Source of the DNA: Candidatus Zhuqueibacterota bacterium
Lineage (GTDB): Bacteria; Zhuqueibacterota; Zhuqueibacteria; Oceanimicrobiales; Oceanimicrobiaceae
Length of the DNA stretch: 64,000 nucleotides
Assembly: GCA_029262005.1 (NCBI GenBank)
Contig: JAJDAG010000038.1
Location: forward strand, 62,001 to 126,000
Direction: 5' to 3'
The notes below the pieces were generated by a model. It had not been told where the DNA came from, ran no database searches, and saw only the letters and a program-made list of their open reading frames with translations. The position numbers and the translations under genes are program-made. The first letter of the stretch is position 1. Each line of letters starts with the position of its first letter. This document shows positions 1-64,000 of this stretch, piece after piece.

Positions 1-2
1 AG

Positions 3-380
3 GGTCAGCCCTTTGTTGGTGTCACGGATTTGGTTTTTAATATTTATAAAACGGCAAATGGTGAATCGCCTATTTGGTCTGAATCGCATGTGGGCGTCCA
101 AATCGAGAATGGCAACTATGGCGTTCTCCTGGGCAGCAAAACACCGTTGAAATTATCCTTTTTTGAGTATTATCTTGAGGTGAAAACAAGCACAGTGACG
201 GCGGGGCAACCAAGGCGGATGATTGTTGGTTCAGGCTATAATTTTCGTCTCTGGTTTCTTTTTGCAGCATACACGATTGTTTGGGTTGCAATTTTTATTT
301 ATGTACTGAGCATTGGCCGGCGGCAAAAGAAAATTGCTGCAGAACTCGCTGCCCTGACCCGGGATACAGGCTCAGCTTAA
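3..380 (+). CDS. CcmD-like membrane protein, 5' end outside window
   Basis: The reading frame is open from the left edge to the stop at 378-380, so the start is missing. The last 50 residues hold one transmembrane helix (FLFAAYTIVWVAIFIYVLSI) followed by GRRQKKIAAEL and a short charged tail. That is the classic shape of CcmD, the small protein that tethers the CcmABC haem exporter in cytochrome c maturation. The preceding ~75 residues (VFNIYKTANGESPIWSES..., then GNYGVLLGS) look like a beta-rich domain usually seen in secreted or surface proteins, so this is an unusual fusion. The next gene is a TlpA/ResA thioredoxin, which fits a cytochrome c biogenesis operon. The CcmD call rests on the tail alone; the N-terminal domain is unassigned. 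Confidence 0.6.
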   Translation, partial: GQPFVGVTDLVFNIYKTANGESPIWSESHVGVQIENGNYGVLLGSKTPLKLSFFEYYLEVKTSTVTAGQPRRMIVGSGYNFRLWFLFAAYTIVWVAIFIYVLSIGRRQKKIAAELAALTRDTGSA

Positions 381-425
381 GGAAGTTTGAAATTTAAATT
401 ATTAAACAACCCCTTGGAGGATTCG

Positions 426-965
426 ATGTTCCGTTATTTGAAAATGATAATTGTACTGGGTCTGTTTTCGGCAGGTCTCTTGTTCACAGCCTGTGGCTCA
501 AAGTCGGATGGAGATGCTCGGAAAAAGGCAGCGGTAGAGTCGGTATTGCCGGCCTTCTCACTATTGAATATGCAAGGAGAGTCGGTGGATTCTCAGCAAT
601 TTGCCGGCGCTGTTTTGGTTGTAGATTTCTGGGCAACGTGGTGTAAGCCGTGCATACATGAAATTCCGGCTTATAATAAGCTCTACGAGAAGTATCGTGA
701 CAAAAATTTTAAACTGATTGGCATCACTATGGACTCGGGTGATTTGAGCCAGATTCTGCCCTTTGCCGAAAAGAACAATATGGCATATCCTATTTATTTG
801 GGGAACCAGAGCGCAACAGTTCCTTTCGGTGGTGTTGAGGGTTACCCTAAGACATTTGTAGTCGATCAGAAGGGTAATATCCTGAAGAGCTTTCTTGGTG
901 CAGGGGAAGGGAAGGTCGAAGAAATTGACCAGATGGTTGAAACTCTGCTAGGTGAGGGAGTTTGA
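426..965 (+). CDS. TlpA/ResA-like thiol-disulfide oxidoreductase lipoprotein
   Basis: The protein is 179 residues. The ATG at 426 is preferred over an in-frame upstream start at 387 because GGAGG at 416-420 sits five bases before it and the protein then begins with a clean lipoprotein signal (hydrophobic run, lipobox LFTAC). A thioredoxin fold follows with active site WCKPC in FWATWCKPCIHEIPAY, then the cis-Pro-containing region near EGYPKTFVVD. Family members reduce apocytochrome c cysteines or other periplasmic thiols. The gene lies 45 bases after the CcmD-like gene, so a role in haem-thiol chemistry (CcmG/ResA-like) is likely. The exact partner is inference. Confidence 0.85.
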   Translation: MFRYLKMIIVLGLFSAGLLFTACGSKSDGDARKKAAVESVLPAFSLLNMQGESVDSQQFAGAVLVVDFWATWCKPCIHEIPAYNKLYEKYRDKNFKLIGITMDSGDLSQILPFAEKNNMAYPIYLGNQSATVPFGGVEGYPKTFVVDQKGNILKSFLGAGEGKVEEIDQMVETLLGEGV

Positions 966-1064
966 AAAAAAGTGTGAGGTGTGTGGCCGAGTGCTGCGCG
1001 TTTGCCACTGTTTGATTATACGGTATCTGCTTATGATGTCAGGTTTACAGCGGCAGCCTCTCTT

Positions 1065-1721
1065 TTATTCTGCAAGTTTTGGGTGTGACCTGTTTCGGAG
1101 CGTAGAAATGAGGCTCACCCCGCCTTTAATCATCAGTAAGAGCACGGCTGGGAACAAAAACACAGCCGCCAGAAACCATACTGAATTCACATAATCCTTA
1201 CCATAATAAGCCAATAGATAATACCGTGGAATTCGACCCACAAAACCGGCTAACATAAACAGAATCCGTGAGTACTTTTGCGTAATTGCATAAATGCGCA
1301 AGGGTTCGGATGGAATAGGCAGGAAAGAAGTGAAAGCAAGTACGAAAAAACGGTTCTTGTCGAATAATGGCGCGGCTTTCTGGTAGATCCAGTTGTTTTT
1401 AAAATTGGCTATTTTGTTGAATTTGAATATAATGGTAAAGACGATGTATTCGGCAAGATACGCAACCAAAGTCGCAAAGCCGCTGACAAGAGCAACCGTT
1501 AAGACGTTGGCATTTTTTGCTGCTCCAAGCACGATGATGTTTGCAGGCAGCGGGAAGAAAGCCGTTGCCATAGATATGAGAACAAACAAACCGGTCAAAC
1601 CGAATGCGTCACCCGTATCCGAGATAATACGCTGATTGACCCAGTACCAGTATCCCCCGACAATGGTGAGTGCGACGATGGGTTTGAGAAGGGAGCGAGG
1701 GTTTACTTTAATTTTTTTCAT
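1065..1721 (-). CDS. VTT/DedA-type (TVP38/TMEM64-like) membrane protein
   Basis: The 218-residue protein starts at the ATG at 1721 (MKKIKVNPRS). A longer frame to 1823 exists but its extra 34 residues look non-coding and would overlap the divergent ArsR gene. About five to six hydrophobic segments are visible. The VTT signature includes the FFPLPANIIVLGAA stretch and the later TSFLPIPSEPLRIYA with a GRIPRYYLLAYYG block. Family members are implicated in lipid scrambling or membrane homeostasis; the substrate here is unknown. No strong Shine-Dalgarno precedes the ATG. The gene is divergent from ArsR and convergent with the TlpA gene. Confidence 0.75.
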   Translation of the reverse strand: MKKIKVNPRSLLKPIVALTIVGGYWYWVNQRIISDTGDAFGLTGLFVLISMATAFFPLPANIIVLGAAKNANVLTVALVSGFATLVAYLAEYIVFTIIFKFNKIANFKNNWIYQKAAPLFDKNRFFVLAFTSFLPIPSEPLRIYAITQKYSRILFMLAGFVGRIPRYYLLAYYGKDYVNSVWFLAAVFLFPAVLLLMIKGGVSLISTLRNRSHPKLAE

Positions 1722-1813
1722 GGGTGAATATACGAAAGATACAGACAGCGCGCAAGTCGTGTGAGAAACAACCGATTTGTTCAATTTGGGTAAAGATCGA
1801 AAGGCAATGCAGT
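1722..1813. promoter_or_regulatory. Divergent promoter region between VTT protein and ArsR regulator
   Basis: This 92-base interval separates the start codons of two divergent genes, so it must hold at least the regulator's promoter. No clear operator palindrome was identified by eye. ArsR proteins commonly autoregulate and control a divergent neighbour, so the VTT gene is a candidate target. Confidence 0.4.
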
Positions 1814-2197
1814 ATGAGTGCATCTCAAAAGGCTTCCGGCGAATTTGATGTCGAACAATTTTTCCCCGATGCTTACATCAAGCGGGCGGTAAAAGTGCTT
1901 AAACTAATTAGCGATGAGAGCAAGCTGCGAATCATGTTACTGCTGGCCAAAGAAGGGCCCTGCAGGGTCACAGATATTGCTGAAATATTGCACATGAATC
2001 AAACGACGGTCAGTCATCATCTTTCGCTGCTGCGGAATGCTGATCTGGTGACACCGGATCGTGACGGTAAAAATATCTACTACGATGTCAACGATGCTTG
2101 TTGGCGTGAAATCGGCCGGGACTTTTTCGAGTATCTCAATAAGGGCGATGACATTCATTTTCTCGGCAAATTTATTTTGAAGAGACTAAAGAAGTGA
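1814..2197 (+). CDS. ArsR/SmtB-family transcriptional regulator
   Basis: The 127-residue protein starts at the ATG at 1814 (MSASQK); an in-frame start at 1724 would overlap the divergent gene's promoter. It is a winged-helix repressor: DESKLRIMLLLAKEG, then a helix-turn-helix RVTDIAEILHMNQTTVSHHL, SLLRNADLV and a wing with DGKNIYYDV. The classical arsenic/cadmium motif ELCVCDL in the recognition region is absent, with only one cysteine (GPC) just before the helix. The inducer is therefore probably not a canonical alpha3 metal. Effector and targets cannot be read from the sequence. Confidence 0.85.
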   Translation: MSASQKASGEFDVEQFFPDAYIKRAVKVLKLISDESKLRIMLLLAKEGPCRVTDIAEILHMNQTTVSHHLSLLRNADLVTPDRDGKNIYYDVNDACWREIGRDFFEYLNKGDDIHFLGKFILKRLKK

Positions 2198-2313
2198 GGT
2201 TTTTCGCTCGGTTAATTCGTGAAGTCATGTTTGGCTGAAATGGCCGGGGTAGTTGTGGAATTTGGCCTCCACAGCGATTGTGGGTCTGTTTAGAAATTTT
2301 GCTGTTTTAAGAA

Positions 2314-3063
2314 CTATTCAGGCGGCTGTGGTTTGGACAGTTTGTCCACAAGATACGTCTCCAGATCGAAGCCGTCATTCTCTGATTTAAGCAATGCCAT
2401 CTGCTGCGCGTCCCAATCTTCTATAAGTTTTCCCTGGCGCAAAATCACGAGCCGTTCACAGAGTTTTTCTATTATTTCAAGTACGTGCGTGGAAAGCACA
2501 ATTGTTCCGCCAGCCGCAACAAAATTTTTGAGCAGCGTCTTGATGTGGAAGGTGCTCTCGAAATCCACACCGTTTAAAGCCTCATCTAAAAACACGATTT
2601 TCGGGGAACCGAGAAATGCGCAGGCAATCGCCAGCTTTTTGCGCATTCCCATTGATAGCTCAGAGGTGAGTTTCGCCTGGTTTTCGATGAGCAACACTTG
2701 CTCAAGCAGCCTCTCTATTTCTTCTTTCTGTTTTTCAGTATCAACGCCTTTGGCATCTGCCACAAATTGCATGATTTCAAATGCGGTTAAGTTAGGGTAG
2801 AAAAACGGGCTTTCATGCACAAAACCGATTTGCCGTTTGAACTGCAGATTATTTTCATAAATGTCCTGGCCTGCAAAAGTTATTTTCCCCGAGTCAGGTC
2901 GGAACTGGCCGGAGAGCGCCAGGAGCAGCGTTGATTTGCCGGCCCCGTTTGGTCCAACCACGCCGATAAAAGTGCCGGGGCCAATTGCAAAACTGACATC
3001 GTGAATTACGGCCAGGTCGCCATAAGACAAGGTGAGATTTTGAGTGTGTAGTTTTGAATTCAC
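2314..3063 (-). CDS. ABC transporter ATP-binding protein
   Basis: A single 249-residue nucleotide-binding domain. Walker A is GPNGAGKST, the Q-loop region is FVHESPFFYPNL, the signature is LSMGMRKKL, Walker B is IVFLDEALNGVD and the H-loop is STHV. The GTG start at 3063 is preceded by AAGGA, eight bases away. It lies 12 bases after the permease gene and is the last gene of the operon. It energises the membrane partner encoded upstream. The FLDEALNGVD form and small size fit ABC-2-type exporters; the substrate is unknown. Confidence 0.88.
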   Translation of the reverse strand: MNSKLHTQNLTLSYGDLAVIHDVSFAIGPGTFIGVVGPNGAGKSTLLLALSGQFRPDSGKITFAGQDIYENNLQFKRQIGFVHESPFFYPNLTAFEIMQFVADAKGVDTEKQKEEIERLLEQVLLIENQAKLTSELSMGMRKKLAIACAFLGSPKIVFLDEALNGVDFESTFHIKTLLKNFVAAGGTIVLSTHVLEIIEKLCERLVILRQGKLIEDWDAQQMALLKSENDGFDLETYLVDKLSKPQPPE

Positions 3064-3075
3064 AACAGTTCCTTA

Positions 3076-4488
3076 CTAAGTTGGAAGGGAGCGGGTCTTG
3101 AAAAGAATTGGCCCGTTCAGGTTTAATTTTCGCAGTGGCAGGAATGACAGCAGCAAGAGCAGCAGCGCTACTGCTAAGCGATATTTGTAAAATATGGCTC
3201 CGAGAACAATAATTGCCAGGTTCCAGTGAGTCAGTTGTTTTTTTGCCTGCTTCACGTGCGGATAGTTGGCGATGCCGACATTGACGGATAAAGTTATCCA
3301 CATAAAAACTGCAAGACATGATTCTAGCCAAAACCCGGAAACCAGCGATATCGGGACTGTTTTTAAAGCCAGCCAAATTGAAATACAGGTATTGAGCAGC
3401 AGCAAACGGCTTACTGCAGGCAGATAGACGGATAAATAAAACTGCATTCGAGTAACCGGCAACGCATACACGACCAGTGGAGATTCAACCTCCGGCAGAA
3501 ATTGATTCAAAGTAGTGAAGCCGTACAAAATAAAATAAATTGTCAGTATCACCAACAGAACAGAGACTGCATCGCTGATGGCTTGGTTGTTCATGGCCAT
3601 GAGGTAAGCCAGGCTTAGAAAAACCAAAGTGAGAAATGTCTGCGTCACGGCTGAGGCGGAGCGACTGCTTTGCAGTATGTTTTTACGCAGTAACGGTTCA
3701 TTTTTCAAGCTGGGAACCCAGCGATTCAGAATTCTTACGATCCACGGTGTTGGTGTTTCGGTTTTGTACAGATTTTTTGTGCAGGTTTTAAGCCAAAAAC
3801 TCTGGTTCTGTAAATTGTGAAAACGTTTTTTGCTGAGCCAATAGATCAATGCAGTCACGCCAAGTACGGCACCAGCAATAAATAAAAATGCCAGGGAGGA
3901 AGTTTTTTCTGATGTGACAACAAAAACAACATTAATAATCAGATAGCCTGGGAACAGGAGCCCAGGAATTATTGGATTGTATTTTTGTAAGTAATCGTGC
4001 GCGTTTTTGTTTCCGGCAAAAAACAGGTGAAACAGCGCTATCAGCGTGCACGTTGGCAGGTAGGTAAGAAATGCCCACAAAACAGGTCGTGATAAAAATG
4101 TTGCTGAAGATAATGGCAATAGCAGAATATAAAAAACAGATATTGCGGCAGGCGCCCAGGAGAATCGAATAATATCCGCTAACAGGAAGCGATTAAATGT
4201 TTTATCTGCTGAAAAAGGCAGACTGGAAAGCCACTTATATTCCTGAAAACGACCAGGGTGCGGTTTAATTGCAGCCATGAACCAGGCAGTGATCACCACG
4301 ATTTGCAGTAGAAACAATTCCTTAAAATACAGACCAACAAAATGATCAAAGTCGGGTGGTCTATGTTGGTCTTCAATAGTGAGACTTAGCATGCCGGCAA
4401 CAGCCAGCAAAGTCAAAAGCGCGACGGCAAGGCTGTTCCGCGGCCAATCTCCGGCAAAGTGATGAGGTGATTTTCTTTGAAAAATCAA
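3076..4488 (-). CDS. Polytopic membrane protein, probable ABC permease
   Basis: The protein is about 470 residues with roughly ten to twelve hydrophobic segments in two groups around a polar middle region (KKRFHNLQNQSFWLKTCTKN). No sequence motif identifies the family. It is called a permease because its stop is 12 bases before an ABC ATPase. The start is uncertain: the TTG at 4488 gives MIFQRKSPHH, and no ATG lies upstream in frame before the stop of the preceding gene 18 bases away. The first hydrophobic segment (SLAVALLTLLAVAGML) begins about 20 residues in, so the true start is close to this point. Confidence 0.7.
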   Translation of the reverse strand: MIFQRKSPHHFAGDWPRNSLAVALLTLLAVAGMLSLTIEDQHRPPDFDHFVGLYFKELFLLQIVVITAWFMAAIKPHPGRFQEYKWLSSLPFSADKTFNRFLLADIIRFSWAPAAISVFYILLLPLSSATFLSRPVLWAFLTYLPTCTLIALFHLFFAGNKNAHDYLQKYNPIIPGLLFPGYLIINVVFVVTSEKTSSLAFLFIAGAVLGVTALIYWLSKKRFHNLQNQSFWLKTCTKNLYKTETPTPWIVRILNRWVPSLKNEPLLRKNILQSSRSASAVTQTFLTLVFLSLAYLMAMNNQAISDAVSVLLVILTIYFILYGFTTLNQFLPEVESPLVVYALPVTRMQFYLSVYLPAVSRLLLLNTCISIWLALKTVPISLVSGFWLESCLAVFMWITLSVNVGIANYPHVKQAKKQLTHWNLAIIVLGAIFYKYRLAVALLLLLLSFLPLRKLNLNGPILFKTRSLPT

Positions 4489-4506
4489 AATTGATAACAG
4501 CTTTGG

Positions 4507-5790
4507 TTACTCTGCTTCTTTATAAATAACCCCTTCTTTCATGACGAAATAAATTTTCTGCAATGCATTTATGTCTGCAATGGGATCGCTGCTAACAGCA
4601 ATGATGTCAGCCAGCTTGCCTGCCTCAATCGTGCCAAGAGAATTTTCCACTCCGAGCAGTTCAGCAGCAATGCGGGTTGCCGATTGAATGGCCGTCATGG
4701 GGGACATGCCACTTTCCACCATAAGCTGAAACTCTTTGGCGTTGTCGCCATGCGGAGATACGCCTGAGTCTGTGCCAAACGCTATTTTTACGCCTGCAGC
4801 GTATGCTTTTTCAAATGTTTTTTGGATTTTTGGGCCGATTTCGGCTGCCTTTGGGCGAACAAGTTCGGGGAAAAAACCGTCTACTTTCGCCTTGGCTGCA
4901 ACCCAGGCACCTGCTGAAATAGTCGGTACGTAGTAGGTGCCGTGTTCTCTCATTAATTCCATAACTTCGTCGTCCATCAAGGTGCCGTGTTCGATTGAGC
5001 GAACGCCGGCGCGAATGGCCCTTTTCATGCCTTCTGCACCATGAGCGTGCGCTGCCACATGCATCTCGTAATCAGATGCTGTGTTCACAATGGCCCGGAT
5101 TTCCTCTTCGGTGAATTGTGGGTTTTGGCCGTTTTTTGCAAGGCTGAGCACACCGCCTGTCGCTGTGATTTTAATTAAATCTGCGCCGTTTTTGTAGCGC
5201 TGGCGAACGGCTTTGCGCGCGTCTTCCACGCTATTTATGACACCTTCCGCCGGGCCCGGATCCCCAACAAGGCTGCGACTGAATCCGTTTGTGGGGTCCG
5301 CGTGGCCGCCGGTGGTGGCCAGTGATTTTCCTGCGCTAAAAATCCTGGGTCCTACAACATCGCCCCGGTTAATGGCATTGCGCAAGGCGGTACTAATGCT
5401 GCCACCCAGCTCGCGTACAGTGGTGAATCCTGCCATCAAGGTGCGTTCTGCAAACGGAATCGACCGATAGGCATAATCCTCGGGGTTCATGTAGAATTTT
5501 TCGCTGTAACTTTTTTTGCTCAATTGCCCAGACAGGTGGGTGTGCATATCCATCAAGCCGGGCAGGACGGTTTTCCCCTTTAAATCAATAATACGGTCTT
5601 CTTTGGAGCCGGTCACATAGCCATTTTTAATGACCAGTATTTTATTGCCGGAAATAACAATGGAGACTTCGTGTTTGATTTTATTTGATTTTCCGTCAAT
5701 GAGTTTACCGCATTGGAGAATGAGGTTTTGGCCTAGAGTTACTGACGGTAGAACAATCAGGAATAAAAAAACAAAAAGAAATTGTGACAT
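4507..5790 (-). CDS. Secreted metal-dependent amidohydrolase (imidazolonepropionase-like)
   Basis: The 427-residue protein begins with signal peptide [20 protein letters not shown]. An excellent GGAGGTG at 5795-5801 sets the ATG. The amidohydrolase TIM-barrel metal ligands are all visible: MDMHTH, the carbamylated-lysine region [21 protein letters not shown] and GTDSG. Related enzymes include extracytoplasmic Xaa-Pro-type peptidases and other amide hydrolases. It sits between an acyl-CoA synthetase (65 bases upstream) and an ABC permease (18 bases downstream) on the same strand. Whether the transporter moves this enzyme's substrate or product is unknown. Confidence 0.85.
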
Positions 5791-5855
5791 GAATCACCTC
5801 CGTATTCAGGTTGGGTAAAGCCTTTGTGTTTTTTTGTGGCTGTGGCTGGTACGAC

Positions 5856-7394
5856 TTAAGCTACTGAAGTTTCCGCTTTCCTGTGCAGCATCTTTCTAAC
5901 GACTTCTGTTGTTGTACGAAAGTCGACTTTGCCACTGCCCATTTTGGGCAATTCGCTTAAAACAACAAATTGTTTTGGCGTGGCTATATTGGGTAATTCT
6001 TGAGCGAGAAGGGGCTGGATGTGTTTGCGATTCAGTTTTTGTGTGGTTACAGCGATAATTTTTGCGCCCTTTTTGGTGTCTGGAATTTCAATCACGCAAC
6101 ATTCCTGGCCATCGGCGAGGTGCTTAATCAGCGCATCTTCCACTGCCACCAATGAAACCATCTCACCGCCAATTTTGACAAAGCGTTTGAGCCGGCCCGC
6201 ATGCCAAAGGTAGCCATCTGCATCAAGGTATCCCATGTCGCCGGTGTCGTACCACCCGTTGCGTACGCGCAAAGAGGTTTCTTCCAGGTCGTCAAAGTAA
6301 CCTTTCATTACGAGGTGGCCTTTGACCAGAACTTTACCAACTTCACCGGCTTGACACGCTTCACCGGTTTCGTAGTTCTGAATTTTGACCTGGACGTTTG
6401 CAAGAGGCTTGCCAACACTGCCGGGCCGATTTGCTCCCGGCATATTGGTTGAAATAACCGGTGAGGTTTCTGTGGCTCCGTAGCCTTCAAGCAGTTCAAT
6501 GTTGTGTTTTTTCATAAATGCTGCGCGCAGTGAGTCCGGGCATTTGTCTGCACCACTAACGGCAATGGTAATGGAATCATAATCCCCTGGGCTCGACTTG
6601 AACAGGTATCCCCAAAAAAATGAGGGGGTCCCCACCATCATGCTTGCCTTTTCTTCCCGAATAATTTTCGAAATGGCTTTATACTCCAAAGGGTTGGCAT
6701 AGGTGATGAGGGTCATGCCGTGAAAAAACGGTGTCCATAAATTGGTTGTCAGGCCAAAGACGTGAAAATAGGGTAAAACGCCCAGCATGCGGTGTTTGGG
6801 ACCTAGCCCCAATGCAGACGAGAAGCCCTCGATGTTCGCGGCGATATTCAAATGACTTAGCTGCACTGCTTTTGGCTCTTTTTCGCTGCCGCTGGTAAAC
6901 AAAATAACTGCTGTCTCTTGCGGATCCTTGCCTTTGATAAACTTTGTAAGCAGTTTTACTGGAAGTTTTGCTTTGAGCGCTGCTCTAATCTTTTCAATGC
7001 CGGAGAGGTTTTCCATTATATCTTCAAGAAAAACCATACCAGGCGTTCGCGGGCACTCTATTTTTTCGAGGAGTTTTTTTGATGTGACAACCAGATCGAA
7101 GTTGCACTTTCGTTGGGCGAATTCAACATTTCTTTTTGCGCCGGTGGAGTAATTTATCATTACCGGTATTTTGCCGGCCATGAGAACACCAAGAACAGAT
7201 AGCGCAGCGCCGGCAGATGTTGGTAACATGATGCCAATGAAGCAATTCTGCTCTTTTTTGAATCGCCGGGAAAGAATAATTGATGCGATAAGAGCCTTCG
7301 AGTATGATACTTTTCGATCTGTACTCCGATCGATAATTGCAAGGGTGTTGGGATAGCGTTTGGCTATATGGATAAATTTGTGATGTAAAAGCAT
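5856..7394 (-). CDS. AMP-dependent acyl-CoA/acyl-ACP synthetase
   Basis: The 512-residue protein starts at ATG 7394, preceded by GAGGAGGG. It is an ANL-superfamily adenylating enzyme: P-loop VILFTSGSEKEPKAV, A5 motif LLEGYGATETSP, A7 WYDTGDMGYLDADG, A8 RLKRFVKIGGEMVS and the conserved lysine near the C-terminus in PKMGSGKVDFR. The sequence style (FTSGSE..., VLPYFHVFGLTTNLW) resembles the acyl-ACP synthetase half of Aas. It activates a carboxylic acid, probably a fatty acid, as an acyl-adenylate. It is the first gene of the operon running down to the ABC ATPase at 2314. Confidence 0.85.
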   Translation of the reverse strand: MLLHHKFIHIAKRYPNTLAIIDRSTDRKVSYSKALIASIILSRRFKKEQNCFIGIMLPTSAGAALSVLGVLMAGKIPVMINYSTGAKRNVEFAQRKCNFDLVVTSKKLLEKIECPRTPGMVFLEDIMENLSGIEKIRAALKAKLPVKLLTKFIKGKDPQETAVILFTSGSEKEPKAVQLSHLNIAANIEGFSSALGLGPKHRMLGVLPYFHVFGLTTNLWTPFFHGMTLITYANPLEYKAISKIIREEKASMMVGTPSFFWGYLFKSSPGDYDSITIAVSGADKCPDSLRAAFMKKHNIELLEGYGATETSPVISTNMPGANRPGSVGKPLANVQVKIQNYETGEACQAGEVGKVLVKGHLVMKGYFDDLEETSLRVRNGWYDTGDMGYLDADGYLWHAGRLKRFVKIGGEMVSLVAVEDALIKHLADGQECCVIEIPDTKKGAKIIAVTTQKLNRKHIQPLLAQELPNIATPKQFVVLSELPKMGSGKVDFRTTTEVVRKMLHRKAETSVA

Positions 7395-7477
7395 TTTTCC
7401 CTCCTCGTGGTCTTGCAACATAAGGTGTGTAATTGAAATTAAAAAAATGTAATCAAAAAAGCAAGGCTGGAAAAATG

Positions 7478-7515
7478 AAACCCCGGCTCTTCTGTTGAAA
7501 TCAGAACCGGGGTTT
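7478..7515 (-). terminator. Rho-independent terminator after the 7559-8392 lipoprotein gene
   Basis: Arms AAACCCCGGCTCT (7478-7490) and AGAACCGGGGTTT (7503-7515) pair with one mismatch around a 12-base loop. Read on the minus strand the stem runs into GGGGTTTCATTTTTCC, a T-rich tail. It lies just past the lipoprotein stop and before the acyl-CoA synthetase start, so it separates the two. Confidence 0.8.
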
Positions 7516-7558
7516 GCGGGTTGGCTAATACACTTGATTTATTGCCCTGAAGTGAAGT

Positions 7559-8392
7559 CTAGTTCGTGCAGACAACATCATCTAAATTTGAGTCCCAGCA
7601 GGCTTTTGCCCCATTATTATAGTTAGTGGCGATAATATAACCTTGCCGGGTCTGGCGGTGCCACGCGATGTGGGTGCTGTTTTGGTTCGAGGCATCCAGA
7701 ATTTCTACGGAGACGCTATCATCTTTCACGCTGTAGGTCAAGGTGTCGTTAAATCCGGGAGCATCTGTTTTATTATTCAGAAACTGCAATGTAGCCTCGT
7801 TTTCAGAGGGATGTTGCCAATCAATTCGCACCAAATTGTTTTGTGTGTTTGGATTGGCTGCATCGTAAAACTGCCAATACCCTGATTTGCCGTCTATCTG
7901 ATGTTGACCATCGTACCAAAGGTAGTTGTTGAGTGCAGGAGCCGTGCTTGTAACATACATTTCCCAGTTTACCACAGAAGGTAAAGCCTGACCAATTAGC
8001 TCAACTTCGAGATTGTTAATTGCGTTGGCATACGCGTATTTCCAGTGAAATTTGCCGTCAGCCTCAAGTGTTGGCTCGTGGCTCAAAGCAGCAGCGGTTG
8101 CAGCCACCGGGATTACCATACCGACGAAAACAGCTAGATTGAAAACCGCCACAATCACGGCCGCCGTTCCCCAGTTCTGTTTGGTCAAGACTTGGTTGTC
8201 TGCTTGCGCCCCCATGTTTCCTGAGAGGAAAAGACTCAGATCTTCCTGGCTCATTTGCATGGTTTCCTGTGAGGGAAGAGTTGGTGGTGTTTCGTCGGAA
8301 GTAGCAGGGTTGTTGCCTGCGCATGATGGCAGAACGCTCATGTACAGGGCTAAAACAACACTTAACAGTTTGTGCTTTTTCGATACTTTCAT
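7559..8392 (-). CDS. Hypothetical lipoprotein with an internal hydrophobic segment
   Basis: The 277-residue protein has a lipoprotein signal (KLLSVVLALYMSVLPSC) and a good GGAGG before the ATG. A strongly hydrophobic stretch (AAVIVAVFNLAVFVGMVIPV) occurs near residues 75-95, after a polar linker. The C-terminal ~170 residues are soluble-looking and beta-rich, with many Trp and Asn and two cysteines near the end (KACWDSNLDDVVCTN) that could form a disulfide. No family is recognised. The gene is monocistronic, with its own terminator. It could be an inner- or outer-membrane surface lipoprotein. Confidence 0.7.
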   Translation of the reverse strand: MKVSKKHKLLSVVLALYMSVLPSCAGNNPATSDETPPTLPSQETMQMSQEDLSLFLSGNMGAQADNQVLTKQNWGTAAVIVAVFNLAVFVGMVIPVAATAAALSHEPTLEADGKFHWKYAYANAINNLEVELIGQALPSVVNWEMYVTSTAPALNNYLWYDGQHQIDGKSGYWQFYDAANPNTQNNLVRIDWQHPSENEATLQFLNNKTDAPGFNDTLTYSVKDDSVSVEILDASNQNSTHIAWHRQTRQGYIIATNYNNGAKACWDSNLDDVVCTN

Positions 8393-8870
8393 TTTAAACC
8401 TCCAATGTTTGTGGATAAAATTATATCGTTTAATTTGGTGTCTGCCGTAATATATGATGTATGTGTTTTCTTGATGCTAGTGGTTTTGGTAAGAAGTTGT
8501 TTTTTTGAAAATGTTCCATTAACATCAACGTCTTACCCTTTTCTATAAGTATAATTTTGTTAAATTACAATATTTGAAAATTGAAATCACCTGAGTTATT
8601 CATAAACCGGGCAAGGCCACATTGCAAGTAAATACAAAAGCATACAAGGGTAGTTTTTTCGAGTCCGCCGAAAAAGCCGACCCTTTGTGAATGCTTCCGG
8701 TATAGTTACAAAGTTCAAATTTTGTGCCAAACTGTTTGACTGGAAAAATTCTGAATTAGAGTGAAAATTGGCAACAGTTGTGGTTTTTCACCCACATCAG
8801 AATATTCGCTACATGGAATTTGCCATGCCTGTTTAAGTCAATAAACTTTGAGAAAATATTCAAGAGAGAT
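8393..8870. other. Intergenic region, 478 bases, between divergent genes
   Basis: This AT-rich stretch separates the lipoprotein gene from the NUDIX gene. It must contain both promoters. I found no convincing palindrome, RNA gene or small ORF in it. Confidence 0.5.
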
Positions 8871-9458
8871 ATGCTAATCAGTAAAAAAGAGATCGTCAAA
8901 ATCGTCCAATCCGTCCCGAAGCGAACCATTGCTTTGTCTGATTATGTGCCGTCCGCTATTCTGATGCTTTTCTTTGAGCGCGATGGTCAAACATTTCTTG
9001 TTTACATTCGCCGAACAAAAGGTGAGACACTTCATAGCGGCCACATGGCTTTCCCGGGCGGCAAGATTGAACCGGGGGGTGAATCAAGTTGCGCGGCTGC
9101 CATTCGCGAAGCATACGAAGAAATAGATGTCGCCGGGGACTCTTATGAATATATTGGTGATATGGGTTATTTTGAAACCCTCGACTCAAAGTTTGACGCC
9201 GCGGCGCATGTGGGCTGGTGCCCGAAACCTCCTGTTTACAAGCAGAACGATTTTGAAGTGGCGGAGGTTGTCGAAATTCCGGCGAAAGTACTGCACTCGC
9301 AATTTCGTCCTGATGTCAACCTTGACAACAGGCAAGATGTTATCTCCTTGAGTTTTAAGTACGAGTCATTAAATTCTAATGTGGTCTACTTGTGGGGGCT
9401 AACCGCTAGAATTACACACCACTTTTTTACGGGCTGGCAAAACTTGACAAAACAGTAA
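8871..9458 (+). CDS. NUDIX hydrolase, probable CoA diphosphatase type
   Basis: The 195-residue protein starts at ATG 8871 (MLISKKEIV), a few bases after AAGAGAG. An upstream in-frame start at 8778 is unlikely. The NUDIX box is intact: GGKIEPGGES, then AAAIREAYEEIDV. Together with the preceding RRTKGETLHSGHMAFPGG block it matches the CoA/nucleoside-diphosphate-X pyrophosphatase group (NudL-like), in which the stretch before the box gives CoA preference. It probably trims CoA or acyl-CoA to 4'-phosphopantetheine and adenosine 3',5'-bisphosphate. Specificity is inferred. Confidence 0.82.
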   Translation: MLISKKEIVKIVQSVPKRTIALSDYVPSAILMLFFERDGQTFLVYIRRTKGETLHSGHMAFPGGKIEPGGESSCAAAIREAYEEIDVAGDSYEYIGDMGYFETLDSKFDAAAHVGWCPKPPVYKQNDFEVAEVVEIPAKVLHSQFRPDVNLDNRQDVISLSFKYESLNSNVVYLWGLTARITHHFFTGWQNLTKQ

Positions 9459-9954
9459 CCATTCCGCCTGGAAGACTAAAGGGTTGCATTCGTAAAGCAA
9501 TTGGTGAATCGTCACCATTCTATTTCGTCCCTTTGGAGTTTGGGATAAATGGAATTAATTTATTTCCAGTGCTTCAAAGCATTTTACCCCGTTGAGGCAT
9601 TTCACAAAAAATCAGTGAAGCTGAGTTGGCTGCATAACATGAGACCCCTGGTTTTTAGCGAATGGCCAAAAGCCAAATGCTTCTGAGTAAATCAATATTC
9701 AGTTGTTCTTCTGTTGAGACGACCAAAGCGGTTGCGGCGCTGAGCAATTAAAATCTAACTAATTGTAATAATTACTTTTAAAATACCGTAAGATTTCACT
9801 TAGAACTTGCATTTCGTTTCTTTATTAGGCACCTTTATTTCGTCCTGAGGGCTGTCATTAAACTGCGCCAAATCCTCCTTTCCCATTATATGTCAAGTCT
9901 CGCGCAGTTGCTGGGAAACGGTTCTCAAACCGGCTGGTACCTACGGTAAATACT
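9459..9954. other. Intergenic region, 496 bases
   Basis: This is the stretch between the NUDIX gene and the histidine kinase, both on the plus strand. It is stop-rich in all frames and no hairpin with a T-run, RNA gene or conserved repeat was recognised. The kinase promoter should lie near its right end. Confidence 0.4.
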
Positions 9955-11160
9955 ATGCTTTTTGATTCGCATCACACCGCTGCTCTTTCGGCAAAATCTT
10001 ACAATGATTTTGACAAGAATAAGGATGAACTGCTGAAATACACCCAGTTATACAAACTGGCAAATTTTGGTAGTATGCTCGCTGGTACGCTGCACACTTT
10101 CAACAATATTTTGGGTGGAATTCTCGGTTATTCTCAGTTGATGAAATCAGAATTGCCGGAAGAGTCAAATACATATCGTCAGGCTGGTGTTATTGAAGGG
10201 GCAGCCAAGCGGGCGTCGAAGCTCATCTCGCAGTTACAATATTTGTCAAGGCGTGAAAGCTACCGTAAAGTGCCTGTAGATGCCGCAGTCATTATTACAG
10301 AAGTGCTGGCTATTCTCGAGAGTTCATTTCGCAAGAACATTTCAGTCGTCTCTGAATTCAATCACAACAAAGCCAGGATCAATGTTGATCTTTCTTCGAT
10401 GTGTCATGCTTTGCTCAATTTGGCGTTTAATGCGAGCGATGCGATGCCTAATGGTGGACAACTTTTGTTCGCCACGGATGTTTGTGACGCATCCAAAGGT
10501 GAAAATTTGCTGGCGAGTCCTAAGCATCTTCGCATTTGCGTGCGGGATACTGGTAGCGGTATTGGCAATGATATTCTGCCATGTGTGTTCGAGCCATTTT
10601 ACACAACCAACGATGGAACCGGAATGGGGCTGACCATCGCCAAAGGCATTGTTGAAGATCATGGCGGAACAATTGATGTAAGGACAGAAGAACGCGAAGG
10701 CACGGAGTTTACGATTTCCCTGCCTTTGGCAACGCAGAGTGCGGACTACTCGATTTTAGACGTTGAAACGACCATCAATAAAAACAGTCCGGGTAGGGGC
10801 GAACTCATTCTGGTTGTTGATGATGAGGCGGATCTGCGCCAGATGACAAAACAAATTCTTACAAATAAGGGATACCGCGTCTTAGTGGCCGATTCCGGGC
10901 AAAGTGCAATTGAGATTTTTGAAAAACACATCGACCAAATCGATCTTGTGATCCTTGACATGATTATGCCGGGGGTTGACGGCACAGAAGTGTACAACCG
11001 GATCAAATATTTAGCAAGTAATTTAAGAGTAATTCTTACAAGTGGCTATCTTAACAATCCGCCGTTTCAGGCTCTTCTCGACAAAGGCGAAGATACATTC
11101 ATTCAAAAACCCTGGGATATTGGTGAGCTGCTTGAGCAAACTCAAAAAGTTCTGACCTAA
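9955..11160 (+). CDS. Hybrid sensor histidine kinase / response regulator without sensor domain
   Basis: The 401-residue protein has no transmembrane or obvious PAS segment. A HisKA-like helix carries the phosphoacceptor His47 in LAGTLHTFNNILGGI. The ATPase domain shows the N-box NASDAMPNGG, G1 RDTGSGI, FEPFYTT and G2 GTGMGLTIAKGIVEDHGG. A C-terminal receiver from about residue 280 has VVDDEAD, phosphoacceptor VILDMIMPGVDG, the TSGY switch and the KPW lysine. It is probably a cytoplasmic phosphorelay kinase that receives its signal from a partner protein. The input is unknown, and no output regulator is adjacent. Confidence 0.85.
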   Translation: MLFDSHHTAALSAKSYNDFDKNKDELLKYTQLYKLANFGSMLAGTLHTFNNILGGILGYSQLMKSELPEESNTYRQAGVIEGAAKRASKLISQLQYLSRRESYRKVPVDAAVIITEVLAILESSFRKNISVVSEFNHNKARINVDLSSMCHALLNLAFNASDAMPNGGQLLFATDVCDASKGENLLASPKHLRICVRDTGSGIGNDILPCVFEPFYTTNDGTGMGLTIAKGIVEDHGGTIDVRTEEREGTEFTISLPLATQSADYSILDVETTINKNSPGRGELILVVDDEADLRQMTKQILTNKGYRVLVADSGQSAIEIFEKHIDQIDLVILDMIMPGVDGTEVYNRIKYLASNLRVILTSGYLNNPPFQALLDKGEDTFIQKPWDIGELLEQTQKVLT

Positions 11161-11224
11161 GAAATGTTATTCTGAGCCCCCTTGGCGTTTAGGTAAGTGC
11201 TTTGACTATCCTGAATTATGCATC

Positions 11225-11357
11225 AGCCACAGAGGCACAGAGTTTTAAAAAACAGACAATAAAAGCTTGATAAATGTGAGAACCCTCATTCGTTCCTAAA
11301 TTTTTTTATTGTGAGCATTTGTTCTAAGTTCTGTACTCTCAGTGTGCTCTGTGAGAT
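11225..11357. repeat. Degenerate inverted 'cacagaggcacagag' repeat
   Basis: The sequence GCCACAGAGGCACAGAG lies near 11226-11242. An imperfect reverse-complement partner, CTCTCAGTGTGCTCTGTGAG, lies near 11336-11355. They sit between two convergent genes. The wording matches a dispersed intergenic repeat seen in many bacterial genomes. The arms have decayed, so this looks like an old copy. Identity is from memory of the motif, not from a search. Confidence 0.4.
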
Positions 11358-11376
11358 AATTTATGAATAGAGCAGA

Positions 11377-11919
11377 CTAGAAAACGAGCTTGCAAATCAA
11401 TAATGCACCGATCAAACCTGCCGCATCTGCCAACAAGCCGGCCGGCACGGCATGCCGTGTCTTTTTAATGCCCACTGAGCCAAAGTAAACAGCGAGAACA
11501 TAAAATGTGGTCTCAGTGCTGCCATACATGGTAGAAACCAATCGTCCGATGAAAGAGTCAGGGCCGTGTGTTTTCATGATTTCCGTTACCAGCCCCAGTG
11601 AGCCGCTGCCTGAAAGAGGACGCATTAGGGCCACGGGCAATGCCTCTGCGGGCAAGCCCACAAGATCTGTTAAGGGTGAAATAGCGCTGATTAAATACGC
11701 CATCGCTCCTGAGGCCCGAAACATGCCGATCGCTACCAGAATTGCCACGAGGAAGGGAATGATTTTTATTGCGACTTCAAAGCCACCTTTGGCACCATCC
11801 ACGAATGCTTCATAGAGGCTGATTTTTTTGAAAACGCCATAGCAGATGATAACTAAAATAATGACTGGAATGGCATAATCTGAAATGGTTTTTACAATTT
11901 CGCCGAATACTGTTGCCAT
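11377..11919 (-). CDS. spmB: SpmB-like nucleoside-recognition membrane protein
   Basis: The 180-residue protein starts at ATG 11919, preceded by CAGGAG. The frame extends further upstream but the extra residues overlap spmA in another frame. It is hydrophobic with about four to five segments and carries the conserved Gate/nucleoside-recognition blocks PVALMRPLSGSGSLGL, THGPDSFIGRLVSTMYGSTETTFY and the HAVPAGLLADAAGL ending. In Bacillus SpmA and SpmB help dehydrate the spore core. No sporulation gene is near, so the role here must be another one, probably solute or nucleoside-related transport. spmA stops one base before this start, which implies translational coupling. Confidence 0.85.
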   Translation of the reverse strand: MATVFGEIVKTISDYAIPVIILVIICYGVFKKISLYEAFVDGAKGGFEVAIKIIPFLVAILVAIGMFRASGAMAYLISAISPLTDLVGLPAEALPVALMRPLSGSGSLGLVTEIMKTHGPDSFIGRLVSTMYGSTETTFYVLAVYFGSVGIKKTRHAVPAGLLADAAGLIGALLICKLVF

Positions 11920-11920
11920 T

Positions 11921-12559
11921 TTATTCTCCTGCGTCTGTATTTGTGCTTGCCACGTCGCCTTCAGGCAATAAATCTTTTTTAAAAATGGGTAGTTTTTCCA
12001 AAATTTTGGCTGCGGTGACTGCAATGGTCGTGGCGCAAATACCGGCAAAAATCGTCGTACCGATAATTTCCGCGGGATTGGTCGATTTTAGCGAAATGCG
12101 CACACCCAGAATGGTGGCCGGTATTAAAGTTATTGCAGCCGTATTGAGGGCAAGAAAAGTAACCATGGAATTAGATGCGACTTCTTTTTTGTCATTTAGT
12201 TGTTGCAGTTCTTCCATGGCTTTTAAGCCAAATGGTGTTGCCGCATTGGACAGTCCAAGCCAATTTGCACTGAGGTTCAGCAAAATGGCGGAAATGGCCG
12301 GATGGTCGGGAGGAATGTCCGGAAACAGTCTTCGGCTGACAGGCTTGATTGCCCTGGCAAGAATTTTGTTCAGACCGCTGTTTTCCGCAATTTTTAAAAT
12401 ACCGAGCCACAGGGCCATGATTCCAATCAGGCCAAATGCTATGTTTACTGAAACCTGGGCCATTTCAAATGCAGCGTTGGTCACTTCCGGTAGTTTACCG
12501 TTGATAGCTCCGACTACAATGGCGACAAGCATAAGTGTAATCCAAACATAATTTAGCAT
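11921..12559 (-). CDS. spmA: SpmA-like nucleoside-recognition membrane protein
   Basis: The 212-residue protein starts at ATG 12559 after a strong AGGAGGTCCC. It has five or so membrane segments and the family core NLSANWLGLSNAATPFGLKA, then LNTAAITLIPATILGVR. The stop TAA is followed after a single base by the spmB ATG. The pair probably forms one hetero-oligomeric membrane unit. Homologues are widespread outside spore formers, where function is not established. Confidence 0.87.
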   Translation of the reverse strand: MLNYVWITLMLVAIVVGAINGKLPEVTNAAFEMAQVSVNIAFGLIGIMALWLGILKIAENSGLNKILARAIKPVSRRLFPDIPPDHPAISAILLNLSANWLGLSNAATPFGLKAMEELQQLNDKKEVASNSMVTFLALNTAAITLIPATILGVRISLKSTNPAEIIGTTIFAGICATTIAVTAAKILEKLPIFKKDLLPEGDVASTNTDAGE

Positions 12560-12880
12560 GGGACCTCCTAATAAAACACGGCGTAAATTGAGTTTAACTG
12601 TTTGTCCTGTTGCAGTTGTTCTTTGCGCACATCAGAGTTAAGAGGCCGGCTTACAAATGGAAAATGTGCGAAGAATCTGTCAGGCTAAATGGTTGAACTT
12701 GAGAATGCTTAAGCTACTTTTTTGAGAGTAATTAAGCAAATGATTTTTGCTGATTTTTGCCAAAAGATATATTTCAGAGAGCATCGCATATTCAGGTTGA
12801 TCCTGTTGTGGCGATTACTTACCTTAACTTCGTTTTATATACAGTACTCACTCATTTTATAATTATCAGGAGATACGAAT
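12560..12880. other. Intergenic region, 321 bases, between divergent spmA and pruA
   Basis: Promoters for both genes are expected here. I see no clear operator, hairpin or small ORF. Confidence 0.4.
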
Positions 12881-14428
12881 ATGGTTTCAGAATTCAGAAA
12901 TCATCCGCTAAATGATTTTTCAATTCCGGAGAATCACCAGAAACAACTGGCGGCATTGGCAGAAGTAAAAGGCCAGTTTGACCGCATTCATGCATTGCAT
13001 ATTGGCGGTAAAGATGTCGAGACTGTTGATTTGTTTAAGTCATACAATCCATGCCAAAAGGACCAGGTGGTTGGCACGTTCCACAAAGCAGGACAAGAGC
13101 AGGCGGAACAGGCAATTCAGGCTGCGAATAAAGCGTTTGAAACATGGCGGTTTACGAAGCCGGAAGACAGAGCGGAATATCTATTTAAAGCTGCCGATGT
13201 AATGCGGCGCCGTCAGTTCGAGTTAAATGCATGGATGATTTTTGAAACCGGCAAAAACTGGGTAGAGGCAGATGCCGACACAGCCGAAGCCATCGATTTT
13301 TTGGATTTTTATGCCCGGGAAATGTTGCGCTATGCCGAAAAACAACCGATTACGCCGATTCCGGGAGAGCGGAATGAAATGTTTTATATCCCCCTTGGTG
13401 TTGGTGCAGTTATTCCCCCTTGGAATTTTCCGCTCGCTATTTTGGCTGGAATGACAATGGCGGCTATCGTGTCCGGCAATACCGTTGTTCTGAAACCAGC
13501 AAGCGACTCTCCGGCAATTGGTTATAAGTTGGTGGAAATCTTAAAAGAAGTTGGCTTGCCGGATGGTGTTTTGAATTTTATTCCCGGCAGTGGCGCTGTT
13601 ATTGGGGATTACATAGTCACGCATCCGAAAATTCGGTTCATTTCTTTTACTGGTTCAATGGAAGTCGGGTTGCGTATCAATGAGTTGGCTGCGAAGCCGC
13701 AAAAAGGTCAGATTTGGATCAAACGTGTGGTTGCAGAAATGGGTGGCAAGGATGCAATTATTGTGGATAGCGAAGCTGACGTGGAAGCGGCTGTCGAAGG
13801 AGTGGCTGCTGCGGCTTTTGGTTTTCAGGGGCAAAAGTGTTCAGCATGCTCGCGTGCGATAATTGATGAATCGCTTTATGATGACTTCATTGACAGGTTG
13901 GTTGCGCGAAGTCGGAAAATCACCATGGGACCGGTCCAGAATCCAGACAATTTTATGGGGGCGGTTATAAATAAAGCTGCGCTGGACAAAACGATGGAAT
14001 ACATCGAGATCGGCAAAAAGGAGGGGCGTCTTGTTTTAGGTGGCGATAAGGGGCCGGAATCCGGTTACTTTGTTAACCCAACCATTATCGTTGATATTGA
14101 CTCAAAAGCCCGTCTTGCCCAGGAAGAGGTTTTTGCACCGGTGTTAGCGGTTATCAAAGCGAGAGATTTTGATCATGCCCTCGAAATTGCAAATGATTCA
14201 AATTTTGGTTTAACCGGTGCGGTTTTTTCAAATAACCGTGAAAAACTCAACAAGGCCAGACGCGTGTTTCATGCAGGAAACTTGTATCTTAACCGAAAGT
14301 GCACCGGCGCTCTGGTGGGTGGAAATCCGTTCGGCGGCTTTAATATGTCTGGAACAGATTCAAAGGCAGGTGGGCCCGATTATTTGCTGCTTTTCATGCA
14401 AGCAAAATCTGTTTCTGAAAAAGTGTAA
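12881..14428 (+). CDS. pruA: 1-pyrroline-5-carboxylate dehydrogenase
   Basis: The 515-residue protein is full length for the RocA/PruA class of NAD-dependent aldehyde dehydrogenases, which oxidise glutamate semialdehyde (from proline or ornithine breakdown) to glutamate. The NAD-binding segment is IPPWNFPLAILAGMTMAA then GNTVVLKPASDSP, with FTGSMEVG. The general-base glutamate is in VAEMGGKDAIIVD, and the catalytic cysteine is in GFQGQKCSACSRAI. The C-terminal GGFNMSGTDSKAGGPDYL is typical of this subgroup. CAGGAG precedes the ATG by nine bases. There is no proline dehydrogenase neighbour, so it is a stand-alone, not PutA-type, enzyme. Confidence 0.92.
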   Translation: MVSEFRNHPLNDFSIPENHQKQLAALAEVKGQFDRIHALHIGGKDVETVDLFKSYNPCQKDQVVGTFHKAGQEQAEQAIQAANKAFETWRFTKPEDRAEYLFKAADVMRRRQFELNAWMIFETGKNWVEADADTAEAIDFLDFYAREMLRYAEKQPITPIPGERNEMFYIPLGVGAVIPPWNFPLAILAGMTMAAIVSGNTVVLKPASDSPAIGYKLVEILKEVGLPDGVLNFIPGSGAVIGDYIVTHPKIRFISFTGSMEVGLRINELAAKPQKGQIWIKRVVAEMGGKDAIIVDSEADVEAAVEGVAAAAFGFQGQKCSACSRAIIDESLYDDFIDRLVARSRKITMGPVQNPDNFMGAVINKAALDKTMEYIEIGKKEGRLVLGGDKGPESGYFVNPTIIVDIDSKARLAQEEVFAPVLAVIKARDFDHALEIANDSNFGLTGAVFSNNREKLNKARRVFHAGNLYLNRKCTGALVGGNPFGGFNMSGTDSKAGGPDYLLLFMQAKSVSEKV

Positions 14429-14452
14429 TTTGCAGGCTTTGTCTTCGAAAAG

Positions 14453-14489
14453 AAAAGGCGCAATGTTATTTGAGAACATTGCGCCTTTT
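14453..14489 (+). terminator. Rho-independent terminator after pruA
   Basis: A perfect 15-base stem, AAAAGGCGCAATGTT (14453-14467) with AACATTGCGCCTTTT (14475-14489), around a 7-base loop. It ends in TTTTTG on the plus strand. The A-run on the left would also serve the convergent gene ending at 14540, so it is probably bidirectional. Confidence 0.9.
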
Positions 14490-14539
14490 TGCATTTTGTG
14501 TTTATTCGATAAGGCTGAACCTAACGCGATACGGCGAAT

Positions 14540-15667
14540 TTATTCCTCCAGCAATTGCTGCAGCCGTTTTTGTGCAATCAAATAAAATTCTGAATCCTGG
14601 TCTGAAGTCAATTGTAAATAGGACTGCCATGCTTCAATTTCATCCGCTACATTCTTTGCGAGTTTGTGCACGATCGCAATGTTGTAGTGTGCTTCTGCAA
14701 GGACAGGGGCAAGCGTGAGCGCTTTTTGCAGGTGCTGCAAAGCCATTTCGTAGTTGCCTTCGTCAACATCAATGAGAGCAATGTTGTTGTATATGTCCGG
14801 ATTGTCAGGTTCTTGTGCCAGGGCAGTTAAGAAATATTTTCTGGCCTCTACTTTCATTTCATTATAATAAAAGAGCGTGGCCACTTTGTTGCACAGCTCC
14901 GGGTTATGCGGCTTTTCTTTCAATGCTTTAAAAAGGTCGCTGTACTCTTGCATTAAAGCGGTTTTATCTTTTGAGCTTCGCAGTTCATCGACTGGAGAGA
15001 AAATGTCAACGCCGACCGGCCTGATGTCATTTTCTGCCACCCTGAATTTTTTTGCAGCTTTCTCGTAATCAGAGTTTGCAGCATTTATCAGATTATCCTC
15101 TTGTATTTTGGTGAGGGCTATAAAGGCAAAAACTATTGCAAAAGCTGGCGCAAGAAAGCGTAATTGCAACCAGTTGGGAAGGCGAATGCGGAGCGGCTGT
15201 CGTTCTGGTTTTTTTGTTGGTTTGGGAGAGTTGCCTTTAATAAACTCCTTTTCGTACCTTGAAAGCCTGTCGGTAACGGTGATATGCTCCAATTCTTTGA
15301 CAAATGCTCTTTCTTCCTGAGTGATTGGTTTGGAGCTGTTTTTCCTGATTGAAGTAAAATCTTTGAAGCAGGTGGGGTATAGAAACAAGTATTTAAAAAA
15401 TCGTGCTTTTTCGTCTTTGTCCAGGTTATGACTAAAATATTTTGTTAGTAGATCCTGGAATTCCTCTGGCATTGGGAGCTTTTCACGCTCAATTGAGCGG
15501 TGCCTCTTTGCAAGCTTCTGCTTTGTAGCTTGAATCAACTCATAGTTTTCTTGACAAACCGGGCATCCATTGATGTGTTTTTCTATGCTAGTGCGTGCTT
15601 GTATTGCCATGTTATCGCTACTATATTGATTCAAGTCATGAAAGCTATAACAGTTCTTATTGGTCAT
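14540..15667 (-). CDS. Zinc-finger anti-sigma-like membrane protein with TPR domain
   Basis: The 375-residue protein has a good AAGGAAG before the ATG. The N-terminus holds an HxxxCxxC zinc-binding anti-sigma motif (His31, Cys35, Cys38 in HINGCPVC). A single transmembrane helix lies at about 169-187. The periplasmic part holds tetratricopeptide repeats (NPELCNKVATLFYYNEMKV, NPDIYNNIALIDVDEGNYEM, AEAHYNIAIVHKLAKN). It lies 108 bases downstream of a sigma-factor gene on the same strand, so it is probably that factor's membrane-bound anti-sigma factor, with TPRs as the sensing or docking domain. Confidence 0.78.
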   Translation of the reverse strand: MTNKNCYSFHDLNQYSSDNMAIQARTSIEKHINGCPVCQENYELIQATKQKLAKRHRSIEREKLPMPEEFQDLLTKYFSHNLDKDEKARFFKYLFLYPTCFKDFTSIRKNSSKPITQEERAFVKELEHITVTDRLSRYEKEFIKGNSPKPTKKPERQPLRIRLPNWLQLRFLAPAFAIVFAFIALTKIQEDNLINAANSDYEKAAKKFRVAENDIRPVGVDIFSPVDELRSSKDKTALMQEYSDLFKALKEKPHNPELCNKVATLFYYNEMKVEARKYFLTALAQEPDNPDIYNNIALIDVDEGNYEMALQHLQKALTLAPVLAEAHYNIAIVHKLAKNVADEIEAWQSYLQLTSDQDSEFYLIAQKRLQQLLEE

Positions 15668-15775
15668 GGCTCACTTCCTTTGAACTTGTCTTAAAAAGGT
15701 TGGTCCTTTCATAACTAATAATCGAATACATTATAATAGACAAGTCAATGCTCCAAAACTTCTCAAAAAAAAAAA

Positions 15776-16525
15776 TTAAAGTGCATTTTTTAATATATTT
15801 TTCATTCTGTTTACCAGGGTTTCAATACCACTTTTAGTCAGGCCGAAGTCGTATTTGTCTATCAGTTCCTTGGAAGTATAGCCCGATAAATAGTATAACC
15901 TGAATATTATCAAGTCCCGGTGAATTTCTTTGCTGCGATAGTTTTGTTTTAGAGTGGTTTCCATAAAAGCAAGCAGGTCGGCTTCGTTTATTTCTTCATT
16001 CGTTTGGTCTGAAAGTGGGTGTATCCCTGAATTGTCGAAACCAAAGTCATCGGCATCTACAGTTGCAGTGCCGAGAAGGCGGTCTCTGTTTTGTATATGT
16101 CGTACATAATTGTTGGCTTCGTTTTTACAGATAGTATACAAGAATGCCAGAAATGACTCCTCACTGTTGCCTCGAAAGCTGTGCAGTCCGCGTGCATCAT
16201 TTTTTATCAAACAAAGGAACACATCCTGTGTAAGATCTTTTATTAGTTCCGGGGATTGGTTGGCTCTGGAATTTCCGAGCCGTGTTGCTAAGGCACGACG
16301 AAGGAATACAATAATCAATTTTTCAAAACGTGCCTTGAATTCATTCCAGTGTACGTCACGTTTTTTTTTGTCGTTGAGGCATTTGGTGATCAGCTCTTTG
16401 GTACTAAGCTGATAGACCGCGAGAACAAGGAGCGTAATCAGGGTTGTAATAAACGTGACTTCCAATAAGGCGGAATCGATCCCGGGATCAAACAACGTGA
16501 AGCTTGATTTGATCAGTGATGGCAT
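15776..16525 (-). CDS. ECF-like sigma factor with predicted N-terminal membrane helix
   Basis: The 249-residue protein has a region 2 core at about 90-150 (LIKDLTQDVFLCLI, GLHSFRGNSEESFLAFLYTI, CKNEANNYVRH) and a region 4-like C-terminus (IFRLYYLSGYTSKELIDKY, then GIETLVNRMKNIL). Residues about 19-40 (ALLEVTFITTLITLLVLAVY) form a convincing transmembrane helix, which sigma factors normally lack. No other ATG lies between this and region 2, and no GTG was found there in the stretch I checked, so the longer form is likely real. The partner anti-sigma-like gene follows. Membrane tethering of the sigma factor itself would be unusual. Confidence 0.72.
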   Translation of the reverse strand: MPSLIKSSFTLFDPGIDSALLEVTFITTLITLLVLAVYQLSTKELITKCLNDKKKRDVHWNEFKARFEKLIIVFLRRALATRLGNSRANQSPELIKDLTQDVFLCLIKNDARGLHSFRGNSEESFLAFLYTICKNEANNYVRHIQNRDRLLGTATVDADDFGFDNSGIHPLSDQTNEEINEADLLAFMETTLKQNYRSKEIHRDLIIFRLYYLSGYTSKELIDKYDFGLTKSGIETLVNRMKNILKNAL

Positions 16526-16664
16526 GCTTTGGGAGACCCTCGCACAATAGTTAGCCAGCTCAGAAACGTACCTGCTCGAATTTAGTCACCAGTTAGGGTC
16601 TGGAACGTCAAGAATACGAAATGAAACAGTGAAAAGCAAGTGTTAACCATTTTCCCGGGTAGTG

Positions 16665-18884
16665 CTATAGATTGAGCAGGTAGGTAAATTTTGCGATGAG
16701 TGCCCTGTTGGTGGTTTGTAGTGCCGCTCTCGTATCCCAGAGGTCGCTGTAAACCAGATAGAAATCACTTCCCGGTGTGTGGATGTAGTTTAGAAGGAGT
16801 TTGTTGCTGAAGCGGTTGTACAGTTCATTCCACTGAAAGTCAGCATTAATAAAGAGGCGGGTTGTAAAGGAATATTTGAGTTTTGCGCGAATTAAGTTGC
16901 CATCAAATTTCCCATTCGCTACAGGTATGTCCATTTTATTCCACTGCCATGAAACGTCAATGCCAAACTTGTTGTTTGGACGCCATGCGCTGCTTAGAGT
17001 CATGCCTTTGAAGCTGCCGTCATAGAAACTGCCACCGCCTAGCCTGAGACTTCCTGAGAGATTTTTGCTTTGGTCCGATGCGTAACTTACGCCCAGGACG
17101 TTGTACTTATAAATGCCTGGCTCAACAAAGGCCGGTTGCTCTGGCCGACCCAAAAAAAAGCCCGGCGCGTTGTCATAATAATTTGTCAACCCGATAAAGA
17201 AGGTTGATTCATCGTTAAAAACGTTGAAAATGCCGGGTGAGATTGTCCGAAATTGCAGTGTGTTCTTATGATCGGTAATATACTCCAGATTGTTTTGGAA
17301 ATGTGTTTGACGCGTGTTCAGGGTTTTCGGGCGTGGGCTATATGACATAAACAGGTTGTACTTACGAATGTCGCGCCATTGCAAAAAACCCATCTCCGGA
17401 TTGAAGTTGCTGCCGATGTCTGTGAATGAGCCAAAGGCATAATATTTGTCTGAACCCCAGGAGGTTTTGACGTAACTGTTGTAGTCTTTTCCAACTGACC
17501 CTGGTGTTTGAGTTTTCGCAATATAGCCGCTAATGCTGAGATTGCTGTCAAAAGCAAAATCTGCGTCAATGGCAAAAGTGCGGTTATAATGTTTGTCGTG
17601 ACGTAAATCTTTGCTAAGGGCCATGAACCCTATTGATGAGCGAGCAAAAATATCACGCTTAATGCGAAACGCCGCATAGTTTGTTTCAGGTATGTTTGAA
17701 TGGTCACTCTTGTTGGTGTAAACATTGATGAGACCCAATTCGTACGGACCTTCTTTGCTAATTATTTTCGCACCTCCAAGAATTGGGATGCCCGTGTTAT
17801 CGACAGGATTTAGGCCTATGTTGCGGCTAAAAAACAGCAAGGAAAATGGGTTTTCCGTTGAGCCTTCACCAATGGTAAAAACATCTGCACTTTCCATGAA
17901 AAATTCACGTTTTTCAGGAAAGAAGAGACTGAAACGAGATAGATTTACCTGTTCTGCGTCAGATTCAACCTGGGCGAAGTCCGGGTTTATGGTGAGGTCT
18001 GAAGTTATATTTGAAGTAAGATGGAGCTTGGCATCCAGGCCAATCTCAGATAGCCTGGTCTTGTTGACATTTCCGGCACCATAGTCACGCTCAAAGCCAC
18101 CGATTGCCAACGGCTTTAGTTGAATTCGGCTGTTTTGTTTGATGTTCTGAAGTCCCAGAAGTTTGCCGAATTTCGAGGGTTTGAATTTCCCGTTGTCATC
18201 AAAGTCGTCGTTGCGCGAAATTGGCGCCCAATAGGAAGATTCGTGCTTACGTGGAATATACCGGGCGAAATTGATGCCCCATGTCAAGTTGTCTTTATTG
18301 TCAAATCGCAGAGTTTTAAAAGGGATGGCAACCTCGGCAGTCCAACCCTGATCGTCCTTTTTTGCCACACTGGACCAAACACCGTCCCAGTCCCGGTTAA
18401 TGTAGGCCCCATCTGCTTTTATTTCGCTGTCAAGTCTTGCGCCCAGAGAGTTTGTTGCAAAGTAAAAAGCATTGCGCTGGTCGTGGTAAGTATCGATAAT
18501 GATCTCAAAGAAATCGTTCTCAGACAGATCATAATCGCGGCGCATTTCGTTCGCAACAATTAGTTGAGGCATGCTGTCGAAACAACGAATACCGAAATAG
18601 ATGTTGTGTTGGTCGTAGGAGATCAGTACGAACGTGGGTTCTGAGACTAAAGCCCCTTCATTGGGTTCTTTTTGTGTGAATGTGTAGATGACGGCCGCAT
18701 CTTCCCATTCGTTTTCACTGAGCACCCCATCAAGTGTTATCGTTTTTTCTATGGCTGTCACATGGATCTCATGGGCAAGATTATTATCTCCTTGCTTGCC
18801 CTTTGCTGCGATTATTCGTGGCCCTGACCAGTGAAAAACAGCACCAAACAAAACCAACCAGTGTATTATTTTAATATTTGACAT
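16665..18884 (-). CDS. DUF5916 protein: carbohydrate-binding-like domain plus outer-membrane barrel
   Basis: The 739-residue protein is taken from ATG 18884 (MSNIKIIHW, signal peptide); an upstream in-frame start is a TTG at 18920. An N-terminal CBM9-like domain begins with the typical ITLDGVLSENEWEDAAV and includes NDFFEIIIDTYHDQRNAFYF. The DUF5916 region follows, with INPDFAQVESDAEQVNLSRF and SLFFPEKREFFMESADVF. The C-terminal part alternates polar and hydrophobic residues to the end (FTYLLNL), as expected of a beta-barrel. Members are abundant in FCB-group genomes and their substrate is not established. Monocistronic. Confidence 0.85.
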   Translation of the reverse strand: MSNIKIIHWLVLFGAVFHWSGPRIIAAKGKQGDNNLAHEIHVTAIEKTITLDGVLSENEWEDAAVIYTFTQKEPNEGALVSEPTFVLISYDQHNIYFGIRCFDSMPQLIVANEMRRDYDLSENDFFEIIIDTYHDQRNAFYFATNSLGARLDSEIKADGAYINRDWDGVWSSVAKKDDQGWTAEVAIPFKTLRFDNKDNLTWGINFARYIPRKHESSYWAPISRNDDFDDNGKFKPSKFGKLLGLQNIKQNSRIQLKPLAIGGFERDYGAGNVNKTRLSEIGLDAKLHLTSNITSDLTINPDFAQVESDAEQVNLSRFSLFFPEKREFFMESADVFTIGEGSTENPFSLLFFSRNIGLNPVDNTGIPILGGAKIISKEGPYELGLINVYTNKSDHSNIPETNYAAFRIKRDIFARSSIGFMALSKDLRHDKHYNRTFAIDADFAFDSNLSISGYIAKTQTPGSVGKDYNSYVKTSWGSDKYYAFGSFTDIGSNFNPEMGFLQWRDIRKYNLFMSYSPRPKTLNTRQTHFQNNLEYITDHKNTLQFRTISPGIFNVFNDESTFFIGLTNYYDNAPGFFLGRPEQPAFVEPGIYKYNVLGVSYASDQSKNLSGSLRLGGGSFYDGSFKGMTLSSAWRPNNKFGIDVSWQWNKMDIPVANGKFDGNLIRAKLKYSFTTRLFINADFQWNELYNRFSNKLLLNYIHTPGSDFYLVYSDLWDTRAALQTTNRALIAKFTYLLNL

Positions 18885-19095
18885 TCGAGAGATGCAGGAT
18901 AAGTTGATTGAACCAATCAAAAAATATAGGCAATTGCCTTACAAAAGCAAACAATAAAGTCCAGCGGGCAGCGTGTCCCGTCGTTTACTGCCGCAAATGA
19001 TACATTGTGCTTGACATCAAAGGCCTAATTGGGTTTATTGAATCAGACGTGAAATATCGCCAGGAAACATCTTACGAAATAGAATCGAGAATACA

Positions 19096-20454
19096 ATGGC
19101 AAAACCATCCATTTTGATTATTGATGATGAAAAAAATATTCGTCGCTCAGTAGATATGATTTGCAGTGGTGAGGGTTATCGCGTTAAGGTTGCAGCGAGC
19201 GGAGAGGAAGGCCTTGCGGCAATTGCTGAAAACAAAATAGACCTTGTTTTGTTAGACATTATGATGCCGGGCACAGACGGTCTGACTGTGCTGCCAAAGA
19301 TTTTAGAATTATCTCCCGAGATTGCTGTGATTATGATTTCCGGAAATGCGACGTTACAAAACGCTGTTGTGGCAACCAGGAAAGGTGCTTATGATTTCAT
19401 CGAAAAACCCATCAGCAAAGAAAAACTGCTTCTTTCAATAAAGAATGCGCTGAGAAGTAAATTATTACACCAGGATAATCAGGCTTTGCGAAAACAAGTT
19501 GCCGGTAAATTTGACATGGTTGGTAAGAGCAAAGCCATGCAGGAGATTCTTCAACAGGTCTCAAAGGTTGCGCCGACCCCGGGCCGTGTCCTGATCACCG
19601 GTGAAAGTGGAACAGGGAAAGAACTCATCGCCCGGGCCATTCATGAAAACAGTCCGCGTGAGGAAGGCCCGTTTATTAAAGTCAACTGCGCGGCAATTCC
19701 GGAAGAATTGATTGAAAGCGAACTGTTTGGTAGCGTGAAAGGCGCTTTTACCGGTGCAATTGAAAACCGTGAAGGAAAGTTCAGTCTGGCCGATGGTGGC
19801 ACCCTCTTTCTCGACGAAGTGGCTGATATGAGTTTGAAAGTACAAGCCAAGGTGCTGCGTGTCTTACAAGAAGGTGAAATAGAGAAAGTCGGTGGCAACA
19901 AAACACAAAAAGTGGATGTGCGGGTACTGGCAGCGACCAACAAAAATCTTGAAGCCGAAACCAGAGAAGGACGCTTCAGAGAAGATCTTATTTTCCGGTT
20001 GAATGTCGTGCCGATTGTGGTGCCGCCTCTTCGTAGACGCAAAGACGACATTCCTATTCTGGTCACACATTTCATCTCGACATTTGTGCAACATAACGGT
20101 TATAAATTAAAGCACATCAGCGATGATGCGCTAAAAATTTTGCGCAATTACGACTGGCCGGGTAACATCCGCGAGCTTGGAAACCTGATTGAGCGTTTGA
20201 TGATTATGACGAGTTCAGATGTTATAAATGTTGATGATTTGCCTGGGCATATTCAATCGCCGGGCTCGGGAATTTCCTTAAAAATGGAGGATGGCATGAC
20301 CCTGAAAGAAATGCGTGAATCCGTTGAGCGAGCATATATCAGCCAAGTACTTAAACAAAATGACTGGAACATTAGCCAGGCGGCCAAGGATTTGGATGTG
20401 GATCGAACAAATTTACATAAAAAAATAAAATACTACACTCTTTCTCAAGGTTGA
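19096..20454 (+). CDS. Sigma-54-dependent NtrC-family response regulator
   Basis: The 452-residue protein has three domains. The receiver (1-120) has DD10-11, phosphoacceptor Asp54 in LVLLDIMMPG and Lys104. The AAA+ domain has Walker A GESGTGKE (169-176), the sigma-54 contact loop GAFTGA (216-221), Walker B LFLDE and the arginine-rich PPLRRRKDDIP. A Fis-type helix-turn-helix lies at the C-terminus (DWNISQAAKDLDVDRTNLHKK). With an intact GAFTGA it should activate sigma-54 promoters when phosphorylated. No kinase is adjacent; the hybrid kinase at 9955 is a possible but unproven partner. Confidence 0.9.
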   Translation: MAKPSILIIDDEKNIRRSVDMICSGEGYRVKVAASGEEGLAAIAENKIDLVLLDIMMPGTDGLTVLPKILELSPEIAVIMISGNATLQNAVVATRKGAYDFIEKPISKEKLLLSIKNALRSKLLHQDNQALRKQVAGKFDMVGKSKAMQEILQQVSKVAPTPGRVLITGESGTGKELIARAIHENSPREEGPFIKVNCAAIPEELIESELFGSVKGAFTGAIENREGKFSLADGGTLFLDEVADMSLKVQAKVLRVLQEGEIEKVGGNKTQKVDVRVLAATNKNLEAETREGRFREDLIFRLNVVPIVVPPLRRRKDDIPILVTHFISTFVQHNGYKLKHISDDALKILRNYDWPGNIRELGNLIERLMIMTSSDVINVDDLPGHIQSPGSGISLKMEDGMTLKEMRESVERAYISQVLKQNDWNISQAAKDLDVDRTNLHKKIKYYTLSQG

Positions 20455-20556
20455 AACGAACCGACAACCATGAACTTTTACACCCGCCAATGCAGTTGGT
20501 TTTGGTTCGCAATTAACATCGGGCATTAAATTTTACATCTTTGTGAATACACGCCT

Positions 20557-21393
20557 ATGAACTCAATTCAATCTATCATAATTCGCCATATGCAGACTCA
20601 TGCAGATTTTGCTGCCTGCGTGCAATTGCAGAAAGAAACCTGGGGTCAAGAGTTTAGTGAAATTGTGCCGCCTACTGTTTTAATGGTATCACAAAAAATT
20701 GGCGGACTGGCTGCCGGAGCTTATGATGAAGCTGGAAACATGGTGGGATTTGTGTTTGGTCAAGCCGGGTTCATCAAAGATAATTTGATGAACTGGTCAC
20801 AGATGCTTGCCGTCGCGGCAGAGTGGCGTGGAACCGGACTTGGCAATAAAATCAAGCTTTTTCAAAGAGACTTTTGTTTGAGAAATAATATTGATTATGT
20901 TTATTGGACTTACGATCCACTCGTTGCCCGCAATGCATATTTAAATTTGAACAAGCTAGGTGCGTGCATTGAGAGCTACGTAGAGGATTTTTATCCAGAT
21001 GGTAATGGCAGTGTCTTGCATCGCGGGATGCCATTGGACCGGTTTATTGTCAAGTGGGATTTGAAAAGTGAACGTGTGCAACAAGCACTTTCTGGCCGGC
21101 TTTCTAAACTCGATGTTAAGGGCAGCCCTGTTGTGAACACAGAGTGCGATGATTCAGGCAATGTTCAACCCGTCAACCTGGAGCTGCATGCTTCTGAAAG
21201 TGTCTGTATTGAGATCCCTAAAAATATGGAGCAGATTCAGTCTGAATCTCTTGAGCTTGCGGCGATTTGGCGCTTGAATACCAGGCGTTCTTTTTTAAAT
21301 TATTTGAATTTGGGATATGTTGTGGATGGGCTTTATGCACGCGGTGAGCGGCGATTTTATTTGTTACGAAAAAATGGCAATAAGCACAATTAA
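20557..21393 (+). CDS. GNAT-family N-acyltransferase, probable amino-acid N-succinyltransferase
   Basis: The 278-residue protein resembles the COG3375 acetyltransferase-like group. The GNAT core is visible in MLAVAAEWRGTGLGNKIKLF (acyl-CoA pyrophosphate loop RGTGLG) and the following VYWTYDPLVARNAYLNLNKL. The next two genes encode an N-succinylamino-acid-racemase-type enzyme and an M20 hydrolase. In Geobacillus this three-gene set N-succinylates D-amino acids, racemises them and releases L-amino acids. The succinyl-CoA specificity is inferred entirely from that context. Confidence 0.8.
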   Translation: MNSIQSIIIRHMQTHADFAACVQLQKETWGQEFSEIVPPTVLMVSQKIGGLAAGAYDEAGNMVGFVFGQAGFIKDNLMNWSQMLAVAAEWRGTGLGNKIKLFQRDFCLRNNIDYVYWTYDPLVARNAYLNLNKLGACIESYVEDFYPDGNGSVLHRGMPLDRFIVKWDLKSERVQQALSGRLSKLDVKGSPVVNTECDDSGNVQPVNLELHASESVCIEIPKNMEQIQSESLELAAIWRLNTRRSFLNYLNLGYVVDGLYARGERRFYLLRKNGNKHN

Positions 21394-21409
21394 GCGGGAG
21401 TCATAGTTG

Positions 21410-22534
21410 ATGATTGTAATAAAGAATATTGTTTTGAGAGAAATTCATATGCCTCTGCGGGAACCTTTCAAGATTTCATCCGGCGTGGAAACCATGCGGC
21501 GAATACTTCTTTTACATTTTAAAACCTCTGATGGGTTTGAAACATGGTCTGAATGTGTTGCCGGCGCGCTGCCAAATTACTCATCGGAAGCCATAGACAC
21601 AGCCAGAATAGCAATCAAAGAATGGCTTGCGCCAAAAATTGTCGGAGAAAAAATTGCCGACCCGGTTGTCGTTCATTCGCTGCTGGAACAAGACATTCGG
21701 GGGCATAATATGGCCAAGGCAGCGTTGGAGATGGCGGTTTGGGAACTGGCCGCACAAATGCGAGGCCTGCCGCTGGCGACAGTACTCGGGGGCAGCCGTT
21801 CAGCCATTGCCACAGGTATTTCACTTGGCATCCAACAGAGTCCTGAGAAGCTGATCGAAAAGGTGGCGGGCGCACTGGCTCAGGGTTATCGTAAGGCCAA
21901 AATTAAGATCAAACCGGGCATGGATGTTGATTTTGTCAGAGCGGTCCGTGCGGCTTTGGGTGACGATGCGCCACTGATGGTGGATGCAAACAATGCTTAC
22001 ACACTTGGAGATATTGACATCCTTCAGGCACTCGATGATTTTAACTTGATGATGATTGAACAGCCCCTTGCCTGGGATGATATTTATGAACATTCGGTGC
22101 TGCAGCATCAGCTAAGGACACCTATCTGTTTAGATGAATCGATCACAAATGTCGCCAAAGCAAAAGAAATGTTCGTTTCGGGCAGCGGCAAAATTGTAAA
22201 CATAAAACCAGGCCGGGTTGGTGGTTTTAGTCAGGCATTGGAAATTCACGACTTTTGCGAGCAGGCAGATATTCCGGTTTGGTGCGGCGGCATGCTGGAA
22301 AGTGGTGTTGGGCGGGCATACAATGTGGCGCTTGCCTCATTACCGAATTTTTCGTTGCCTGGAGATGTTTCTCCCAGTGCGCGCTACTGGGAACAAGATA
22401 TTGTTACGCCGGAATGGACGATGGACGAAAACGGTATGGTAAATGTGCCTCTGGCCGAACCTGGGATGGGCGTGAAAGTAGATGTGGATCGGGTGGAAGA
22501 CTTAACCGTCTGGTCTGAAGTTTTAGGCGAGTGA
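21410..22534 (+). CDS. Enolase-superfamily N-succinylamino-acid racemase / o-succinylbenzoate synthase
   Basis: The 374-residue enzyme is placed at ATG 21410 after GGGAG (a TTG lies directly before). Catalytic lysines Lys164 and Lys166 are in KIKIKPG, metal ligands Asp192 (MVDANNAY), Glu217 (MIEQPL) and Asp242 (CLDESI) are present, and the opposite-face lysine is Lys266 (VNIKPGRVGG). MenC and racemase activities share this scaffold. The flanking acyltransferase and M20 deacylase, and the absence of other menaquinone genes, favour the racemase role. It starts 16 bases after the GNAT stop. Confidence 0.88.
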   Translation: MIVIKNIVLREIHMPLREPFKISSGVETMRRILLLHFKTSDGFETWSECVAGALPNYSSEAIDTARIAIKEWLAPKIVGEKIADPVVVHSLLEQDIRGHNMAKAALEMAVWELAAQMRGLPLATVLGGSRSAIATGISLGIQQSPEKLIEKVAGALAQGYRKAKIKIKPGMDVDFVRAVRAALGDDAPLMVDANNAYTLGDIDILQALDDFNLMMIEQPLAWDDIYEHSVLQHQLRTPICLDESITNVAKAKEMFVSGSGKIVNIKPGRVGGFSQALEIHDFCEQADIPVWCGGMLESGVGRAYNVALASLPNFSLPGDVSPSARYWEQDIVTPEWTMDENGMVNVPLAEPGMGVKVDVDRVEDLTVWSEVLGE

Positions 22535-22619
22535 GTGTTTTAAGGAGTATAGGCCGGGAAAGCCTGAAATTCTTTAAATATCATCTGCGTAGCAGATTCT
22601 AATTCTAAAGTGCAAAGCC

Positions 22620-23795
22620 ATGTCAAGCGAAATCCAGAGACTCTTCTCAAAGCAACTATCTGAAAATCTTTTTTCTCTGCACCGGGATTTGCACCGCAAA
22701 CCTGAGCTTTCCTGCAAAGAGCACAAAACAGCCCGGCGTCTCCACGATGAGCTGGCAAAGTTAAGGCCTGTGGCGCTGCAAATTGTAGCAGAAACAGGTG
22801 TTGTCGCCCGCATCAAGGGTAAGAATCCAAATGCGCTTGTTGTGGCAATCCGGGGAGACATAGATGCCTTGCCGATTGTCGAAGCCACCGGGCTACCCTA
22901 TTCTTCGGAAAACAATGGTGTCATGCATGCTTGTGGTCATGATGTGCACGCCACCTGGGCTGTTGGGGCTGCTGCTTTGTTGACTGAAAACCCGGCCAGG
23001 GGCGATGTTGTTGTTATTTTGCAGCCTGCTGAAGAGGTTGCCCGGGGTGCGCTGTCCATCCTGAAGTCGGGAGCGCTTGACGGTGTAAAAGCAATCTTTG
23101 GTGCCCATGTGGATCGACGTTTTGCGGTAGGCCAGGTTGTGGCCCAGGCAGGGCCTCTTGCTGCTTCATCCGACACATTCGAGATTAAGCTGTTTGGTCA
23201 GGGTGCCCATGGAGCCCGACCGCATGAGGCGAGGGATCCAATCGTCGCAGCGGCTGCATTGATCATGGCTTTGCAAACACTGGTTTCGCGACGACTGCCC
23301 CCCGATGCGCCTGGCGTTGTAACGGTCGGCTCAATTCAAGCAGGCAAAACACATAACATAATTCCTGCACAGGCGGTATTGACCGGCACTATTCGAGCCA
23401 CCGAGGTTGAGACGCGTGCGATGCTTAAGCAAGGCGTGTCTGATCTTGCCATTTCACAGGCAAAGGCCTTTGGGCTGGAGGCTGATGTTCGCATGCACTC
23501 AGGCACACCACCCATTATAAATCCGCCTGAAACGGCAAATTGGGCCAGGCAGGCCGTCGCTTCTGTCTTGGGAGAAGAAGCGTTGGTGCCACTTGGTATT
23601 GTAAATATGGCCGCCGAGGATTTTGCCTGGTACATGCAAGAGATTCCAGGCTGTTTTTTACGTGTGGGGGCCAGGGAGGCTGGTGGAGAAATTATCCCTG
23701 CGCATTCACCCAAATTCTACGCCGCCGAGGAGAGCATTTTTGTCGGGGCGGCTGTTTTAGCCGAGGCTGCTCGCGTTGCTTTTACTGTTGTTTGA
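22620..23795 (+). CDS. M20-family N-acyl-L-amino-acid amidohydrolase
   Basis: The 391-residue protein is of the hippurate-hydrolase/carboxypeptidase type. Dinuclear metal ligands are seen in HACGHDVHA, the catalytic Glu pair in LQPAEEVARGA, and later AAEDFAWYM and the C-terminal AHSPKFYA histidine. A dimerisation-domain insert (FGQGAHGARPHEARDP) is present. There is no signal peptide, so it is cytoplasmic. In the proposed pathway it cleaves the N-succinyl-L-amino acid, making the D-to-L conversion irreversible. It is 85 bases after the racemase gene. Confidence 0.9.
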   Translation: MSSEIQRLFSKQLSENLFSLHRDLHRKPELSCKEHKTARRLHDELAKLRPVALQIVAETGVVARIKGKNPNALVVAIRGDIDALPIVEATGLPYSSENNGVMHACGHDVHATWAVGAAALLTENPARGDVVVILQPAEEVARGALSILKSGALDGVKAIFGAHVDRRFAVGQVVAQAGPLAASSDTFEIKLFGQGAHGARPHEARDPIVAAAALIMALQTLVSRRLPPDAPGVVTVGSIQAGKTHNIIPAQAVLTGTIRATEVETRAMLKQGVSDLAISQAKAFGLEADVRMHSGTPPIINPPETANWARQAVASVLGEEALVPLGIVNMAAEDFAWYMQEIPGCFLRVGAREAGGEIIPAHSPKFYAAEESIFVGAAVLAEAARVAFTVV

Positions 23796-23859
23796 GGGTG
23801 GGCCGTGCCTGTGGCCTGAGAACGAGCATTAAATTTGTGATTCAAGTAAGGAACCAACC

Positions 23860-24351
23860 ATGCAAATTGGAATCATCGCCGATATCCATGACAGAATAGA
23901 CAATCTGAGAAAAGCTCTGAGAATGCTTGAAAATGTTGATGCTCTGATTTGTTGTGGTGATTTGTGCTCTCCTTTTATTGTTGATGAGCTTGGTAAAGGC
24001 TTCGCAAATGAAACCCATATCGTGTTTGGCAATAATGATGGTGACACGTTTCGCATTGCGATGAAAGCCCGGGATTATGAGCAGATCACCTTGCACGGTG
24101 AGTACTTTGAAAGAATTTTCGACGGCAAAAAGTTCGCCGTTAACCACTTCGATAATATTGGCCGTGCGCTTGCAAAGTCAAGTGAGTTTGATGTCGTTTG
24201 CTTCGGCCATAATCACCAATTTGAAATAACTGAAGTAGATGAAACGCTGAGCATAAATCCCGGCGAAATAATGGGCGGTTTGACCGGTACATCTACTTTC
24301 GTGATTTATGATACAGAGCAGCATGAAGCCATTTATTTTGTGGTTGAGTAA
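23860..24351 (+). CDS. YfcE/MJ0936-type metallophosphoesterase
   Basis: The 163-residue single-domain phosphodiesterase has all calcineurin-like motifs: ADIHD (Asp8, His10), CCGDLC, FGNNDGD, AVNHFD and CFGHNHQF. Small members of this group hydrolyse phosphodiesters in a Mn-dependent way, some acting on 2',3'-cyclic nucleotides. It is 64 bases downstream of the M20 gene and may be in the same operon. No link to amino-acid racemisation is apparent. Confidence 0.87.
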   Translation: MQIGIIADIHDRIDNLRKALRMLENVDALICCGDLCSPFIVDELGKGFANETHIVFGNNDGDTFRIAMKARDYEQITLHGEYFERIFDGKKFAVNHFDNIGRALAKSSEFDVVCFGHNHQFEITEVDETLSINPGEIMGGLTGTSTFVIYDTEQHEAIYFVVE

Positions 24352-24637
24352 AAATCTCGTCGTATTTCCACAGTAACACTGCTTTCCCCTACTACTCTTT
24401 TTTGTACCTTTCGGTTCACTTTTGCGCGTTTTTGTACGCTACTATTTGTCGCTTTCTCGTTCTTGTTTTTGTATTTGTTTTCCATAGTTCACTGTTTTTA
24501 TGGTGCTTATAATTTTTTTGTCTGGCTGAGCTCTAGTTTGGCATGGCCGTTGCTTAAGCAAGCAACGAAGTTCATCATGATGAAGAAAATGAACAGATAA
24601 ATTAAACGAAAGTAACTTAATTGTAGGAGGTTTTAAA

Positions 24638-25699
24638 ATGAAAAAGACATTTTTTCTCTTGTGTGTTTTGGCGCTCATATCGATGTTTGTATTTTCTTGC
24701 GCCCAAAACGAACAACTAACAGATCCTTCCGAAGAGCTTGGCAGTGAAGAAAATTTGTCACTTGAAAAAGAGTTTGGAGGGTATGACTCAAATGATGAAG
24801 CGGTGGCTTTTGGGGATACCGAATTACTTCTTGAAGCTCCTGCCGAGCAGGATGCTGCTGATTCTTATGCAACCGACATTGAAGTTGTACAGGCATTATC
24901 TTATGACGGTTCAGGCGTCACAGATTTGAAAGCATATTTTCTTAGAGTTACTTTCGGTCTTCTTGAAGGCGATTCAACAGCAACTGAGGTAATTGACTGG
25001 AGCGGTAGCGCTGAAGTTAACAAGGGCACATTGGTTGTTTTAAGGAAGATTCGCTTCGAGGACGATGATTCTATTATTCATCCCCGCGATTCCAGGAAGA
25101 AAGTTGAATTCATTTCTAAAACAAAGCAGCATTTTGATGGTCTGGTTTTCGCCATCGTGGATAATGATTCGACGGATATGGAGGGTACTTTTACTTTCAC
25201 CGCGGGCAGTTATTCAACCACACTTTCATTCTCAGAACTTGATTCTACTGAAATTCTGGATGCTGTTGGGAGTGCCGGCCATGAAGTATCTATTGTCAGC
25301 CGCTCAAAAGAATATACTCCCTTTGCCGGTGGCTTTGTTACGGGTCGTTGGATTAAGAAAAACGACAGAGGTGGCAAGTTTAAAGGTCGCTGGATTAACA
25401 GTCTCGGTTCGGATGCAGGCCACCTTCACGGCATTTGGGGAACCACTCTTGATGGCCAGCAAGTTTTTAAAGGTAAATATGTCAACCATACCGGCGAGTT
25501 TCGTGGCTTAATTTCTGGTAGGTGGCGCTACGATCACGGCGCGAATGGTGGCAGTTTCGGCGGCCATTGGGTTAACCGTGCTCATGATAAAGTTGGTGAA
25601 ATCAAAGGGAAGTTTAAGACGGGTCGTCCAGGCGATGAGCGGGGTTTTTTCCATGCACGCTATCGCGAGACAAATCGCAATAATTCTGAGGGAAATTAA
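24638..25699 (+). CDS. Lipoprotein with C-terminal Gly-aromatic repeats
   Basis: The 353-residue protein has TAGGAGG just before the ATG and a lipobox (MFVFSC). After an acidic Asp/Glu-rich N-terminal region and a central beta-rich domain, the last ~120 residues contain about eight short repeats ending in Gly-x-Trp/Tyr/Phe, such as GKFKGRWINSLGSDAG, HLHGIWGTTL, VFKGKYVNHTG, GLISGRWRYDHG and SFGGHWVNRA. Such a glycine-aromatic repeat could form a beta-solenoid or sheet surface. Many FCB-type lipoproteins look like this; function is unknown. It has its own terminator. Confidence 0.75.
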   Translation: MKKTFFLLCVLALISMFVFSCAQNEQLTDPSEELGSEENLSLEKEFGGYDSNDEAVAFGDTELLLEAPAEQDAADSYATDIEVVQALSYDGSGVTDLKAYFLRVTFGLLEGDSTATEVIDWSGSAEVNKGTLVVLRKIRFEDDDSIIHPRDSRKKVEFISKTKQHFDGLVFAIVDNDSTDMEGTFTFTAGSYSTTLSFSELDSTEILDAVGSAGHEVSIVSRSKEYTPFAGGFVTGRWIKKNDRGGKFKGRWINSLGSDAGHLHGIWGTTLDGQQVFKGKYVNHTGEFRGLISGRWRYDHGANGGSFGGHWVNRAHDKVGEIKGKFKTGRPGDERGFFHARYRETNRNNSEGN

Positions 25700-25747
25700 A
25701 TAGAACTGCCAATATACCTACCTCCAATCCCTCATACTCACGGTGCA

Positions 25748-25782
25748 AACGCCATCCGGTTTTCTGGATGGCGTTTTTTTTT
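25748..25782 (+). terminator. Rho-independent terminator after the repeat lipoprotein
   Basis: Arms AACGCCATCCGG (25748-25759) and CTGGATGGCGTT (25764-25775) pair with one G-T pair around a TTTT loop. A run of nine T follows. Confidence 0.92.
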
Positions 25783-25983
25783 GACGGTTTTCATTGTAAG
25801 ATTCGACTAGTTTTACTATTTTCGCCAAAGCGGTAAATTGTGACGTAGGGTAAATTAATTTCTGAAAGTTGGCAACATCGCTCATCAATGTTGAACATAA
25901 ACTTTTGTTGTAAAACCGCCGATATAAATGGGTCGGATTAACCTGTTTTTAAAGAAATTGCATTAATCAATTTGGAGTAAAGA

Positions 25984-27315
25984 ATGAAGATTTCGATCGT
26001 TGGTACCGGTTATGTCGGGCTCGTAGCCGGAACCTGTTTCGCTGATACCGGAAACGATGTCACTTGCGCTGATGTAAACCAAGAAAAAATTGATGGTTTG
26101 AACAATGGCGTGATTCCGATTTACGAACCGGGTCTAAAAGATCTGGTGAATCGCAACGTCAAGGAAGAACGTTTGTCGTTTACAACCGACATAAAACTTG
26201 CTATCGAGACTGCTCAAGTCATTTTTATTGCTGTGGGCACGCCTCCAGGTGAAGATGGCTCGGCTGATCTAAAGCATGTGCTTGCTGTCGCTCGCGATAT
26301 TGGCAAATACATGAACGGATACAAAGTTATTGTGGATAAAAGTACGGTGCCGGTTGGTACGGCAGAAAAAGTTGAAGCGGAAATAAAAAAACACTCAAAA
26401 CAACGTTTTTCAGTGGTTTCAAATCCGGAGTTCCTCAAAGAAGGTGCTGCCATTGACGATTTCTTGAGGCCGGATCGGGTCGTGATAGGGGCTGAGGATG
26501 AAGAGGCCATGGGAATAATGAAAAATCTCTACCGACCATTTGTTCGTTCCGGTAAGCCGATTATTGAGATGGACAGACGTAGCGCTGAGCTAACTAAATA
26601 TGCCGCAAATGCAATGCTCGCGACTAAGATATCTTTCATTAACGATATTGCGAATTTGTGCGATGCCATGAACGCCGATGTTGAAATGGTGCGGAAAGGA
26701 ATTGGAACAGACAGCCGCATTGGCCCGCAGTTCATTTATCCAGGCACAGGATATGGGGGATCTTGCTTTCCTAAGGATGTGCAGGCGCTGATCAGAACGG
26801 CGAAAGAGTTCGACTACGAACTCGGTATTATAAAAGCTGTCGAAGCTGTAAACCAGCGTCAAAAGACTGTTTTGCTGCAGAAAATCAATCGCTATTTTGA
26901 CAACAATCTGAAAGACAAGACAATCGCAATGTGGGGCCTGGCATTTAAACCAAAAACCGACGACATGCGTGAAGCCCCGTCGATTTCAATGATTGATGGG
27001 CTTATTGCCAGGGGAGCAAAAGTGCGCGCCCATGATCCGGAAGCGCTGAACGAAGCGCGCCACATATTTGGTGACAAAGTCGATAAAGAGCTATTCTTAT
27101 TCGAAAAACGTTATGAAGCGCTGGAAGGCGCCGATGCGCTTGTCATCATGACAGAATGGAACGCATTTCGCGAACCGGATTTTTATCTCATAAAGGAATT
27201 GCTCAAATCTCCGGCTGTCTTTGACGGAAGAAATCTCTATACTCCAGGCCGCATGAAGCGCCTGGGAATCGAATATTTTTCTATTGGCCGACCGAGGCTA
27301 AATGGTCAAAAATAA
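25984..27315 (+). CDS. ugd: UDP-glucose 6-dehydrogenase
   Basis: The 443-residue protein is full length. It oxidises UDP-glucose to UDP-glucuronate, a precursor for surface polysaccharides. The N-terminal Rossmann motif is VGTGYVGLVAGTCFA. The sugar-binding and middle region has VDKSTVPVGTA and NPEFLKEGAAIDDFLRPDR. The catalytic cysteine is in YGGSCFPKDV. The C-terminal domain has MWGLAFKPKTDDMREAPS. It is monocistronic with its own terminator. Pel is built from amino sugars, so this gene probably serves another glycan. Confidence 0.95.
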   Translation: MKISIVGTGYVGLVAGTCFADTGNDVTCADVNQEKIDGLNNGVIPIYEPGLKDLVNRNVKEERLSFTTDIKLAIETAQVIFIAVGTPPGEDGSADLKHVLAVARDIGKYMNGYKVIVDKSTVPVGTAEKVEAEIKKHSKQRFSVVSNPEFLKEGAAIDDFLRPDRVVIGAEDEEAMGIMKNLYRPFVRSGKPIIEMDRRSAELTKYAANAMLATKISFINDIANLCDAMNADVEMVRKGIGTDSRIGPQFIYPGTGYGGSCFPKDVQALIRTAKEFDYELGIIKAVEAVNQRQKTVLLQKINRYFDNNLKDKTIAMWGLAFKPKTDDMREAPSISMIDGLIARGAKVRAHDPEALNEARHIFGDKVDKELFLFEKRYEALEGADALVIMTEWNAFREPDFYLIKELLKSPAVFDGRNLYTPGRMKRLGIEYFSIGRPRLNGQK

Positions 27316-27344
27316 CTTGTTGAAGTTTGCTTCTGAAGAAATTG

Positions 27345-27372
27345 AGGGCGCTGATCGGCGCCCTTTTTTTTT
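27345..27372 (+). terminator. Rho-independent terminator after ugd
   Basis: Stem AGGGCGC (27345-27351) with GCGCCCT (27358-27364) around a six-base loop, followed by a run of T. Confidence 0.9.
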
Positions 27373-27480
27373 GTAAAAAGACAAGGCATGGCATAGCGGG
27401 GAATAATACTGCGTTGACCACGGTATCAATTATGTACACAGAGGATTTATGCGCAGAATTATTTTCAATAGGAGAGAAAC

Positions 27481-28056
27481 ATGATGAAACAAGTCTCTCA
27501 ATTCTTAAATCTGGTCTTAGTTATCTTTAATGATAAGTTGAGTGGAAGAAAATGGTTCTCTTTAAGGGAAGCTGTCGGCCTGTCCATATTGCTGCACCTG
27601 ATGGCCACAGTTGTCGTCGCATCGTTTTGGCTAGGGAATGAAATCTTCAAGCAGCCTGCGATTGAGCCACCGTTGATGTTTGAGCTTGAGCCATCCTATT
27701 TGTCCCAAAGCGTGGGACCGACTAATCCGGTCGAACAATCTGGAATGAGCAGTTTGACCACAGAAAAACAGGTCGGAACAACTGGAAGTAGAGGAAATTT
27801 GAGCCGCGATGCTTTTCTCATGGCCTCACTGGCCTCTCTGGATGAATTAAGAGAAGCGTTTACTCCTGCCTTGCATCCGGTCTCTACGGACACTGTTGGT
27901 AGCTTCTCACCACTGATGGAAGGCACCATTCCGGGTAGCAACGGCGACTCATTTGGGTGGCATAAGGGAACCAGGGCTGGTTCCGGGCGTGGCATAAGTA
28001 TTTCCATTGGTAGTGGTGGTGGTAATTGCCCGCCAGGGCCGACTATTTTACAATAA
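27481..28056 (+). CDS. TonB-like N-terminal anchor protein lacking a TonB C-terminal domain
   Basis: The 191-residue protein follows GGAGAG with a good spacing (ATG at 27481 or 27484). A short cytoplasmic N-terminus leads into one helix, LREAVGLSILLHLMATVVVASFW. Its SxxxH pattern (SILLH) is the hallmark by which TonB contacts ExbB-ExbD. The usual proline-rich spacer and C-terminal TonB domain are absent; instead there is a Ser/Gly-rich tail ending GSGGGNCPPGPTILQ. There is no ExbBD neighbour. It may be a regulatory or degenerate TonB relative. The assignment rests on the helix alone. Confidence 0.5.
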   Translation: MMKQVSQFLNLVLVIFNDKLSGRKWFSLREAVGLSILLHLMATVVVASFWLGNEIFKQPAIEPPLMFELEPSYLSQSVGPTNPVEQSGMSSLTTEKQVGTTGSRGNLSRDAFLMASLASLDELREAFTPALHPVSTDTVGSFSPLMEGTIPGSNGDSFGWHKGTRAGSGRGISISIGSGGGNCPPGPTILQ

Positions 28057-28084
28057 CAAAGTTTGTTCGAATACGGATTTTCAG

Positions 28085-28118
28085 GGTGCGAGTTGTTGGG
28101 TTTGGCTCGCACCTTTTT
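28085..28118 (+). terminator. Rho-independent terminator after the TonB-like gene
   Basis: Stem GGTGCGAG (28085-28092) with CTCGCACC (28106-28113) and a T-rich tail TTTTTGG. Confidence 0.8.
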
Positions 28119-28720
28119 GGTTTTTTGGCGAATCGGTTTGGCAAAGCCATCCTTGAGCATTTACAACATATCCTGCAGTTCTAATTTCAAAAAGTCTGTT
28201 TGAGAGTCTCCCACAATTCTATTCCTCAGTGCATTGTCTTTTATAAAAAACCTGATATTTTAAGCTCGACAAAATCGATCCAATACACGGCTCTAAAGCC
28301 CGCTAAAACATTTTTTATACAAATGGGCATGTCAGGAAATTCAATGACATGTTTGTTTTCCTTGCGAGTGATTCTTCATTAAAGTCTTGGATTTTTTAAG
28401 ACTTTAATGGTAATGCAAATCCCCAAAACCGCCACTTTGATTGTTTTTGATTTACATATTCGAAATACGATTTTGGTAAAATCGACCTGCTCAACATCTT
28501 GGTATGTTCACTTTCAAAGCAGATGTGCAGTTATTAACCAGTATCAATTCGGTAGTCCTGTGCCAATTTGGTAGAATAAGGTCAGATTTACCTTGTTTTT
28601 TTACGATACGTTTACCGGCGAGCGTTGTGGCATACTAATTGCCGGAGGAGGGCTCATATTTGCACTGATACTGTTTAAATAAATGACATTATGAAATAAT
28701 TGGTACAGGTTTACGACTAA
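28119..28720. other. Intergenic region, about 600 bases, without a gene
   Basis: This AT-rich stretch is downstream of the terminator and upstream of three outer-membrane protein genes. It holds one strong inverted repeat (28377-28409, listed separately) and a small direct repeat, CAATTCGGTAG (near 28545) and CAATTTGGTAG (near 28563). No credible ORF or tRNA is seen. A promoter for the downstream genes is expected near its right end. Confidence 0.45.
28377..28409. repeat. Perfect 12-base inverted repeat in a gene-free stretch
   Basis: CATTAAAGTCTT (28377-28388) and AAGACTTTAATG (28398-28409) are perfect reverse complements around GGATTTTTT. There is no gene ending nearby and no following T-run, so it is not a typical terminator. 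It could be an operator, an RNA hairpin or a fragment of a mobile repeat. Confidence 0.6.
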
Positions 28721-29326
28721 GTGAATCGCTGGATAGACGGCTTTGGATTTCTTCTCGGCACTGCACTCATTGGTACGTTTTCAGGCGTCGGCTATTGTCA
28801 GGATTTAGAGCCAAAATTTCAACTTCAAGGCTCGGCGGGTTTCATTAATTACGATAAGGCCCTCGAGTTTGAACCAAGCCCCTATTTTGGGTTCGGCGCT
28901 GGGTTAGACATCTCGAATGTGCTTCAGCTTAACCTGTCTCTTTCTTACAGTCCTACCCGCCAACGAATTTTACAAGCTGCTTCAGATTGGTATGCGCGCT
29001 ATCATACATTTCATTATTGTTTTGTTTTGAAATTGCGCAAACATCAGTTTTTGCGGGAATGGTTGCATCCGTTCATCAATATTGGTGTGGGCGCTATGGT
29101 CATCAACCCGCAATCAGTGCATCTGGAACTTGGCGCTGGTAGATCGCTCAAAGTTGAACCTCCTGTGGAGCATTTGTGGAACATGCGTTTTGGTGGCGGC
29201 ATCTCAGTTGGTATTTTTCGGCATCTGCAGATTTATTTGGAGGTAAGGCGCTATGTTCTGCACCTGAAATCCATAGGGTGGATTGCAAATAACGCATTAT
29301 TACTCGGCTTTTCAACCAGATTTTGA
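28721..29326 (+). CDS. Small outer-membrane beta-barrel protein
   Basis: The 201-residue protein starts at a GTG (28721) without a clear ribosome site. A signal-like hydrophobic N-terminus (FGFLLGTALIGTFSGVGYC) is followed by repeated amphipathic strands with Gly and aromatic residues (PYFGFGAGLDISNVLQLNLSL, PFINIGVGAMVI, MRFGGGISVGIF). It ends in an aromatic residue (LLGFSTRF), as barrels do. No family is recognised. It is first of three consecutive envelope genes. Confidence 0.6.
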   Translation: MNRWIDGFGFLLGTALIGTFSGVGYCQDLEPKFQLQGSAGFINYDKALEFEPSPYFGFGAGLDISNVLQLNLSLSYSPTRQRILQAASDWYARYHTFHYCFVLKLRKHQFLREWLHPFINIGVGAMVINPQSVHLELGAGRSLKVEPPVEHLWNMRFGGGISVGIFRHLQIYLEVRRYVLHLKSIGWIANNALLLGFSTRF

Positions 29327-29346
29327 GACAAGTAGAATAACAACAA

Positions 29347-30243
29347 ATGAGTAGACCTGTTTTTTTAAAACACGTTTTGTTATTAGTCATACTGCCCTTC
29401 ACAATTTGGTCTGGGGAGTCGAAGCTATTCGCTCAAAATGCTTTAATCGCTTTGGATGGTGTTAGGATTTTTTCACTGCCGATGGTCGATGAGTCTCCGG
29501 TTGCAATTTTGTCTAAAGGCGATACCGTGCGGGTTATTGGCCAACGCGGCGAGTGGGTAAAAGTAGAAATGACGTCTGGGAAAAAAGGATGGATGCTGCT
29601 TCAAGTGCAAAGAGCTGAAACAACATCGAAGCGTCCGGAGGTGACGCCATGGTCTGGTACAAATGGCCGTAGTGCACCTGATATTGATGACCAAAATGGA
29701 TTAGGTATGCTGCCTGTGAGTAGAAACGGCGATCATCTTGCGGCTAGAAACGCCACAAATGACCTCGCGCCGGATGTTGATACTATGAAATCAAGAACAG
29801 GTTCAACGGCTCAGGAAAAATCGTTGTTCGGATACGCATTCGGCATGGGCCTGCTCGAAGGGGATTTTATTTATGATTGGAAGTTTGTGTATTACACAAA
29901 ACCAGGACTTGCTATGGTAGGCTCGTTTAAACATGCGCTTGGTGAGGCTGCAGATTCATATTTTATCATGGTAAACTGGGACTATCATTTAAAGGAAAAC
30001 GGTAGCTTTTTACCGTATCTATCTGCTGGAATGGGTGTGATCAACACAGTGCCGGAGCGCAGCATCGAGTTGGGGGGTGTTTCGAATATGACCATCAATT
30101 ATGGTTTCGGTGCCCTCAAACGTTTGCGAAAAAACATGACGCTCAGGATCAACGCATCTGTTTATACTGTTTTTATCGGTAAGGGCGCCCACCATTTCAA
30201 AGAACTGGCTATTGGATTTATGGTAGGTGAATTTTGGCAATAG
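29347..30243 (+). CDS. Exported SH3-like domain protein with C-terminal barrel
   Basis: The 298-residue protein has a signal peptide (VLLLVILPFTIWSGESKLFA). A bacterial SH3-like domain follows (ALDGVRIFSLPMVDESPVAI, KGDTVRVIGQRGEWVKVEM, GKKGWMLLQVQ). After a polar linker comes a region with strand pattern, YAFGMGLLEGDFIYDWKFVY and FLPYLSAGMGVINTV, ending FMVGEFWQ. The SH3 domain may bind peptidoglycan peptides and the C-terminus probably inserts in the outer membrane. It is 20 bases after the preceding barrel gene. Confidence 0.62.
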   Translation: MSRPVFLKHVLLLVILPFTIWSGESKLFAQNALIALDGVRIFSLPMVDESPVAILSKGDTVRVIGQRGEWVKVEMTSGKKGWMLLQVQRAETTSKRPEVTPWSGTNGRSAPDIDDQNGLGMLPVSRNGDHLAARNATNDLAPDVDTMKSRTGSTAQEKSLFGYAFGMGLLEGDFIYDWKFVYYTKPGLAMVGSFKHALGEAADSYFIMVNWDYHLKENGSFLPYLSAGMGVINTVPERSIELGGVSNMTINYGFGALKRLRKNMTLRINASVYTVFIGKGAHHFKELAIGFMVGEFWQ

Positions 30244-30327
30244 CTGGTTGGCGAGATAGTTTTGATTCGTAATTGTGTAAGTGAGATAGATCGATATTTT
30301 TTAACGCATAAGCCCGGGAGCAGATTA

Positions 30328-30870
30328 TTGAAAAAACTAAGCAACCTTTTCATAGTAGTGCTGATTTCTTTGACAAGTGTTTCGCTGTTTGCTCAGAATA
30401 AACCCTCCGGCATGCATGAGTTGTTTCCGTTTACAGGGTTTTATGCACCGGATCGTTTTCAGAATTCACTGAATTTGGGTGTTCGCTACGAATACTATTT
30501 TGATGATCGATTATCCATGGGCGCTGCAATTGGTTTTGCCAGAGCCGGCCAGGAGTACTATCAGCAAGTTGGGCTTGCTGCACCGGAGCAGGGTAGTTCT
30601 GCAGTAATTTATTACAATGGCAGGGTGACTCACTCTATTCCATTGGGTAAGGTCATCCCTTATGCAGTTGTTGGGCTTGGCGTTACAAGACAACATTCGG
30701 AGTCAAATTTAACATTCAGCATCGGCATTGGTACCAAGTTCCCAATCGGTAAGACAACCTATCTCCGTTATGAAATCAGCGATCACATTTTCTCAAGCGG
30801 AAATAATGAAACGTCCTGGACAAATAACAATATTGAGTTAGCGGTCGGCGTGTCTTTCTTCCTGCAATAG
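30328..30870 (+). CDS. Small outer-membrane beta-barrel protein
   Basis: The 180-residue protein is placed at a TTG at 30328, because GGGAG lies at 30316-30320 and the protein then opens with a standard signal peptide (KKLSNLFIVVLISLTSVSLF, cleavage after FAQ). Using the upstream in-frame start would add 22 residues of unlikely sequence. The mature part shows strand patterns (LNLGVRYEYYFDDRLSMGAA, IPYAVVGLGVTRQH) and ends VGVSFFLQ. It resembles small OmpA/OmpW-like barrels; no finer call is possible. Confidence 0.6.
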   Translation: MKKLSNLFIVVLISLTSVSLFAQNKPSGMHELFPFTGFYAPDRFQNSLNLGVRYEYYFDDRLSMGAAIGFARAGQEYYQQVGLAAPEQGSSAVIYYNGRVTHSIPLGKVIPYAVVGLGVTRQHSESNLTFSIGIGTKFPIGKTTYLRYEISDHIFSSGNNETSWTNNNIELAVGVSFFLQ

Positions 30871-30990
30871 TTTTATTGAAACTGTGACTGTACTTGAGTT
30901 GGTAATGGTTTTTAACCGGGTAATTTAGATGTTTAAAATATCGATATTTTTACACGACGGAGTTACTTTATACGACAGGGGAGAGCATCA

Positions 30991-32928
30991 ATGGTAGTAC
31001 TCCATAGTTTTTTTTCGAAAGCACTAAAAGAAATAAAAATAAATTCACGGGTTGCGGCGACTGAACTGTTGCTGGCATTGTTACTGTTTGCCGGCTGTCA
31101 AGGTAGTCTCCCTGACGATGTGGTTCAAGCTGAACTCCCTTCAGGAATTATTTTTGTAAAAGCAAAGCGCACTCGCACACTTAATAGTTTTTCAGGTGGC
31201 GGCAACCTTTTTTCTTTGATTCCTGCAGCGCCGGATGGCAAGCTGACGAATCTGACAAACCTTGAAAATGGCGATGTTGCTGATCCTGAAATTTCATATG
31301 ATGGGCTGCGTGTTTTGTTTTCAATGCGGCGAGATGGGAGAGATCATTGGCATATTTATGAAATGAATATCGATGGTTCAAATTTAACCCAATTGACATT
31401 TGGTGATGCTGATGATTTTGACCCACTTTATTTACCCAGCGGCAAAATCGTTTTTACATCTAATCGACCTGGTTACAGGGATGAATACAATGTTGCCAGA
31501 GCCGAAGTGCTTCATAACATGAATGCAGATGGTTCGAATATTGATCAGATCTCATTTAATCTCAGCGATGACTTTGATCCGTTTGTACTGCGCAATGGCC
31601 AGGTAGCTTATACCCGCTGGGAGCACCATGGCCCCATGAACCGGTTTCCTTTATTTAATACAAATCCGGATGGTTGTGCTACATTTGTACTCTTTGGCCC
31701 GCATGATCGCAACTTTTTTCATGCCCGGGAATTACCTGACGGGGATATTGTCGCCACAATGTCAAGGCGAGTGAACGGCGATGCCGGCGCTGTGGCAATT
31801 TTGCATTTGAATGACAATCATGCTGATCCGCCACTTTCCGGAGATTACGAAAATATTACCGAAAACATTGTGTCCGATGATATTTTGCGGGGACCACCGT
31901 TTCCCAAAGGCGCGTTTAAATTTCCTTTCCCGCTTCCGGACGGGCGCATAATGGTGTCCTATTCGTCACGATACGGAACATTTCAAGCTGGTGAGGGCAA
32001 TGAAAAGAAAGTTGAGCCGGATTTTGGCCTGAGCACGCTCAACCGGGATGGCAGCAATTTGACGCTTTTATATAATGACAGAGATACGCATGAACTCGAT
32101 GCGGTTGTCATCGCTCCACGAAACATTCCACCTGTTATTCCAGAGGCCATCGATCAGAGTGTGGAAACCGGTGTGTTTCTTGATAAATCGGTTTACTTTC
32201 GGCAGAGTAACGATGGTCAGGAAATTCCAGCGCCGGGTGAGATTAAGGAACTAATGATAATAGAAGGCATCCCGATTTTTCCGGGTGACCGGGACATGAC
32301 CGGCCTGACCAATTTTGAACGCAAGCGGATAATAGGGGTAGCACCTGTTTTCGAAGACGGGTCCACTATTTTTCGCGTTCCGGTTAATACGCCTATTTCT
32401 GTAAATACGCTCGATTCTCTGGGGCGCTCGGTGGTCACCAAACGTACCTGGTTTTACATTCGCCCCGGTGAACCGACCGGGATCTGCATTGGCTGCCATT
32501 CACCACGCGGCTTGAAAAAACCGGAACGTGTTATGGCCGAAAATATGCAACCCCACGATTTGAATGTGCCGGTTGCAGAGCGCGAAATTGTCGCATTTCA
32601 GAACGCCATCGCACCAATTATCGAAAATAAATGTGAGAGTTGTCACAGCGGCGCTACTCCTGCGGCCATGCTGGATCTCTCACTTGCGTCATCGGGTACT
32701 GAAGGGAATGACCGCTATCCGCAAGCTTACCATAGTTTACTTTCTTCAACACGCAATCCCAGACTGGTAGTGGCGCCCTTTTCACGCCGCAGCCTCTTAG
32801 CTGATCGGCTACTGGGTGTTGGTCGTGCTCAGGGCGGTGTGCGTCATCCCGATGGCCAATTCGCACTCACTCAGGATGAAATTCGAAAATTCATCAATTG
32901 GATTGATCTGGGTGCTCAATACAGGTAG
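30991..32928 (+). CDS. Lipoprotein with PD40 repeats and two CxxCH haem motifs (HzsA-related)
   Basis: The 645-residue protein has GGGGAG upstream of the ATG and a lipobox (LLFAGC). The N-terminal ~400 residues are a TolB/PD40-type propeller ([66 protein letters not shown]). The C-terminal part has haem c attachment sites CIGCH and CESCH. This layout is that of the family named after hydrazine synthase subunit alpha, whose members are mostly not hydrazine synthases. It is a likely extracytoplasmic electron-transfer protein or substrate-oxidising subunit. It leads a run of redox-type genes. Confidence 0.8.
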
Positions 32929-32947
32929 CCAGAGACTAGGAGAACTC

Positions 32948-33454
32948 ATGAAGCGTTTAATTTTACTGCACCTGATTGGTGCTTTGCTGGTTGCGCCACT
33001 TTCTGCCAAAGGCCCGGTTGTGGGCAATAAGGCCATTGATTTCACTTTAAAAACTTTTGATGGCCAGACGGTGTCACTCAGCCAGTATCGGGGCAAGGTT
33101 GTGTTGCTTGATTTTTGGGCCAGTTGGTGCGGGCCGTGCAAAGAAGAGATGCCCTTTCTTAGTATTTTACAGAAATCGTATGGCAAAGCAGGTTTGGTTG
33201 TTTTGGCCGTAAACATAGATAAAGAGCGTAAAAATGCCCTTAAATTCATGGACCATAATGCTGTCCAGCTTACGCCTTTGTGGGATGCAAAGATGGAAGT
33301 TGTTTCAAGTTATGATATCGCCAAAATGCCTACGACTTTTATCATCGATAGGCACGGCGTTATTCGTTTCATGCATCTTGGCTTCAAGGCTGAGCAATTC
33401 AGTGAATATAAACGCCAAATCGAAAAATTGCTGCAAGAAGGCAGGAAAAAATAA
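32948..33454 (+). CDS. TlpA-like periplasmic thioredoxin
   Basis: The 168-residue protein starts at ATG 32948 ([20 protein letters not shown], signal peptide), with TAGGAG upstream. An in-frame extension to 32816 overlaps the preceding gene. The active site is WCGPC in [17 protein letters not shown], with the cis-proline region [13 protein letters not shown]. It lies 19 bases after the diheme lipoprotein gene and before DUF4266 and DUF3570 genes. The thioredoxin-DUF4266-DUF3570 order recurs in other bacteria. Confidence 0.88.
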
Positions 33455-33581
33455 AATTTGTAATGGCAGCGGTCACAGTTTGAACGGTACAGATTTGTTA
33501 CGACAAATACGGACCGGAAACCCAATTGATAAATAGTTGCGCGATGCGCAGAGTGTTCACTTTAACACCAGAGGCAGAGAC

Positions 33582-33812
33582 ATGCGGGATATTCTACTCT
33601 TAACTTTAACAGGATTAGTGCTTATCGTTTTTGGACTGGCTTTCAGCGGCTGTGTGGCAGTGAAACCTTATCAGCGTGAACATCTGGCGGATCGTATTAT
33701 GGCTTTTGAAGCTGTTGCGGATGAGGACGCAATGGATCGGCATTTTCTGGAAACAAGGGAAGGCAGTAGCGGCGGCCAGGGCGGAGCAGGTGGTGGCTGT
33801 GCTTGTAATTGA
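33582..33812 (+). CDS. DUF4266 lipoprotein
   Basis: The 76-residue protein starts at ATG 33582; a longer frame from 33537 adds 15 unlikely residues. A lipoprotein signal ends at the lipobox FSGC. The mature peptide has the DUF4266 pattern: VKPYQREHLADRIMAFE, then a Gly-rich tail ending GGGCACN. Family members sit beside TlpA and DUF3570 genes, and often beside ApbE flavin transferases. Their role is unknown; the small Cys-Gly tail suggests a redox or lipid-anchored scaffold. Confidence 0.85.
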   Translation: MRDILLLTLTGLVLIVFGLAFSGCVAVKPYQREHLADRIMAFEAVADEDAMDRHFLETREGSSGGQGGAGGGCACN

Positions 33813-33856
33813 GCAACACGGGAATCGAAATTAGCAACCGGATTGATGGGCGAGTT

Positions 33857-34972
33857 ATGAAAAAAACAATTGCCAAAACGACGGCTTGTATGCTTTTGCT
33901 TTCGTTTACTTCACTGGTCTTTGCAGATGGAAAAGTAAGTATGCGAACCAACTTGTTCAGTGATAATAAAGGAACGACCATCCGTATCCCTTCGCTCGAA
34001 TTGAGCAGAAATTTGTGGATGGACTTGCGAATGGTGTTGCAATACAGCCTGAACCAGGTTGTCGTACCACCGATTCTGGGTATTTCAGCAAGGCCTTCGC
34101 CAAGTGACACCGATGCCATAACCGGTGCATCAAGGCCAATTTCCGGAGACAAACCGGCTGATGAGTCATTTACAAAAGATCGCAATGAAATAATAACAGC
34201 ACTCCTGTTACCGAATGCAGGACTCAGCTTTTATTATAGTGATGAAAGCGACTACATTGCGCGCATGGCTACTGCATCTGTGAATTTTGACTTCAATCAA
34301 AAGAATACCAATTTGGCTGCAAGTTATAGCTATGGCTGGGATGACGTCAGGCCATTGAGTGCAGACACATCACATACGAAGGAGACCCATGGTCTAAACG
34401 TTACCTTGACACAAGCTTTGAGCCCGGTCCTCATTGGCAGGGTTGGCGCTGACTTTTCAAATGTCAGTGGCTTTCAAAGCAATCCATACAGAACCGTCCA
34501 TGCCGGAGGGTTGGTTTTGCAAGAGAATCACCCTTTGTGGCGAAACAGGGGAGCGGTCTTTGTTAAACTGAATCGTTATTTTCAAACCAGAACATCTCTG
34601 AATATGGAATATCGTTACTATCGTGATGATTGGGATATCCGTTCGCACACGTTGAGCGCTGCTTATTACCAGCACATGAGCGACAAGGTGCTGATTCGTT
34701 ACAAATATCGGTACTATAACCAAAGCGCAGCAAATTTTTATCAGCCAATTTATTCCGCGAGCCGGTCTTATATGACATCTGATTACAAGTTACAGAGCTT
34801 TAACGCGCATACTTTTGGAATAAGACTCGAATACAAATTGCAGGATTTGCTGGAAGATGGTTTGCTGGCATTTATGGCGAATTCAACCTTCGAAGCAAAA
34901 TATGAACGCTATTTTTCATCGAACGATTTTAACGCAGACATCTTCCATTTGGGCCTGGTACTGAATTACTAA
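33857..34972 (+). CDS. DUF3570 outer-membrane barrel with flavinylation-like motif
   Basis: The 371-residue protein starts at ATG 33857 with a signal peptide (KTTACMLLLSFTSLVFA). Mature sequence has long amphipathic strands rich in Tyr (LSFYYSDESDYIARMATASV, LNMEYRYYRDDWDI) and ends in FHLGLVLNY, typical of a barrel. Between strands is DAITGAS (Asp86-Ser92; Thr89 codon at 34121), which matches the consensus around the FMN-linked Ser/Thr of ApbE substrates such as NqrC and RnfG (D-x-[ST]-G-A-[ST]). No apbE gene is in the window. It starts 44 bases after the DUF4266 stop. Confidence 0.85.
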   Translation: MKKTIAKTTACMLLLSFTSLVFADGKVSMRTNLFSDNKGTTIRIPSLELSRNLWMDLRMVLQYSLNQVVVPPILGISARPSPSDTDAITGASRPISGDKPADESFTKDRNEIITALLLPNAGLSFYYSDESDYIARMATASVNFDFNQKNTNLAASYSYGWDDVRPLSADTSHTKETHGLNVTLTQALSPVLIGRVGADFSNVSGFQSNPYRTVHAGGLVLQENHPLWRNRGAVFVKLNRYFQTRTSLNMEYRYYRDDWDIRSHTLSAAYYQHMSDKVLIRYKYRYYNQSAANFYQPIYSASRSYMTSDYKLQSFNAHTFGIRLEYKLQDLLEDGLLAFMANSTFEAKYERYFSSNDFNADIFHLGLVLNY

Positions 34973-34989
34973 AGAGGGGAAATGCAGTT

Positions 34990-37671
34990 ATGAAAATTAA
35001 AGCTACATTGGTAATTCTGGCAGCATTCTGTCTGCTTTTTACCACTTTGGGGTTCTTTGTTCGCAAAGAGCAGGACCCTGAAAAACTCAACCTGTTTCGA
35101 GCTAAAATGGATGATGCTGGTTTGTTGCAGATGACACTTGATCAGCTAGGTGAAGGCATTGGCTCCGGTCGGGTTGAACTCATTCGGTCAATCGTCTCGG
35201 TTGATTATGAAGAAAGCGGTTCTGCCATGGCCGGCACTTCTGGCACTGGCTCGAAAATGTCTGATACAGAGCAGAAACAGCCCGGAGCAAACGCTTTTAC
35301 TATCGTGTTGCAGACAATAAAACTTCTTTATGAAAAAAATGACACAATTGACTCAATCAATTCTGAGAACTTGCCGAAGATTAGATTACAGACCACGGAA
35401 ACGTCCCTTGAAGGAAACACGGCCATTGTTTCCGGAAATTTGGAGGCAATTTACTTTGATACAGACTTACACACAGAATTGAAATTTGTAAAACGCAATC
35501 ACCAGTGGAAGTTAGTCGCATCGCAAGGCCTTCTATCCGGCCTTAATGCACTCGGCAAAGCAAGGCTTAAGAAGAGCAAGGAAAGTTCAGAAAGCGGTTT
35601 TGAGCTTTATCGTGATAAGGCTGAAACAGAAGACCTTACCTTGGTGCGCCAGGCCCTTAGCAAGCAATTCGGCATAGACAAACTCACCCGTCATCTTACC
35701 GAAGAAAAATTAGACAGGCAGCTTTTTTCGCAACCTTATTCAGGCGTGCTTTTTTCTTCAATTACACAACACAATAATGCCCCTTATTACATTGCTAAGT
35801 ATGTACAGTTGGTTACCGACCCAGCCTGGAATAGAATTGTTTATGGTAATTACGACGGCTGGACAAAAGCGTATGGCAATAAAAGTGAGCCAAGGCAGAA
35901 TCTTAACCGTCCTCATGGGATTGATCGTGATATAAACGGAAGAATCTACGTTGCTGATACCGGGAATAATCGTATCGTAGTTTTGAGATTTCAGGGCAAT
36001 GGAGAGGCTGCAGAATTGCAATTCCAATTTGCATTTGGAACAGGGTTGTTATCCCAGCCTTATGACGTTGCCTGGGATGATTCAGGTACCCCGTTTGATA
36101 ATTCGGATGACATTATTTGGACAACAGATACCAGAAACCATCGCTTGCTCGGTTTTGCTTTGGGCGACGAAAACGCGTTTGTGCGTTACTCTTATGGTAG
36201 CCGGGGCAATGGTGACGGTTCTTTTTTCGAGCCGAAGTCTGTAGCAGTTGGCAAGTTCAACGGGGCAGCCAATGGTTATATTTACGTTGCTGATAGCGGC
36301 AATCGTCGCCTGGCGAAACTGGCCATCGAAACCAATGAGATTGCATGGGTAAGCAGTTTTTCACACAAGCGCGAAACGGTATTTTCCTCCCTTTCTGTTG
36401 ATCATTGGGGAAATATCTATGCAACAGATCGCAGTAATAGTGAAATTTTGAAACTGAGCGAAGATTTACAACCGCTCGCCGCAGTTGACTGTGACCCTAG
36501 TTCCAATGTTGGGCCGGTTGATTTTAGTGTGGTCTTTGGGAGTTTGTATGTCGAGGCAGAGGATAAACAATACTGGGCAGGCTACGATCAGGCGTTTAGT
36601 ATCGAGAAATGGACCGATGAATCCGGCAGTCAACGCTACCAATTAGGTGTTGGGCTGAAAGAGTTGACAGTTTTCCTGGATGAAGAACTCGAGGCGCTGC
36701 GTGTGGCATCCACTCTGACCGAACACGCTAAAGTCGAAATGAATGTCATCAGTGAAAAAAACGGCCAATCCGTACGGAATATTCCTGCCGGCTGGTTGGT
36801 ACCAGGGCGGAAAAATCTTGTCTGGGATCGTCGCGACGATGGCGGGCAGCAAGTAGAACCCGGCTACTATCACTTGCAGTTAACCGCTGAGTCGACCTAT
36901 GGCCAGGTGACGACATTGAAGGAATCTCAAGCATTCTACATGCCGATGTTTTACCATGAAGACTCAGGAGCCGGTGTTGTTGATGATCCGCATCTTATCC
37001 AGGGAGCGTCCAGCGCGGCCTGGGGCAGAGAACCGCAGCAAAGTGTCGCTTTCCATCCCTCGGAGGTAATCTACCATTTTACTAATTTGAACCCAACTGT
37101 TGAATACGAGATCGGCGCCCAGTTTTATAATGAGACAGGCAACTATCTGAAGCAGCGTATTGCAGTTGATGACGCTCAAGTTCATGGCGCATTCGAAGTT
37201 CCATCCGGGCTAAAGCGTCTAGAATGGATGATGCTTCCGAGGGATGTTTATTCAGATGGTGAAATAGATGTGCTAATTCAGAAAGTCGCTGGTGGGGCAG
37301 ACGCGATGATCTCTCAACTCTGGCTGCGCGAAGCCAATTATGATCCGGCAAACGCACCGGTACTTAGTGAAAGTGAAGCAAAAATTCCAGACGCATATTC
37401 TTTATCACAGAACTTTCCAAATCCGTTTAACCCGAGCACGACGATCAATTTTGCAGTGCCGGGAAACTTAGAGCATGTCATGCTGCGAGTGTACAATACG
37501 TTGGGACAAACCGTAAAAGTACTGGTGAACGGGCAGTTGTCGTCAGGCCGGCACGCGATTATCTGGAATGGCCGCAACGAATTTAATCAACAGGTTGCAA
37601 GTGGTGTCTATTTTTATCAATTCAGCGCGGGTGACTTTAGCCAAACAAAAAAATTGATCTTCATGAAGTAA
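34990..37671 (+). CDS. NHL-repeat exported protein with C-terminal FlgD/T9SS-like sorting region
   Basis: The 893-residue protein has a signal anchor (LVILAAFCLLFTTLGFFV). A middle propeller contains NHL repeats (RPHGIDRDINGRIYVADTGN and a second block PKSVAVGKFNGAANGYIYVA). Further on is a FlgD-Ig-like segment (LVWDRRDDGGQQVEPGYYHL). The end is the classic sorting module of FCB-type secreted proteins: SLSQNFPNPFNPSTTINFAV, LRVYNTLGQTVKVLV, ASGVYFYQF, KKLIFMK. It is therefore probably exported to the surface by a type IX-like system. It is 17 bases after the DUF3570 gene, so co-transcribed with the redox set. Confidence 0.85.
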   Translation: MKIKATLVILAAFCLLFTTLGFFVRKEQDPEKLNLFRAKMDDAGLLQMTLDQLGEGIGSGRVELIRSIVSVDYEESGSAMAGTSGTGSKMSDTEQKQPGANAFTIVLQTIKLLYEKNDTIDSINSENLPKIRLQTTETSLEGNTAIVSGNLEAIYFDTDLHTELKFVKRNHQWKLVASQGLLSGLNALGKARLKKSKESSESGFELYRDKAETEDLTLVRQALSKQFGIDKLTRHLTEEKLDRQLFSQPYSGVLFSSITQHNNAPYYIAKYVQLVTDPAWNRIVYGNYDGWTKAYGNKSEPRQNLNRPHGIDRDINGRIYVADTGNNRIVVLRFQGNGEAAELQFQFAFGTGLLSQPYDVAWDDSGTPFDNSDDIIWTTDTRNHRLLGFALGDENAFVRYSYGSRGNGDGSFFEPKSVAVGKFNGAANGYIYVADSGNRRLAKLAIETNEIAWVSSFSHKRETVFSSLSVDHWGNIYATDRSNSEILKLSEDLQPLAAVDCDPSSNVGPVDFSVVFGSLYVEAEDKQYWAGYDQAFSIEKWTDESGSQRYQLGVGLKELTVFLDEELEALRVASTLTEHAKVEMNVISEKNGQSVRNIPAGWLVPGRKNLVWDRRDDGGQQVEPGYYHLQLTAESTYGQVTTLKESQAFYMPMFYHEDSGAGVVDDPHLIQGASSAAWGREPQQSVAFHPSEVIYHFTNLNPTVEYEIGAQFYNETGNYLKQRIAVDDAQVHGAFEVPSGLKRLEWMMLPRDVYSDGEIDVLIQKVAGGADAMISQLWLREANYDPANAPVLSESEAKIPDAYSLSQNFPNPFNPSTTINFAVPGNLEHVMLRVYNTLGQTVKVLVNGQLSSGRHAIIWNGRNEFNQQVASGVYFYQFSAGDFSQTKKLIFMK

Positions 37672-37715
37672 GAACTCCTTTACTCCTCCTCCAATCCCAC
37701 CACTAATTGAGCCAG

Positions 37716-37748
37716 AGGCCCGGGTCGTTCATGACCCGGGCCTTTTTT
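37716..37748 (+). terminator. Rho-independent terminator ending the redox/NHL operon
   Basis: Perfect 11-base stem AGGCCCGGGTC (37716-37726) with GACCCGGGCCT (37733-37743), six-base loop, T-run after it. Confidence 0.93.
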
Positions 37749-37807
37749 ATTTTGGTGGTTTTGAATTTATAGCGCTATATCGTTTTCTGTGGTTGATGTT
37801 TTTAGAC

Positions 37808-37861
37808 GGGATTAACCGGGTAGACAGAATAATAATCCTGAAAATTATGTAATCCTGTCAA
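37808..37861. repeat. Dispersed 'ggattaac...aatcctg...aatcctgtcaa' intergenic repeat
   Basis: The segment reads GGGATTAACCGGGTAGACAG, then AATAATCCTGAAAATT, then ATGTAATCCTGTCAAG. This is the wording of a short repeat that recurs between genes in many FCB/Calditrichota-type genomes. It lies in the convergent gap between the NHL gene and pelG. Recognition is from memory; origin and function are unknown. Confidence 0.5.
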
Positions 37862-37887
37862 GAAGGAAAGACCCACAGCATTCGATT

Positions 37888-39261
37888 TCAGGTGGTGATT
37901 GGTTGCGTTGTAAATGTGTGGTATTCCAATTCGTTTAGGTGTTTGTTGAGAAAAACATATCCGGCGATGAGCGCGAGCAGGCAGGCGCAGAGATAACCGT
38001 ATCCAAAGAAGACATACCCCAGATGTAATGTTGCGCCTGTTAACAGGACATTGGCACCAAGGAAAACAGAGGCTACTTTGACTAACTTCGATGCCATATC
38101 AAAGTACATCATAAAGATCATAATTGTCAGCAACATCATTTGTAAAAAAACAGCAATCAGTGCCTTGTCGAGAATGATTGCACCGAGCCCGGGAAGCTTT
38201 AAAAAAGCCGCAATTTCGTCTGAAAAAAGCAGGCAAACAAGGGTGACGGTTCCCTGAATTTTAAGGAGCCCTCCGATACTTTCACGAACTGATTTGGCGA
38301 TCTCACTTTTGTTCTGATAGATTCTTGCAAGCGTATTTTTGTTCAAGATCGATTCGTAATATATGCGAAATCTGCTGTAAAAATTAGTCTCGATTTTTAC
38401 TAGAAAATATGTGTAGGCTGGAATGGTGGTCATGTAGGCGATAAACATGGCGCCATCATAGTCTGTGAACACGTAGAGCATATCGTGTACTTGCTCGCCT
38501 TTGTCGCTGAACCAAAATATTATTTTATCAACCCAAATACCAAGATTGTAGAAAAAGCCGATTGCAATAAGTTGCGGCATCTTGCCAATATACGATGCTA
38601 TTTCAAAATTGGGTGTGTCATCACTCTTAAACTCGATAAAAATACGTATCAGGAGAATAAACAGGAGTATGACCTGGCCAAATGTGTAACCGTGCAGGAA
38701 GCCCGTAAGTCCAAAGGCTTTCCCCAATGTGTATGCAGCAAAAAAGCTTATGGTTAACCCCGTTGCAAAGGCATACATGACAATTTGATAATTCTTGACT
38801 GCGCTTAAAAATATCATAAGCTGCCAGATGCAGCCAATAACAATAAAAAGCATGAGTGCGGCCAGCTTGTAGTTGAAGCCAATGTTCCAAAAGAGGAAAA
38901 ACGGCAAACCGATTATGAGCTGACAGACAATTGTGATTGTCAGTACCACAGTAAAGGTCGGCAATATCTTTCTAAACTTGCTCGCATAAATCAGGTCGGA
39001 TAGAAATCGGGTGATGAGGAGTTGGCTTAAACCAGTGGATATCAGAGAAAATGCGAATACGTAAACCACTGTGATGAGAAAAATGCTCATCTCACCACTT
39101 CTTAAGAAAGCGGCGGAAAAAATACCAAGCAAGACCAGACAGAGAATGGAAAAGAAAATCGGCCCACCTGCGATGGAAGCAGAAAAAATGACGCCACGCA
39201 GGTTGTCAAGATAGGTGTCTTTTTCAAATATCTTTCTTAGTTTGAATCCAATGCCGGCCAT
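37888..39261 (-). CDS. pelG: PelG, inner-membrane Pel polysaccharide transporter
   Basis: The 457-residue, about 12-helix membrane protein begins with the PelG-typical MAGIGFKLRKIFEKDTYLDNLRG, which I recognise from PelG of Pseudomonas. It has the MOP-flippase-like pattern of paired hydrophobic helices and a mid-protein FYNLGIWVDKIIFWFSDKG. In the characterised system PelD, PelE, PelF and PelG form the inner-membrane synthase complex, and PelG helps carry the growing glycan across. It overlaps pelF by 25 bases, so the two are translated together. It is the last gene of the locus. Confidence 0.92.
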   Translation of the reverse strand: MAGIGFKLRKIFEKDTYLDNLRGVIFSASIAGGPIFFSILCLVLLGIFSAAFLRSGEMSIFLITVVYVFAFSLISTGLSQLLITRFLSDLIYASKFRKILPTFTVVLTITIVCQLIIGLPFFLFWNIGFNYKLAALMLFIVIGCIWQLMIFLSAVKNYQIVMYAFATGLTISFFAAYTLGKAFGLTGFLHGYTFGQVILLFILLIRIFIEFKSDDTPNFEIASYIGKMPQLIAIGFFYNLGIWVDKIIFWFSDKGEQVHDMLYVFTDYDGAMFIAYMTTIPAYTYFLVKIETNFYSRFRIYYESILNKNTLARIYQNKSEIAKSVRESIGGLLKIQGTVTLVCLLFSDEIAAFLKLPGLGAIILDKALIAVFLQMMLLTIMIFMMYFDMASKLVKVASVFLGANVLLTGATLHLGYVFFGYGYLCACLLALIAGYVFLNKHLNELEYHTFTTQPITT

Positions 39262-40757
39262 GGCTCAGGTTCTCTGATATGTTGTTCATAGATTTTACGA
39301 TAATGATTGTGCAGGTCAATGCGATTGTAGAATCTGGCCACTCGTTTTCTTCCTGCTTCTCCCATGCGCTCCATCAATTCAGGTGAACGCCAAATTCGTA
39401 GAATAGCATTGGCTATTTCTTCGGAATTGGTAATGCCTGCAATCAAACCGCTTCTTCCCAACGCAATGTCTGCATCTGTTCGGCCATAGAGAAGTTCGCG
39501 GCAGGCTCCAACATCGGTAGAGACAACAGGAATGCCAAGGCTGTTCGCCTCCAGGATTACCAGTGGCTGTGCCTCGCTGATGCTGGTTAAGGTGAGTATG
39601 TCAATTTTCGGATAATATTCTTTTACATCAACTTTACCGGTGAACTCAATAAACCGCTTCAATCCCAAAAAATCGACAAGTTTTTGACATTCGTCATAAT
39701 ATGCCGGCTCTTCATCTGTGGGCCCCATAATCAAAATTTTTAGATTGTGAACTACATCGGTTACGCTCTTGCAGGCTCGTATAAACGTTTTAACATCTTT
39801 TATTGAAACAACCCGCCCCATGAAGCCCAGCACGAGTTGCTCTGGCTCTGTCTTCTCCTCGCGTTTGAGCGTGCTGAAAGTAGCGTAATCAATTCCGTTT
39901 GGGATAATTTTTAGTTTTTCAAGCGGTGCACCATCTTTGATTTGGTACCTCTGGTTGCCTTCGAATAAAGTGATAATTGCGTCAGCATTTTCGTAGCAAA
40001 TTTGACTGAACGTTGCAAACATTTTGTTCCAAAGGCCTTTGAAACGACTTTGTGACCGTTGAACTTTTACTCTGCGATCTTCTTGTTCATAAATCCAGTC
40101 AGCACGGCTAATTTCAAACCGTCTCTCCCGCGTGTAAATTCCGTGTTCGGTTAAAATTACCGGCCGGTTGTAACGCATCTTAGCCACGGCTGCCAGCAGT
40201 CCCGCGTAACCGGTCGATACAGTATGATAAATTGAAGCGCTCGGCAGGGGAGCGGATAATATTTTGAATATCGGGATATGCATGAAGCGGAAAGTCCAGA
40301 AATAATCAATAAACGATTCATCAGATGCGTTCCTTAAATATAGAGACTTCAGGATTTCCCAAGCTTCTTTTTCGCTGGGAATTGCTTCCTGCGATATCCC
40401 GCGAGTATCCGCATTGAAGAAGTTGTGATAGGCTGTTTGAAGTGCTTGCCACTTTTCTTGTCCTGCCGGACACATGTGGAATTTCTCAATATCCCCCCAG
40501 GCATCGGAGGGTAACTTTTTCTTGCGTTTTTCAGGTAAGTGCATGTCGTGCAGAAAGACGTGTTGGATATCTATCACGTTATCCGGTAATTCAAACTTAC
40601 GCTGGCAGGAGCCGTCGTCACTGGGAAGAATTACAGCGAGTGAAAATGTGAATTCCGACATGGACGATACAAGGCCGTGCACCCAACTGGATACACCGCC
40701 TGCAACATAGGGGTAAGTTCCTTCCAGGATTAAACAAACATCCGTTTTTGTTTTCAT
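39237..40757 (-). CDS. pelF: PelF, cytosolic glycosyltransferase for Pel
   Basis: The 506-residue GT-B enzyme of family GT4 begins VCLILEGTYPYVAGGVSSWV, the PelF hallmark. The C-terminal domain has KIIPNGIDYATF, LGFMGRVVSIKDVKTFI and the EX7E motif SEAQPLVILEANSLGIPVVS. In characterised systems PelF polymerises amino sugar from a UDP-linked donor at the inner membrane with PelD, PelE and PelG. There is no clear ribosome site. It lies 49 bases after the response-regulator gene and is separated from pelE by the whole pilus cluster. Confidence 0.94.
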   Translation of the reverse strand: MKTKTDVCLILEGTYPYVAGGVSSWVHGLVSSMSEFTFSLAVILPSDDGSCQRKFELPDNVIDIQHVFLHDMHLPEKRKKKLPSDAWGDIEKFHMCPAGQEKWQALQTAYHNFFNADTRGISQEAIPSEKEAWEILKSLYLRNASDESFIDYFWTFRFMHIPIFKILSAPLPSASIYHTVSTGYAGLLAAVAKMRYNRPVILTEHGIYTRERRFEISRADWIYEQEDRRVKVQRSQSRFKGLWNKMFATFSQICYENADAIITLFEGNQRYQIKDGAPLEKLKIIPNGIDYATFSTLKREEKTEPEQLVLGFMGRVVSIKDVKTFIRACKSVTDVVHNLKILIMGPTDEEPAYYDECQKLVDFLGLKRFIEFTGKVDVKEYYPKIDILTLTSISEAQPLVILEANSLGIPVVSTDVGACRELLYGRTDADIALGRSGLIAGITNSEEIANAILRIWRSPELMERMGEAGRKRVARFYNRIDLHNHYRKIYEQHIREPEPWPALDSN

Positions 40758-40806
40758 CGATTTTTCTGGAGACCGTTCTACTTATTTGTTCACAGAGGAA
40801 TCCTGT

Positions 40807-41214
40807 TTAACCCCTGAGCGTTACGTCCGTTTTGATCCCGACTTCCTGCAAACTCTTCAGCAAAACAGAGAATATATCCATCTTATTGAGCGGCTTAAAC
40901 AGGTATGTGTAAGCCCCTTTCTGAATGGCCTCCCGGACCAGATTGCCATCGCTATATGAAGAGATTATGATAATTTGTGTTTTTGGTTGCAGCACTTTCC
41001 ATTTAACAAGTGTTTCAATGCCACTCAAGCCCGGCATGTTTATATCGAGAAATGCCAGGTCAATTTGTTGCTTTTCGCATATTTCAAGCGCTTGAGTTCC
41101 GTCTGGGACCAAGTGTAACTGGTATTTTGGGTCCTTAATTATTGCGCGAAAATAGCTTAAAATATCGACGTCGTCATCGGCAACCAATATTGAAATCGTT
41201 TGTTCGGCGCTCAT
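40807..41214 (-). CDS. Receiver-only response regulator between pilQ and pelF
   Basis: The 135-residue protein has AGGAG upstream of the ATG. It is a stand-alone CheY-like receiver: VADDDVD acidic pocket, phosphoacceptor Asp in LAFLDINMPGLSG, the switch residues IIISSYSD and the lysine in YTYLFKPLNK. No output domain is attached. It starts 15 bases after the pilQ stop and ends 49 bases before pelF, so it belongs to the same transcript. It could act by protein contact on pilus or Pel components. Its kinase is unknown. Confidence 0.88.
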   Translation of the reverse strand: MSAEQTISILVADDDVDILSYFRAIIKDPKYQLHLVPDGTQALEICEKQQIDLAFLDINMPGLSGIETLVKWKVLQPKTQIIIISSYSDGNLVREAIQKGAYTYLFKPLNKMDIFSVLLKSLQEVGIKTDVTLRG

Positions 41215-41229
41215 TACGACTCCTTTTCT

Positions 41230-42597
41230 TTACTCCATGCTCTTTTGCATTTTGTCTATTAAATCAAAATCTTTTTTGAATAGCGTTTCGGTTTCTGAGT
41301 CTATGATGATCGTTGGCGTGATAAAAACAATCAACTCTGTTTTGGCCTTCGACGTTTTTTTGTTCTTGAATAGCAATCCAAGTAAAGGGATATCCCCCAG
41401 AATCGGTACTTTTGTCTGGCTCTGGATAATGGAATCTCTGATAAGGCCGCCAATCACAATGGTTTGACCATTTTTTATTTTTACAACTGTTGTCGCTTTA
41501 CGCGTTGAAATGATCGGTGTGCCATCCGGCGTGAAGCCGTTTTGAAAATCAGCTTTGGGTGACACGTCCAACATGATATATTCAGAATTAATGATATGTG
41601 GCTTTACACGAAGTTGAACGGTGGCATCTTTAAATTCAAACGAGGTGACCCCAAACTCGTTGAGTTTTTTAAATGGGATTTGATCGCCCACTTCAATTGT
41701 TGCTTCTTGATTATCGATAGTGACGACTCGTGGTCTGGAAAGAAGGTTCAGGTTGTTGTTCTGACTTAATGCGTGCAGCACAGCGGTCACATTTGTATTT
41801 AAGATACCGACACCGAGTCCACTGCCGACAGGAAAAGGAAACGTATCTTCCTGAGTCGGCTCTGCTTCTTCTTGCCCCTCTTCTTCCTGTTGCTGCAGGT
41901 CAAAAGATGTGCCGATTTGCCCCTTAATAGACTTCACATTTGCGGTTTTCCACAGCCATTCAACGCCCAGTTCATTGCCGTCTGTTGTAGAGACTTCTAC
42001 AATTTCCGCCTGAATATAAATTTGTTGGGTGGGCCCGTCCAGAGACTTTATCAGGCGTTCCATATCGGCCACCACATCAGGTCGTTCCTTAATAATAAGC
42101 GTGTTGGTGCGTTTGTCGGCCATGACCGCCCCGGTTTTTGAGGTAATCATTGTTTTCAAAATTTCTTTCATTGCTTCTGCGTCTGCATATTTACATCTAA
42201 TATTGCGCACAGCAGTTAATTGACCCAGGTTTTCTCTGTCTGCAACATAAAGTACATTGCCTCCCAACTCCTTGTACCCTAGCATTGATGCCTCAAGAAT
42301 AGCTTTGAATGCATCTTCCGGAGTAATATTAGTAAAATGCATGTTGACCTTGGTATCCTTGACAGACGGCGCCAACAAAAGGTTTTTCCCCAGTCGATTA
42401 GCAAGTAATTGCAGGGTATTTGTAAGAGAAACATTGTTTAAATTCAAGTCGATGGTTTCTTGAGATTGTACCTGTTGCTGAGCACCGTGAAGCAAGGCAA
42501 CATTGCTGGAGCCGATACAGTGCAGGCAGCACAGAAAGATACAAAAGTCAATGAAATAGTAGGAAGCGGTTCGTGCTATTTTTTTTAATTCATCCAT
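41230..42597 (-). CDS. pilQ: PilQ-like secretin
   Basis: The 455-residue protein is short for PilQ because it lacks AMIN domains. An N-terminal hydrophobic signal is followed by an STN/N0-like domain (LNNVSLTNTLQLLANRLGKN), an N1 secretin domain (DAEAMKEILKTMI, KRTNTLIIKERPDVVADMERL) and the secretin core with VVTIDNQEATIEVGDQIPF, NGQTIVIGGLIRD and VPILGDIPLLGLLF then ELIVFITPTII. It would form the outer-membrane pore for the pilus. An acidic Glu/Gln-rich insertion (QQQEEEGQEEAEPTQED) interrupts the middle. It starts 20 bases after pilP. Confidence 0.92.
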   Translation of the reverse strand: MDELKKIARTASYYFIDFCIFLCCLHCIGSSNVALLHGAQQQVQSQETIDLNLNNVSLTNTLQLLANRLGKNLLLAPSVKDTKVNMHFTNITPEDAFKAILEASMLGYKELGGNVLYVADRENLGQLTAVRNIRCKYADAEAMKEILKTMITSKTGAVMADKRTNTLIIKERPDVVADMERLIKSLDGPTQQIYIQAEIVEVSTTDGNELGVEWLWKTANVKSIKGQIGTSFDLQQQEEEGQEEAEPTQEDTFPFPVGSGLGVGILNTNVTAVLHALSQNNNLNLLSRPRVVTIDNQEATIEVGDQIPFKKLNEFGVTSFEFKDATVQLRVKPHIINSEYIMLDVSPKADFQNGFTPDGTPIISTRKATTVVKIKNGQTIVIGGLIRDSIIQSQTKVPILGDIPLLGLLFKNKKTSKAKTELIVFITPTIIIDSETETLFKKDFDLIDKMQKSME

Positions 42598-42617
42598 GGC
42601 GATTTCACAATGCTGGG

Positions 42618-43103
42618 TTATTCAATTTTCGGTAATTTAAGCAAAAGGTCGCCCTTAGTCGAACGCAGTTGGACTTTGTTATGGGATATCCTTATAACCC
42701 GATAGCCACCAATGATGTCGCCAACCTGGACAATTTGACCGCCTATTACCGCGGATGGCACTTGTTTTGCCCACAGAATTCCGCCCAAATGCGGGGCACG
42801 AATCTTCTTTGCTGCGGCTTTTTCTGTTGAATTAGAATTCAGCTTTGGCAAAGCAAAGGGGTCTCTGATGGCTTGCTGGGTTCCCATTGTTTTTATCAGT
42901 TTCTTTGTGATTTCAGGGTCTAGTGTTTTAATTTTTTGGAAAATTTTTAAATAGGAGTCATCGATTCTATTGTCTTTGTCATTTATCAAGAGAGTTTTGG
43001 CTGCCTTGTAGCCTTCGTTCTTACTCAGAGCACTTTTAAACAAAACGATTGCTGCAATCATGATAGTTGCCAGCATGGCAACTGTAATTATGAGTTTTCT
43101 CAA
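42618..43103 (-). CDS. pilP: PilP-like alignment-complex protein
   Basis: The 161-residue protein starts at a TTG that overlaps the pilO stop (TTGA). A single N-terminal helix (VAMLATIMIAAIVLF) precedes a linker with RDPFALPKL. The C-terminal PilP/GspC-like beta domain reads LGGILWAKQVPSAVIGGQIV then VGDIIGGYRVIRISHNKVQL. PilP bridges the inner-membrane PilNO complex to the secretin. The usual lipobox is absent, so it is anchored by a helix and not by lipid, as in GspC. Confidence 0.82.
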   Translation of the reverse strand: MRKLIITVAMLATIMIAAIVLFKSALSKNEGYKAAKTLLINDKDNRIDDSYLKIFQKIKTLDPEITKKLIKTMGTQQAIRDPFALPKLNSNSTEKAAAKKIRAPHLGGILWAKQVPSAVIGGQIVQVGDIIGGYRVIRISHNKVQLRSTKGDLLLKLPKIE

Positions 43104-43735
43104 TGTAAGATGTCCGTGTCTACGGCCAGACCGTCTGCTTGTAGCTTTAAGCTAGCCGGCGTCACGTCCAGAATTAGCTTTAACTGGCCTGTAAGCAGCT
43201 TCTCATTCTCTTCGGTGCTAAACAGGTTAAAATCACGAATCAATAGCACTTCATCAGCTGACTCTATTTGTTGAAAAAGATTTAGGATTGACGGGAATGT
43301 GCCGGAAAAATTTACATCGATGCTTACCAGTGGTGTTGCTAACGTATCCGCTGAAAATTCATCTTGACCTGCAACTTCGTCCTGAATGGATGTTTCGAGT
43401 TTCAATCCAGCGGTCTTTGCTTTCTGTTTCAGACGCGACACAAAGAACGGGATCTGTTCATTCGTTAATATGCTCGCATCAAGTTTTATGCGTTTGTCAT
43501 CGAGGAAGTCAACTTTTCGCTCCAGTCGCGCCACAATTTTGGATAAATCCATTGCGCCCAGTTCAATGTAGGTGTCGGTCATTCTCACAATGTTTTTCTG
43601 CAATTCCTGCGAGAGATTTTGGCGCGGGCTGATCAACAAATAATGAACAACCCAAACGCCTACCACGAGCCCCAGACCTGCTGCGATAAATATTGCAGGG
43701 TGATAAACTTGTATGATTTTTTTTATCCAATCCAT
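43100..43735 (-). CDS. pilO: PilO-like alignment-complex protein
   Basis: The 211-residue protein is placed at ATG 43735 (MDWIKKIIQ). A frame extension to 43777 exists. One transmembrane helix (AIFIAAGLGLVVGVWVVHYLL) is followed by coiled coil and a ferredoxin-like periplasmic domain (LVSIDVNFSGTFPSILNLFQ, DEVLLIRDFNLFST). It pairs with PilN in the inner-membrane platform. Its stop overlaps the pilP start. Confidence 0.82.
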   Translation of the reverse strand: MDWIKKIIQVYHPAIFIAAGLGLVVGVWVVHYLLISPRQNLSQELQKNIVRMTDTYIELGAMDLSKIVARLERKVDFLDDKRIKLDASILTNEQIPFFVSRLKQKAKTAGLKLETSIQDEVAGQDEFSADTLATPLVSIDVNFSGTFPSILNLFQQIESADEVLLIRDFNLFSTEENEKLLTGQLKLILDVTPASLKLQADGLAVDTDILH

Positions 43736-43808
43736 GGCAAAAAATAAAATTGATTTAAACAAAAAGCTGTGATTCAACCGACAATTTTGTCAGCAGTCGT
43801 TTCTCGCG

Positions 43809-44441
43809 TTACAGAATCAGGTCGTCCCATGAAAATTCCAGCATGAAATTATGATAATACTGTTGTCGTTGCTGGGCAACCGTCAGCCCCTGCAGGTCAA
43901 CACGAGTACTGGCAAATGAAAATGGCCTGGCTTTCTGCGTAGCAGTCAAGAATTTTTGAATCTGGCTGTCATCTTGATTTTTCAAATCCAGGAACAGGTT
44001 GCCTTTCACCATCATGACTTTTTTGTCAGGGCCAGTATAATCATTATCGTCAGGATTTTGACTATCAACAGTGACAAAGTGAATTTCCTTAAGCCAGAAA
44101 TTGCCGGGAATTGTCTCAGTCAGGGCGGTCAAACTTTCTCTGATAAAGCTGAACTCCACAGCATTGTGATATGAATTTTTGAGTTGCATACTGTATTGTT
44201 TTTGCTGCTGGTGCAGTTCAACTGCTTTCTTGAATTGTGGTGATGAGACGTCAATTTTTTTCTTAATGCCGGCTATCTGCACTTGATAGGTGTTTATGTT
44301 ATCCTGGACATTGACTAATTTTAGAAAAAGAAGCATACCGGCAATAATCCACATCGCGCCATATGCCGCGATTAGACCTGTTCTAAGGGATTCACGTTTG
44401 GATTGGGCAAGTTCATTTTGCAAAAAATTTACTTTGAGCAT
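43809..44441 (-). CDS. pilN: PilN-like alignment-complex protein
   Basis: The 210-residue protein begins with a short cytoplasmic peptide, MLKVNFLQNELAQ, the counterpart of the conserved INLLP motif that binds PilM. Then come one helix (AAYGAMWIIAGMLLFLKLV), a coiled coil and a periplasmic domain (SLTALTETIPGNFWLKEIHF). It follows the pilM stop by a single base, with AGAGGACAATAAG before the ATG, so translation is coupled. Confidence 0.84.
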   Translation of the reverse strand: MLKVNFLQNELAQSKRESLRTGLIAAYGAMWIIAGMLLFLKLVNVQDNINTYQVQIAGIKKKIDVSSPQFKKAVELHQQQKQYSMQLKNSYHNAVEFSFIRESLTALTETIPGNFWLKEIHFVTVDSQNPDDNDYTGPDKKVMMVKGNLFLDLKNQDDSQIQKFLTATQKARPFSFASTRVDLQGLTVAQQRQQYYHNFMLEFSWDDLIL

Positions 44442-44442
44442 C

Positions 44443-45534
44443 TTATTGTCCTCTTATGATTGCACCAATGCAGGGCGTAAAATATAGCCCGTCGGCATTT
44501 TCCTCTTGTTCTTCCGCTTCCTGTTCGTGAGCGTGAGGTTGTTCTAATTGATTGATCGGGTACCAAAGTTCAGTATTTATACTCAAGTGCCGCTGAAACG
44601 TATCAGCGAGTAGGTACAACTGTGCCCCGCCTCCGGTCAGTAAAATTTTCTCGATTTGGGCAACGCCTTCATTTGTTTGGAAGTAGCGAATACATTTTTT
44701 GACTTCTGCGATAAGCAGGGTGCAGTATTCTGCAAAAATTACCGGTAACTTAGAATCCTGATATGACTTCTTGTTTGCCCATTTTTTCTGATACATCTTA
44801 CGTTTCAAGGTTTCTGCTTTATTGTAAGTTATGTTGAGGTCTTCCATTATGTGTTTGGTTATATCGTTTCCACCAAGATTGATTATGTGAAAAAACGGAT
44901 CTTTTCCCGGTTGTGTGATAACACAAATCGTGTATTGTGAGCCTATCTGTACAATGGCTGTTGGCTCTGAAATGGCGTCGCTACACAAATGTTCAAAAGC
45001 ATTGTAGATTTCCAGTGCGTCCGGATCTAACACAGTGGGTTTCAGCCCGGCTCGGCTTAATATTTTCTCAACTCGCTTAACGACAACATCGGGTACGGCG
45101 CAAGCGAACAAAGTCGTATGCTCGTCATTGATTTTGTCGTTTTCAAGCACCTCACAGGCGATCTGCATTTCATCGAAATTGGCATTACAAGTCTGTCTAA
45201 GCTCATCCTGAACAAGTTCAGATAATTCTTCCTCGCTCTCCGGCGCAACGACAGTTATGCCTCTCAGTATCGCTGAGCTGCTAGGGATGGTCGCCGCTAC
45301 AAAAGAATTGGCCAGTTCGTATTTTTCTACTAATTGGCTCAGTTGCTGCACGTAAAGTTCATCCGTAATCTCTTCATATGCCTCAAGAGGGCCTTGATTT
45401 ATTAAATCCACGACCTCATGAAACAGGAGTTCGTATTTGTGGTGATGCTGTTGGACACCTATGATTTTGATGTTAGTTGAGCCTAAATCAACGCCAACGC
45501 GTATTTTTTTTGGTAGAAATTTCAAGGTCTGCAC
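44443..45534 (-). CDS. pilM: PilM-like actin-fold pilus assembly protein
   Basis: The 363-residue protein starts at a GTG at 45534. The actin/FtsA-like ATP-binding fold shows phosphate-1 VGVDLGSTNIKII, the phosphate-2/adenosine region FFHIINLGGNDITKHI, and KILLTGGGAQLYLLADTF. PilM sits on the cytoplasmic face and binds the PilN N-terminus. A His/Glu-rich stretch (PHAHEQEAEEQEENAD) near the C-terminus is not usual for the family. It is 131 bases downstream of the pilX-like gene. Confidence 0.88.
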   Translation of the reverse strand: MQTLKFLPKKIRVGVDLGSTNIKIIGVQQHHHKYELLFHEVVDLINQGPLEAYEEITDELYVQQLSQLVEKYELANSFVAATIPSSSAILRGITVVAPESEEELSELVQDELRQTCNANFDEMQIACEVLENDKINDEHTTLFACAVPDVVVKRVEKILSRAGLKPTVLDPDALEIYNAFEHLCSDAISEPTAIVQIGSQYTICVITQPGKDPFFHIINLGGNDITKHIMEDLNITYNKAETLKRKMYQKKWANKKSYQDSKLPVIFAEYCTLLIAEVKKCIRYFQTNEGVAQIEKILLTGGGAQLYLLADTFQRHLSINTELWYPINQLEQPHAHEQEAEEQEENADGLYFTPCIGAIIRGQ

Positions 45535-45665
45535 TCACTTTGTTAGGTTTAATCGGGTTAACTGGAACTCTTAAATAGATTATTTCAAAGATTTTGTTTA
45601 TAGACTACGCTTGAAAGGTGGCAGTTTCCTGCGTATAAGATTACATACTGTAAGGTCAACACAAA

Positions 45666-46769
45666 TTACGCCGGTGGTTCCTGCCAAAGAGTAATTTTGC
45701 GATCAGCACTCTTCCCCTTCCCTTTTCCCTTCCCTTTTCCTTTCCTTTTTCCTTTTCCCTTTTTTTCATCATCATCATCATCATCATCATCGTCACCTTT
45801 ATTTTTAAATGTGATACCCGATAGGTTTTCTATGTATTGCCGGGCATAAGTAATTTTTGTTCTATTGGTCAGTAATTTCAAGTCATCGTGGGTCACGATG
45901 GCGCCGTTGTAGGTGCAATTTGAACCGCTTATTTCAAAGTCGTCGTGACAATAAACAAAGCCATTAATGACAACGTTGCTTGCGCGGCCTTCAAAGTCAT
46001 TTTTAATAAGAGCCGCTGGAGAAGTTGGCGGCACTGCATTGATCTGTATGTTGTAGCCGCTGAGTACAACATCTTTTTCACTTACAAGGGTGCCATTGAT
46101 AACCACATTCGAAGTAATTCGCACCCCCTTTTTAAAATACCAGACACCTGTGTACGGACTTTTCCTCGAATCAAGTGTCTTTTGGGAACTGAAGTAGTGT
46201 CTTGAGGCAATGGCCGCAGCCTTGAATAGATTCCAGTTGACATGTGGGGTTTGGATATTGGTCCCATAAGAAGCTGTGCCATTTAGAGTGAATCTTTTGA
46301 CGTTTTTAATTTTCTTATTCGCGTGAATATCCCCATTTACAGTGCCGGTTGTGTAAGAGCCAAAGTGGATATCTGCTTTTGCCATCAGCGCGTATGGCCA
46401 CTTGTTTTCATCGGCTTCATCAAGAGTGACAATTATGGTCTTTAGGGCGCCTTTCGCACTGCCGACAGCGGTAATTTGTTTGAGACCAGCGTTGTAGTTA
46501 ACTTTCACGCTTGCGTCGGAATAGGTTGCTGCTGCGGCAGAGACTTTGTTTAGACGCCATAACGCTTTATGAATCCCGGCTTCCGCATTGTAAAACGCTT
46601 TTATTTTGTTGGCATGCTTGCTTGTGTTCAGCAATTCAAAACCACCAATGCTGATCATGGTTAAGCCGAGCATGGTGAAAATAGCGAAAAAGATGAGAAC
46701 AAGACCCAGGATCGTGCCTTGTTGGTTATGCAAAACGGTGCAGGTTCTCGCGTTCTTGCCGGATTTCAT
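45666..46769 (-). CDS. PilX-like minor pilin with poly-Asp and Lys/Gly tail
   Basis: The 367-residue protein has a PilX-type N-terminus: a prepilin-like leader, then GTILGLVLIFFAIFTMLGLT and an FYNAEAGIHKALWRLN block. The middle shows parallel beta-helix-like repeats (KKGVRITSNVVINGTLVSEKD). Near the C-terminus nine aspartates in a row are followed by a ~20-residue Lys/Gly tail and a short end, KITLWQEPPA. The tail is encoded by a pure purine tract. Its ATG overlaps the pilW-like stop (ATGA). It may sit at the pilus tip; the charged tail is a striking addition. Confidence 0.78.
   Translation of the reverse strand: MKSGKNARTCTVLHNQQGTILGLVLIFFAIFTMLGLTMISIGGFELLNTSKHANKIKAFYNAEAGIHKALWRLNKVSAAAATYSDASVKVNYNAGLKQITAVGSAKGALKTIIVTLDEADENKWPYALMAKADIHFGSYTTGTVNGDIHANKKIKNVKRFTLNGTASYGTNIQTPHVNWNLFKAAAIASRHYFSSQKTLDSRKSPYTGVWYFKKGVRITSNVVINGTLVSEKDVVLSGYNIQINAVPPTSPAALIKNDFEGRASNVVINGFVYCHDDFEISGSNCTYNGAIVTHDDLKLLTNRTKITYARQYIENLSGITFKNKGDDDDDDDDDEKKGKGKRKGKGKGKGKGKSADRKITLWQEPPA
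45709..45792. repeat. Homopurine-homopyrimidine tract and CAT trinucleotide repeat in a pilin gene
   Basis: Positions 45709-45767 are pure pyrimidine on the plus strand (59 bases). Positions 45767-45790 are eight CAT units, followed by CGTC. On the coding (minus) strand these give the Lys/Gly tail and the poly-Asp run. Such tracts slip during replication and can form triplex structure, so the tail length may vary between cells. The frame stays open for unit-of-three changes in the CAT part. Confidence 0.85.
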
Positions 46770-47455
46770 GACGGTGCATCGCTTAATTTAAGATGGCTTG
46801 CGTTCTTGTATTTTATTGACAAACCAGCCGCACTCACAATTGCTTGACAATTCATAACGATACGGATATTTTTTCTGTCGGCCCGCTTCCAGGTGTTGTC
46901 GCAAACTGGGAACTCACCGGCCTCGCCGCCGTCTGCTTTACTGCTTCTGTTTCTGAAGGTATCGATAGCAGTGATGCTGATCGTGCGACTGTTCTGGTTC
47001 AATGTCAGGCGTGTTTTAATGGCATTTCCATACACGGAAAATATCAGTTTGGTGACTTTGTTTTTGACGAGCGTGGTTTCCCCTTTCCCATCTAATACCT
47101 TAAAATCTGAATTGTCCTTGTAGAATATTCGCCAACTGTTATCCGGGAAAACCACTTTCAGGCAGGTGCCGGATGATTGGGCAGCCTGGCTGCTTGAATA
47201 GGCTGAAAAGGACGCATAAATGGCGTGCTTTTTGTGGGCTCCTTGGCGGATATTCTCAGAAAGAACCATTTGAATCAGCGAAAAGTCCTGCTGCAAATTG
47301 ATATTCTTTGTTTCTTCATTGATGTGTCGGAACGATTCTGTAACAATAACCCCTATGCTGGCCAGAACCACACTGCCAAGGAGCATTGCCATGGTCAGCT
47401 CGATTAAAGTAAATCCTGCCTGGGAGCGTGTGAATGTTGTTCTGAAATTTCGCAT
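46766..47455 (-). CDS. Minor prepilin, PilW/GspJ-like
   Basis: The 229-residue protein has a short basic leader and the prepilin site GFTLIELTMAMLLGSVVLA (cleavage after Gly, Phe+1, Glu+5). A long amphipathic helix follows (LQQDFSLIQMVLSENIRQGA), then a C-terminal soluble domain with three or so Cys. It is typical of minor pilins that prime assembly. It starts two bases after the pilV-like stop and overlaps the pilX-like start, so the three minor pilins are translationally linked. Confidence 0.82.
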   Translation of the reverse strand: MRNFRTTFTRSQAGFTLIELTMAMLLGSVVLASIGVIVTESFRHINEETKNINLQQDFSLIQMVLSENIRQGAHKKHAIYASFSAYSSSQAAQSSGTCLKVVFPDNSWRIFYKDNSDFKVLDGKGETTLVKNKVTKLIFSVYGNAIKTRLTLNQNSRTISITAIDTFRNRSSKADGGEAGEFPVCDNTWKRADRKNIRIVMNCQAIVSAAGLSIKYKNASHLKLSDAPS

Positions 47456-47457
47456 GG

Positions 47458-47952
47458 TTAATTGCCAAAATCACTTCTTGCAGAACTAAAAGAAATGCTT
47501 TTATCCTTTCCCCAGGAAATTTTTACTGTGTAAGTTTTGTAATCAACAACATTACCATCGCGGTCACGGCGACCTGTTCCGTCTGCAGGATCATCGACAA
47601 GACGAACAGTGGTTGCTCTTGTACCGGTAATATTCCCCAACGGAATAACTGTGGCAGTTTCATTCAGAGCCGTTGATATTTGCACATAACTCAACGCGGC
47701 AAGTGCTTCCATCTGCTGATGCGCGGCAGCTACCGCCAGGCGCTTTGATTTTTGTTGCACGATGGTTGATTTCGGCAAAGTGAAATAATTCATTCCACCA
47801 ACCATTATGACCATAAAAATGAAAATCGCAATCATGGCCTCAATCAGGGTCATGCCGTGTTCGTTGGAGGTTTGGATGAAATGCTCAAGGCGAGCGGCGG
47901 ACTCGAAATGCCTGAAAGTGCCCTGATGTTGTATGTTGTAAGAGTGCTTCAT
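47458..47952 (-). CDS. Minor prepilin, PilV/GspI-like
   Basis: The 164-residue protein has an unusually long leader of about 33 residues before the prepilin site EHGMTLIEAMIAIFIFMVIM (Gly at -1, Met at +1, Glu at +5). The C-terminal domain ends ISWGKDKSISFSSARSDFGN. The start at 47952 is uncertain. Members with this shape initiate the pilus together with PilW and PilX-type proteins. It is preceded by a hairpin that may lower its expression relative to the major pilins. Confidence 0.78.
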   Translation of the reverse strand: MKHSYNIQHQGTFRHFESAARLEHFIQTSNEHGMTLIEAMIAIFIFMVIMVGGMNYFTLPKSTIVQQKSKRLAVAAAHQQMEALAALSYVQISTALNETATVIPLGNITGTRATTVRLVDDPADGTGRRDRDGNVVDYKTYTVKISWGKDKSISFSSARSDFGN

Positions 47953-48169
47953 CCTTGAACATTTGCCTTTTAGGCCAACTTGGAATTCAATGTTGAGAGA
48001 GTGGGAAGTGCCTAAGTTACGTTGCTCTTAGAATGCAGCTTTTTTATGATCTCTGCATGAGATGCCCGCAATGGGAAAACGTAAACGTCAAGGCAACATA
48101 GTCGTTGAATCATTGAAACCTTGGTTGACCGATTCCTTAAATTGGTGACTATGGCGATAAGCAAACCCG

Positions 48170-48205
48170 AGGCGCCTGGGCTGTGTGCAAACAACCCGGG
48201 CGCCT
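48170..48205 (-). terminator. Hairpin downstream of the tandem pilins, possible attenuator
   Basis: AGGCGCCTGGG (48170-48180) pairs with CCCGGGCGCCT (48195-48205) with one mismatch around a 14-base loop. On the minus strand it is 19 bases past the second pilin stop and followed by CGGGTTTGCTT, not a clean T-run. It could partly terminate transcription and so keep minor pilin levels below major pilin. Confidence 0.55.
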
Positions 48206-48224
48206 GCTATGGTAGGTTAATTGC

Positions 48225-48626
48225 TTAAAAGTTTTTCAGAGTACCGGTTTGGTCAATTTGCCTTTTTATACCGAGAGCTTCACCCGCACCGGTTGCCTGG
48301 ATAATGTAGGTGGTGGTACCTTTTTTATAGTATTTGTAATTTGTATAATTGAAATACTTACCGGCCAAATCTGCGGCGGACACATCAATACCAATTGTCG
48401 ATACAACCTTAGCAACCCCGACTGGAATGGCAGCGTGTTCTGCGTAGTAAACCCGAATCGCGGTGCGAATTGTTCCCAGCGCTGCGTCTGCTTCACTGGC
48501 CTTAGCCCTTTTGGTGTAGCCCGTATAAAGCGGCACAGCCACGGACGCGAGAATACCGATGATAACAATGGTGATCATCAATTCAACCAGGGTAAAGCCG
48601 TGTTGTGTTTTGGTGAACTTTTTCAT
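48225..48626 (-). CDS. pilA: Type IV pilin, second of a tandem pair
   Basis: The 133-residue prepilin has leader MKKFTKTQHG, cleavage before Phe, then the N-methylated helix FTLVELMITIVIIGILASVA with Glu5. The head contains YTGYTKRAKASEADAALGTI, AIRVYYAEHAAIPVG and ends RQIDQTGTLKNF. No cysteine pair is present, unlike many pilins. It is about 92% identical (10 differences) to the pilin at 48727. It is translated from its own ribosome site (AAAGGAG upstream). Confidence 0.9.
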   Translation of the reverse strand: MKKFTKTQHGFTLVELMITIVIIGILASVAVPLYTGYTKRAKASEADAALGTIRTAIRVYYAEHAAIPVGVAKVVSTIGIDVSAADLAGKYFNYTNYKYYKKGTTTYIIQATGAGEALGIKRQIDQTGTLKNF

Positions 48627-48726
48627 GATTTGACTCCTTTTAATAAAATGAAATGATAGTTTGATAACCTTTGTCTGTAAATTTGTTTCGATAATATCCA
48701 GGAGCCCGGCATGGCAGGTGCATTGC

Positions 48727-49128
48727 TTAAAAGTTCTTTAGATTACCGGTTTGGTCAATTTGCCGTTTGATGCCGGCAGCTTCACCCGCGCCGGTTGCCT
48801 GGATAATGTAGGTGGTGGTACCTTTTTTTGTGTACTTGTAGTTTGCGTAATTGAAATATTTACCGGCCAAATCTGCCGTGGACACATCAATACCAATTGT
48901 CGTAACAATTTTCCCCTTCCCGACTGGAATGGCAGCGTGTTCGGCGTAGTAAACGCGAATCGCGGTTCGAATTGTTCCCAGCGCTGCATCTGCTTCACTG
49001 GCCTTAGCCCTTTTGGTGTATCCCGTATAAAGCGGCACAGCCACAGACGCGAGAATACCGATGATAACAATGGTGATCATCAATTCAACCAGGGTAAAGC
49101 CGTGTTGTGATTTGGTGAACTTTTTCAT
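48727..49128 (-). CDS. pilA: Type IV pilin, first of a tandem pair
   Basis: The 133-residue prepilin has the same leader and helix as its neighbour. Head differences are concentrated in GKGKIVTTIGIDVSTADL versus GVAKVVSTIGIDVSAADL and in single positions after YKY and at the end. AGAGGAG precedes the ATG. It is probably the major subunit or one of two interchangeable subunits. Transcription would enter from the 86-base gap after pilC or from its own promoter there, in which I saw no sure sigma-54 site. Confidence 0.9.
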   Translation of the reverse strand: MKKFTKSQHGFTLVELMITIVIIGILASVAVPLYTGYTKRAKASEADAALGTIRTAIRVYYAEHAAIPVGKGKIVTTIGIDVSTADLAGKYFNYANYKYTKKGTTTYIIQATGAGEAAGIKRQIDQTGNLKNF

Positions 49129-49214
49129 GATTTGTTACTCCTCTTAAGAAATAAATAAATTTTTATGCTTTGGCTGAATACGAAATAACCCAAAACAATC
49201 TTTCAAACTGTTGT

Positions 49215-50411
49215 TTAGTGCATTATGCTGCCCATTTGAAAAATCGGCAGATATAAGGCAATAATTACCACGAGAGCGACTGCCCCCAACCCAATCATCA
49301 ATATGGGTTCAATGATGGAAGAAAGCCCATCTACTGTTGTGTTAAGTTGTGCGTCGTACATGTCGGCAATTTTAATTAACATGATATCTATTGAGCCCGA
49401 TTGCTCCCCAACACTAATCATTTGTACCATCATCGAGGGGAAAATTGCCTCTTTGGACAAAAGTGTATTGAGTGTTGCGCCTTCCATAACTCCCGTTCTC
49501 AGTCTCTTGAATGCCTGATTGAATACTGTGTTTTCTGCGGTGCTCCCGGCGATTTCGAGAGAATCAACGACTTGAACACCGCTTTTCATAAGCACGCTTA
49601 GAGTCCGGCAGAAACGAGATAAGGCAACCTTGGCTATCATTTCACCAGCCACCGGCAATTTCAACATAAAGTTGTCTAAATAATATCGGCCTGATTCTGT
49701 TTTCTTGAATTTTTTGAATAAAAATACAAGTATGACAATCAGACCAACCTCCAGAGGTAGGTTGTCTTTGGCTTTTTCGCTGATTGAAACGAGAATTCGG
49801 GTGGGCAAAGGAAGTTCAGCGCCAAAGCCGGCAAATGTCTCTTTGAACTTTGGAATGAGACCAAAAACGATTCCAATGAGGACCAAAAAGAAAAAAGAGA
49901 AAACAAATTTCGGGTAGGATGACGCCGATTTTACTTTTTTGGCCAAGTCATCCTGAGTCTTTAAATAGGAAGATAATTGTTTAAGAACAGTGACCATTTC
50001 ACCACCGATTTCACCAACATGAACCATTGAGATGAAAAGAGAAGAGAAGGCGCCTTTGTACCTGGATAATGCTTCCGTTAAGGTTGCTCCGGCGTTTATG
50101 TCCTGCACGGCCGTTGCACCTATTTTTTTGAAATCTTTGGAATCTGTTTGTTCAGAGAGCACTGAAAGTGCAGTCATTAAAGGAACTCCGGCATCGAGCA
50201 GAGTAGCCAGTTGATTGGCAAAGATATATTGCTCCTCTGTCTTGATTGGTTTTATTTGATTTTTAGAGGCTCTCAGCGCGTCCAGCATGGTTTTAAGCGA
50301 AAACTTCCGTACTTCCTGAGTTGTTTGACTTTCAGTCTTTTTGTTAACGGAAGTTTGTCGCTTTCGCTTGAATTTAAGTGAGTGGCCGGCTGAAATTGAA
50401 ACGTTTGCCAT
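49215..50411 (-). CDS. pilC: PilC/GspF-like inner-membrane platform protein
   Basis: The 398-residue protein has two repeats of the T2SF fold: FANQLATLLDAGVPLMTALS, MVHVGEIGGEMVTVLKQLSS and, in the second half, FCRTLSVLMKSGVQVVDSLE, MVQMISVGEQSGSIDIMLIK. Three transmembrane helices are visible. The N-terminal ~50 residues are basic and Ser/Thr-rich. PilC is the rotor-like platform on which the ATPase acts. It is 63 bases after pilB. Confidence 0.92.
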   Translation of the reverse strand: MANVSISAGHSLKFKRKRQTSVNKKTESQTTQEVRKFSLKTMLDALRASKNQIKPIKTEEQYIFANQLATLLDAGVPLMTALSVLSEQTDSKDFKKIGATAVQDINAGATLTEALSRYKGAFSSLFISMVHVGEIGGEMVTVLKQLSSYLKTQDDLAKKVKSASSYPKFVFSFFFLVLIGIVFGLIPKFKETFAGFGAELPLPTRILVSISEKAKDNLPLEVGLIVILVFLFKKFKKTESGRYYLDNFMLKLPVAGEMIAKVALSRFCRTLSVLMKSGVQVVDSLEIAGSTAENTVFNQAFKRLRTGVMEGATLNTLLSKEAIFPSMMVQMISVGEQSGSIDIMLIKIADMYDAQLNTTVDGLSSIIEPILMIGLGAVALVVIIALYLPIFQMGSIMH

Positions 50412-50474
50412 ATTTGTGAACCTGTATTTATTGACGTGGAAAAGTTCTTTTACTTCCCCTCGGTGTTTGCCCGC

Positions 50475-52061
50475 TTAATAACTATCGGAATTAACTCTCT
50501 TGACTTCATCCAGGGTCGTTATACCTGCTTTTGCTTTTCTTAAACCGTCCATAAACAATGTTTCCATGCCCAACTCCAGGGCGACTTCAGTTATTTCTTC
50601 AGCATTTTTTCCAGCTATGATCATGTTTCTCATCTGGTTGTCCAGGTAGAAAAATTCAAATATAGCCAATCGCCCCCAGTACCCCGTACCGCCACATTTT
50701 GAACAGCCTTTGCCTTGGCTGAAGATAGGCTTATCCATGTCTTCTATTAAGCTACCTAACTGTTCACGTTCCGCTTTGCTAAGTTCATAATTTTCTGCAC
50801 AATGAAAGCAGGTGCGCCGGACGAGTCTTTGCGCCACGATTAGCAAAGTTGAAGAAGCGATCAGATGCTTGTCAATTCCCATATCGATGAGGCGCATTAT
50901 GGTTGCGATGCTATTGTTTGTGTGCAGCGTGCTCAAGACAAGATGCCCGGTTAGCGCCGCACTAATCGATATTTCTGCAGTTTCAAGATCTCGTATTTCT
51001 CCCACCATAATGACATCCGGGTCTTGCCGAAGAATTGCACGAAGGCCAACGGCAAAGGTCAGCCCAAGGTGCGGCTTGGCCGGCGTTTGCGTAATTCCTG
51101 GCAAACGATATTCTACCGGGTCTTCAATCGTCACTGTGTTTTTTACGGGAACATTGACGTAATTCAACGCTGAGTAAAGTGTGGTGGTTTTGCCGCTTCC
51201 TGTTGGCCCGGTAACGAGAATCAGACCATGCGGTTCTACCAGAGTTTCTTTGAAGCGCTTTGTAGCATTTTCTTCCAGACCCAGATCGCGGACTTCCAGT
51301 GACCGATTGTCTTGATCCAGTATTCGTAAAACCACTTTTTCACCGTAAATGGCCGGCAGCGTAGATATACGAAAATCTACGGCTCTACCAAAAACATTGA
51401 GTTTGCTGCGACCATCCAATGGGATACGTCGCTCAGCAATATCCAAAGCGCCAAGTATTTTGATTCTTGAGATAATACCCGATTGCAGTCTTTTTGGAGG
51501 GGTGGCAATGTCACGCAGGGCCCCATCTATTCTGAAGCGAATGCGGAGCTCTGTTTCCTGGGGTTCTATGTGAATGTCACTGGCCCTTTCCTGGATAGCC
51601 TGTAACAGGATGGAATTGACGTACCGGATTGCCGGGGCGGCATCTGCTTCATCTTTGAGCAGTTCGATGCTGATGTCTTCTGTCTGGCTATCCTCATTTT
51701 CTATGATATCGACTTGGCTTGGGTCATCGACACCCTCCAGAAACCCGGTGTTTTTAAGGGATAGACGGCTGAGCCATTCGTCTATCTGCGCCTCAGGCGT
51801 ATAATATATTTCTGGCTCAAACTTGGTTTTCGAACGTATGGCCTCTTCCGCCAGAATATCAAACGGATTTGCCATTGCCACTTTAAGTGAGTCCTCTACA
51901 CGCTCAAAAGGAATCAGTTTGTATTTAACTGCTATCTCAACAGGTATCAGGTTGAGTACATCGGGGCTGATGAACCCTAGCTCGGAAAGGTCTATCTTTT
52001 TGACCTCTTCCTCCTCAACCAGAGCGCCAATGATGTCGAAATTTTGGTTTTCGTTTTCCAT
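50475..52061 (-). CDS. pilB: PilB/GspE-type assembly ATPase
   Basis: The 528-residue hexameric ATPase drives pilus extension. It has a T2SSE N-terminal domain (LGFISPDVLNLIPVEIAVKY), Walker A GPTGSGKTTTLYSAL, Asp box TIEDPVEYRLPGITQ, Walker B RQDPDVIMVGEIRD, His box LTGHLVLSTLHTN and a zinc site from two CxxC pairs (TCFHCAENY and GCSKCGGTGYWGR). The RLG-type motif of c-di-GMP-binding MshEN domains is not seen at the N-terminus. It is the first gene of the pilus block. No second ATPase (PilT) is present. Confidence 0.93.
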   Translation of the reverse strand: MENENQNFDIIGALVEEEEVKKIDLSELGFISPDVLNLIPVEIAVKYKLIPFERVEDSLKVAMANPFDILAEEAIRSKTKFEPEIYYTPEAQIDEWLSRLSLKNTGFLEGVDDPSQVDIIENEDSQTEDISIELLKDEADAAPAIRYVNSILLQAIQERASDIHIEPQETELRIRFRIDGALRDIATPPKRLQSGIISRIKILGALDIAERRIPLDGRSKLNVFGRAVDFRISTLPAIYGEKVVLRILDQDNRSLEVRDLGLEENATKRFKETLVEPHGLILVTGPTGSGKTTTLYSALNYVNVPVKNTVTIEDPVEYRLPGITQTPAKPHLGLTFAVGLRAILRQDPDVIMVGEIRDLETAEISISAALTGHLVLSTLHTNNSIATIMRLIDMGIDKHLIASSTLLIVAQRLVRRTCFHCAENYELSKAEREQLGSLIEDMDKPIFSQGKGCSKCGGTGYWGRLAIFEFFYLDNQMRNMIIAGKNAEEITEVALELGMETLFMDGLRKAKAGITTLDEVKRVNSDSY

Positions 52062-52452
52062 TTATGAGCCTTTAGCCAACTATGTTTATCGGCCGGATTT
52101 CGAGTGTCTTTAACTATAGGTAAGCGATTGGGTTTAGTCGCTATTCAGCACCCCAACTGCTTTGGCAGTCTCAATGGAAAAGTAACTGTCTAAAAAGTTA
52201 CTCGGCGATGCCTTTGATTTTGGCATGCAATGCTTTCGCGTTGCGATTTTCATTAAAAAAAAGCAAAACTAAAGTGTTCCACTCGGAAGTTTCTTCCGTC
52301 TGAATGGTTAGTCTTAAACAGATTTAACATGTAAATTGTATTGCATTTACTCGCTTTGTATTTTTTAAAACTCCTGGCGAATTCAGCGTTCTCTATGGTT
52401 TATAAATAACTCAAGCCGGGCGCTGGTTTTTGGTAATGCATCGTTCCCATAC
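52062..52452. promoter_or_regulatory. 391-base gap between pelE and pilB, likely promoter of the pilus block
   Basis: The largest gap inside the locus. It contains a short hairpin (AGTAACT 52181-52187 with AGTTACT 52196-52202), which on the minus strand is followed by TTTTCC and may be a weak terminator after pelE. It also holds one copy of the repeat described at 52222-52310. A promoter for pilB is expected downstream of these. No ORF is credible. Confidence 0.5.
52222..52310. repeat. Direct repeat, copy flanking pelD-pelE on the pilB side
   Basis: The stretch (GCATGCAATGCTTTCGC..., GCAAAACTAAAG, CGGAAGTTTCTTCCGTCTGA) closely matches 55078-55166 base for base over roughly 85 positions, with scattered substitutions. 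Same orientation. It lies between pelE and pilB. Confidence 0.75.
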
Positions 52453-53505
52453 TCAGTTCAGCACCCAGACTTCTTCCTCGGTCCACCACCCTGTGACCGG
52501 TGTAAAATTGTCCGGCAGATTTTGGTAGATATGTATCCTTTTGCAGATGCTTTTCACTTCATCAAAATTATGTGTTTCATAGTATGCTTCGGCCAGCCAG
52601 AAGTGTGTTTTTGGGTTGCCCGGTTCCAGCGCCACGGCTTCCTGCAAGACCGTGACAGCCTTTTCCACTTTTCCGGTGTTCAATAAAGCGCGGCCATATT
52701 CCATAATGCCTTGCGGATGCTTTGGGCGACAGACAAGAAAAGTCTCATACTGTTCAATGGCAAGTGTATAGTAATGTTGTTTAATGGCAGCATCCAATAC
52801 CCCCAGGTGGCAATACAGGTCGTAGGCTCGTGCGAGTCCAAGAATCGCATCCGCGTCATCCGGCTTGATTTTAACGGTGGCGCGATTCTGTCTTATGCGG
52901 TCGATTACTTTGTCTTCCATATCAATGAGTGCGGTTGCTGCGAGTACCTTGGTATCGGAAGTTGCATACTTCACGACTTCCTTGAGAATCGAAACTGAAT
53001 TTCTGGTGAGAATGTTTGACAGTTTGTTGATGGTGTTTTCTTCAAGCAGGCGGTCGTTGGTTTTGAGTATATCCCGATAAGCGTCAATATCCATTTCGTC
53101 CCGTTTTATGAGGGCTGCCTCTCTGGTGATGTTGTGCATCAGTAATTTGTAGCGTTCCGGCATGGCTTCATCGTCCATCTCGAAATAATCGATGGGTTCG
53201 AATTTTGACCGATTCGCCAAAATGAGTGCTATGTACATGCCCAGCACCCCGTAAAAAGGTAAGACCAGGGAAAGTGCAGCGGCAATATAGAGAAAGTTTT
53301 GACCCATGTGGAAATGCGCCAGACGCATGCGCTTGAACACCAGTATTGCAGTGACCACAAATGCTGCATGTAGACAAAATGCCAAAACTTTGAGCATGCC
53401 GCCGCCGGCAAGTAGCCAGTATACCGCCAGCAGTTCAAGGCAGAGTAACATGAGCAGTGCCAGGTGGTATATTAGGTTTGACGGCAGTTGTTGAGTTTTA
53501 GTCAT
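52453..53505 (-). CDS. pelE: PelE-like membrane/TPR protein
   Basis: The 350-residue protein is placed at ATG 53505 (a TTG two codons upstream is also in frame). Two or three N-terminal membrane segments (HLALLMLLCLELLAVYWLLA, FLYIAAALSLVLPFYGVLGM) are followed by a cytoplasmic region with TPR-type helices (GIMEYGRALLNTGKVEKAV, PKTHFWLAEAYYETHNFDEV). This is the PelE layout. In the known complex PelE supports PelD and the PelF synthase. It is 36 bases after pelD, the same neighbour order as in Pseudomonas. Confidence 0.85.
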   Translation of the reverse strand: MTKTQQLPSNLIYHLALLMLLCLELLAVYWLLAGGGMLKVLAFCLHAAFVVTAILVFKRMRLAHFHMGQNFLYIAAALSLVLPFYGVLGMYIALILANRSKFEPIDYFEMDDEAMPERYKLLMHNITREAALIKRDEMDIDAYRDILKTNDRLLEENTINKLSNILTRNSVSILKEVVKYATSDTKVLAATALIDMEDKVIDRIRQNRATVKIKPDDADAILGLARAYDLYCHLGVLDAAIKQHYYTLAIEQYETFLVCRPKHPQGIMEYGRALLNTGKVEKAVTVLQEAVALEPGNPKTHFWLAEAYYETHNFDEVKSICKRIHIYQNLPDNFTPVTGWWTEEEVWVLN

Positions 53506-53541
53506 TGGCAATTCATTACTTTTAATTCAATTTTTTGCGAG

Positions 53542-55023
53542 TTATTCTTCAATCACAATCGGCTCATTTCCTGGTTCGCTGCTGTCTTTGGTTTTATTTA
53601 GTAGAAAGTGGATATCGTCGAATACCGGTGTTATTTCTCGTTGTCCCTCTGCTGCAAGGCGCTCTTCAGCTGTTCTCATCAGGCTTTCGTAGCCACCTTC
53701 TGACGGTTGCAGTACACTGAGTCCGACTTCGAATTCAAGCAGAGTTTCCCTGTCTTCAAACGGCCGCATACCATAATTCACAATTTCATTACAGAGGTCT
53801 TCGGTGATTTTTTCGGATTCCAGGCTGTTTTGTCCGGGCAGAATGATGCTAAACGTGTTATCGTCTGCATACTTGGCAATGATATCGACATCGCGTAAAG
53901 TGTGGTCAAAGATCCAGTTCAGAACCACCAGCACGTTCTTGCGCTCTGAATCATTCATCTCATCAAAGTGTTTGATGCGCAGCAGAAGCAGCGACAATGA
54001 GGAGTGGAAGCGTTTGGCGCGGGATATTTCGTATTGAAGTCTTTTTTGGAAATACGGATAGTTGTAAGCCCCGGTGATCTCATCAGCAATGTTTTTGTCT
54101 TTAAGTCGCTCGAATTGCATGGCCTGGTCAGCAACAATCGATACCCAGTAGGCCAGCACTTCGAAAATCCGTACACTGTTGCTGTTGTAGTCAAAAAATG
54201 GGATTCTTTCAATGTTGATAATGCCAAGCAGTGTTTCGTCTTTTCGTAATATCGGGGCAGCCATGATTTGTTCAATTGCGTCGAATTCGTTGTGATCTTC
54301 CGCCAGCATTTGGTTGATAGTCACCAGACTTTTGTTTTTGACCACTTCTCCCATCATGCCAAAATCTAAATCAACTACGTCTGGCAAACCATCCTCATAA
54401 TTGCTGTTTCTTGCAACCATTTCGAGTTTATTGTTGCGGAGCAAATAGACTGAGGAGCGCGTTACATTGAGTTGGTCTGCCAGCAAGTCCGGTATGTTCT
54501 GATATAGTTGCAGCGGTTGCAACTGTTCGAGATTTGTCAGTTTTTCAAATAGACTGACCATGGTTGTAGCCTGAAAGGCCACTCTTTTGTCCAGTTCATG
54601 TTTGGAGTCGCAAAGGGCTTCATGTTCGACACTCAGGCACTCAAGGCCCCTGGCTTTGTCCTCATACTTTTTTTGTAGGTTGTCATGCATTTTTTTGTGC
54701 CAGCCCCGGATTTCACCGAGAACACCGCCCGTGAGGATGAAGAAAAATGGCAAGTTGTACGGGCCATGTGGGAAAGAAAAACGGCTGAACTCGGCTGAGG
54801 CTGTCCCTGAAGCAAGCGCAACGTAAGCCACGGCAGCAAAACTTCCAGCGAAAATACCTTGCAATGTTCCATAACGGACAGCGATGAGCAAAACAACAAT
54901 CCAAAAAGGATGCGGGGTTATATGCTCGAATGCCGTTGAATTTTTTATCAGAAAGAGGTCAATGGCCAGTAAGATCGCAAATCCAAGAAGCGTTTCGAGA
55001 ATGAAGAAATATTTTCGTGACAT
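53542..55023 (-). CDS. pelD: PelD, c-di-GMP receptor of Pel synthesis
   Basis: The 493-residue protein is taken from ATG 55023 (MSRKYFFILE). Four N-terminal membrane segments (ETLLGFAILLAIDLFLI, FWIVVLLIAV, GIFAGSFAAVAYVALA, LPFFFILTGGVLGEI) are followed by a coiled coil, a GAF domain (about 160-300) and a degenerate GGDEF domain. The inhibitory-site motif RxxD is intact as Arg377-Asp-Val-Asp380, while the active-site GGDEF position reads YADDN, so it should bind but not make c-di-GMP. This matches PelD, which turns on Pel polymerisation when loaded with c-di-GMP. Confidence 0.93.
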   Translation of the reverse strand: MSRKYFFILETLLGFAILLAIDLFLIKNSTAFEHITPHPFWIVVLLIAVRYGTLQGIFAGSFAAVAYVALASGTASAEFSRFSFPHGPYNLPFFFILTGGVLGEIRGWHKKMHDNLQKKYEDKARGLECLSVEHEALCDSKHELDKRVAFQATTMVSLFEKLTNLEQLQPLQLYQNIPDLLADQLNVTRSSVYLLRNNKLEMVARNSNYEDGLPDVVDLDFGMMGEVVKNKSLVTINQMLAEDHNEFDAIEQIMAAPILRKDETLLGIINIERIPFFDYNSNSVRIFEVLAYWVSIVADQAMQFERLKDKNIADEITGAYNYPYFQKRLQYEISRAKRFHSSLSLLLLRIKHFDEMNDSERKNVLVVLNWIFDHTLRDVDIIAKYADDNTFSIILPGQNSLESEKITEDLCNEIVNYGMRPFEDRETLLEFEVGLSVLQPSEGGYESLMRTAEERLAAEGQREITPVFDDIHFLLNKTKDSSEPGNEPIVIEE

Positions 55024-55040
55024 GGTGTTTTTCCCAGTGT

Positions 55041-55055
55041 ACAACAAATTGTTGT
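55041..55055. promoter_or_regulatory. Palindrome immediately upstream of pelD
   Basis: ACAACAA-A-TTGTTGT is a perfect 7+1+7 palindrome, 18 bases upstream of the pelD start codon. It could be an operator or an RNA element around the ribosome site. No regulator is assigned. Confidence 0.4.
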
Positions 55056-55077
55056 TTCTTAACCGTTTTTGTTTCCT

Positions 55078-55166
55078 GGAGTGCAATGCTTTGGCTTGCA
55101 ATTTTCATTGAAACAAAGCAAAACTAAAATTTTGCACTCCGAAGTTTCTCACATCTGAATAGTTGC
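55078..55166. repeat. Direct repeat with terminal inverted repeats, pelB side of pelD-pelE
   Basis: This copy is bounded by GGAGTGCAA (55078-55086) and TTGCACTCC (55132-55140), perfect inverted repeats 45 bases apart, and continues with GAAGTTTCTCACATCTGAATAG. Its relative is at 52222-52310, where the inverted repeat has decayed. The two copies flank pelD-pelE. Confidence 0.75.
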
Positions 55167-55205
55167 GTTTTTTTGTGTTTGATTTCCGGTTTCTCCGTGC
55201 TGAGA

Positions 55206-58200
55206 TCAATAGAAGTAAAAGAAGTCAACATTAAAACTGCGGTACTTGTCACTTCCAATCAGTGTGTTTTGACTGCCGTATGCAATGTTGGTGCGCAAAC
55301 GTAAGTTTCTTAGAAGCGTGTATTCCAGGTGTAATGTACCAAAATACTGCATTGTGTTGAGGCGGGGCATCATCCCGATACTGCCGCTGAACTGATAGTA
55401 AAACCGTCGCGTCAATTGGTGGTTTATTGCCGCGCCCAGATAGTGCACGGATTCGTTTTCCGGAATTGAAATAATGGCTGCATTTGCAGCATTTTGGTAC
55501 TGATAACTTAGGTTGTAAAATTGGTAGTATGTCAACAGGTATGGCTTTAAACCCCATTGATAGCCGGCCTGAGCGTACGTTCTTAGTGCATCGCCGAAAT
55601 GGGCCTCGTTTATCGAATGGTGTTCGTAAGAGAGACGATTCCAGATCACAATGTTTTTCATCAATGTGAGATTGAGGTCTGATTGCAATCGGTTTGTTCG
55701 CCCCTCAAAGAAAGACGCCATAAGCGGATCGTTCCAGAGCGCGTTCATGTCCGCAGCAAGATTCAATGAAGCAAATGAGTTAAATCGCCAGAGAACAGAT
55801 CCGGCACCTGCCATGTCCCAGCTATTGCCAAGTCTGCGCGCTTCGGCGCCAAATCTGGTTTGCAGCTCTGGCCTCCAATACGAAGTGACTTGGGTGCCTA
55901 TGTCGCGATACTGCGTATCGGCAAATCCGGGCGTTTCCGAGCTGTAATTTTCTTCGCTTACCCACAACGCCATACCAAACAGAGAAGATATCGCCTTGGT
56001 GAAAGAGAATTTAGAAATTCGTTTGAAGAAATTGTCCGACTGCTGTTCATGACTGTAATCGAATGAAAAAGCCTCCGAGTGCAAACGACGCAGTTCGTTC
56101 AGACGTTGCCGGGCAGTGGGGTGTGCGGGATTCACATCGAGCATCTTTTTCAGGGTGCGCATGCCGGCGTACCATTCGCCTGAATTCAGCTGTGCTTCGC
56201 TTAGATCGAGTTGCAAAGTCGGGTCATCAGGCGCGTATCGTAACAAAGAGCGCATCGATTTTGCGGCTTGCTTAAATTTACGCTGTTGAAACAGGGCACG
56301 GCCTTGTAAGCGCAACGCAAGATAGTTGTCCGGCTGCCTGGCCAGAACATGCTCGGCCCATTTCACGGATTCATCATAATCTTTTAACAGCAGCAGGCCT
56401 TCTGCATAGTTTAGGTAGGTGCTCAAATCTTCGGGATACTGAGAGATGACCGTGCGATACAGCCCAACGGATTTCTCATATTCTCCGCGGTGTGCAAAAA
56501 TACCGGCTCTAACTTCATTGATTTGCCGATCGTCGGGTTGTTGGCGCGTCAAACGAAGCGCTGTTTTGAATTGCTGTTCCGCAGCCTCGGACTCCCCGAG
56601 GCCGGCAAGAAGAGAACCGAAATGATAATGGCTGAAGTAGTCATTGGGGAAATTTTCATGGTGGCGCACATAAGCTGATCGGGCTTTGTCCCACTGATTG
56701 CTCCACGCCAGCGAAAGCGCCAGATGTTGCAGGGTTAAACTATCCGGCGTTGCGCTCTGATCTACATTTTCGAGGTGTTTGGCAGCCAGGCCGTAGAAGC
56801 TGCGATCAAAATAAAATGCGCCGATTTTTTTGTGAATATTGGCCGGTGGAGGCTCAAGCTTGCTAATCTTCCATATTTGCTGGTGCATGCCATCAAAATC
56901 GCGTTGGCGCCAGTGGAGGTTGGCGACTTCCAGCTTCAGGTCAATATTTCCCGGCTCATGGGCGATGAGTTCGTCATACAAGGCGTGTGCTTTTTCAGGG
57001 TGCCCGGTTTTCAGGTAGAGTGCAATCAGCGGCATGGTGAATTTTTTACTGTCCGGACTGAGGCCGGCCAGGTATTCGTATGCCGAAATACTCTCTTCCG
57101 GGAGACCTTGTTTTTCAAAAAAACTCGCCGCGTACAGCAGAAAACGCCTATCTTCTGCATGGTATTTTTCTCTACCATTTTTAATCAGGCGCCGCGCTTT
57201 TTTCGACTCGCCCTGGTGCAGGTACAAATTGGCCAGCCGAATTCTCGTGGCCGCATCTGTTGGCCGTCTGTTTAACAACTCCTGGTATTCATCGATTGCT
57301 TCGTCGTTGTGGTGCGTGCGAACGAGCAGGTCAGCGTATTCAGCCCTCCAGGCGACTCTTAGGGCATTTTGTTCTTTTAACTCTGCATAAAGAGAGGCCA
57401 GGGCGTCCAGTTTTTTTCGGTCTTGATAATAGTGGCGGAGTTTAGTCGCGGCTTCCTGTTGATAAGTTTCATGCTGCAACAGAGTCTGTAAAGTGGCGGT
57501 AGATTGCTCCGGTTGCATGGTATCGTGGTAAAGTTGGGCAAGTTTTGCTTGCCAGATCGGTTCATCTTCGTGTCTTTTTACGATCGCTTGTAGCTGTTCA
57601 ATGGCTTCATCTGTGTACCCAACATGAACGTAAAGATGGTATAAACGCTCGTAGAGTTCATACTGCTGCGGCGTATGACTTATGCGGAACTTTAGGTAGT
57701 TGATCGCTTTTTCAGGTTCGGTTTCCCTGGTCAACTTCATGAGTTTATCAAAATAACGGTCATTGAGTGGATTATGCGAAACCAGGTACTCGAGGTGGGA
57801 GACGGTATGGTCGTAGTTTTGCATCCACAAATAAAGGTCTGCCAGGCGGGCACGCAGCGGATTGTCGTCCGGTGTCGCTTTGAGCACACGTTCGTACTCT
57901 TCTGTTGCCAGTTCTTTCTGATCTGCGTCGATGTAAATATCCCCGAGCCGTTTACGCGAGGCCAAATCAGCTGGACGTTGGCTCAGCAAGCGGCGTAAAT
58001 AGAGTTTTGCCTTGACCCGGTCGTTTGCTGCTAATGTTAGTGTAACCAGTTTTTTGAGCGTGGGGACATCGTTTGGACTTTCATCTATGAGGCTTTGGTA
58101 GATGTCCAGGGCCTTTGGCGAATCAAGGTTCCATTCGTAGGCTTCAGCCAGTTTGCGGCGGTATTCCGGATTTTCCGGAGAGATGTCGATGACTTTTTCA

Positions 58201-58541
58201 AGTGTAGAAATGGTCTTGTTTTTGTTGCCGAGTTGTGAGTAAATGTCAGCAATCTGGTTGAGCGTGTAAGCGTCTATGAGATATTCATCATCGATTTTTT
58301 CTACCTGCTCAACCGCGTTTTCATAATCACCTTCCTGAATGTAGAGCTTGCTGAGTTGCATTCGAACATCGTTGCGGCCTGGTTGTTTTTGCAGCAATCG
58401 GCTGTAGGTTTCTATGGCTTCCTGCGTCCGACCCGATTTGCCGAGCAGATCAGCCAGTCGCAAGTCTGCAGGGAAGACCAGAATACTCGCTGTGACAATG
58501 GTCGCAACGAACAGGAGCGGCCACCAGATTTTTATTTGCAT
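55206..58541 (-). CDS. pelB: PelB-like TPR protein with outer-membrane barrel
   Basis: The 1111-residue protein is close to the ~1190 of Pseudomonas PelB. A single N-terminal helix (WWPLLFVATIVTASILVFPA) is followed by about 800 residues of tetratricopeptide repeats (for example RKLAEAYEWNLDSPKALDIY and FDKLMKLTRETEPEKAINYL). The last ~280 residues are a beta-barrel (GAEARRLGNSWDMAGAGSVL, RNLRLRTNIAYGSQN) ending VDFFYFY with the C-terminal aromatic. PelB makes the export pore and its TPRs dock PelA. Its ATG overlaps the hydrolase stop by 10 bases. Confidence 0.9.
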   Translation of the reverse strand: MQIKIWWPLLFVATIVTASILVFPADLRLADLLGKSGRTQEAIETYSRLLQKQPGRNDVRMQLSKLYIQEGDYENAVEQVEKIDDEYLIDAYTLNQIADIYSQLGNKNKTISTLEKVIDISPENPEYRRKLAEAYEWNLDSPKALDIYQSLIDESPNDVPTLKKLVTLTLAANDRVKAKLYLRRLLSQRPADLASRKRLGDIYIDADQKELATEEYERVLKATPDDNPLRARLADLYLWMQNYDHTVSHLEYLVSHNPLNDRYFDKLMKLTRETEPEKAINYLKFRISHTPQQYELYERLYHLYVHVGYTDEAIEQLQAIVKRHEDEPIWQAKLAQLYHDTMQPEQSTATLQTLLQHETYQQEAATKLRHYYQDRKKLDALASLYAELKEQNALRVAWRAEYADLLVRTHHNDEAIDEYQELLNRRPTDAATRIRLANLYLHQGESKKARRLIKNGREKYHAEDRRFLLYAASFFEKQGLPEESISAYEYLAGLSPDSKKFTMPLIALYLKTGHPEKAHALYDELIAHEPGNIDLKLEVANLHWRQRDFDGMHQQIWKISKLEPPPANIHKKIGAFYFDRSFYGLAAKHLENVDQSATPDSLTLQHLALSLAWSNQWDKARSAYVRHHENFPNDYFSHYHFGSLLAGLGESEAAEQQFKTALRLTRQQPDDRQINEVRAGIFAHRGEYEKSVGLYRTVISQYPEDLSTYLNYAEGLLLLKDYDESVKWAEHVLARQPDNYLALRLQGRALFQQRKFKQAAKSMRSLLRYAPDDPTLQLDLSEAQLNSGEWYAGMRTLKKMLDVNPAHPTARQRLNELRRLHSEAFSFDYSHEQQSDNFFKRISKFSFTKAISSLFGMALWVSEENYSSETPGFADTQYRDIGTQVTSYWRPELQTRFGAEARRLGNSWDMAGAGSVLWRFNSFASLNLAADMNALWNDPLMASFFEGRTNRLQSDLNLTLMKNIVIWNRLSYEHHSINEAHFGDALRTYAQAGYQWGLKPYLLTYYQFYNLSYQYQNAANAAIISIPENESVHYLGAAINHQLTRRFYYQFSGSIGMMPRLNTMQYFGTLHLEYTLLRNLRLRTNIAYGSQNTLIGSDKYRSFNVDFFYFY

Positions 58542-59440
58542 GCGTCTTCTATCGTATGGAAGTAAATTTTATCTAAATTTTTGCTGCTTATGAACGGTAC
58601 AAATTCGTGCTCCCTTGCCAGTTCGATTACAGTCTTTATCCGCGCATCGTTATGCTCGGTGAAATAATCAAGGGTCAGCACTTGCAGGCCGTATTTTTTT
58701 TGCATCTTCTTCAGTTGTTTGAGTTGCGCCTGATAACTGAACTCGGGCTGGACAATGGTCGTATTTTTATCAAAATCAATGCTGGTAAACACCGATTCAG
58801 CCACAACGCCATCGATAGCATCGCCAAACTCACCCAACATGCTAAATCCTCTGTTTGCTACCAGAATGACATCTGGATATTGTTTGCGCATAGCGCGAAT
58901 GAGTCGCACCATGGCCGCCTGTGCACCGGGATATTTTCCGGGCTGATGGTATTTTTCCAGGTACTCGGCAGTGTCGATGGTGTCAAGGAACAACCCGTCA
59001 AATCCATTTTCCAGGATCGGTGGGATGATTTTTTCAAGAATGAAACGGTGCCACGCCTTCTCTCGCACATCGATCATGTGACTGTCCCAATTGGGATTTT
59101 TCTCCAATACCCATGGCTCATTGGCTATCTCACGCCAAAACCAGCGATAATTGCCGACTTCCGCCAGGCTGACATACCCGAGCAGGATCGTTTGCGTTTG
59201 CTGCACCGTAGCCAGGTCCGGATGAGAATCTGCATCGAGGACTGCCAGATCGAACTTGCTGACATCATTTGGCGATACGCTGGCGTTGTAGACACAAACC
59301 CAGTTTCGCACCCATGCAATCGGAGAAGCGTTTCTTGTACTGCGCCTGGCAGAACATCCTAACAGATACATGATTGACACTGCTATTGTGCTGTAATGAG
59401 TAATTGTTGCAAATTTCCGTGTCACTATTGTTCTTAACAA
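58532..59440 (-). CDS. pelA: PelA glycoside-hydrolase domain as a separate lipoprotein
   Basis: The protein is about 302 residues. Candidate starts are a TTG at 59440 and a GTG at 59425; neither has a good ribosome site. A hydrophobic N-terminus ends in a lipobox (MYLLGC). It is a TIM-barrel of the PelA hydrolase (GH166/GH114-like) family: GYVSLAEVGNYRWFW, GFDGLFLDTIDTAEYL with Asp153, and GVVAESVFTSIDF with Glu215, the candidate catalytic pair. In Pseudomonas this domain is the N-terminal third of PelA and trims Pel. Here it is its own gene, placed after the deacetylase gene. Confidence 0.86.
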   Translation of the reverse strand: MLRTIVTRKFATITHYSTIAVSIMYLLGCSARRSTRNASPIAWVRNWVCVYNASVSPNDVSKFDLAVLDADSHPDLATVQQTQTILLGYVSLAEVGNYRWFWREIANEPWVLEKNPNWDSHMIDVREKAWHRFILEKIIPPILENGFDGLFLDTIDTAEYLEKYHQPGKYPGAQAAMVRLIRAMRKQYPDVILVANRGFSMLGEFGDAIDGVVAESVFTSIDFDKNTTIVQPEFSYQAQLKQLKKMQKKYGLQVLTLDYFTEHNDARIKTVIELAREHEFVPFISSKNLDKIYFHTIEDACK

Positions 59441-59501
59441 TTCAGCCGCAAAAAGAATGTTAAGCGAACGTTTGCAGCCCGCATTGGCGTAATTGCTCCG
59501 G

Positions 59502-61589
59502 CTAGTTCATGTTTTCGATAAATACCGATACTCGCCCGGTCATTTGCTGCGAAAACTGTAATTTGCCTGCCGCATTTGTTTTCTCCATTTTCGGTGTCGA
59601 GCCTGGTGTGGAGAATTTCACATCAAAATTTCGGTTTGGCGGCAAATTGCAAAGAATAAATTGTCCGTTACCATACCCTTGGGTTGAAAAAACTATTTTG
59701 TGCTGCGATACAGTGAAATTCTCAATTGTATGTGAAGCCTGTTCAAAATAGATGCGTTCGGGCAAGCGCTCTGCGAGAATGATTTCCGCAGTATCTGCAT
59801 CCGCTAAATGCACGTAGAGTGCATGCTGGTAATGATTAAAACCGAGTACATTTTGTGAGCGTTCCAGGTCGGGGTATTTATCTGAATTGTCGAAACGAAT
59901 GGTCTTGCAGGCACCGAAGTCACGGATTTTCCAACCTGAATTGGTTTGCTCTATCCTGGTGTTGAAATAGCCGTTGACGATGTGCAGGTACTCGCTCATA
60001 AAAATCGGCGCCACTGCTTCGGCCGTGCTGGAATCGATTACTTTTTTCAGCGCGTTCAGTGAGGCAAACCTTTCACCGGAATAGAAGTGATAGTAGACGT
60101 CCATAGGTCTCAGGCGCACGGGTGATTCTGTGTTGGCAAATGTTTCAAGAGCATATTTGTAACCGAAATACGGACCCTGCCATCCATTCGTGTAGGTGTT
60201 TTCATTGGAATTTGGGGCGTAAAGTTGTCGCTTGTTGCCGACATTTGCACTTAAAGGAGCCACGGCTGTGTAAGATCGATTTTTTTCATCGAAAATACTA
60301 TCACCACCATTTACATTCATCAACCCCGCCTTTTCACACAAAGAGATGGCCTCCGGGGTGGGCTTACAATTGCCGGTCCAGAAAAAATTTTTAACGCGTT
60401 TCCCTTTTGGCAAAAGATGCTTGTTTATGAAATCTACTGAGCCGGTTACTTCCTGGGTTACATTAAATTCATAACCTTTGATGGGCAAGTGGCGGGCTTC
60501 GTAACTGTCTTTGTCCTCTGAATCGTCCGCCCAGTAGAAAGGATGAGCATAGGAATGACTGGCAGCCTCAACCCAGTCAATATCAAAGATTGAGCGTGCT
60601 ATTTCACGAAAACGTTCGTTCTGAATCACTTCCCCGACAACCACAGATACCGAAATCGGCCATTGATATCGTTTGATTATTTCATCGCGAATCACTTCAC
60701 CACAATAGGCCTCACGTTGAACTTGAGATTTCGAGATGAGCGCATCACCATCAATGTGCGACATCCAGATACGGAGGCCGTTTTTGGTGGTCACATCCGG
60801 GCGTGGAATGCCTTTGAGTGCAAATGCTTCTTCAAAAAAGCGAAACGGATTTAAACGCCATTGCCTTTTGTGGGTTTCCGCATTGGCGTACATAATATAT
60901 GGCGCCCTCGCGAATCCGCCGTTTGGCCCGGTCAGCACAATATCGCTTTCGCTGCCGGGAATATCATTGCGGCGAATGCTGAGATAGACTTTATTTTTTC
61001 TATTGATGGATCGATATTTTGAATATTGCGTCAGCTCAAAGTCGAGCGTCCGTTCAAATTCTACCATTTCCGGCACTTTTTTTACAAGTTCAATCTTGGC
61101 GATGTCATCACTCCAAAAGTCCTCATCCACAACAAACCCGATTTTTTTCGCGAACTGGTTTATTCTGCTAGCGGGAAGAAAGTCCGCATTGCCGCGATTT
61201 TTGATGGCGCCGATTTCACCCAGAATTACGACCTTGCGGCCGAAATTTATCTGCCGTTCTGCCCAGGTCAGGTATTTTTCGGCATTGCGCATGGCACTGC
61301 TATAAAACCAGGTCAGTACCCCTCGGTATTTTTTCATCTGGTTATCACTCGGCAGGCCGGTCGCCACGTCCCAATAGTCCACGATGCAGCCAAGATGGTT
61401 TAAGATAGTTTCGGCACTTTCGTGAATGTTATTATTGGTCTTAGATTGCCCGCGATCGCTGTCGTAAAGTGCGAGGATGTGCCGAGTCATTTCCTGTCCA
61501 TATAATTCGCGGGAAAGTGTCATGACAAAACTGATGGCAATGGTCCACACTAGAAGTGTGAAGAGTTTAACGGTGAATCGTCTGATCAT
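59502..61589 (-). CDS. pelA: PelA deacetylase part as a separate exported protein
   Basis: The 695-residue protein has an N-terminal hydrophobic signal (FTLLVWTIAISFVMTLS). It then has an alpha/beta domain (residues ~35-160) and a polysaccharide deacetylase domain: SHIDGDAL (Asp280, Asp282) and SHSYAHPFYW (His345, His349), the metal and catalytic residues of CE18. A C-terminal beta-rich region follows (~570-695). PelA partially deacetylates Pel, making it cationic. The hydrolase domain usually joined to it is the next gene, 61 bases downstream. It is the first gene of the locus on this strand. Confidence 0.9.
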   Translation of the reverse strand: MIRRFTVKLFTLLVWTIAISFVMTLSRELYGQEMTRHILALYDSDRGQSKTNNNIHESAETILNHLGCIVDYWDVATGLPSDNQMKKYRGVLTWFYSSAMRNAEKYLTWAERQINFGRKVVILGEIGAIKNRGNADFLPASRINQFAKKIGFVVDEDFWSDDIAKIELVKKVPEMVEFERTLDFELTQYSKYRSINRKNKVYLSIRRNDIPGSESDIVLTGPNGGFARAPYIMYANAETHKRQWRLNPFRFFEEAFALKGIPRPDVTTKNGLRIWMSHIDGDALISKSQVQREAYCGEVIRDEIIKRYQWPISVSVVVGEVIQNERFREIARSIFDIDWVEAASHSYAHPFYWADDSEDKDSYEARHLPIKGYEFNVTQEVTGSVDFINKHLLPKGKRVKNFFWTGNCKPTPEAISLCEKAGLMNVNGGDSIFDEKNRSYTAVAPLSANVGNKRQLYAPNSNENTYTNGWQGPYFGYKYALETFANTESPVRLRPMDVYYHFYSGERFASLNALKKVIDSSTAEAVAPIFMSEYLHIVNGYFNTRIEQTNSGWKIRDFGACKTIRFDNSDKYPDLERSQNVLGFNHYQHALYVHLADADTAEIILAERLPERIYFEQASHTIENFTVSQHKIVFSTQGYGNGQFILCNLPPNRNFDVKFSTPGSTPKMEKTNAAGKLQFSQQMTGRVSVFIENMN

Positions 61590-61981
61590 TTTATACTTTA
61601 TTCTTGTGTTATTTGGAATCCGTTGGAACTGCTTGTCTTATATCGGCCCTGACATGAAGGTGTTTTAAAATCGGCTTTGGTTGTTAAGGAAAATTAATGT
61701 CTAAGTTTTGGACTTTGGGTTATCTTTGATTACCCCTTGATTCAATTGGTTTCGTTTCTCATTTTGGTACCATTCAGACTTTTCGGCCATCTTAGTCCAA
61801 AACGTCGGGTTCGAGAAGGTCCAGACGAGTCACCATTTAGTTTTTTCTCAACGGAGTTCAGAGTTCTCGGCGAACTCGTTGCTTATTTTATCAGTGCGTA
61901 ATTCAGGCCTATTATTACCCCGAAATAAATTATATTTTCCAGACACCACCGGCGCAACCACATTACCTCGAAAAGGGAAAC
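61590..61981. promoter_or_regulatory. Divergent promoter region for the pel locus and the acylase gene
   Basis: This 392-base gap must hold the promoter of the pel genes. It contains a perfect 10-base inverted repeat, GTTTTGGACT (61705-61714) and AGTCCAAAAC (61794-61803), 79 bases apart. No match to a named operator was recognised and no ORF is credible. Confidence 0.5.
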
Positions 61982-64000
61982 ATGAAAAATAACGTAAATA
62001 TCTGGCGGGATGAAAATGGTGTTCCGCATGTTGAGGCAAGTAATGAGTTCGATATGTACTGGGGACAGGGCTATGTGCATGCCGCCGATCGGGGCTTGCA
62101 ATTGTTGCTTATGCGCATTCTGGGTAAAGGCCGGGCCGCTGAGCTGTTAGATGCAAGCGATGACACGGTTAAGATTGATATGTTTTTTCGTAGAATGAAT
62201 TGGAGCAGCCAGGCGCAGTCGCAAATCTCTGAACTGCCTGAGCGTGAAAGGCGGTGCCTTGATTCTTATTGCGACGGTGTGAATGCCGCTTTTTCACGCA
62301 AATACCCATGGGAATTCAAACTGCTCGGATATCGTCCGGAAGCGTGGACAGGAGAGGACGTCGTTCTTATGTCGCGCATGATTGGATATTTGACTCTGGT
62401 GCAGTCCCAAGCTGAAATGGAGCGGCTGCTCATCGAGTTGGTACAAGCCGGTGTCAGCCGGGAAAAACTCGAGGTGCTTTTTCCCGCTACTCTGGGTGAG
62501 CTCGATTATGAATTACTGCAAAAAGTAACTCTGGTAGAACGAATTGTACCATCTGAGCTTTTATGGCAAACTGCCGTACCCAGAATGATGGCTTCGAACA
62601 ATTGGGCGATTTCTGGTAAAAGGACTGCTTCAGGCAAGCCAATAATATGTAACGATCCGCATTTAGAAACCAATCGGTTGCCCAATATCTGGTGTGAAGT
62701 TGTTCTCAAGTCCGGTGATCGTTATTTGATGGGTGGTTCTATGCCTGGCATCCCCGGCATCTTGAGTGGCAGAACGCCGGATCTGGCCTGGACAGCAACT
62801 TATTCTTTTCTCGATGCGGTAGATTCGTGGGTGGAGAAGTGTGAGGGGGGAAAATACTACCGCGCGGCAGGGAGCAAGTGGCTGAATTTTCAAACCAGAA
62901 AAGAGACTATTAAGCGCAAGAAGAAGTCAGCGGTGGAAGTTGTTTTCTATGAAAATGAGCACGGTGTGCTTGAAGGAAACCCGAATGAAAGTGGCTTTTA
63001 TCTCGCTACGCGCTGGGCTGCCGGCGAATCCGGGGCCGTGTCACTTTGCGCCACTTTGGGCATGTTTGATGTCGTTTCAGTTGAAGAAGGAATGGACACA
63101 CTTGGCAAGGTTGAAACCGGCTGGAATTTTGTGTTCGCGGACACCAACGGTGAGCTTGGCTACCAGATGTCTGGTCTGGCACCCAGGAGGCGTGAAGGCG
63201 TAAGCGGTTTTGTGCCGCTGCCCGGGTGGAAGCAGGAAAATGATTGGCTGGGGTTTTGGAACCATGAATCCTTGCCTCGTGTCAAGAATCCGGAAGAAGG
63301 ATTTTTTGCCACGGCCAATCAGGACTTAAACCGGTATGGCCGGGCAGCCGTGATCAATATGCCGATGGGCTCTTATCGGGCGGACCGAATCGCACATCTG
63401 CTGGCAAATGGAAATGCGTTTGTTGAATCCGATATGTTCGCAATGCACTTTGACGTCTACTCGCTGCAGGCGGAATATTTTATGGAAATTTTACGCCCGC
63501 TGTTACCTGACACGCCACAAGGAAAGCTTCTCCAAGATTGGGACTTAAAATATGATGCCGGATCGCAAGGCGCTTTTCTCTTCGAAGTGTTTTATGAGGC
63601 GCTGTTGTGTGAAGTTTTCGGCAAGAATGGGCTGGGCGAATCGGTTGTTGAATATCTCGGTGGTGAGACCGGCACATTTGCTGATTTTTACGCTAACTTC
63701 GACCGTGTTTTGCTTGCTGAGGAATCGATCTGGTTTGGTGAGAAAAGCAGGGATGAGATTTATCGACACGTGGCTGAAGAGGCGCTCCAGGTTGAAGCCA
63801 AAAACTGGGGTCAGGTTCGTCAGTTTACCATGTCGAATATCCTTTTTGGCGGCAAACTGCCGGCATTTGCAGGTTTTGATCGCGGACCTTTGACATGCAT
63901 TGGCAATAGAGCCACCATTCACCAGGGCCAAATTTATCGGAGTGCTGGCAGAGTCACCTCATTCATGCCCTCATTTAGAACGGTCGTTGATTTGGCCAAT
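61982..64000 (+). CDS. Penicillin-acylase-family Ntn hydrolase, 3' end outside window
   Basis: The frame is open from ATG 61982 to the right edge (673 codons). GAAAAGGG precedes it. The N-terminal part is acylase-like (WRDENGVPHVEASNEFDMYW, GQGYVHAADRGLQLLLMRIL). The auto-cleavage site and nucleophile serine are in MASNNWAISGKR, followed by ICNDPHLETNRLPNIWCEVV and MPGIPGILSGRTPDLAW. Members cleave N-acyl groups from beta-lactams, homoserine lactones or peptides. Unlike most relatives it has no signal peptide at this start, so it may be cytoplasmic. The right end is cut off. Confidence 0.88.
   Translation, partial: MKNNVNIWRDENGVPHVEASNEFDMYWGQGYVHAADRGLQLLLMRILGKGRAAELLDASDDTVKIDMFFRRMNWSSQAQSQISELPERERRCLDSYCDGVNAAFSRKYPWEFKLLGYRPEAWTGEDVVLMSRMIGYLTLVQSQAEMERLLIELVQAGVSREKLEVLFPATLGELDYELLQKVTLVERIVPSELLWQTAVPRMMASNNWAISGKRTASGKPIICNDPHLETNRLPNIWCEVVLKSGDRYLMGGSMPGIPGILSGRTPDLAWTATYSFLDAVDSWVEKCEGGKYYRAAGSKWLNFQTRKETIKRKKKSAVEVVFYENEHGVLEGNPNESGFYLATRWAAGESGAVSLCATLGMFDVVSVEEGMDTLGKVETGWNFVFADTNGELGYQMSGLAPRRREGVSGFVPLPGWKQENDWLGFWNHESLPRVKNPEEGFFATANQDLNRYGRAAVINMPMGSYRADRIAHLLANGNAFVESDMFAMHFDVYSLQAEYFMEILRPLLPDTPQGKLLQDWDLKYDAGSQGAFLFEVFYEALLCEVFGKNGLGESVVEYLGGETGTFADFYANFDRVLLAEESIWFGEKSRDEIYRHVAEEALQVEAKNWGQVRQFTMSNILFGGKLPAFAGFDRGPLTCIGNRATIHQGQIYRSAGRVTSFMPSFRTVVDLAN

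Follow-up and report, generated by a model that had tools for sequence, protein, structure and literature searches.

A type IV pilus gene cassette nested within the Pel exopolysaccharide locus of uncultured Calditrichota/KSB1 bacteria

Three genera from a single family of the uncultured Calditrichota/KSB1 bacteria carry a type IV pilus cassette inside their Pel exopolysaccharide locus, between pelE and pelF. In the window (the 64,000-nucleotide stretch of DNA analysed here), the Pel locus and the pilus block nested in it occupy positions 37888-61589 of the minus strand and comprise twenty genes, with every gene claimed in a first-pass annotation present (Table 1). Family and structure matches, with position and orthology for PilN and PilP, bear out the claimed order, which reads pelA1-pelA2-pelB-pelD-pelE, then pilB-pilC-two pilins-three minor pilins-pilM-pilN-pilO-pilP-pilQ-receiver, then pelF-pelG. 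The pilus genes do lie within pel with gaps of at most 391 bases, as had been stated: spacing across the locus ranges from overlaps (25 bases for pelF/pelG) to the 391 bases between pelE and pilB. The source contig is 126,667 bases long and belongs to a 5.77-Mb genome (G000) that is 98.7% complete. Judged from gene content and order, the nesting most likely switches pilus and Pel on together rather than creating a new export machine. Type IV pili and matrix polysaccharides are often interdependent, and the studied cases couple them by signalling between separate gene sets; natural relatives in which the two systems are nested, unlinked or single offer a comparative test of functional pilus-polymer coupling.

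Table 1. Genes and junctions of the nested Pel-pilus locus, in window positions
Feature	Position	Strand	Assignment and evidence
pelA1	59502..61589	-	PelA deacetylase half, split gene; matches PelA 9cgy, E 1.6e-89, residues 218-620 to 421-833
pelA2	58532..59440	-	PelA glycoside-hydrolase domain, separate protein; GH114 Pfam; PelA hydrolase 5tcb, E 5e-14
pelB	55206..58541	-	TPR families, 1111 aa; putative outer-membrane barrel
pelD	53542..55101	-	GAF and degenerate GGDEF; I-site RDVD kept
pelE	52453..53511	-	Membrane/TPR protein; orthologue in related pel loci
pelE-pilB junction	52062..52452	-	391 bases
pilB	50475..52061	-	Extension ATPase; T2SSE 1e-133; without N-terminal MshEN c-di-GMP motif
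pilC	49215..50411	-	Platform protein; T2SSF 1e-54
pilA1	48727..49128	-	Major pilin; N_methyl
pilA2	48225..48626	-	Second major pilin; N_methyl motif
minor pilin 1	47458..47952	-	PilV-like; N_methyl
minor pilin 2	46766..47455	-	PilW-like; N_methyl
minor pilin 3	45666..46769	-	PilX/ComZ-like; predicted beta-solenoid head, charged C-terminal tail
pilM	44443..45534	-	PilM_2 1e-33
pilN	43809..44441	-	No family match; named by position and orthology (orthologues in related cassettes)
pilO	43100..43777	-	Weak PilO match (0.0046); 1e-7 in G003 orthologue
pilP	42618..43103	-	Weak match only; conserved; named by position and orthology
pilQ	41230..42597	-	Short secretin; Secretin 1e-49; 63-66% identity to other embedded loci
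receiver (REC)	40807..41214	-	Single-domain; Response_reg 1e-26; last gene of pilus cassette
REC-pelF junction	40758..40806	-	49 bases
pelF	39237..40757	-	Glycosyltransferase; NCBIfam PelF 485.8 bits, 1.7e-145
pelG	37888..39261	-	Inner-membrane exporter; PF16933 1.4e-130

The Pel component resembles the Pseudomonas aeruginosa pelABCDEFG operon in its PelA activities, PelB, PelD with an I-site, PelE, PelF and PelG, and in their canonical order. It differs in that PelA is split, with hydrolase and deacetylase activities both represented but on two genes, and in that the pilus cassette and its receiver separate pelE from pelF. It also has no PelC: the lipoprotein gene is absent from the window locus, where the pelB-pelD gap is just 104 bases, and is likewise missing from relatives' pel loci without pilus genes. 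PelC is often missing outside Proteobacteria. PelB orthologues are 1109-1112 aa long whether or not the locus houses the cassette; sequence analysis identified TPRs in PelB but did not bring out the putative barrel. As far as its available text goes, a survey of Pel operons describes rearrangements and gene gains and losses and names no pilus insertion (PMC7112194), and in the part of the open literature covered we met no report of pilus genes inside a Pel locus. Within that literature, the arrangement is new, as the first-pass annotation had supposed, but functional coupling between pilus and polysaccharide is already known from Myxococcus (PMC5544727) and Nostoc (PMC7690835).

The pilus block contains the core of a type IVa pilus, with an N-methylation motif in four pilins or minor pilins and recognizable PilB, PilC, PilM and PilQ. 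The tandem major pilins (48225-49128) are identical at 123 of 133 residues, most differences falling in the C-terminal half. An AlphaFold2 model of minor pilin 3 (pLDDT 84.6, pTM 0.61) predicts a pilin helix bearing a beta-solenoid head that structurally matches ice-binding beta-solenoids and Thermus ComZ; given low global TM scores (0.2-0.3 on the query), the likeness is one of predicted fold type. The C-terminus of this protein carries a run of nine aspartates and then a tail rich in Lys and Gly, which none of the relatives seen has; because it is confined to the window, the tail was rejected as a trait through which embedded loci might bind Pel. In G003 (L029:7082-8637), the beta-solenoid head is instead fused to minor pilin 2 and minor pilin 3 is a headless, 129-aa protein, apparently through a domain swap between minor pilins. 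PilD- and PilT-like genes, named from the sequence by eye, lie outside the block on other contigs of G000: a prepilin-peptidase-like gene accompanies a PilB on contig C80, and PilM-Q accompany PilT on C199. Because this separate type IV pilus system has its own PilD-, PilB- and PilT-like genes, the nested pilus is a second machine, whose gene content would leave it dependent on a peptidase from elsewhere and, should it retract, on a PilT as well.

Recurrence was assessed by tblastn of all twenty locus proteins against relatives and a scan of 84,980 species genomes. The pelE-pilus-pelF nesting is also found in G002 (KSB1 bacterium OFTM153, 302,830-base contig) and G003 (KSB1 bacterium OFTM356, 330,552-base contig), which belong to two further genera. 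Since both junctions recur in these genomes, the nesting is neither chance nor an assembly chimera, and the latter was rejected. The minor-pilin submodule sits in a different place in each of the three loci, always within pelE-pelF: ahead of pilB in G002, between pilN and pilO in G003 and after the major pilins in the window. In three relatives from the window's own family (G005, G007 and G001) and three from its class (G012, G024 and G033), pelF follows pelE with no pilus genes between them. Among about three dozen Pel loci surveyed, no pelE-pelF insertion in another phylum contained pilus genes; G110 has a 2-kb pelE-pelF gap without them. Beyond these loci, nesting by unrelated pili may have arisen convergently.

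PelG is encoded in 24 of 82 genomes of the phylum. Of 63 class genomes, only nine contain a close orthologue by the PilQ model (E below 1e-170); it lies inside pel in three of them and elsewhere in the other six. All nine carriers also have PelG, versus 19 of the 63 overall (hypergeometric 4e-6); within the two families the co-occurrence has a p of just 0.044, and related genomes are not independent. Coupling is useful at most and not obligatory, because G024 retains Pel although it has no cassette, and the cassette of G001 looks decayed while pelD-G remain. In that stand-alone cassette (L091:2089-7122), a truncated pilC runs into pilO, there is no pilA, pilM or pilN, and an internal stop interrupts pilQ.

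More distant PilQ orthologues (38-46%) are found in Neomarinimicrobiota, several of which show the window's own cassette order, B-C-A-minor pilins-M-(N-O)-P-Q-REC. The free-standing cassettes of Calditrichota and Neomarinimicrobiota contain the same genes as the window block but, unlike it, lie outside pel. All 28 cassette-bearing Neomarinimicrobiota lack PelG, so that the cassette has no inherent tie to Pel. On this comparative evidence, the pilus block appears to be an older, self-contained cassette, whose older gene order the window most likely keeps. In both an RpoBC species tree and a pel tree, G001/G007 branch as the sister of a group, without internal resolution, that comprises G000, G002, G003 and G005. 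The three embedded loci do not form one clade in the trees; the cassette tree marginally rejects a single clade (AU p 0.03), whereas the pel tree (0.47) and the RpoBC tree (0.117) do not. Linkage is absent in G005 and G001/G007 and is therefore not indispensable. A block flanking the embedded locus of G003, about 9 kb from pelG at 96-106 kb, starts with genes for an OPT-like transporter and a small conserved protein and extends through others as far as a patatin-like gene (the OPT and patatin names come from reading the sequences by eye, not from a family search). The same block adjoins the cassette alone in G001, and its first two genes adjoin pel alone in G005. Because these flanking genes are common to the G003 pel-pil locus, the G005 pel locus and the G001 cassette, pel and cassette were probably once neighbours, which suggests that the family's ancestor carried both at one location and that some lineages separated them afterwards. 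The nesting itself may already have been present in that ancestor.

Several features of the junctions make joint expression of the pilus genes and pelF/pelG plausible. No terminator-like site was found on the minus strand at either window junction, and a scan of the 391-base pelE-pilB gap found no sigma70-like promoter on that strand; other promoter types, outside the scan, are possible. In G003, the pelE-pilB and REC-pelF junctions shrink to 98 and 14 bases, and no gap from pelE to pelG is larger than 98. Because REC-pelF gaps are small and terminator-like sites are absent from the window junctions, pelF and pelG are probably on the pilus transcript. The earlier claim of joint expression stands as plausible, given the tight gaps and nesting in three genera; co-expression gives a clear prediction for metatranscriptomes, namely one transcript.

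The c-di-GMP input appears to enter through Pel. In the PelD of the window, the RDVD I-site precedes ADDNTF, which stands where GGDEF would be expected, and a degenerate GGDEF with a kept I-site is also seen in G002, G003, G005 and G007; the I-site is not visible in G012 or G024. The PF16963 (PelD_GGDEF) profile gave no match anywhere, controls included, and so carried no information. The combination of a conserved RxxD I-site with a degenerate GGDEF supports a c-di-GMP input via PelD at the level of sequence motifs. ATPases with MshEN domains bind c-di-GMP through tandem 24-residue motifs, RLGxx...LxxxLxxQ (PMC5013675). These motifs were not found in the window PilB, whose N-terminal motif region is missing and whose alignment to a solved PilB begins at residue 72 of the latter, and an MshEN-based switch by which c-di-GMP would act directly on the pilus was rejected. 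The earlier idea of one c-di-GMP signal for both systems therefore survives for PelD but not as a direct pilus switch.

The account we consider moderately probable is that nesting of a free-standing pilus cassette gives co-expression of pilus and Pel, with Pel leaving by its own PelA-PelB route. The cassette, running from pilB through pilC, the pilins and minor pilins and pilM-N-O-P-Q to the receiver, would have become nested between pelE and pelF in an ancestor within the family. This would place pelF and pelG, both required for Pel synthesis, directly behind the pilus genes, so that Pel would be made when the second pilus is transcribed. PelD would then gate polymer synthesis by c-di-GMP, after translation. 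Outside the cell, the pilus may work alongside Pel as a fibre for attachment or for the matrix, probably with the beta-solenoid minor pilin at its tip, while the polymer would exit through PelA-PelB. The single transcript, the adhesive role of the pilus and the order of these events are what we infer from the arrangement.

It is fairly unlikely, yet the best of the rivals, that the cassette simply landed in pel and was kept by inheritance, each system using its own promoters with no interaction between them. Such neutral nesting would agree with the unlinked state of cassette and pel in three of the six family members that have both, with the intact pel without cassette in G024 (97% complete) beside its congener G012, where both are present and unlinked, and with the PelG-less Neomarinimicrobiota and the decayed-looking cassette of G001. 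It fits less well with retention of the nesting in three genera at about 35% PelF/PelG divergence, despite internal rearrangement, and with the tight spacing in G003.

Co-expression of a self-contained pilus and Pel is also preferred over a Myxococcus-like signalling link, in which the pilus senses contact and PilB and the receiver tune Pel output; we regard such a link as improbable. The M. xanthus PilB does regulate EPS, and there too the pilus is coupled to a matrix polymer, unlike the window through Dif signalling and not through operon nesting (PMC5544727). A single-domain receiver follows pilQ in most related cassettes, and G002 has two histidine-kinase genes between receiver and pelF (L039:10956-14984), one encoding a PAS kinase and the other a hybrid kinase that carries several receiver domains. 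The block showed no signalling genes of the chemosensory type, however, and the receiver was a pilus part first, because it also follows pilQ in Neomarinimicrobiota without PelG.

Little weight can likewise be given to physical coupling. The first-pass annotation suggested it for the pilus; with the secretin included, either would carry, anchor or assist in exporting Pel within one envelope-spanning machine. A dedicated organelle that uses the pilus tip or shaft to bind Pel and deploy it, or PilQ to aid release of the polymer, would be an equally doubtful form of this idea. The nesting itself and the predicted fold of the beta-solenoid minor pilin are compatible with it, and polysaccharide release in Nostoc is reported to depend on PilB and PilQ (PMC7690835). 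In the available text of that report, the cyanobacterial hormogonium system resembles the window in functionally linking a type IV pilus machine to a secreted polysaccharide; its polymer genes include Wza/Wzc/Wzy homologues and are not those of Pel, and no complete pilus block is described inside a synthase operon. Our comparison yielded no positive evidence that the pilus carries, anchors or exports Pel: relatives keep the systems apart or have Pel alone. PilQ replaced no lost exporter, because PelB length and PelC absence are the same in both kinds of locus, and its substitution for PelC or PelB was rejected.

Two further observations fall outside the nested locus. Positions 30991-32928 of the window encode a 645-aa protein with a match to the middle domain of the alpha subunit of hydrazine synthase (PF18582, 1e-18), which is unexpected in this lineage; the match probably reflects a general domain. 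In G068, from another family of the phylum (L190:1106-12164), a separate pelF-pelG set lies near a convergent pilT-pilQ-P-O-M cluster that starts about 200 bases past a 583-aa gene adjoining pelG and is not co-oriented with pel, making it a second, different neighbourhood of pel and type IV pilus genes.

Follow-up and report, generated by a model that had tools for sequence, protein, structure and literature searches.

The closest described counterparts of the locus reported here are the pel operon of Pseudomonas aeruginosa (pelABCDEFG) and the minor pilins of T4P. Pel is partly deacetylated GalNAc that interacts with extracellular DNA (PMC12022489, PMC6307706), and the deacetylase of P. aeruginosa PelA has the catalytic residues H526, D528, D530, H600, H604 and H761 (PMC12022489). 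In the main text of a survey of pel operons, pili are mentioned once and secretins never (PMC7112194). Among minor pilins, FimT has a flexible C-terminal tail whose arginines bind DNA (PMC8897410), and the PilX type is represented by the PilX_N family (PF14341).

Here we analysed a window (the whole stretch of 64,000 nucleotides from one contig of a Candidatus Zhuqueibacterota genome) in which PelA (as two genes), PelB, PelD, PelE, PelF and PelG are recognisable (Table 1). Unlike the P. aeruginosa operon, this locus has a T4P set (PilB, PilC, PilA x2, PilV/W/X and PilM-Q) between pelE and pelF (37888-61589, minus strand), a split PelA and no identified PelC. In the direction of transcription, the deacetylase and hydrolase halves of PelA, a PelB-like TPR protein, a PelD-like GAF-GGDEF protein and a PelE-like protein are followed by PilB, PilC, two PilA, PilV, PilW and PilX, and then by PilM, proteins in the N/O/P positions, the secretin, a response regulator, PelF and PelG. 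We call this arrangement a gene run; the shared strand and mostly short gaps would be consistent with an operon. The deacetylase half of PelA (59502-61589, minus strand) aligns to PelA chain 9cgy (E=1.6e-89) and in that alignment keeps the catalytic motif set intact (HIDGD, ASHSYAHPFYW and YYHFYSG). With a PelA-type deacetylase that retains its catalytic residues, and with PelB/D/E/F/G in the same gene run, the premise of the initial annotation that Pel is cationic after deacetylation is sound for this locus.

The division of PelA into hydrolase and deacetylase genes (58532-61589, minus strand) is also seen in G005 (L077), and G012 (L074) has a separate deacetylase gene. The two tandem PilA-like genes of the window are nearly identical. 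Outside the gene run, a protein encoded at 30991-32928 (plus strand) matches the middle domain of hydrazine synthase alpha (PF18582, E=1.2e-18). The window contains no Rfam families.

Table 1 Features of the pel-pilus gene run and of the PilX-like gene (window positions)
Feature	Position	Strand	Basis or detail
PelG and PelF	37888-40757	(-)	PelG match; NF038011 PelF, 486 bits
PilM-like, PilN/O/P-position proteins and PilQ-like secretin	41230-45534	(-)	PilM_2, Secretin; N/O/P assigned from position and size only
PilX-like minor pilin gene, 367 aa	45666-46769	(-)	Homologues; comes after PilV-like and PilW-like genes
Terminal strand of pilin core, residues 355-367 ADRKITLWQEPPA	45669-45707	(-)	W362 invariant in 9/9 sequences
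59-base purine tract, coding strand	45709-45767	(-)	Encodes E335-K353 (EKKGKGKRKGKGKGKGKGK) and first two bases of S354
G-quadruplex consensus GGGAAGGGAAAAGGGAAGGGG	45714-45734	(-), coding strand	Sole one in the window
Poly-Asp, residues 326-334, GAC(GAT)8	45768-45794	(-)	Single (GAY)7 of the genome
Putative exchangeable passenger domain, residues about 122-325	45795-46406	(-)	Weak bactofilin/DUF7305-like signals, sub-threshold Pfam
N-terminal hydrophobic helix and pilin core, residues 1-118, AFYNAEAGIHKALW segment	46416-46769	(-)	9-sequence alignment, including passenger-less ones
PilW-like and PilV-like minor pilins	46766-47952	(-)	N_methyl motif
Two tandem PilA-like major pilins	48225-49128	(-)	N_methyl; PilA/GspG models
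PilC-like (T2SSF) and PilB-like ATPase (T2SSE, MshEN)	49215-52061	(-)	Domain matches
PelE-like, PelD-like (GAF-GGDEF), PelB-like TPR, PelA hydrolase half and PelA deacetylase half	52453-61589	(-)	

The 367-amino-acid protein encoded beside PilV/W, two PilA, PilB, PilC, PilM and the secretin is described here as PilX-like, an assignment that is based on its place in the order PilV-PilW-PilX, on its N-terminal segment and on homologues. It has this gene order, an N-terminal helix and an AFYxAEAGI segment in common with PilX-type minor pilins, and differs from them in its passenger domain, its charged insert and the absence of a curated Pfam match; no prepilin N-terminal signature was found in the protein itself. 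Searches for homologues gave matches in 12 of 59 relatives (E<=0.001), and the homologues P0002 and P0004 match PilX_N at 0.0034 and 1.7e-4, both below the cut-off. A profile search returned no PDB relative, and the quality of a single-sequence AlphaFold model (mean pLDDT 41.6) is too low for disorder or exposure to be read from it.

The nine consecutive Asp residues, the eight-unit CAT repeat and the 59-base pyrimidine tract described in the initial annotation are all present, the Asp run being encoded by one GAC and eight GAT codons and the pyrimidine tract being, on the coding strand, an unbroken purine run. The tail that they were said to form is real as an Asp block followed by a Lys/Gly block, but it is internal: 14 residues (SADRKITLWQEPPA) come after it before the stop codon and, because these hold the conserved last strand, the tail should be read as an internal insert. 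The insert comprises 28 residues (326-353) between LSGITFKNKG and KITLWQE, of which 10 are acidic and, after these, 11 are basic. As judged from the alignment, it sits in the linker that connects the passenger with the final strand of the pilin core. The spacing from a conserved Gly (G318 here) to the Trp of that strand is 43 residues here versus 14-17 in relatives, where the spacer is rich in G/S/T and is without charge blocks; none of the aligned relatives has the insert. Its densest stretches contain 10 D/E per 12 residues and 11 K/R per 20 residues, against maxima of 7 and 9, respectively, in 29 other genes of the window.

The Trp of the last strand (W362) is conserved even in homologues without the passenger. 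The strand reads KITLWQE here and TIATWED, QIFTWSE, KIVHWKE or QVVEWNE in full-length relatives; PilX proteins of 129 and 135 amino acids, from which the whole middle domain is absent, still carry it (NIAAWEEL and KVQKWQDW), and it therefore belongs to the pilin core. By comparison among homologues, the middle domain behaves as an exchangeable passenger. The G003 copy of this domain is joined to a PilW-like protein and ends LQGVDFN-stop, near the position at which the insert of the window protein starts, and an unrelated module fills the passenger slot in a second locus of G002. The occurrence of the passenger on a PilW-like protein rather than on PilX in G003 (L008, 1504-2646, minus strand) amounts to domain shuffling between minor pilins.

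The DNA of the insert is repetitive. The whole 5.77 Mb genome has a single (GAY)7 and a single purine run of at least 40 bases (20 overlapping matches, all within the one 59-base run). Because the next longest purine or pyrimidine run in the window is 19 bases and runs in 200 first-order Markov simulations of the window composition reached 22 bases at most, the 59-base tract is more than chance would produce. TRF reports arrays with periods of 3 (10 copies) and 12 (4.0 copies; score 68, 89% match). All seven Gly codons of the insert are GGA or GGG, against a background of 34% in the 29 other genes of the window (p=5e-4). Among the nine poly-Asp codons, eight are GAT, against a background of 57% (p=0.011 for eight). 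The Gly codons, together with a periodicity of 6/12 bases in the insert DNA, argue that the insert grew by repeat slippage, in agreement with the initial annotation of the tract as slippage-prone. Such a codon bias points to growth of a repeat in the DNA, not to selection at the protein level alone.

The wider locus was compared in relatives, in which neighbouring genes other than PelF were named by eye from translated open reading frames. In G003, T4P genes run into PelF-PelG; in G002, PelB/D/E are followed by T4P genes and then by PelF, about 13 kb past pilX. Together with the window genome, these make three genomes of the family with a mixed pel-T4P run. By contrast, the pel genes are uninterrupted in G012 and G005, which have their PilX homologue on another contig, and G021 has a PilX homologue and no PelF match. 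The pel-pilus linkage therefore characterises some members of one family. The passenger domain also occurs in T4P clusters without pel alongside (G021 and G012) and is therefore independent of pel. The mixed run, which makes a link between pilus and Pel testable in three genomes regardless of the role of the insert, may be a more interesting observation than the insert.

We consider it reasonably probable that the insert, which is in frame and specific to this lineage, is a flexible and nearly self-neutral linker that was gained in a PilX-like minor pilin via slippage. Its position, the conservation of the strand that follows, its absence in relatives and the repeat structure of its DNA are observed; its disorder, its surface exposure and its effect on the pilus are inferred. 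Replication slippage at GAT triplets and GGRAAR hexamers would have grown a low-complexity insert of 28 residues, which would most likely form a disordered acid-then-base linker that lengthens the tether of the passenger; should the basic half bind DNA, or the acidic half deacetylated Pel, this would be a secondary effect particular to the lineage. Slippage could thus place a strongly charged linker in a conserved pilin, at a spot that accepts passengers, with the fold unbroken. Two different adjacent charged repeats, both unique in the genome, nevertheless exceed a single slippage accident, which leaves room for selection.

The initial annotation had suggested instead that the insert is an electrostatic bridge, in which partly deacetylated Pel would attach to the Asp block, and DNA or the anionic cell surface to the Lys/Gly block, the pilin thereby joining pilus, Pel and extracellular DNA. 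The pel genes in this gene run, among them one for a PelA deacetylase predicted to be active, the known interaction of Pel with extracellular DNA and the precedent of FimT speak for this putative role, and binding of Pel or DNA by the blocks would create a direct physical link from the pilus to the polysaccharide encoded around the pilus genes. The bridging role is not supported by the comparison with relatives: G002 and G003 have the same mixed locus without the insert, the pel run of G005 is uninterrupted and lies on a different contig from its PilX, and the passenger is found without pel in G021 and G012. Moreover, the acidic block lies directly beside the basic one, and their charges (-10/+11) can offset each other. 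The likeness to FimT extends to a basic and probably flexible region near the C terminus of a minor pilin, but the arginine-rich tail of FimT is terminal and contains GRxR as a conserved motif (PMC8897410), whereas the region here is an internal Lys/Gly repeat that follows an Asp block and is not conserved in relatives; there is no GRxR, and all aligned relatives lack the insert. We therefore regard the polysaccharide-DNA bridge as unlikely and a flexible charged linker as more likely. A stronger version, in which a pilus machine built into the pel run would use a tunable acid/base repeat linker in PilX to grip both its own cationic Pel and extracellular DNA, at a strength tuned by the number of repeats, seems quite improbable. 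In the literature searched, which was mostly outside subscription journals, we found no published report of a charged-repeat PilX.

The same repeats could alternatively form a contingency locus, in which cells would differ in tract length, and the length and charge of the linker would be tuned in this way. Tandem repeats of the kind found at phase-variable loci are present in the pilin gene (in one genome of the genus), and both the eight GAT units and the hexamer/12-mer purine repeat can change in frame, so that gain or loss of GAT units or hexamers would alter insert length in frame; the G-quadruplex consensus in the purine tract could favour instability. As in the contingency loci of Neisseria pili and adhesins, short tandem repeats lie within a gene for a surface structure, but the 3- and 6/12-base units here change length in frame, with no off switch, and a single genome is concerned. 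The repeats are also short and imperfect, and a frame change in the tract deletes the conserved last strand; useful variation would therefore have to be in frame, and on/off switching would be costly. On this evidence, we judge a contingency locus to be improbable. That the repeat is an assembly or sequencing artefact is very improbable: the genome is a draft of 205 contigs, but the frame is kept across the tract into the conserved strand. We give least credence to recoding, in which an in-phase A_AAA_AAG heptamer (codons 335-337) and the G-rich RNA downstream of it would cause a -1 frameshift and yield a shorter pilin. The -1 frame has a stop about 20 codons on, but comparable A-rich heptamers occur 14 times among the roughly 13,000 codons of window genes, RNA folding at the tract is unremarkable, with no stable stem predicted (z -0.33), and the -1 product would be without the conserved strand. 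Ribosomal slippage as a special feature of this gene was rejected because the A-rich heptamer is common in window genes.

Sporadic runs of this kind elsewhere in the phylum speak for the reading of the insert as a slippage-grown linker: of 81 genomes, 18 contain (GAY)7 and 8 contain purine runs of at least 55 bases. KGKG-coding patterns in G046, G028 and G030 fall in no recognisable pilin gene. The draft genome G073 has a run of roughly 100 G or more (L088, G073:C158:6378-6480), probably a sequencing artefact. Within the same family, two unrelated proteins that look exported also contain poly-Asp runs (L082, 382-1860, and L083, 1-1893, both minus strand). One, from G005, looks like an outer-membrane protein and has D9; the other, from G007, is a repeat protein with D10, in which the sister repeats read GDDDLG.
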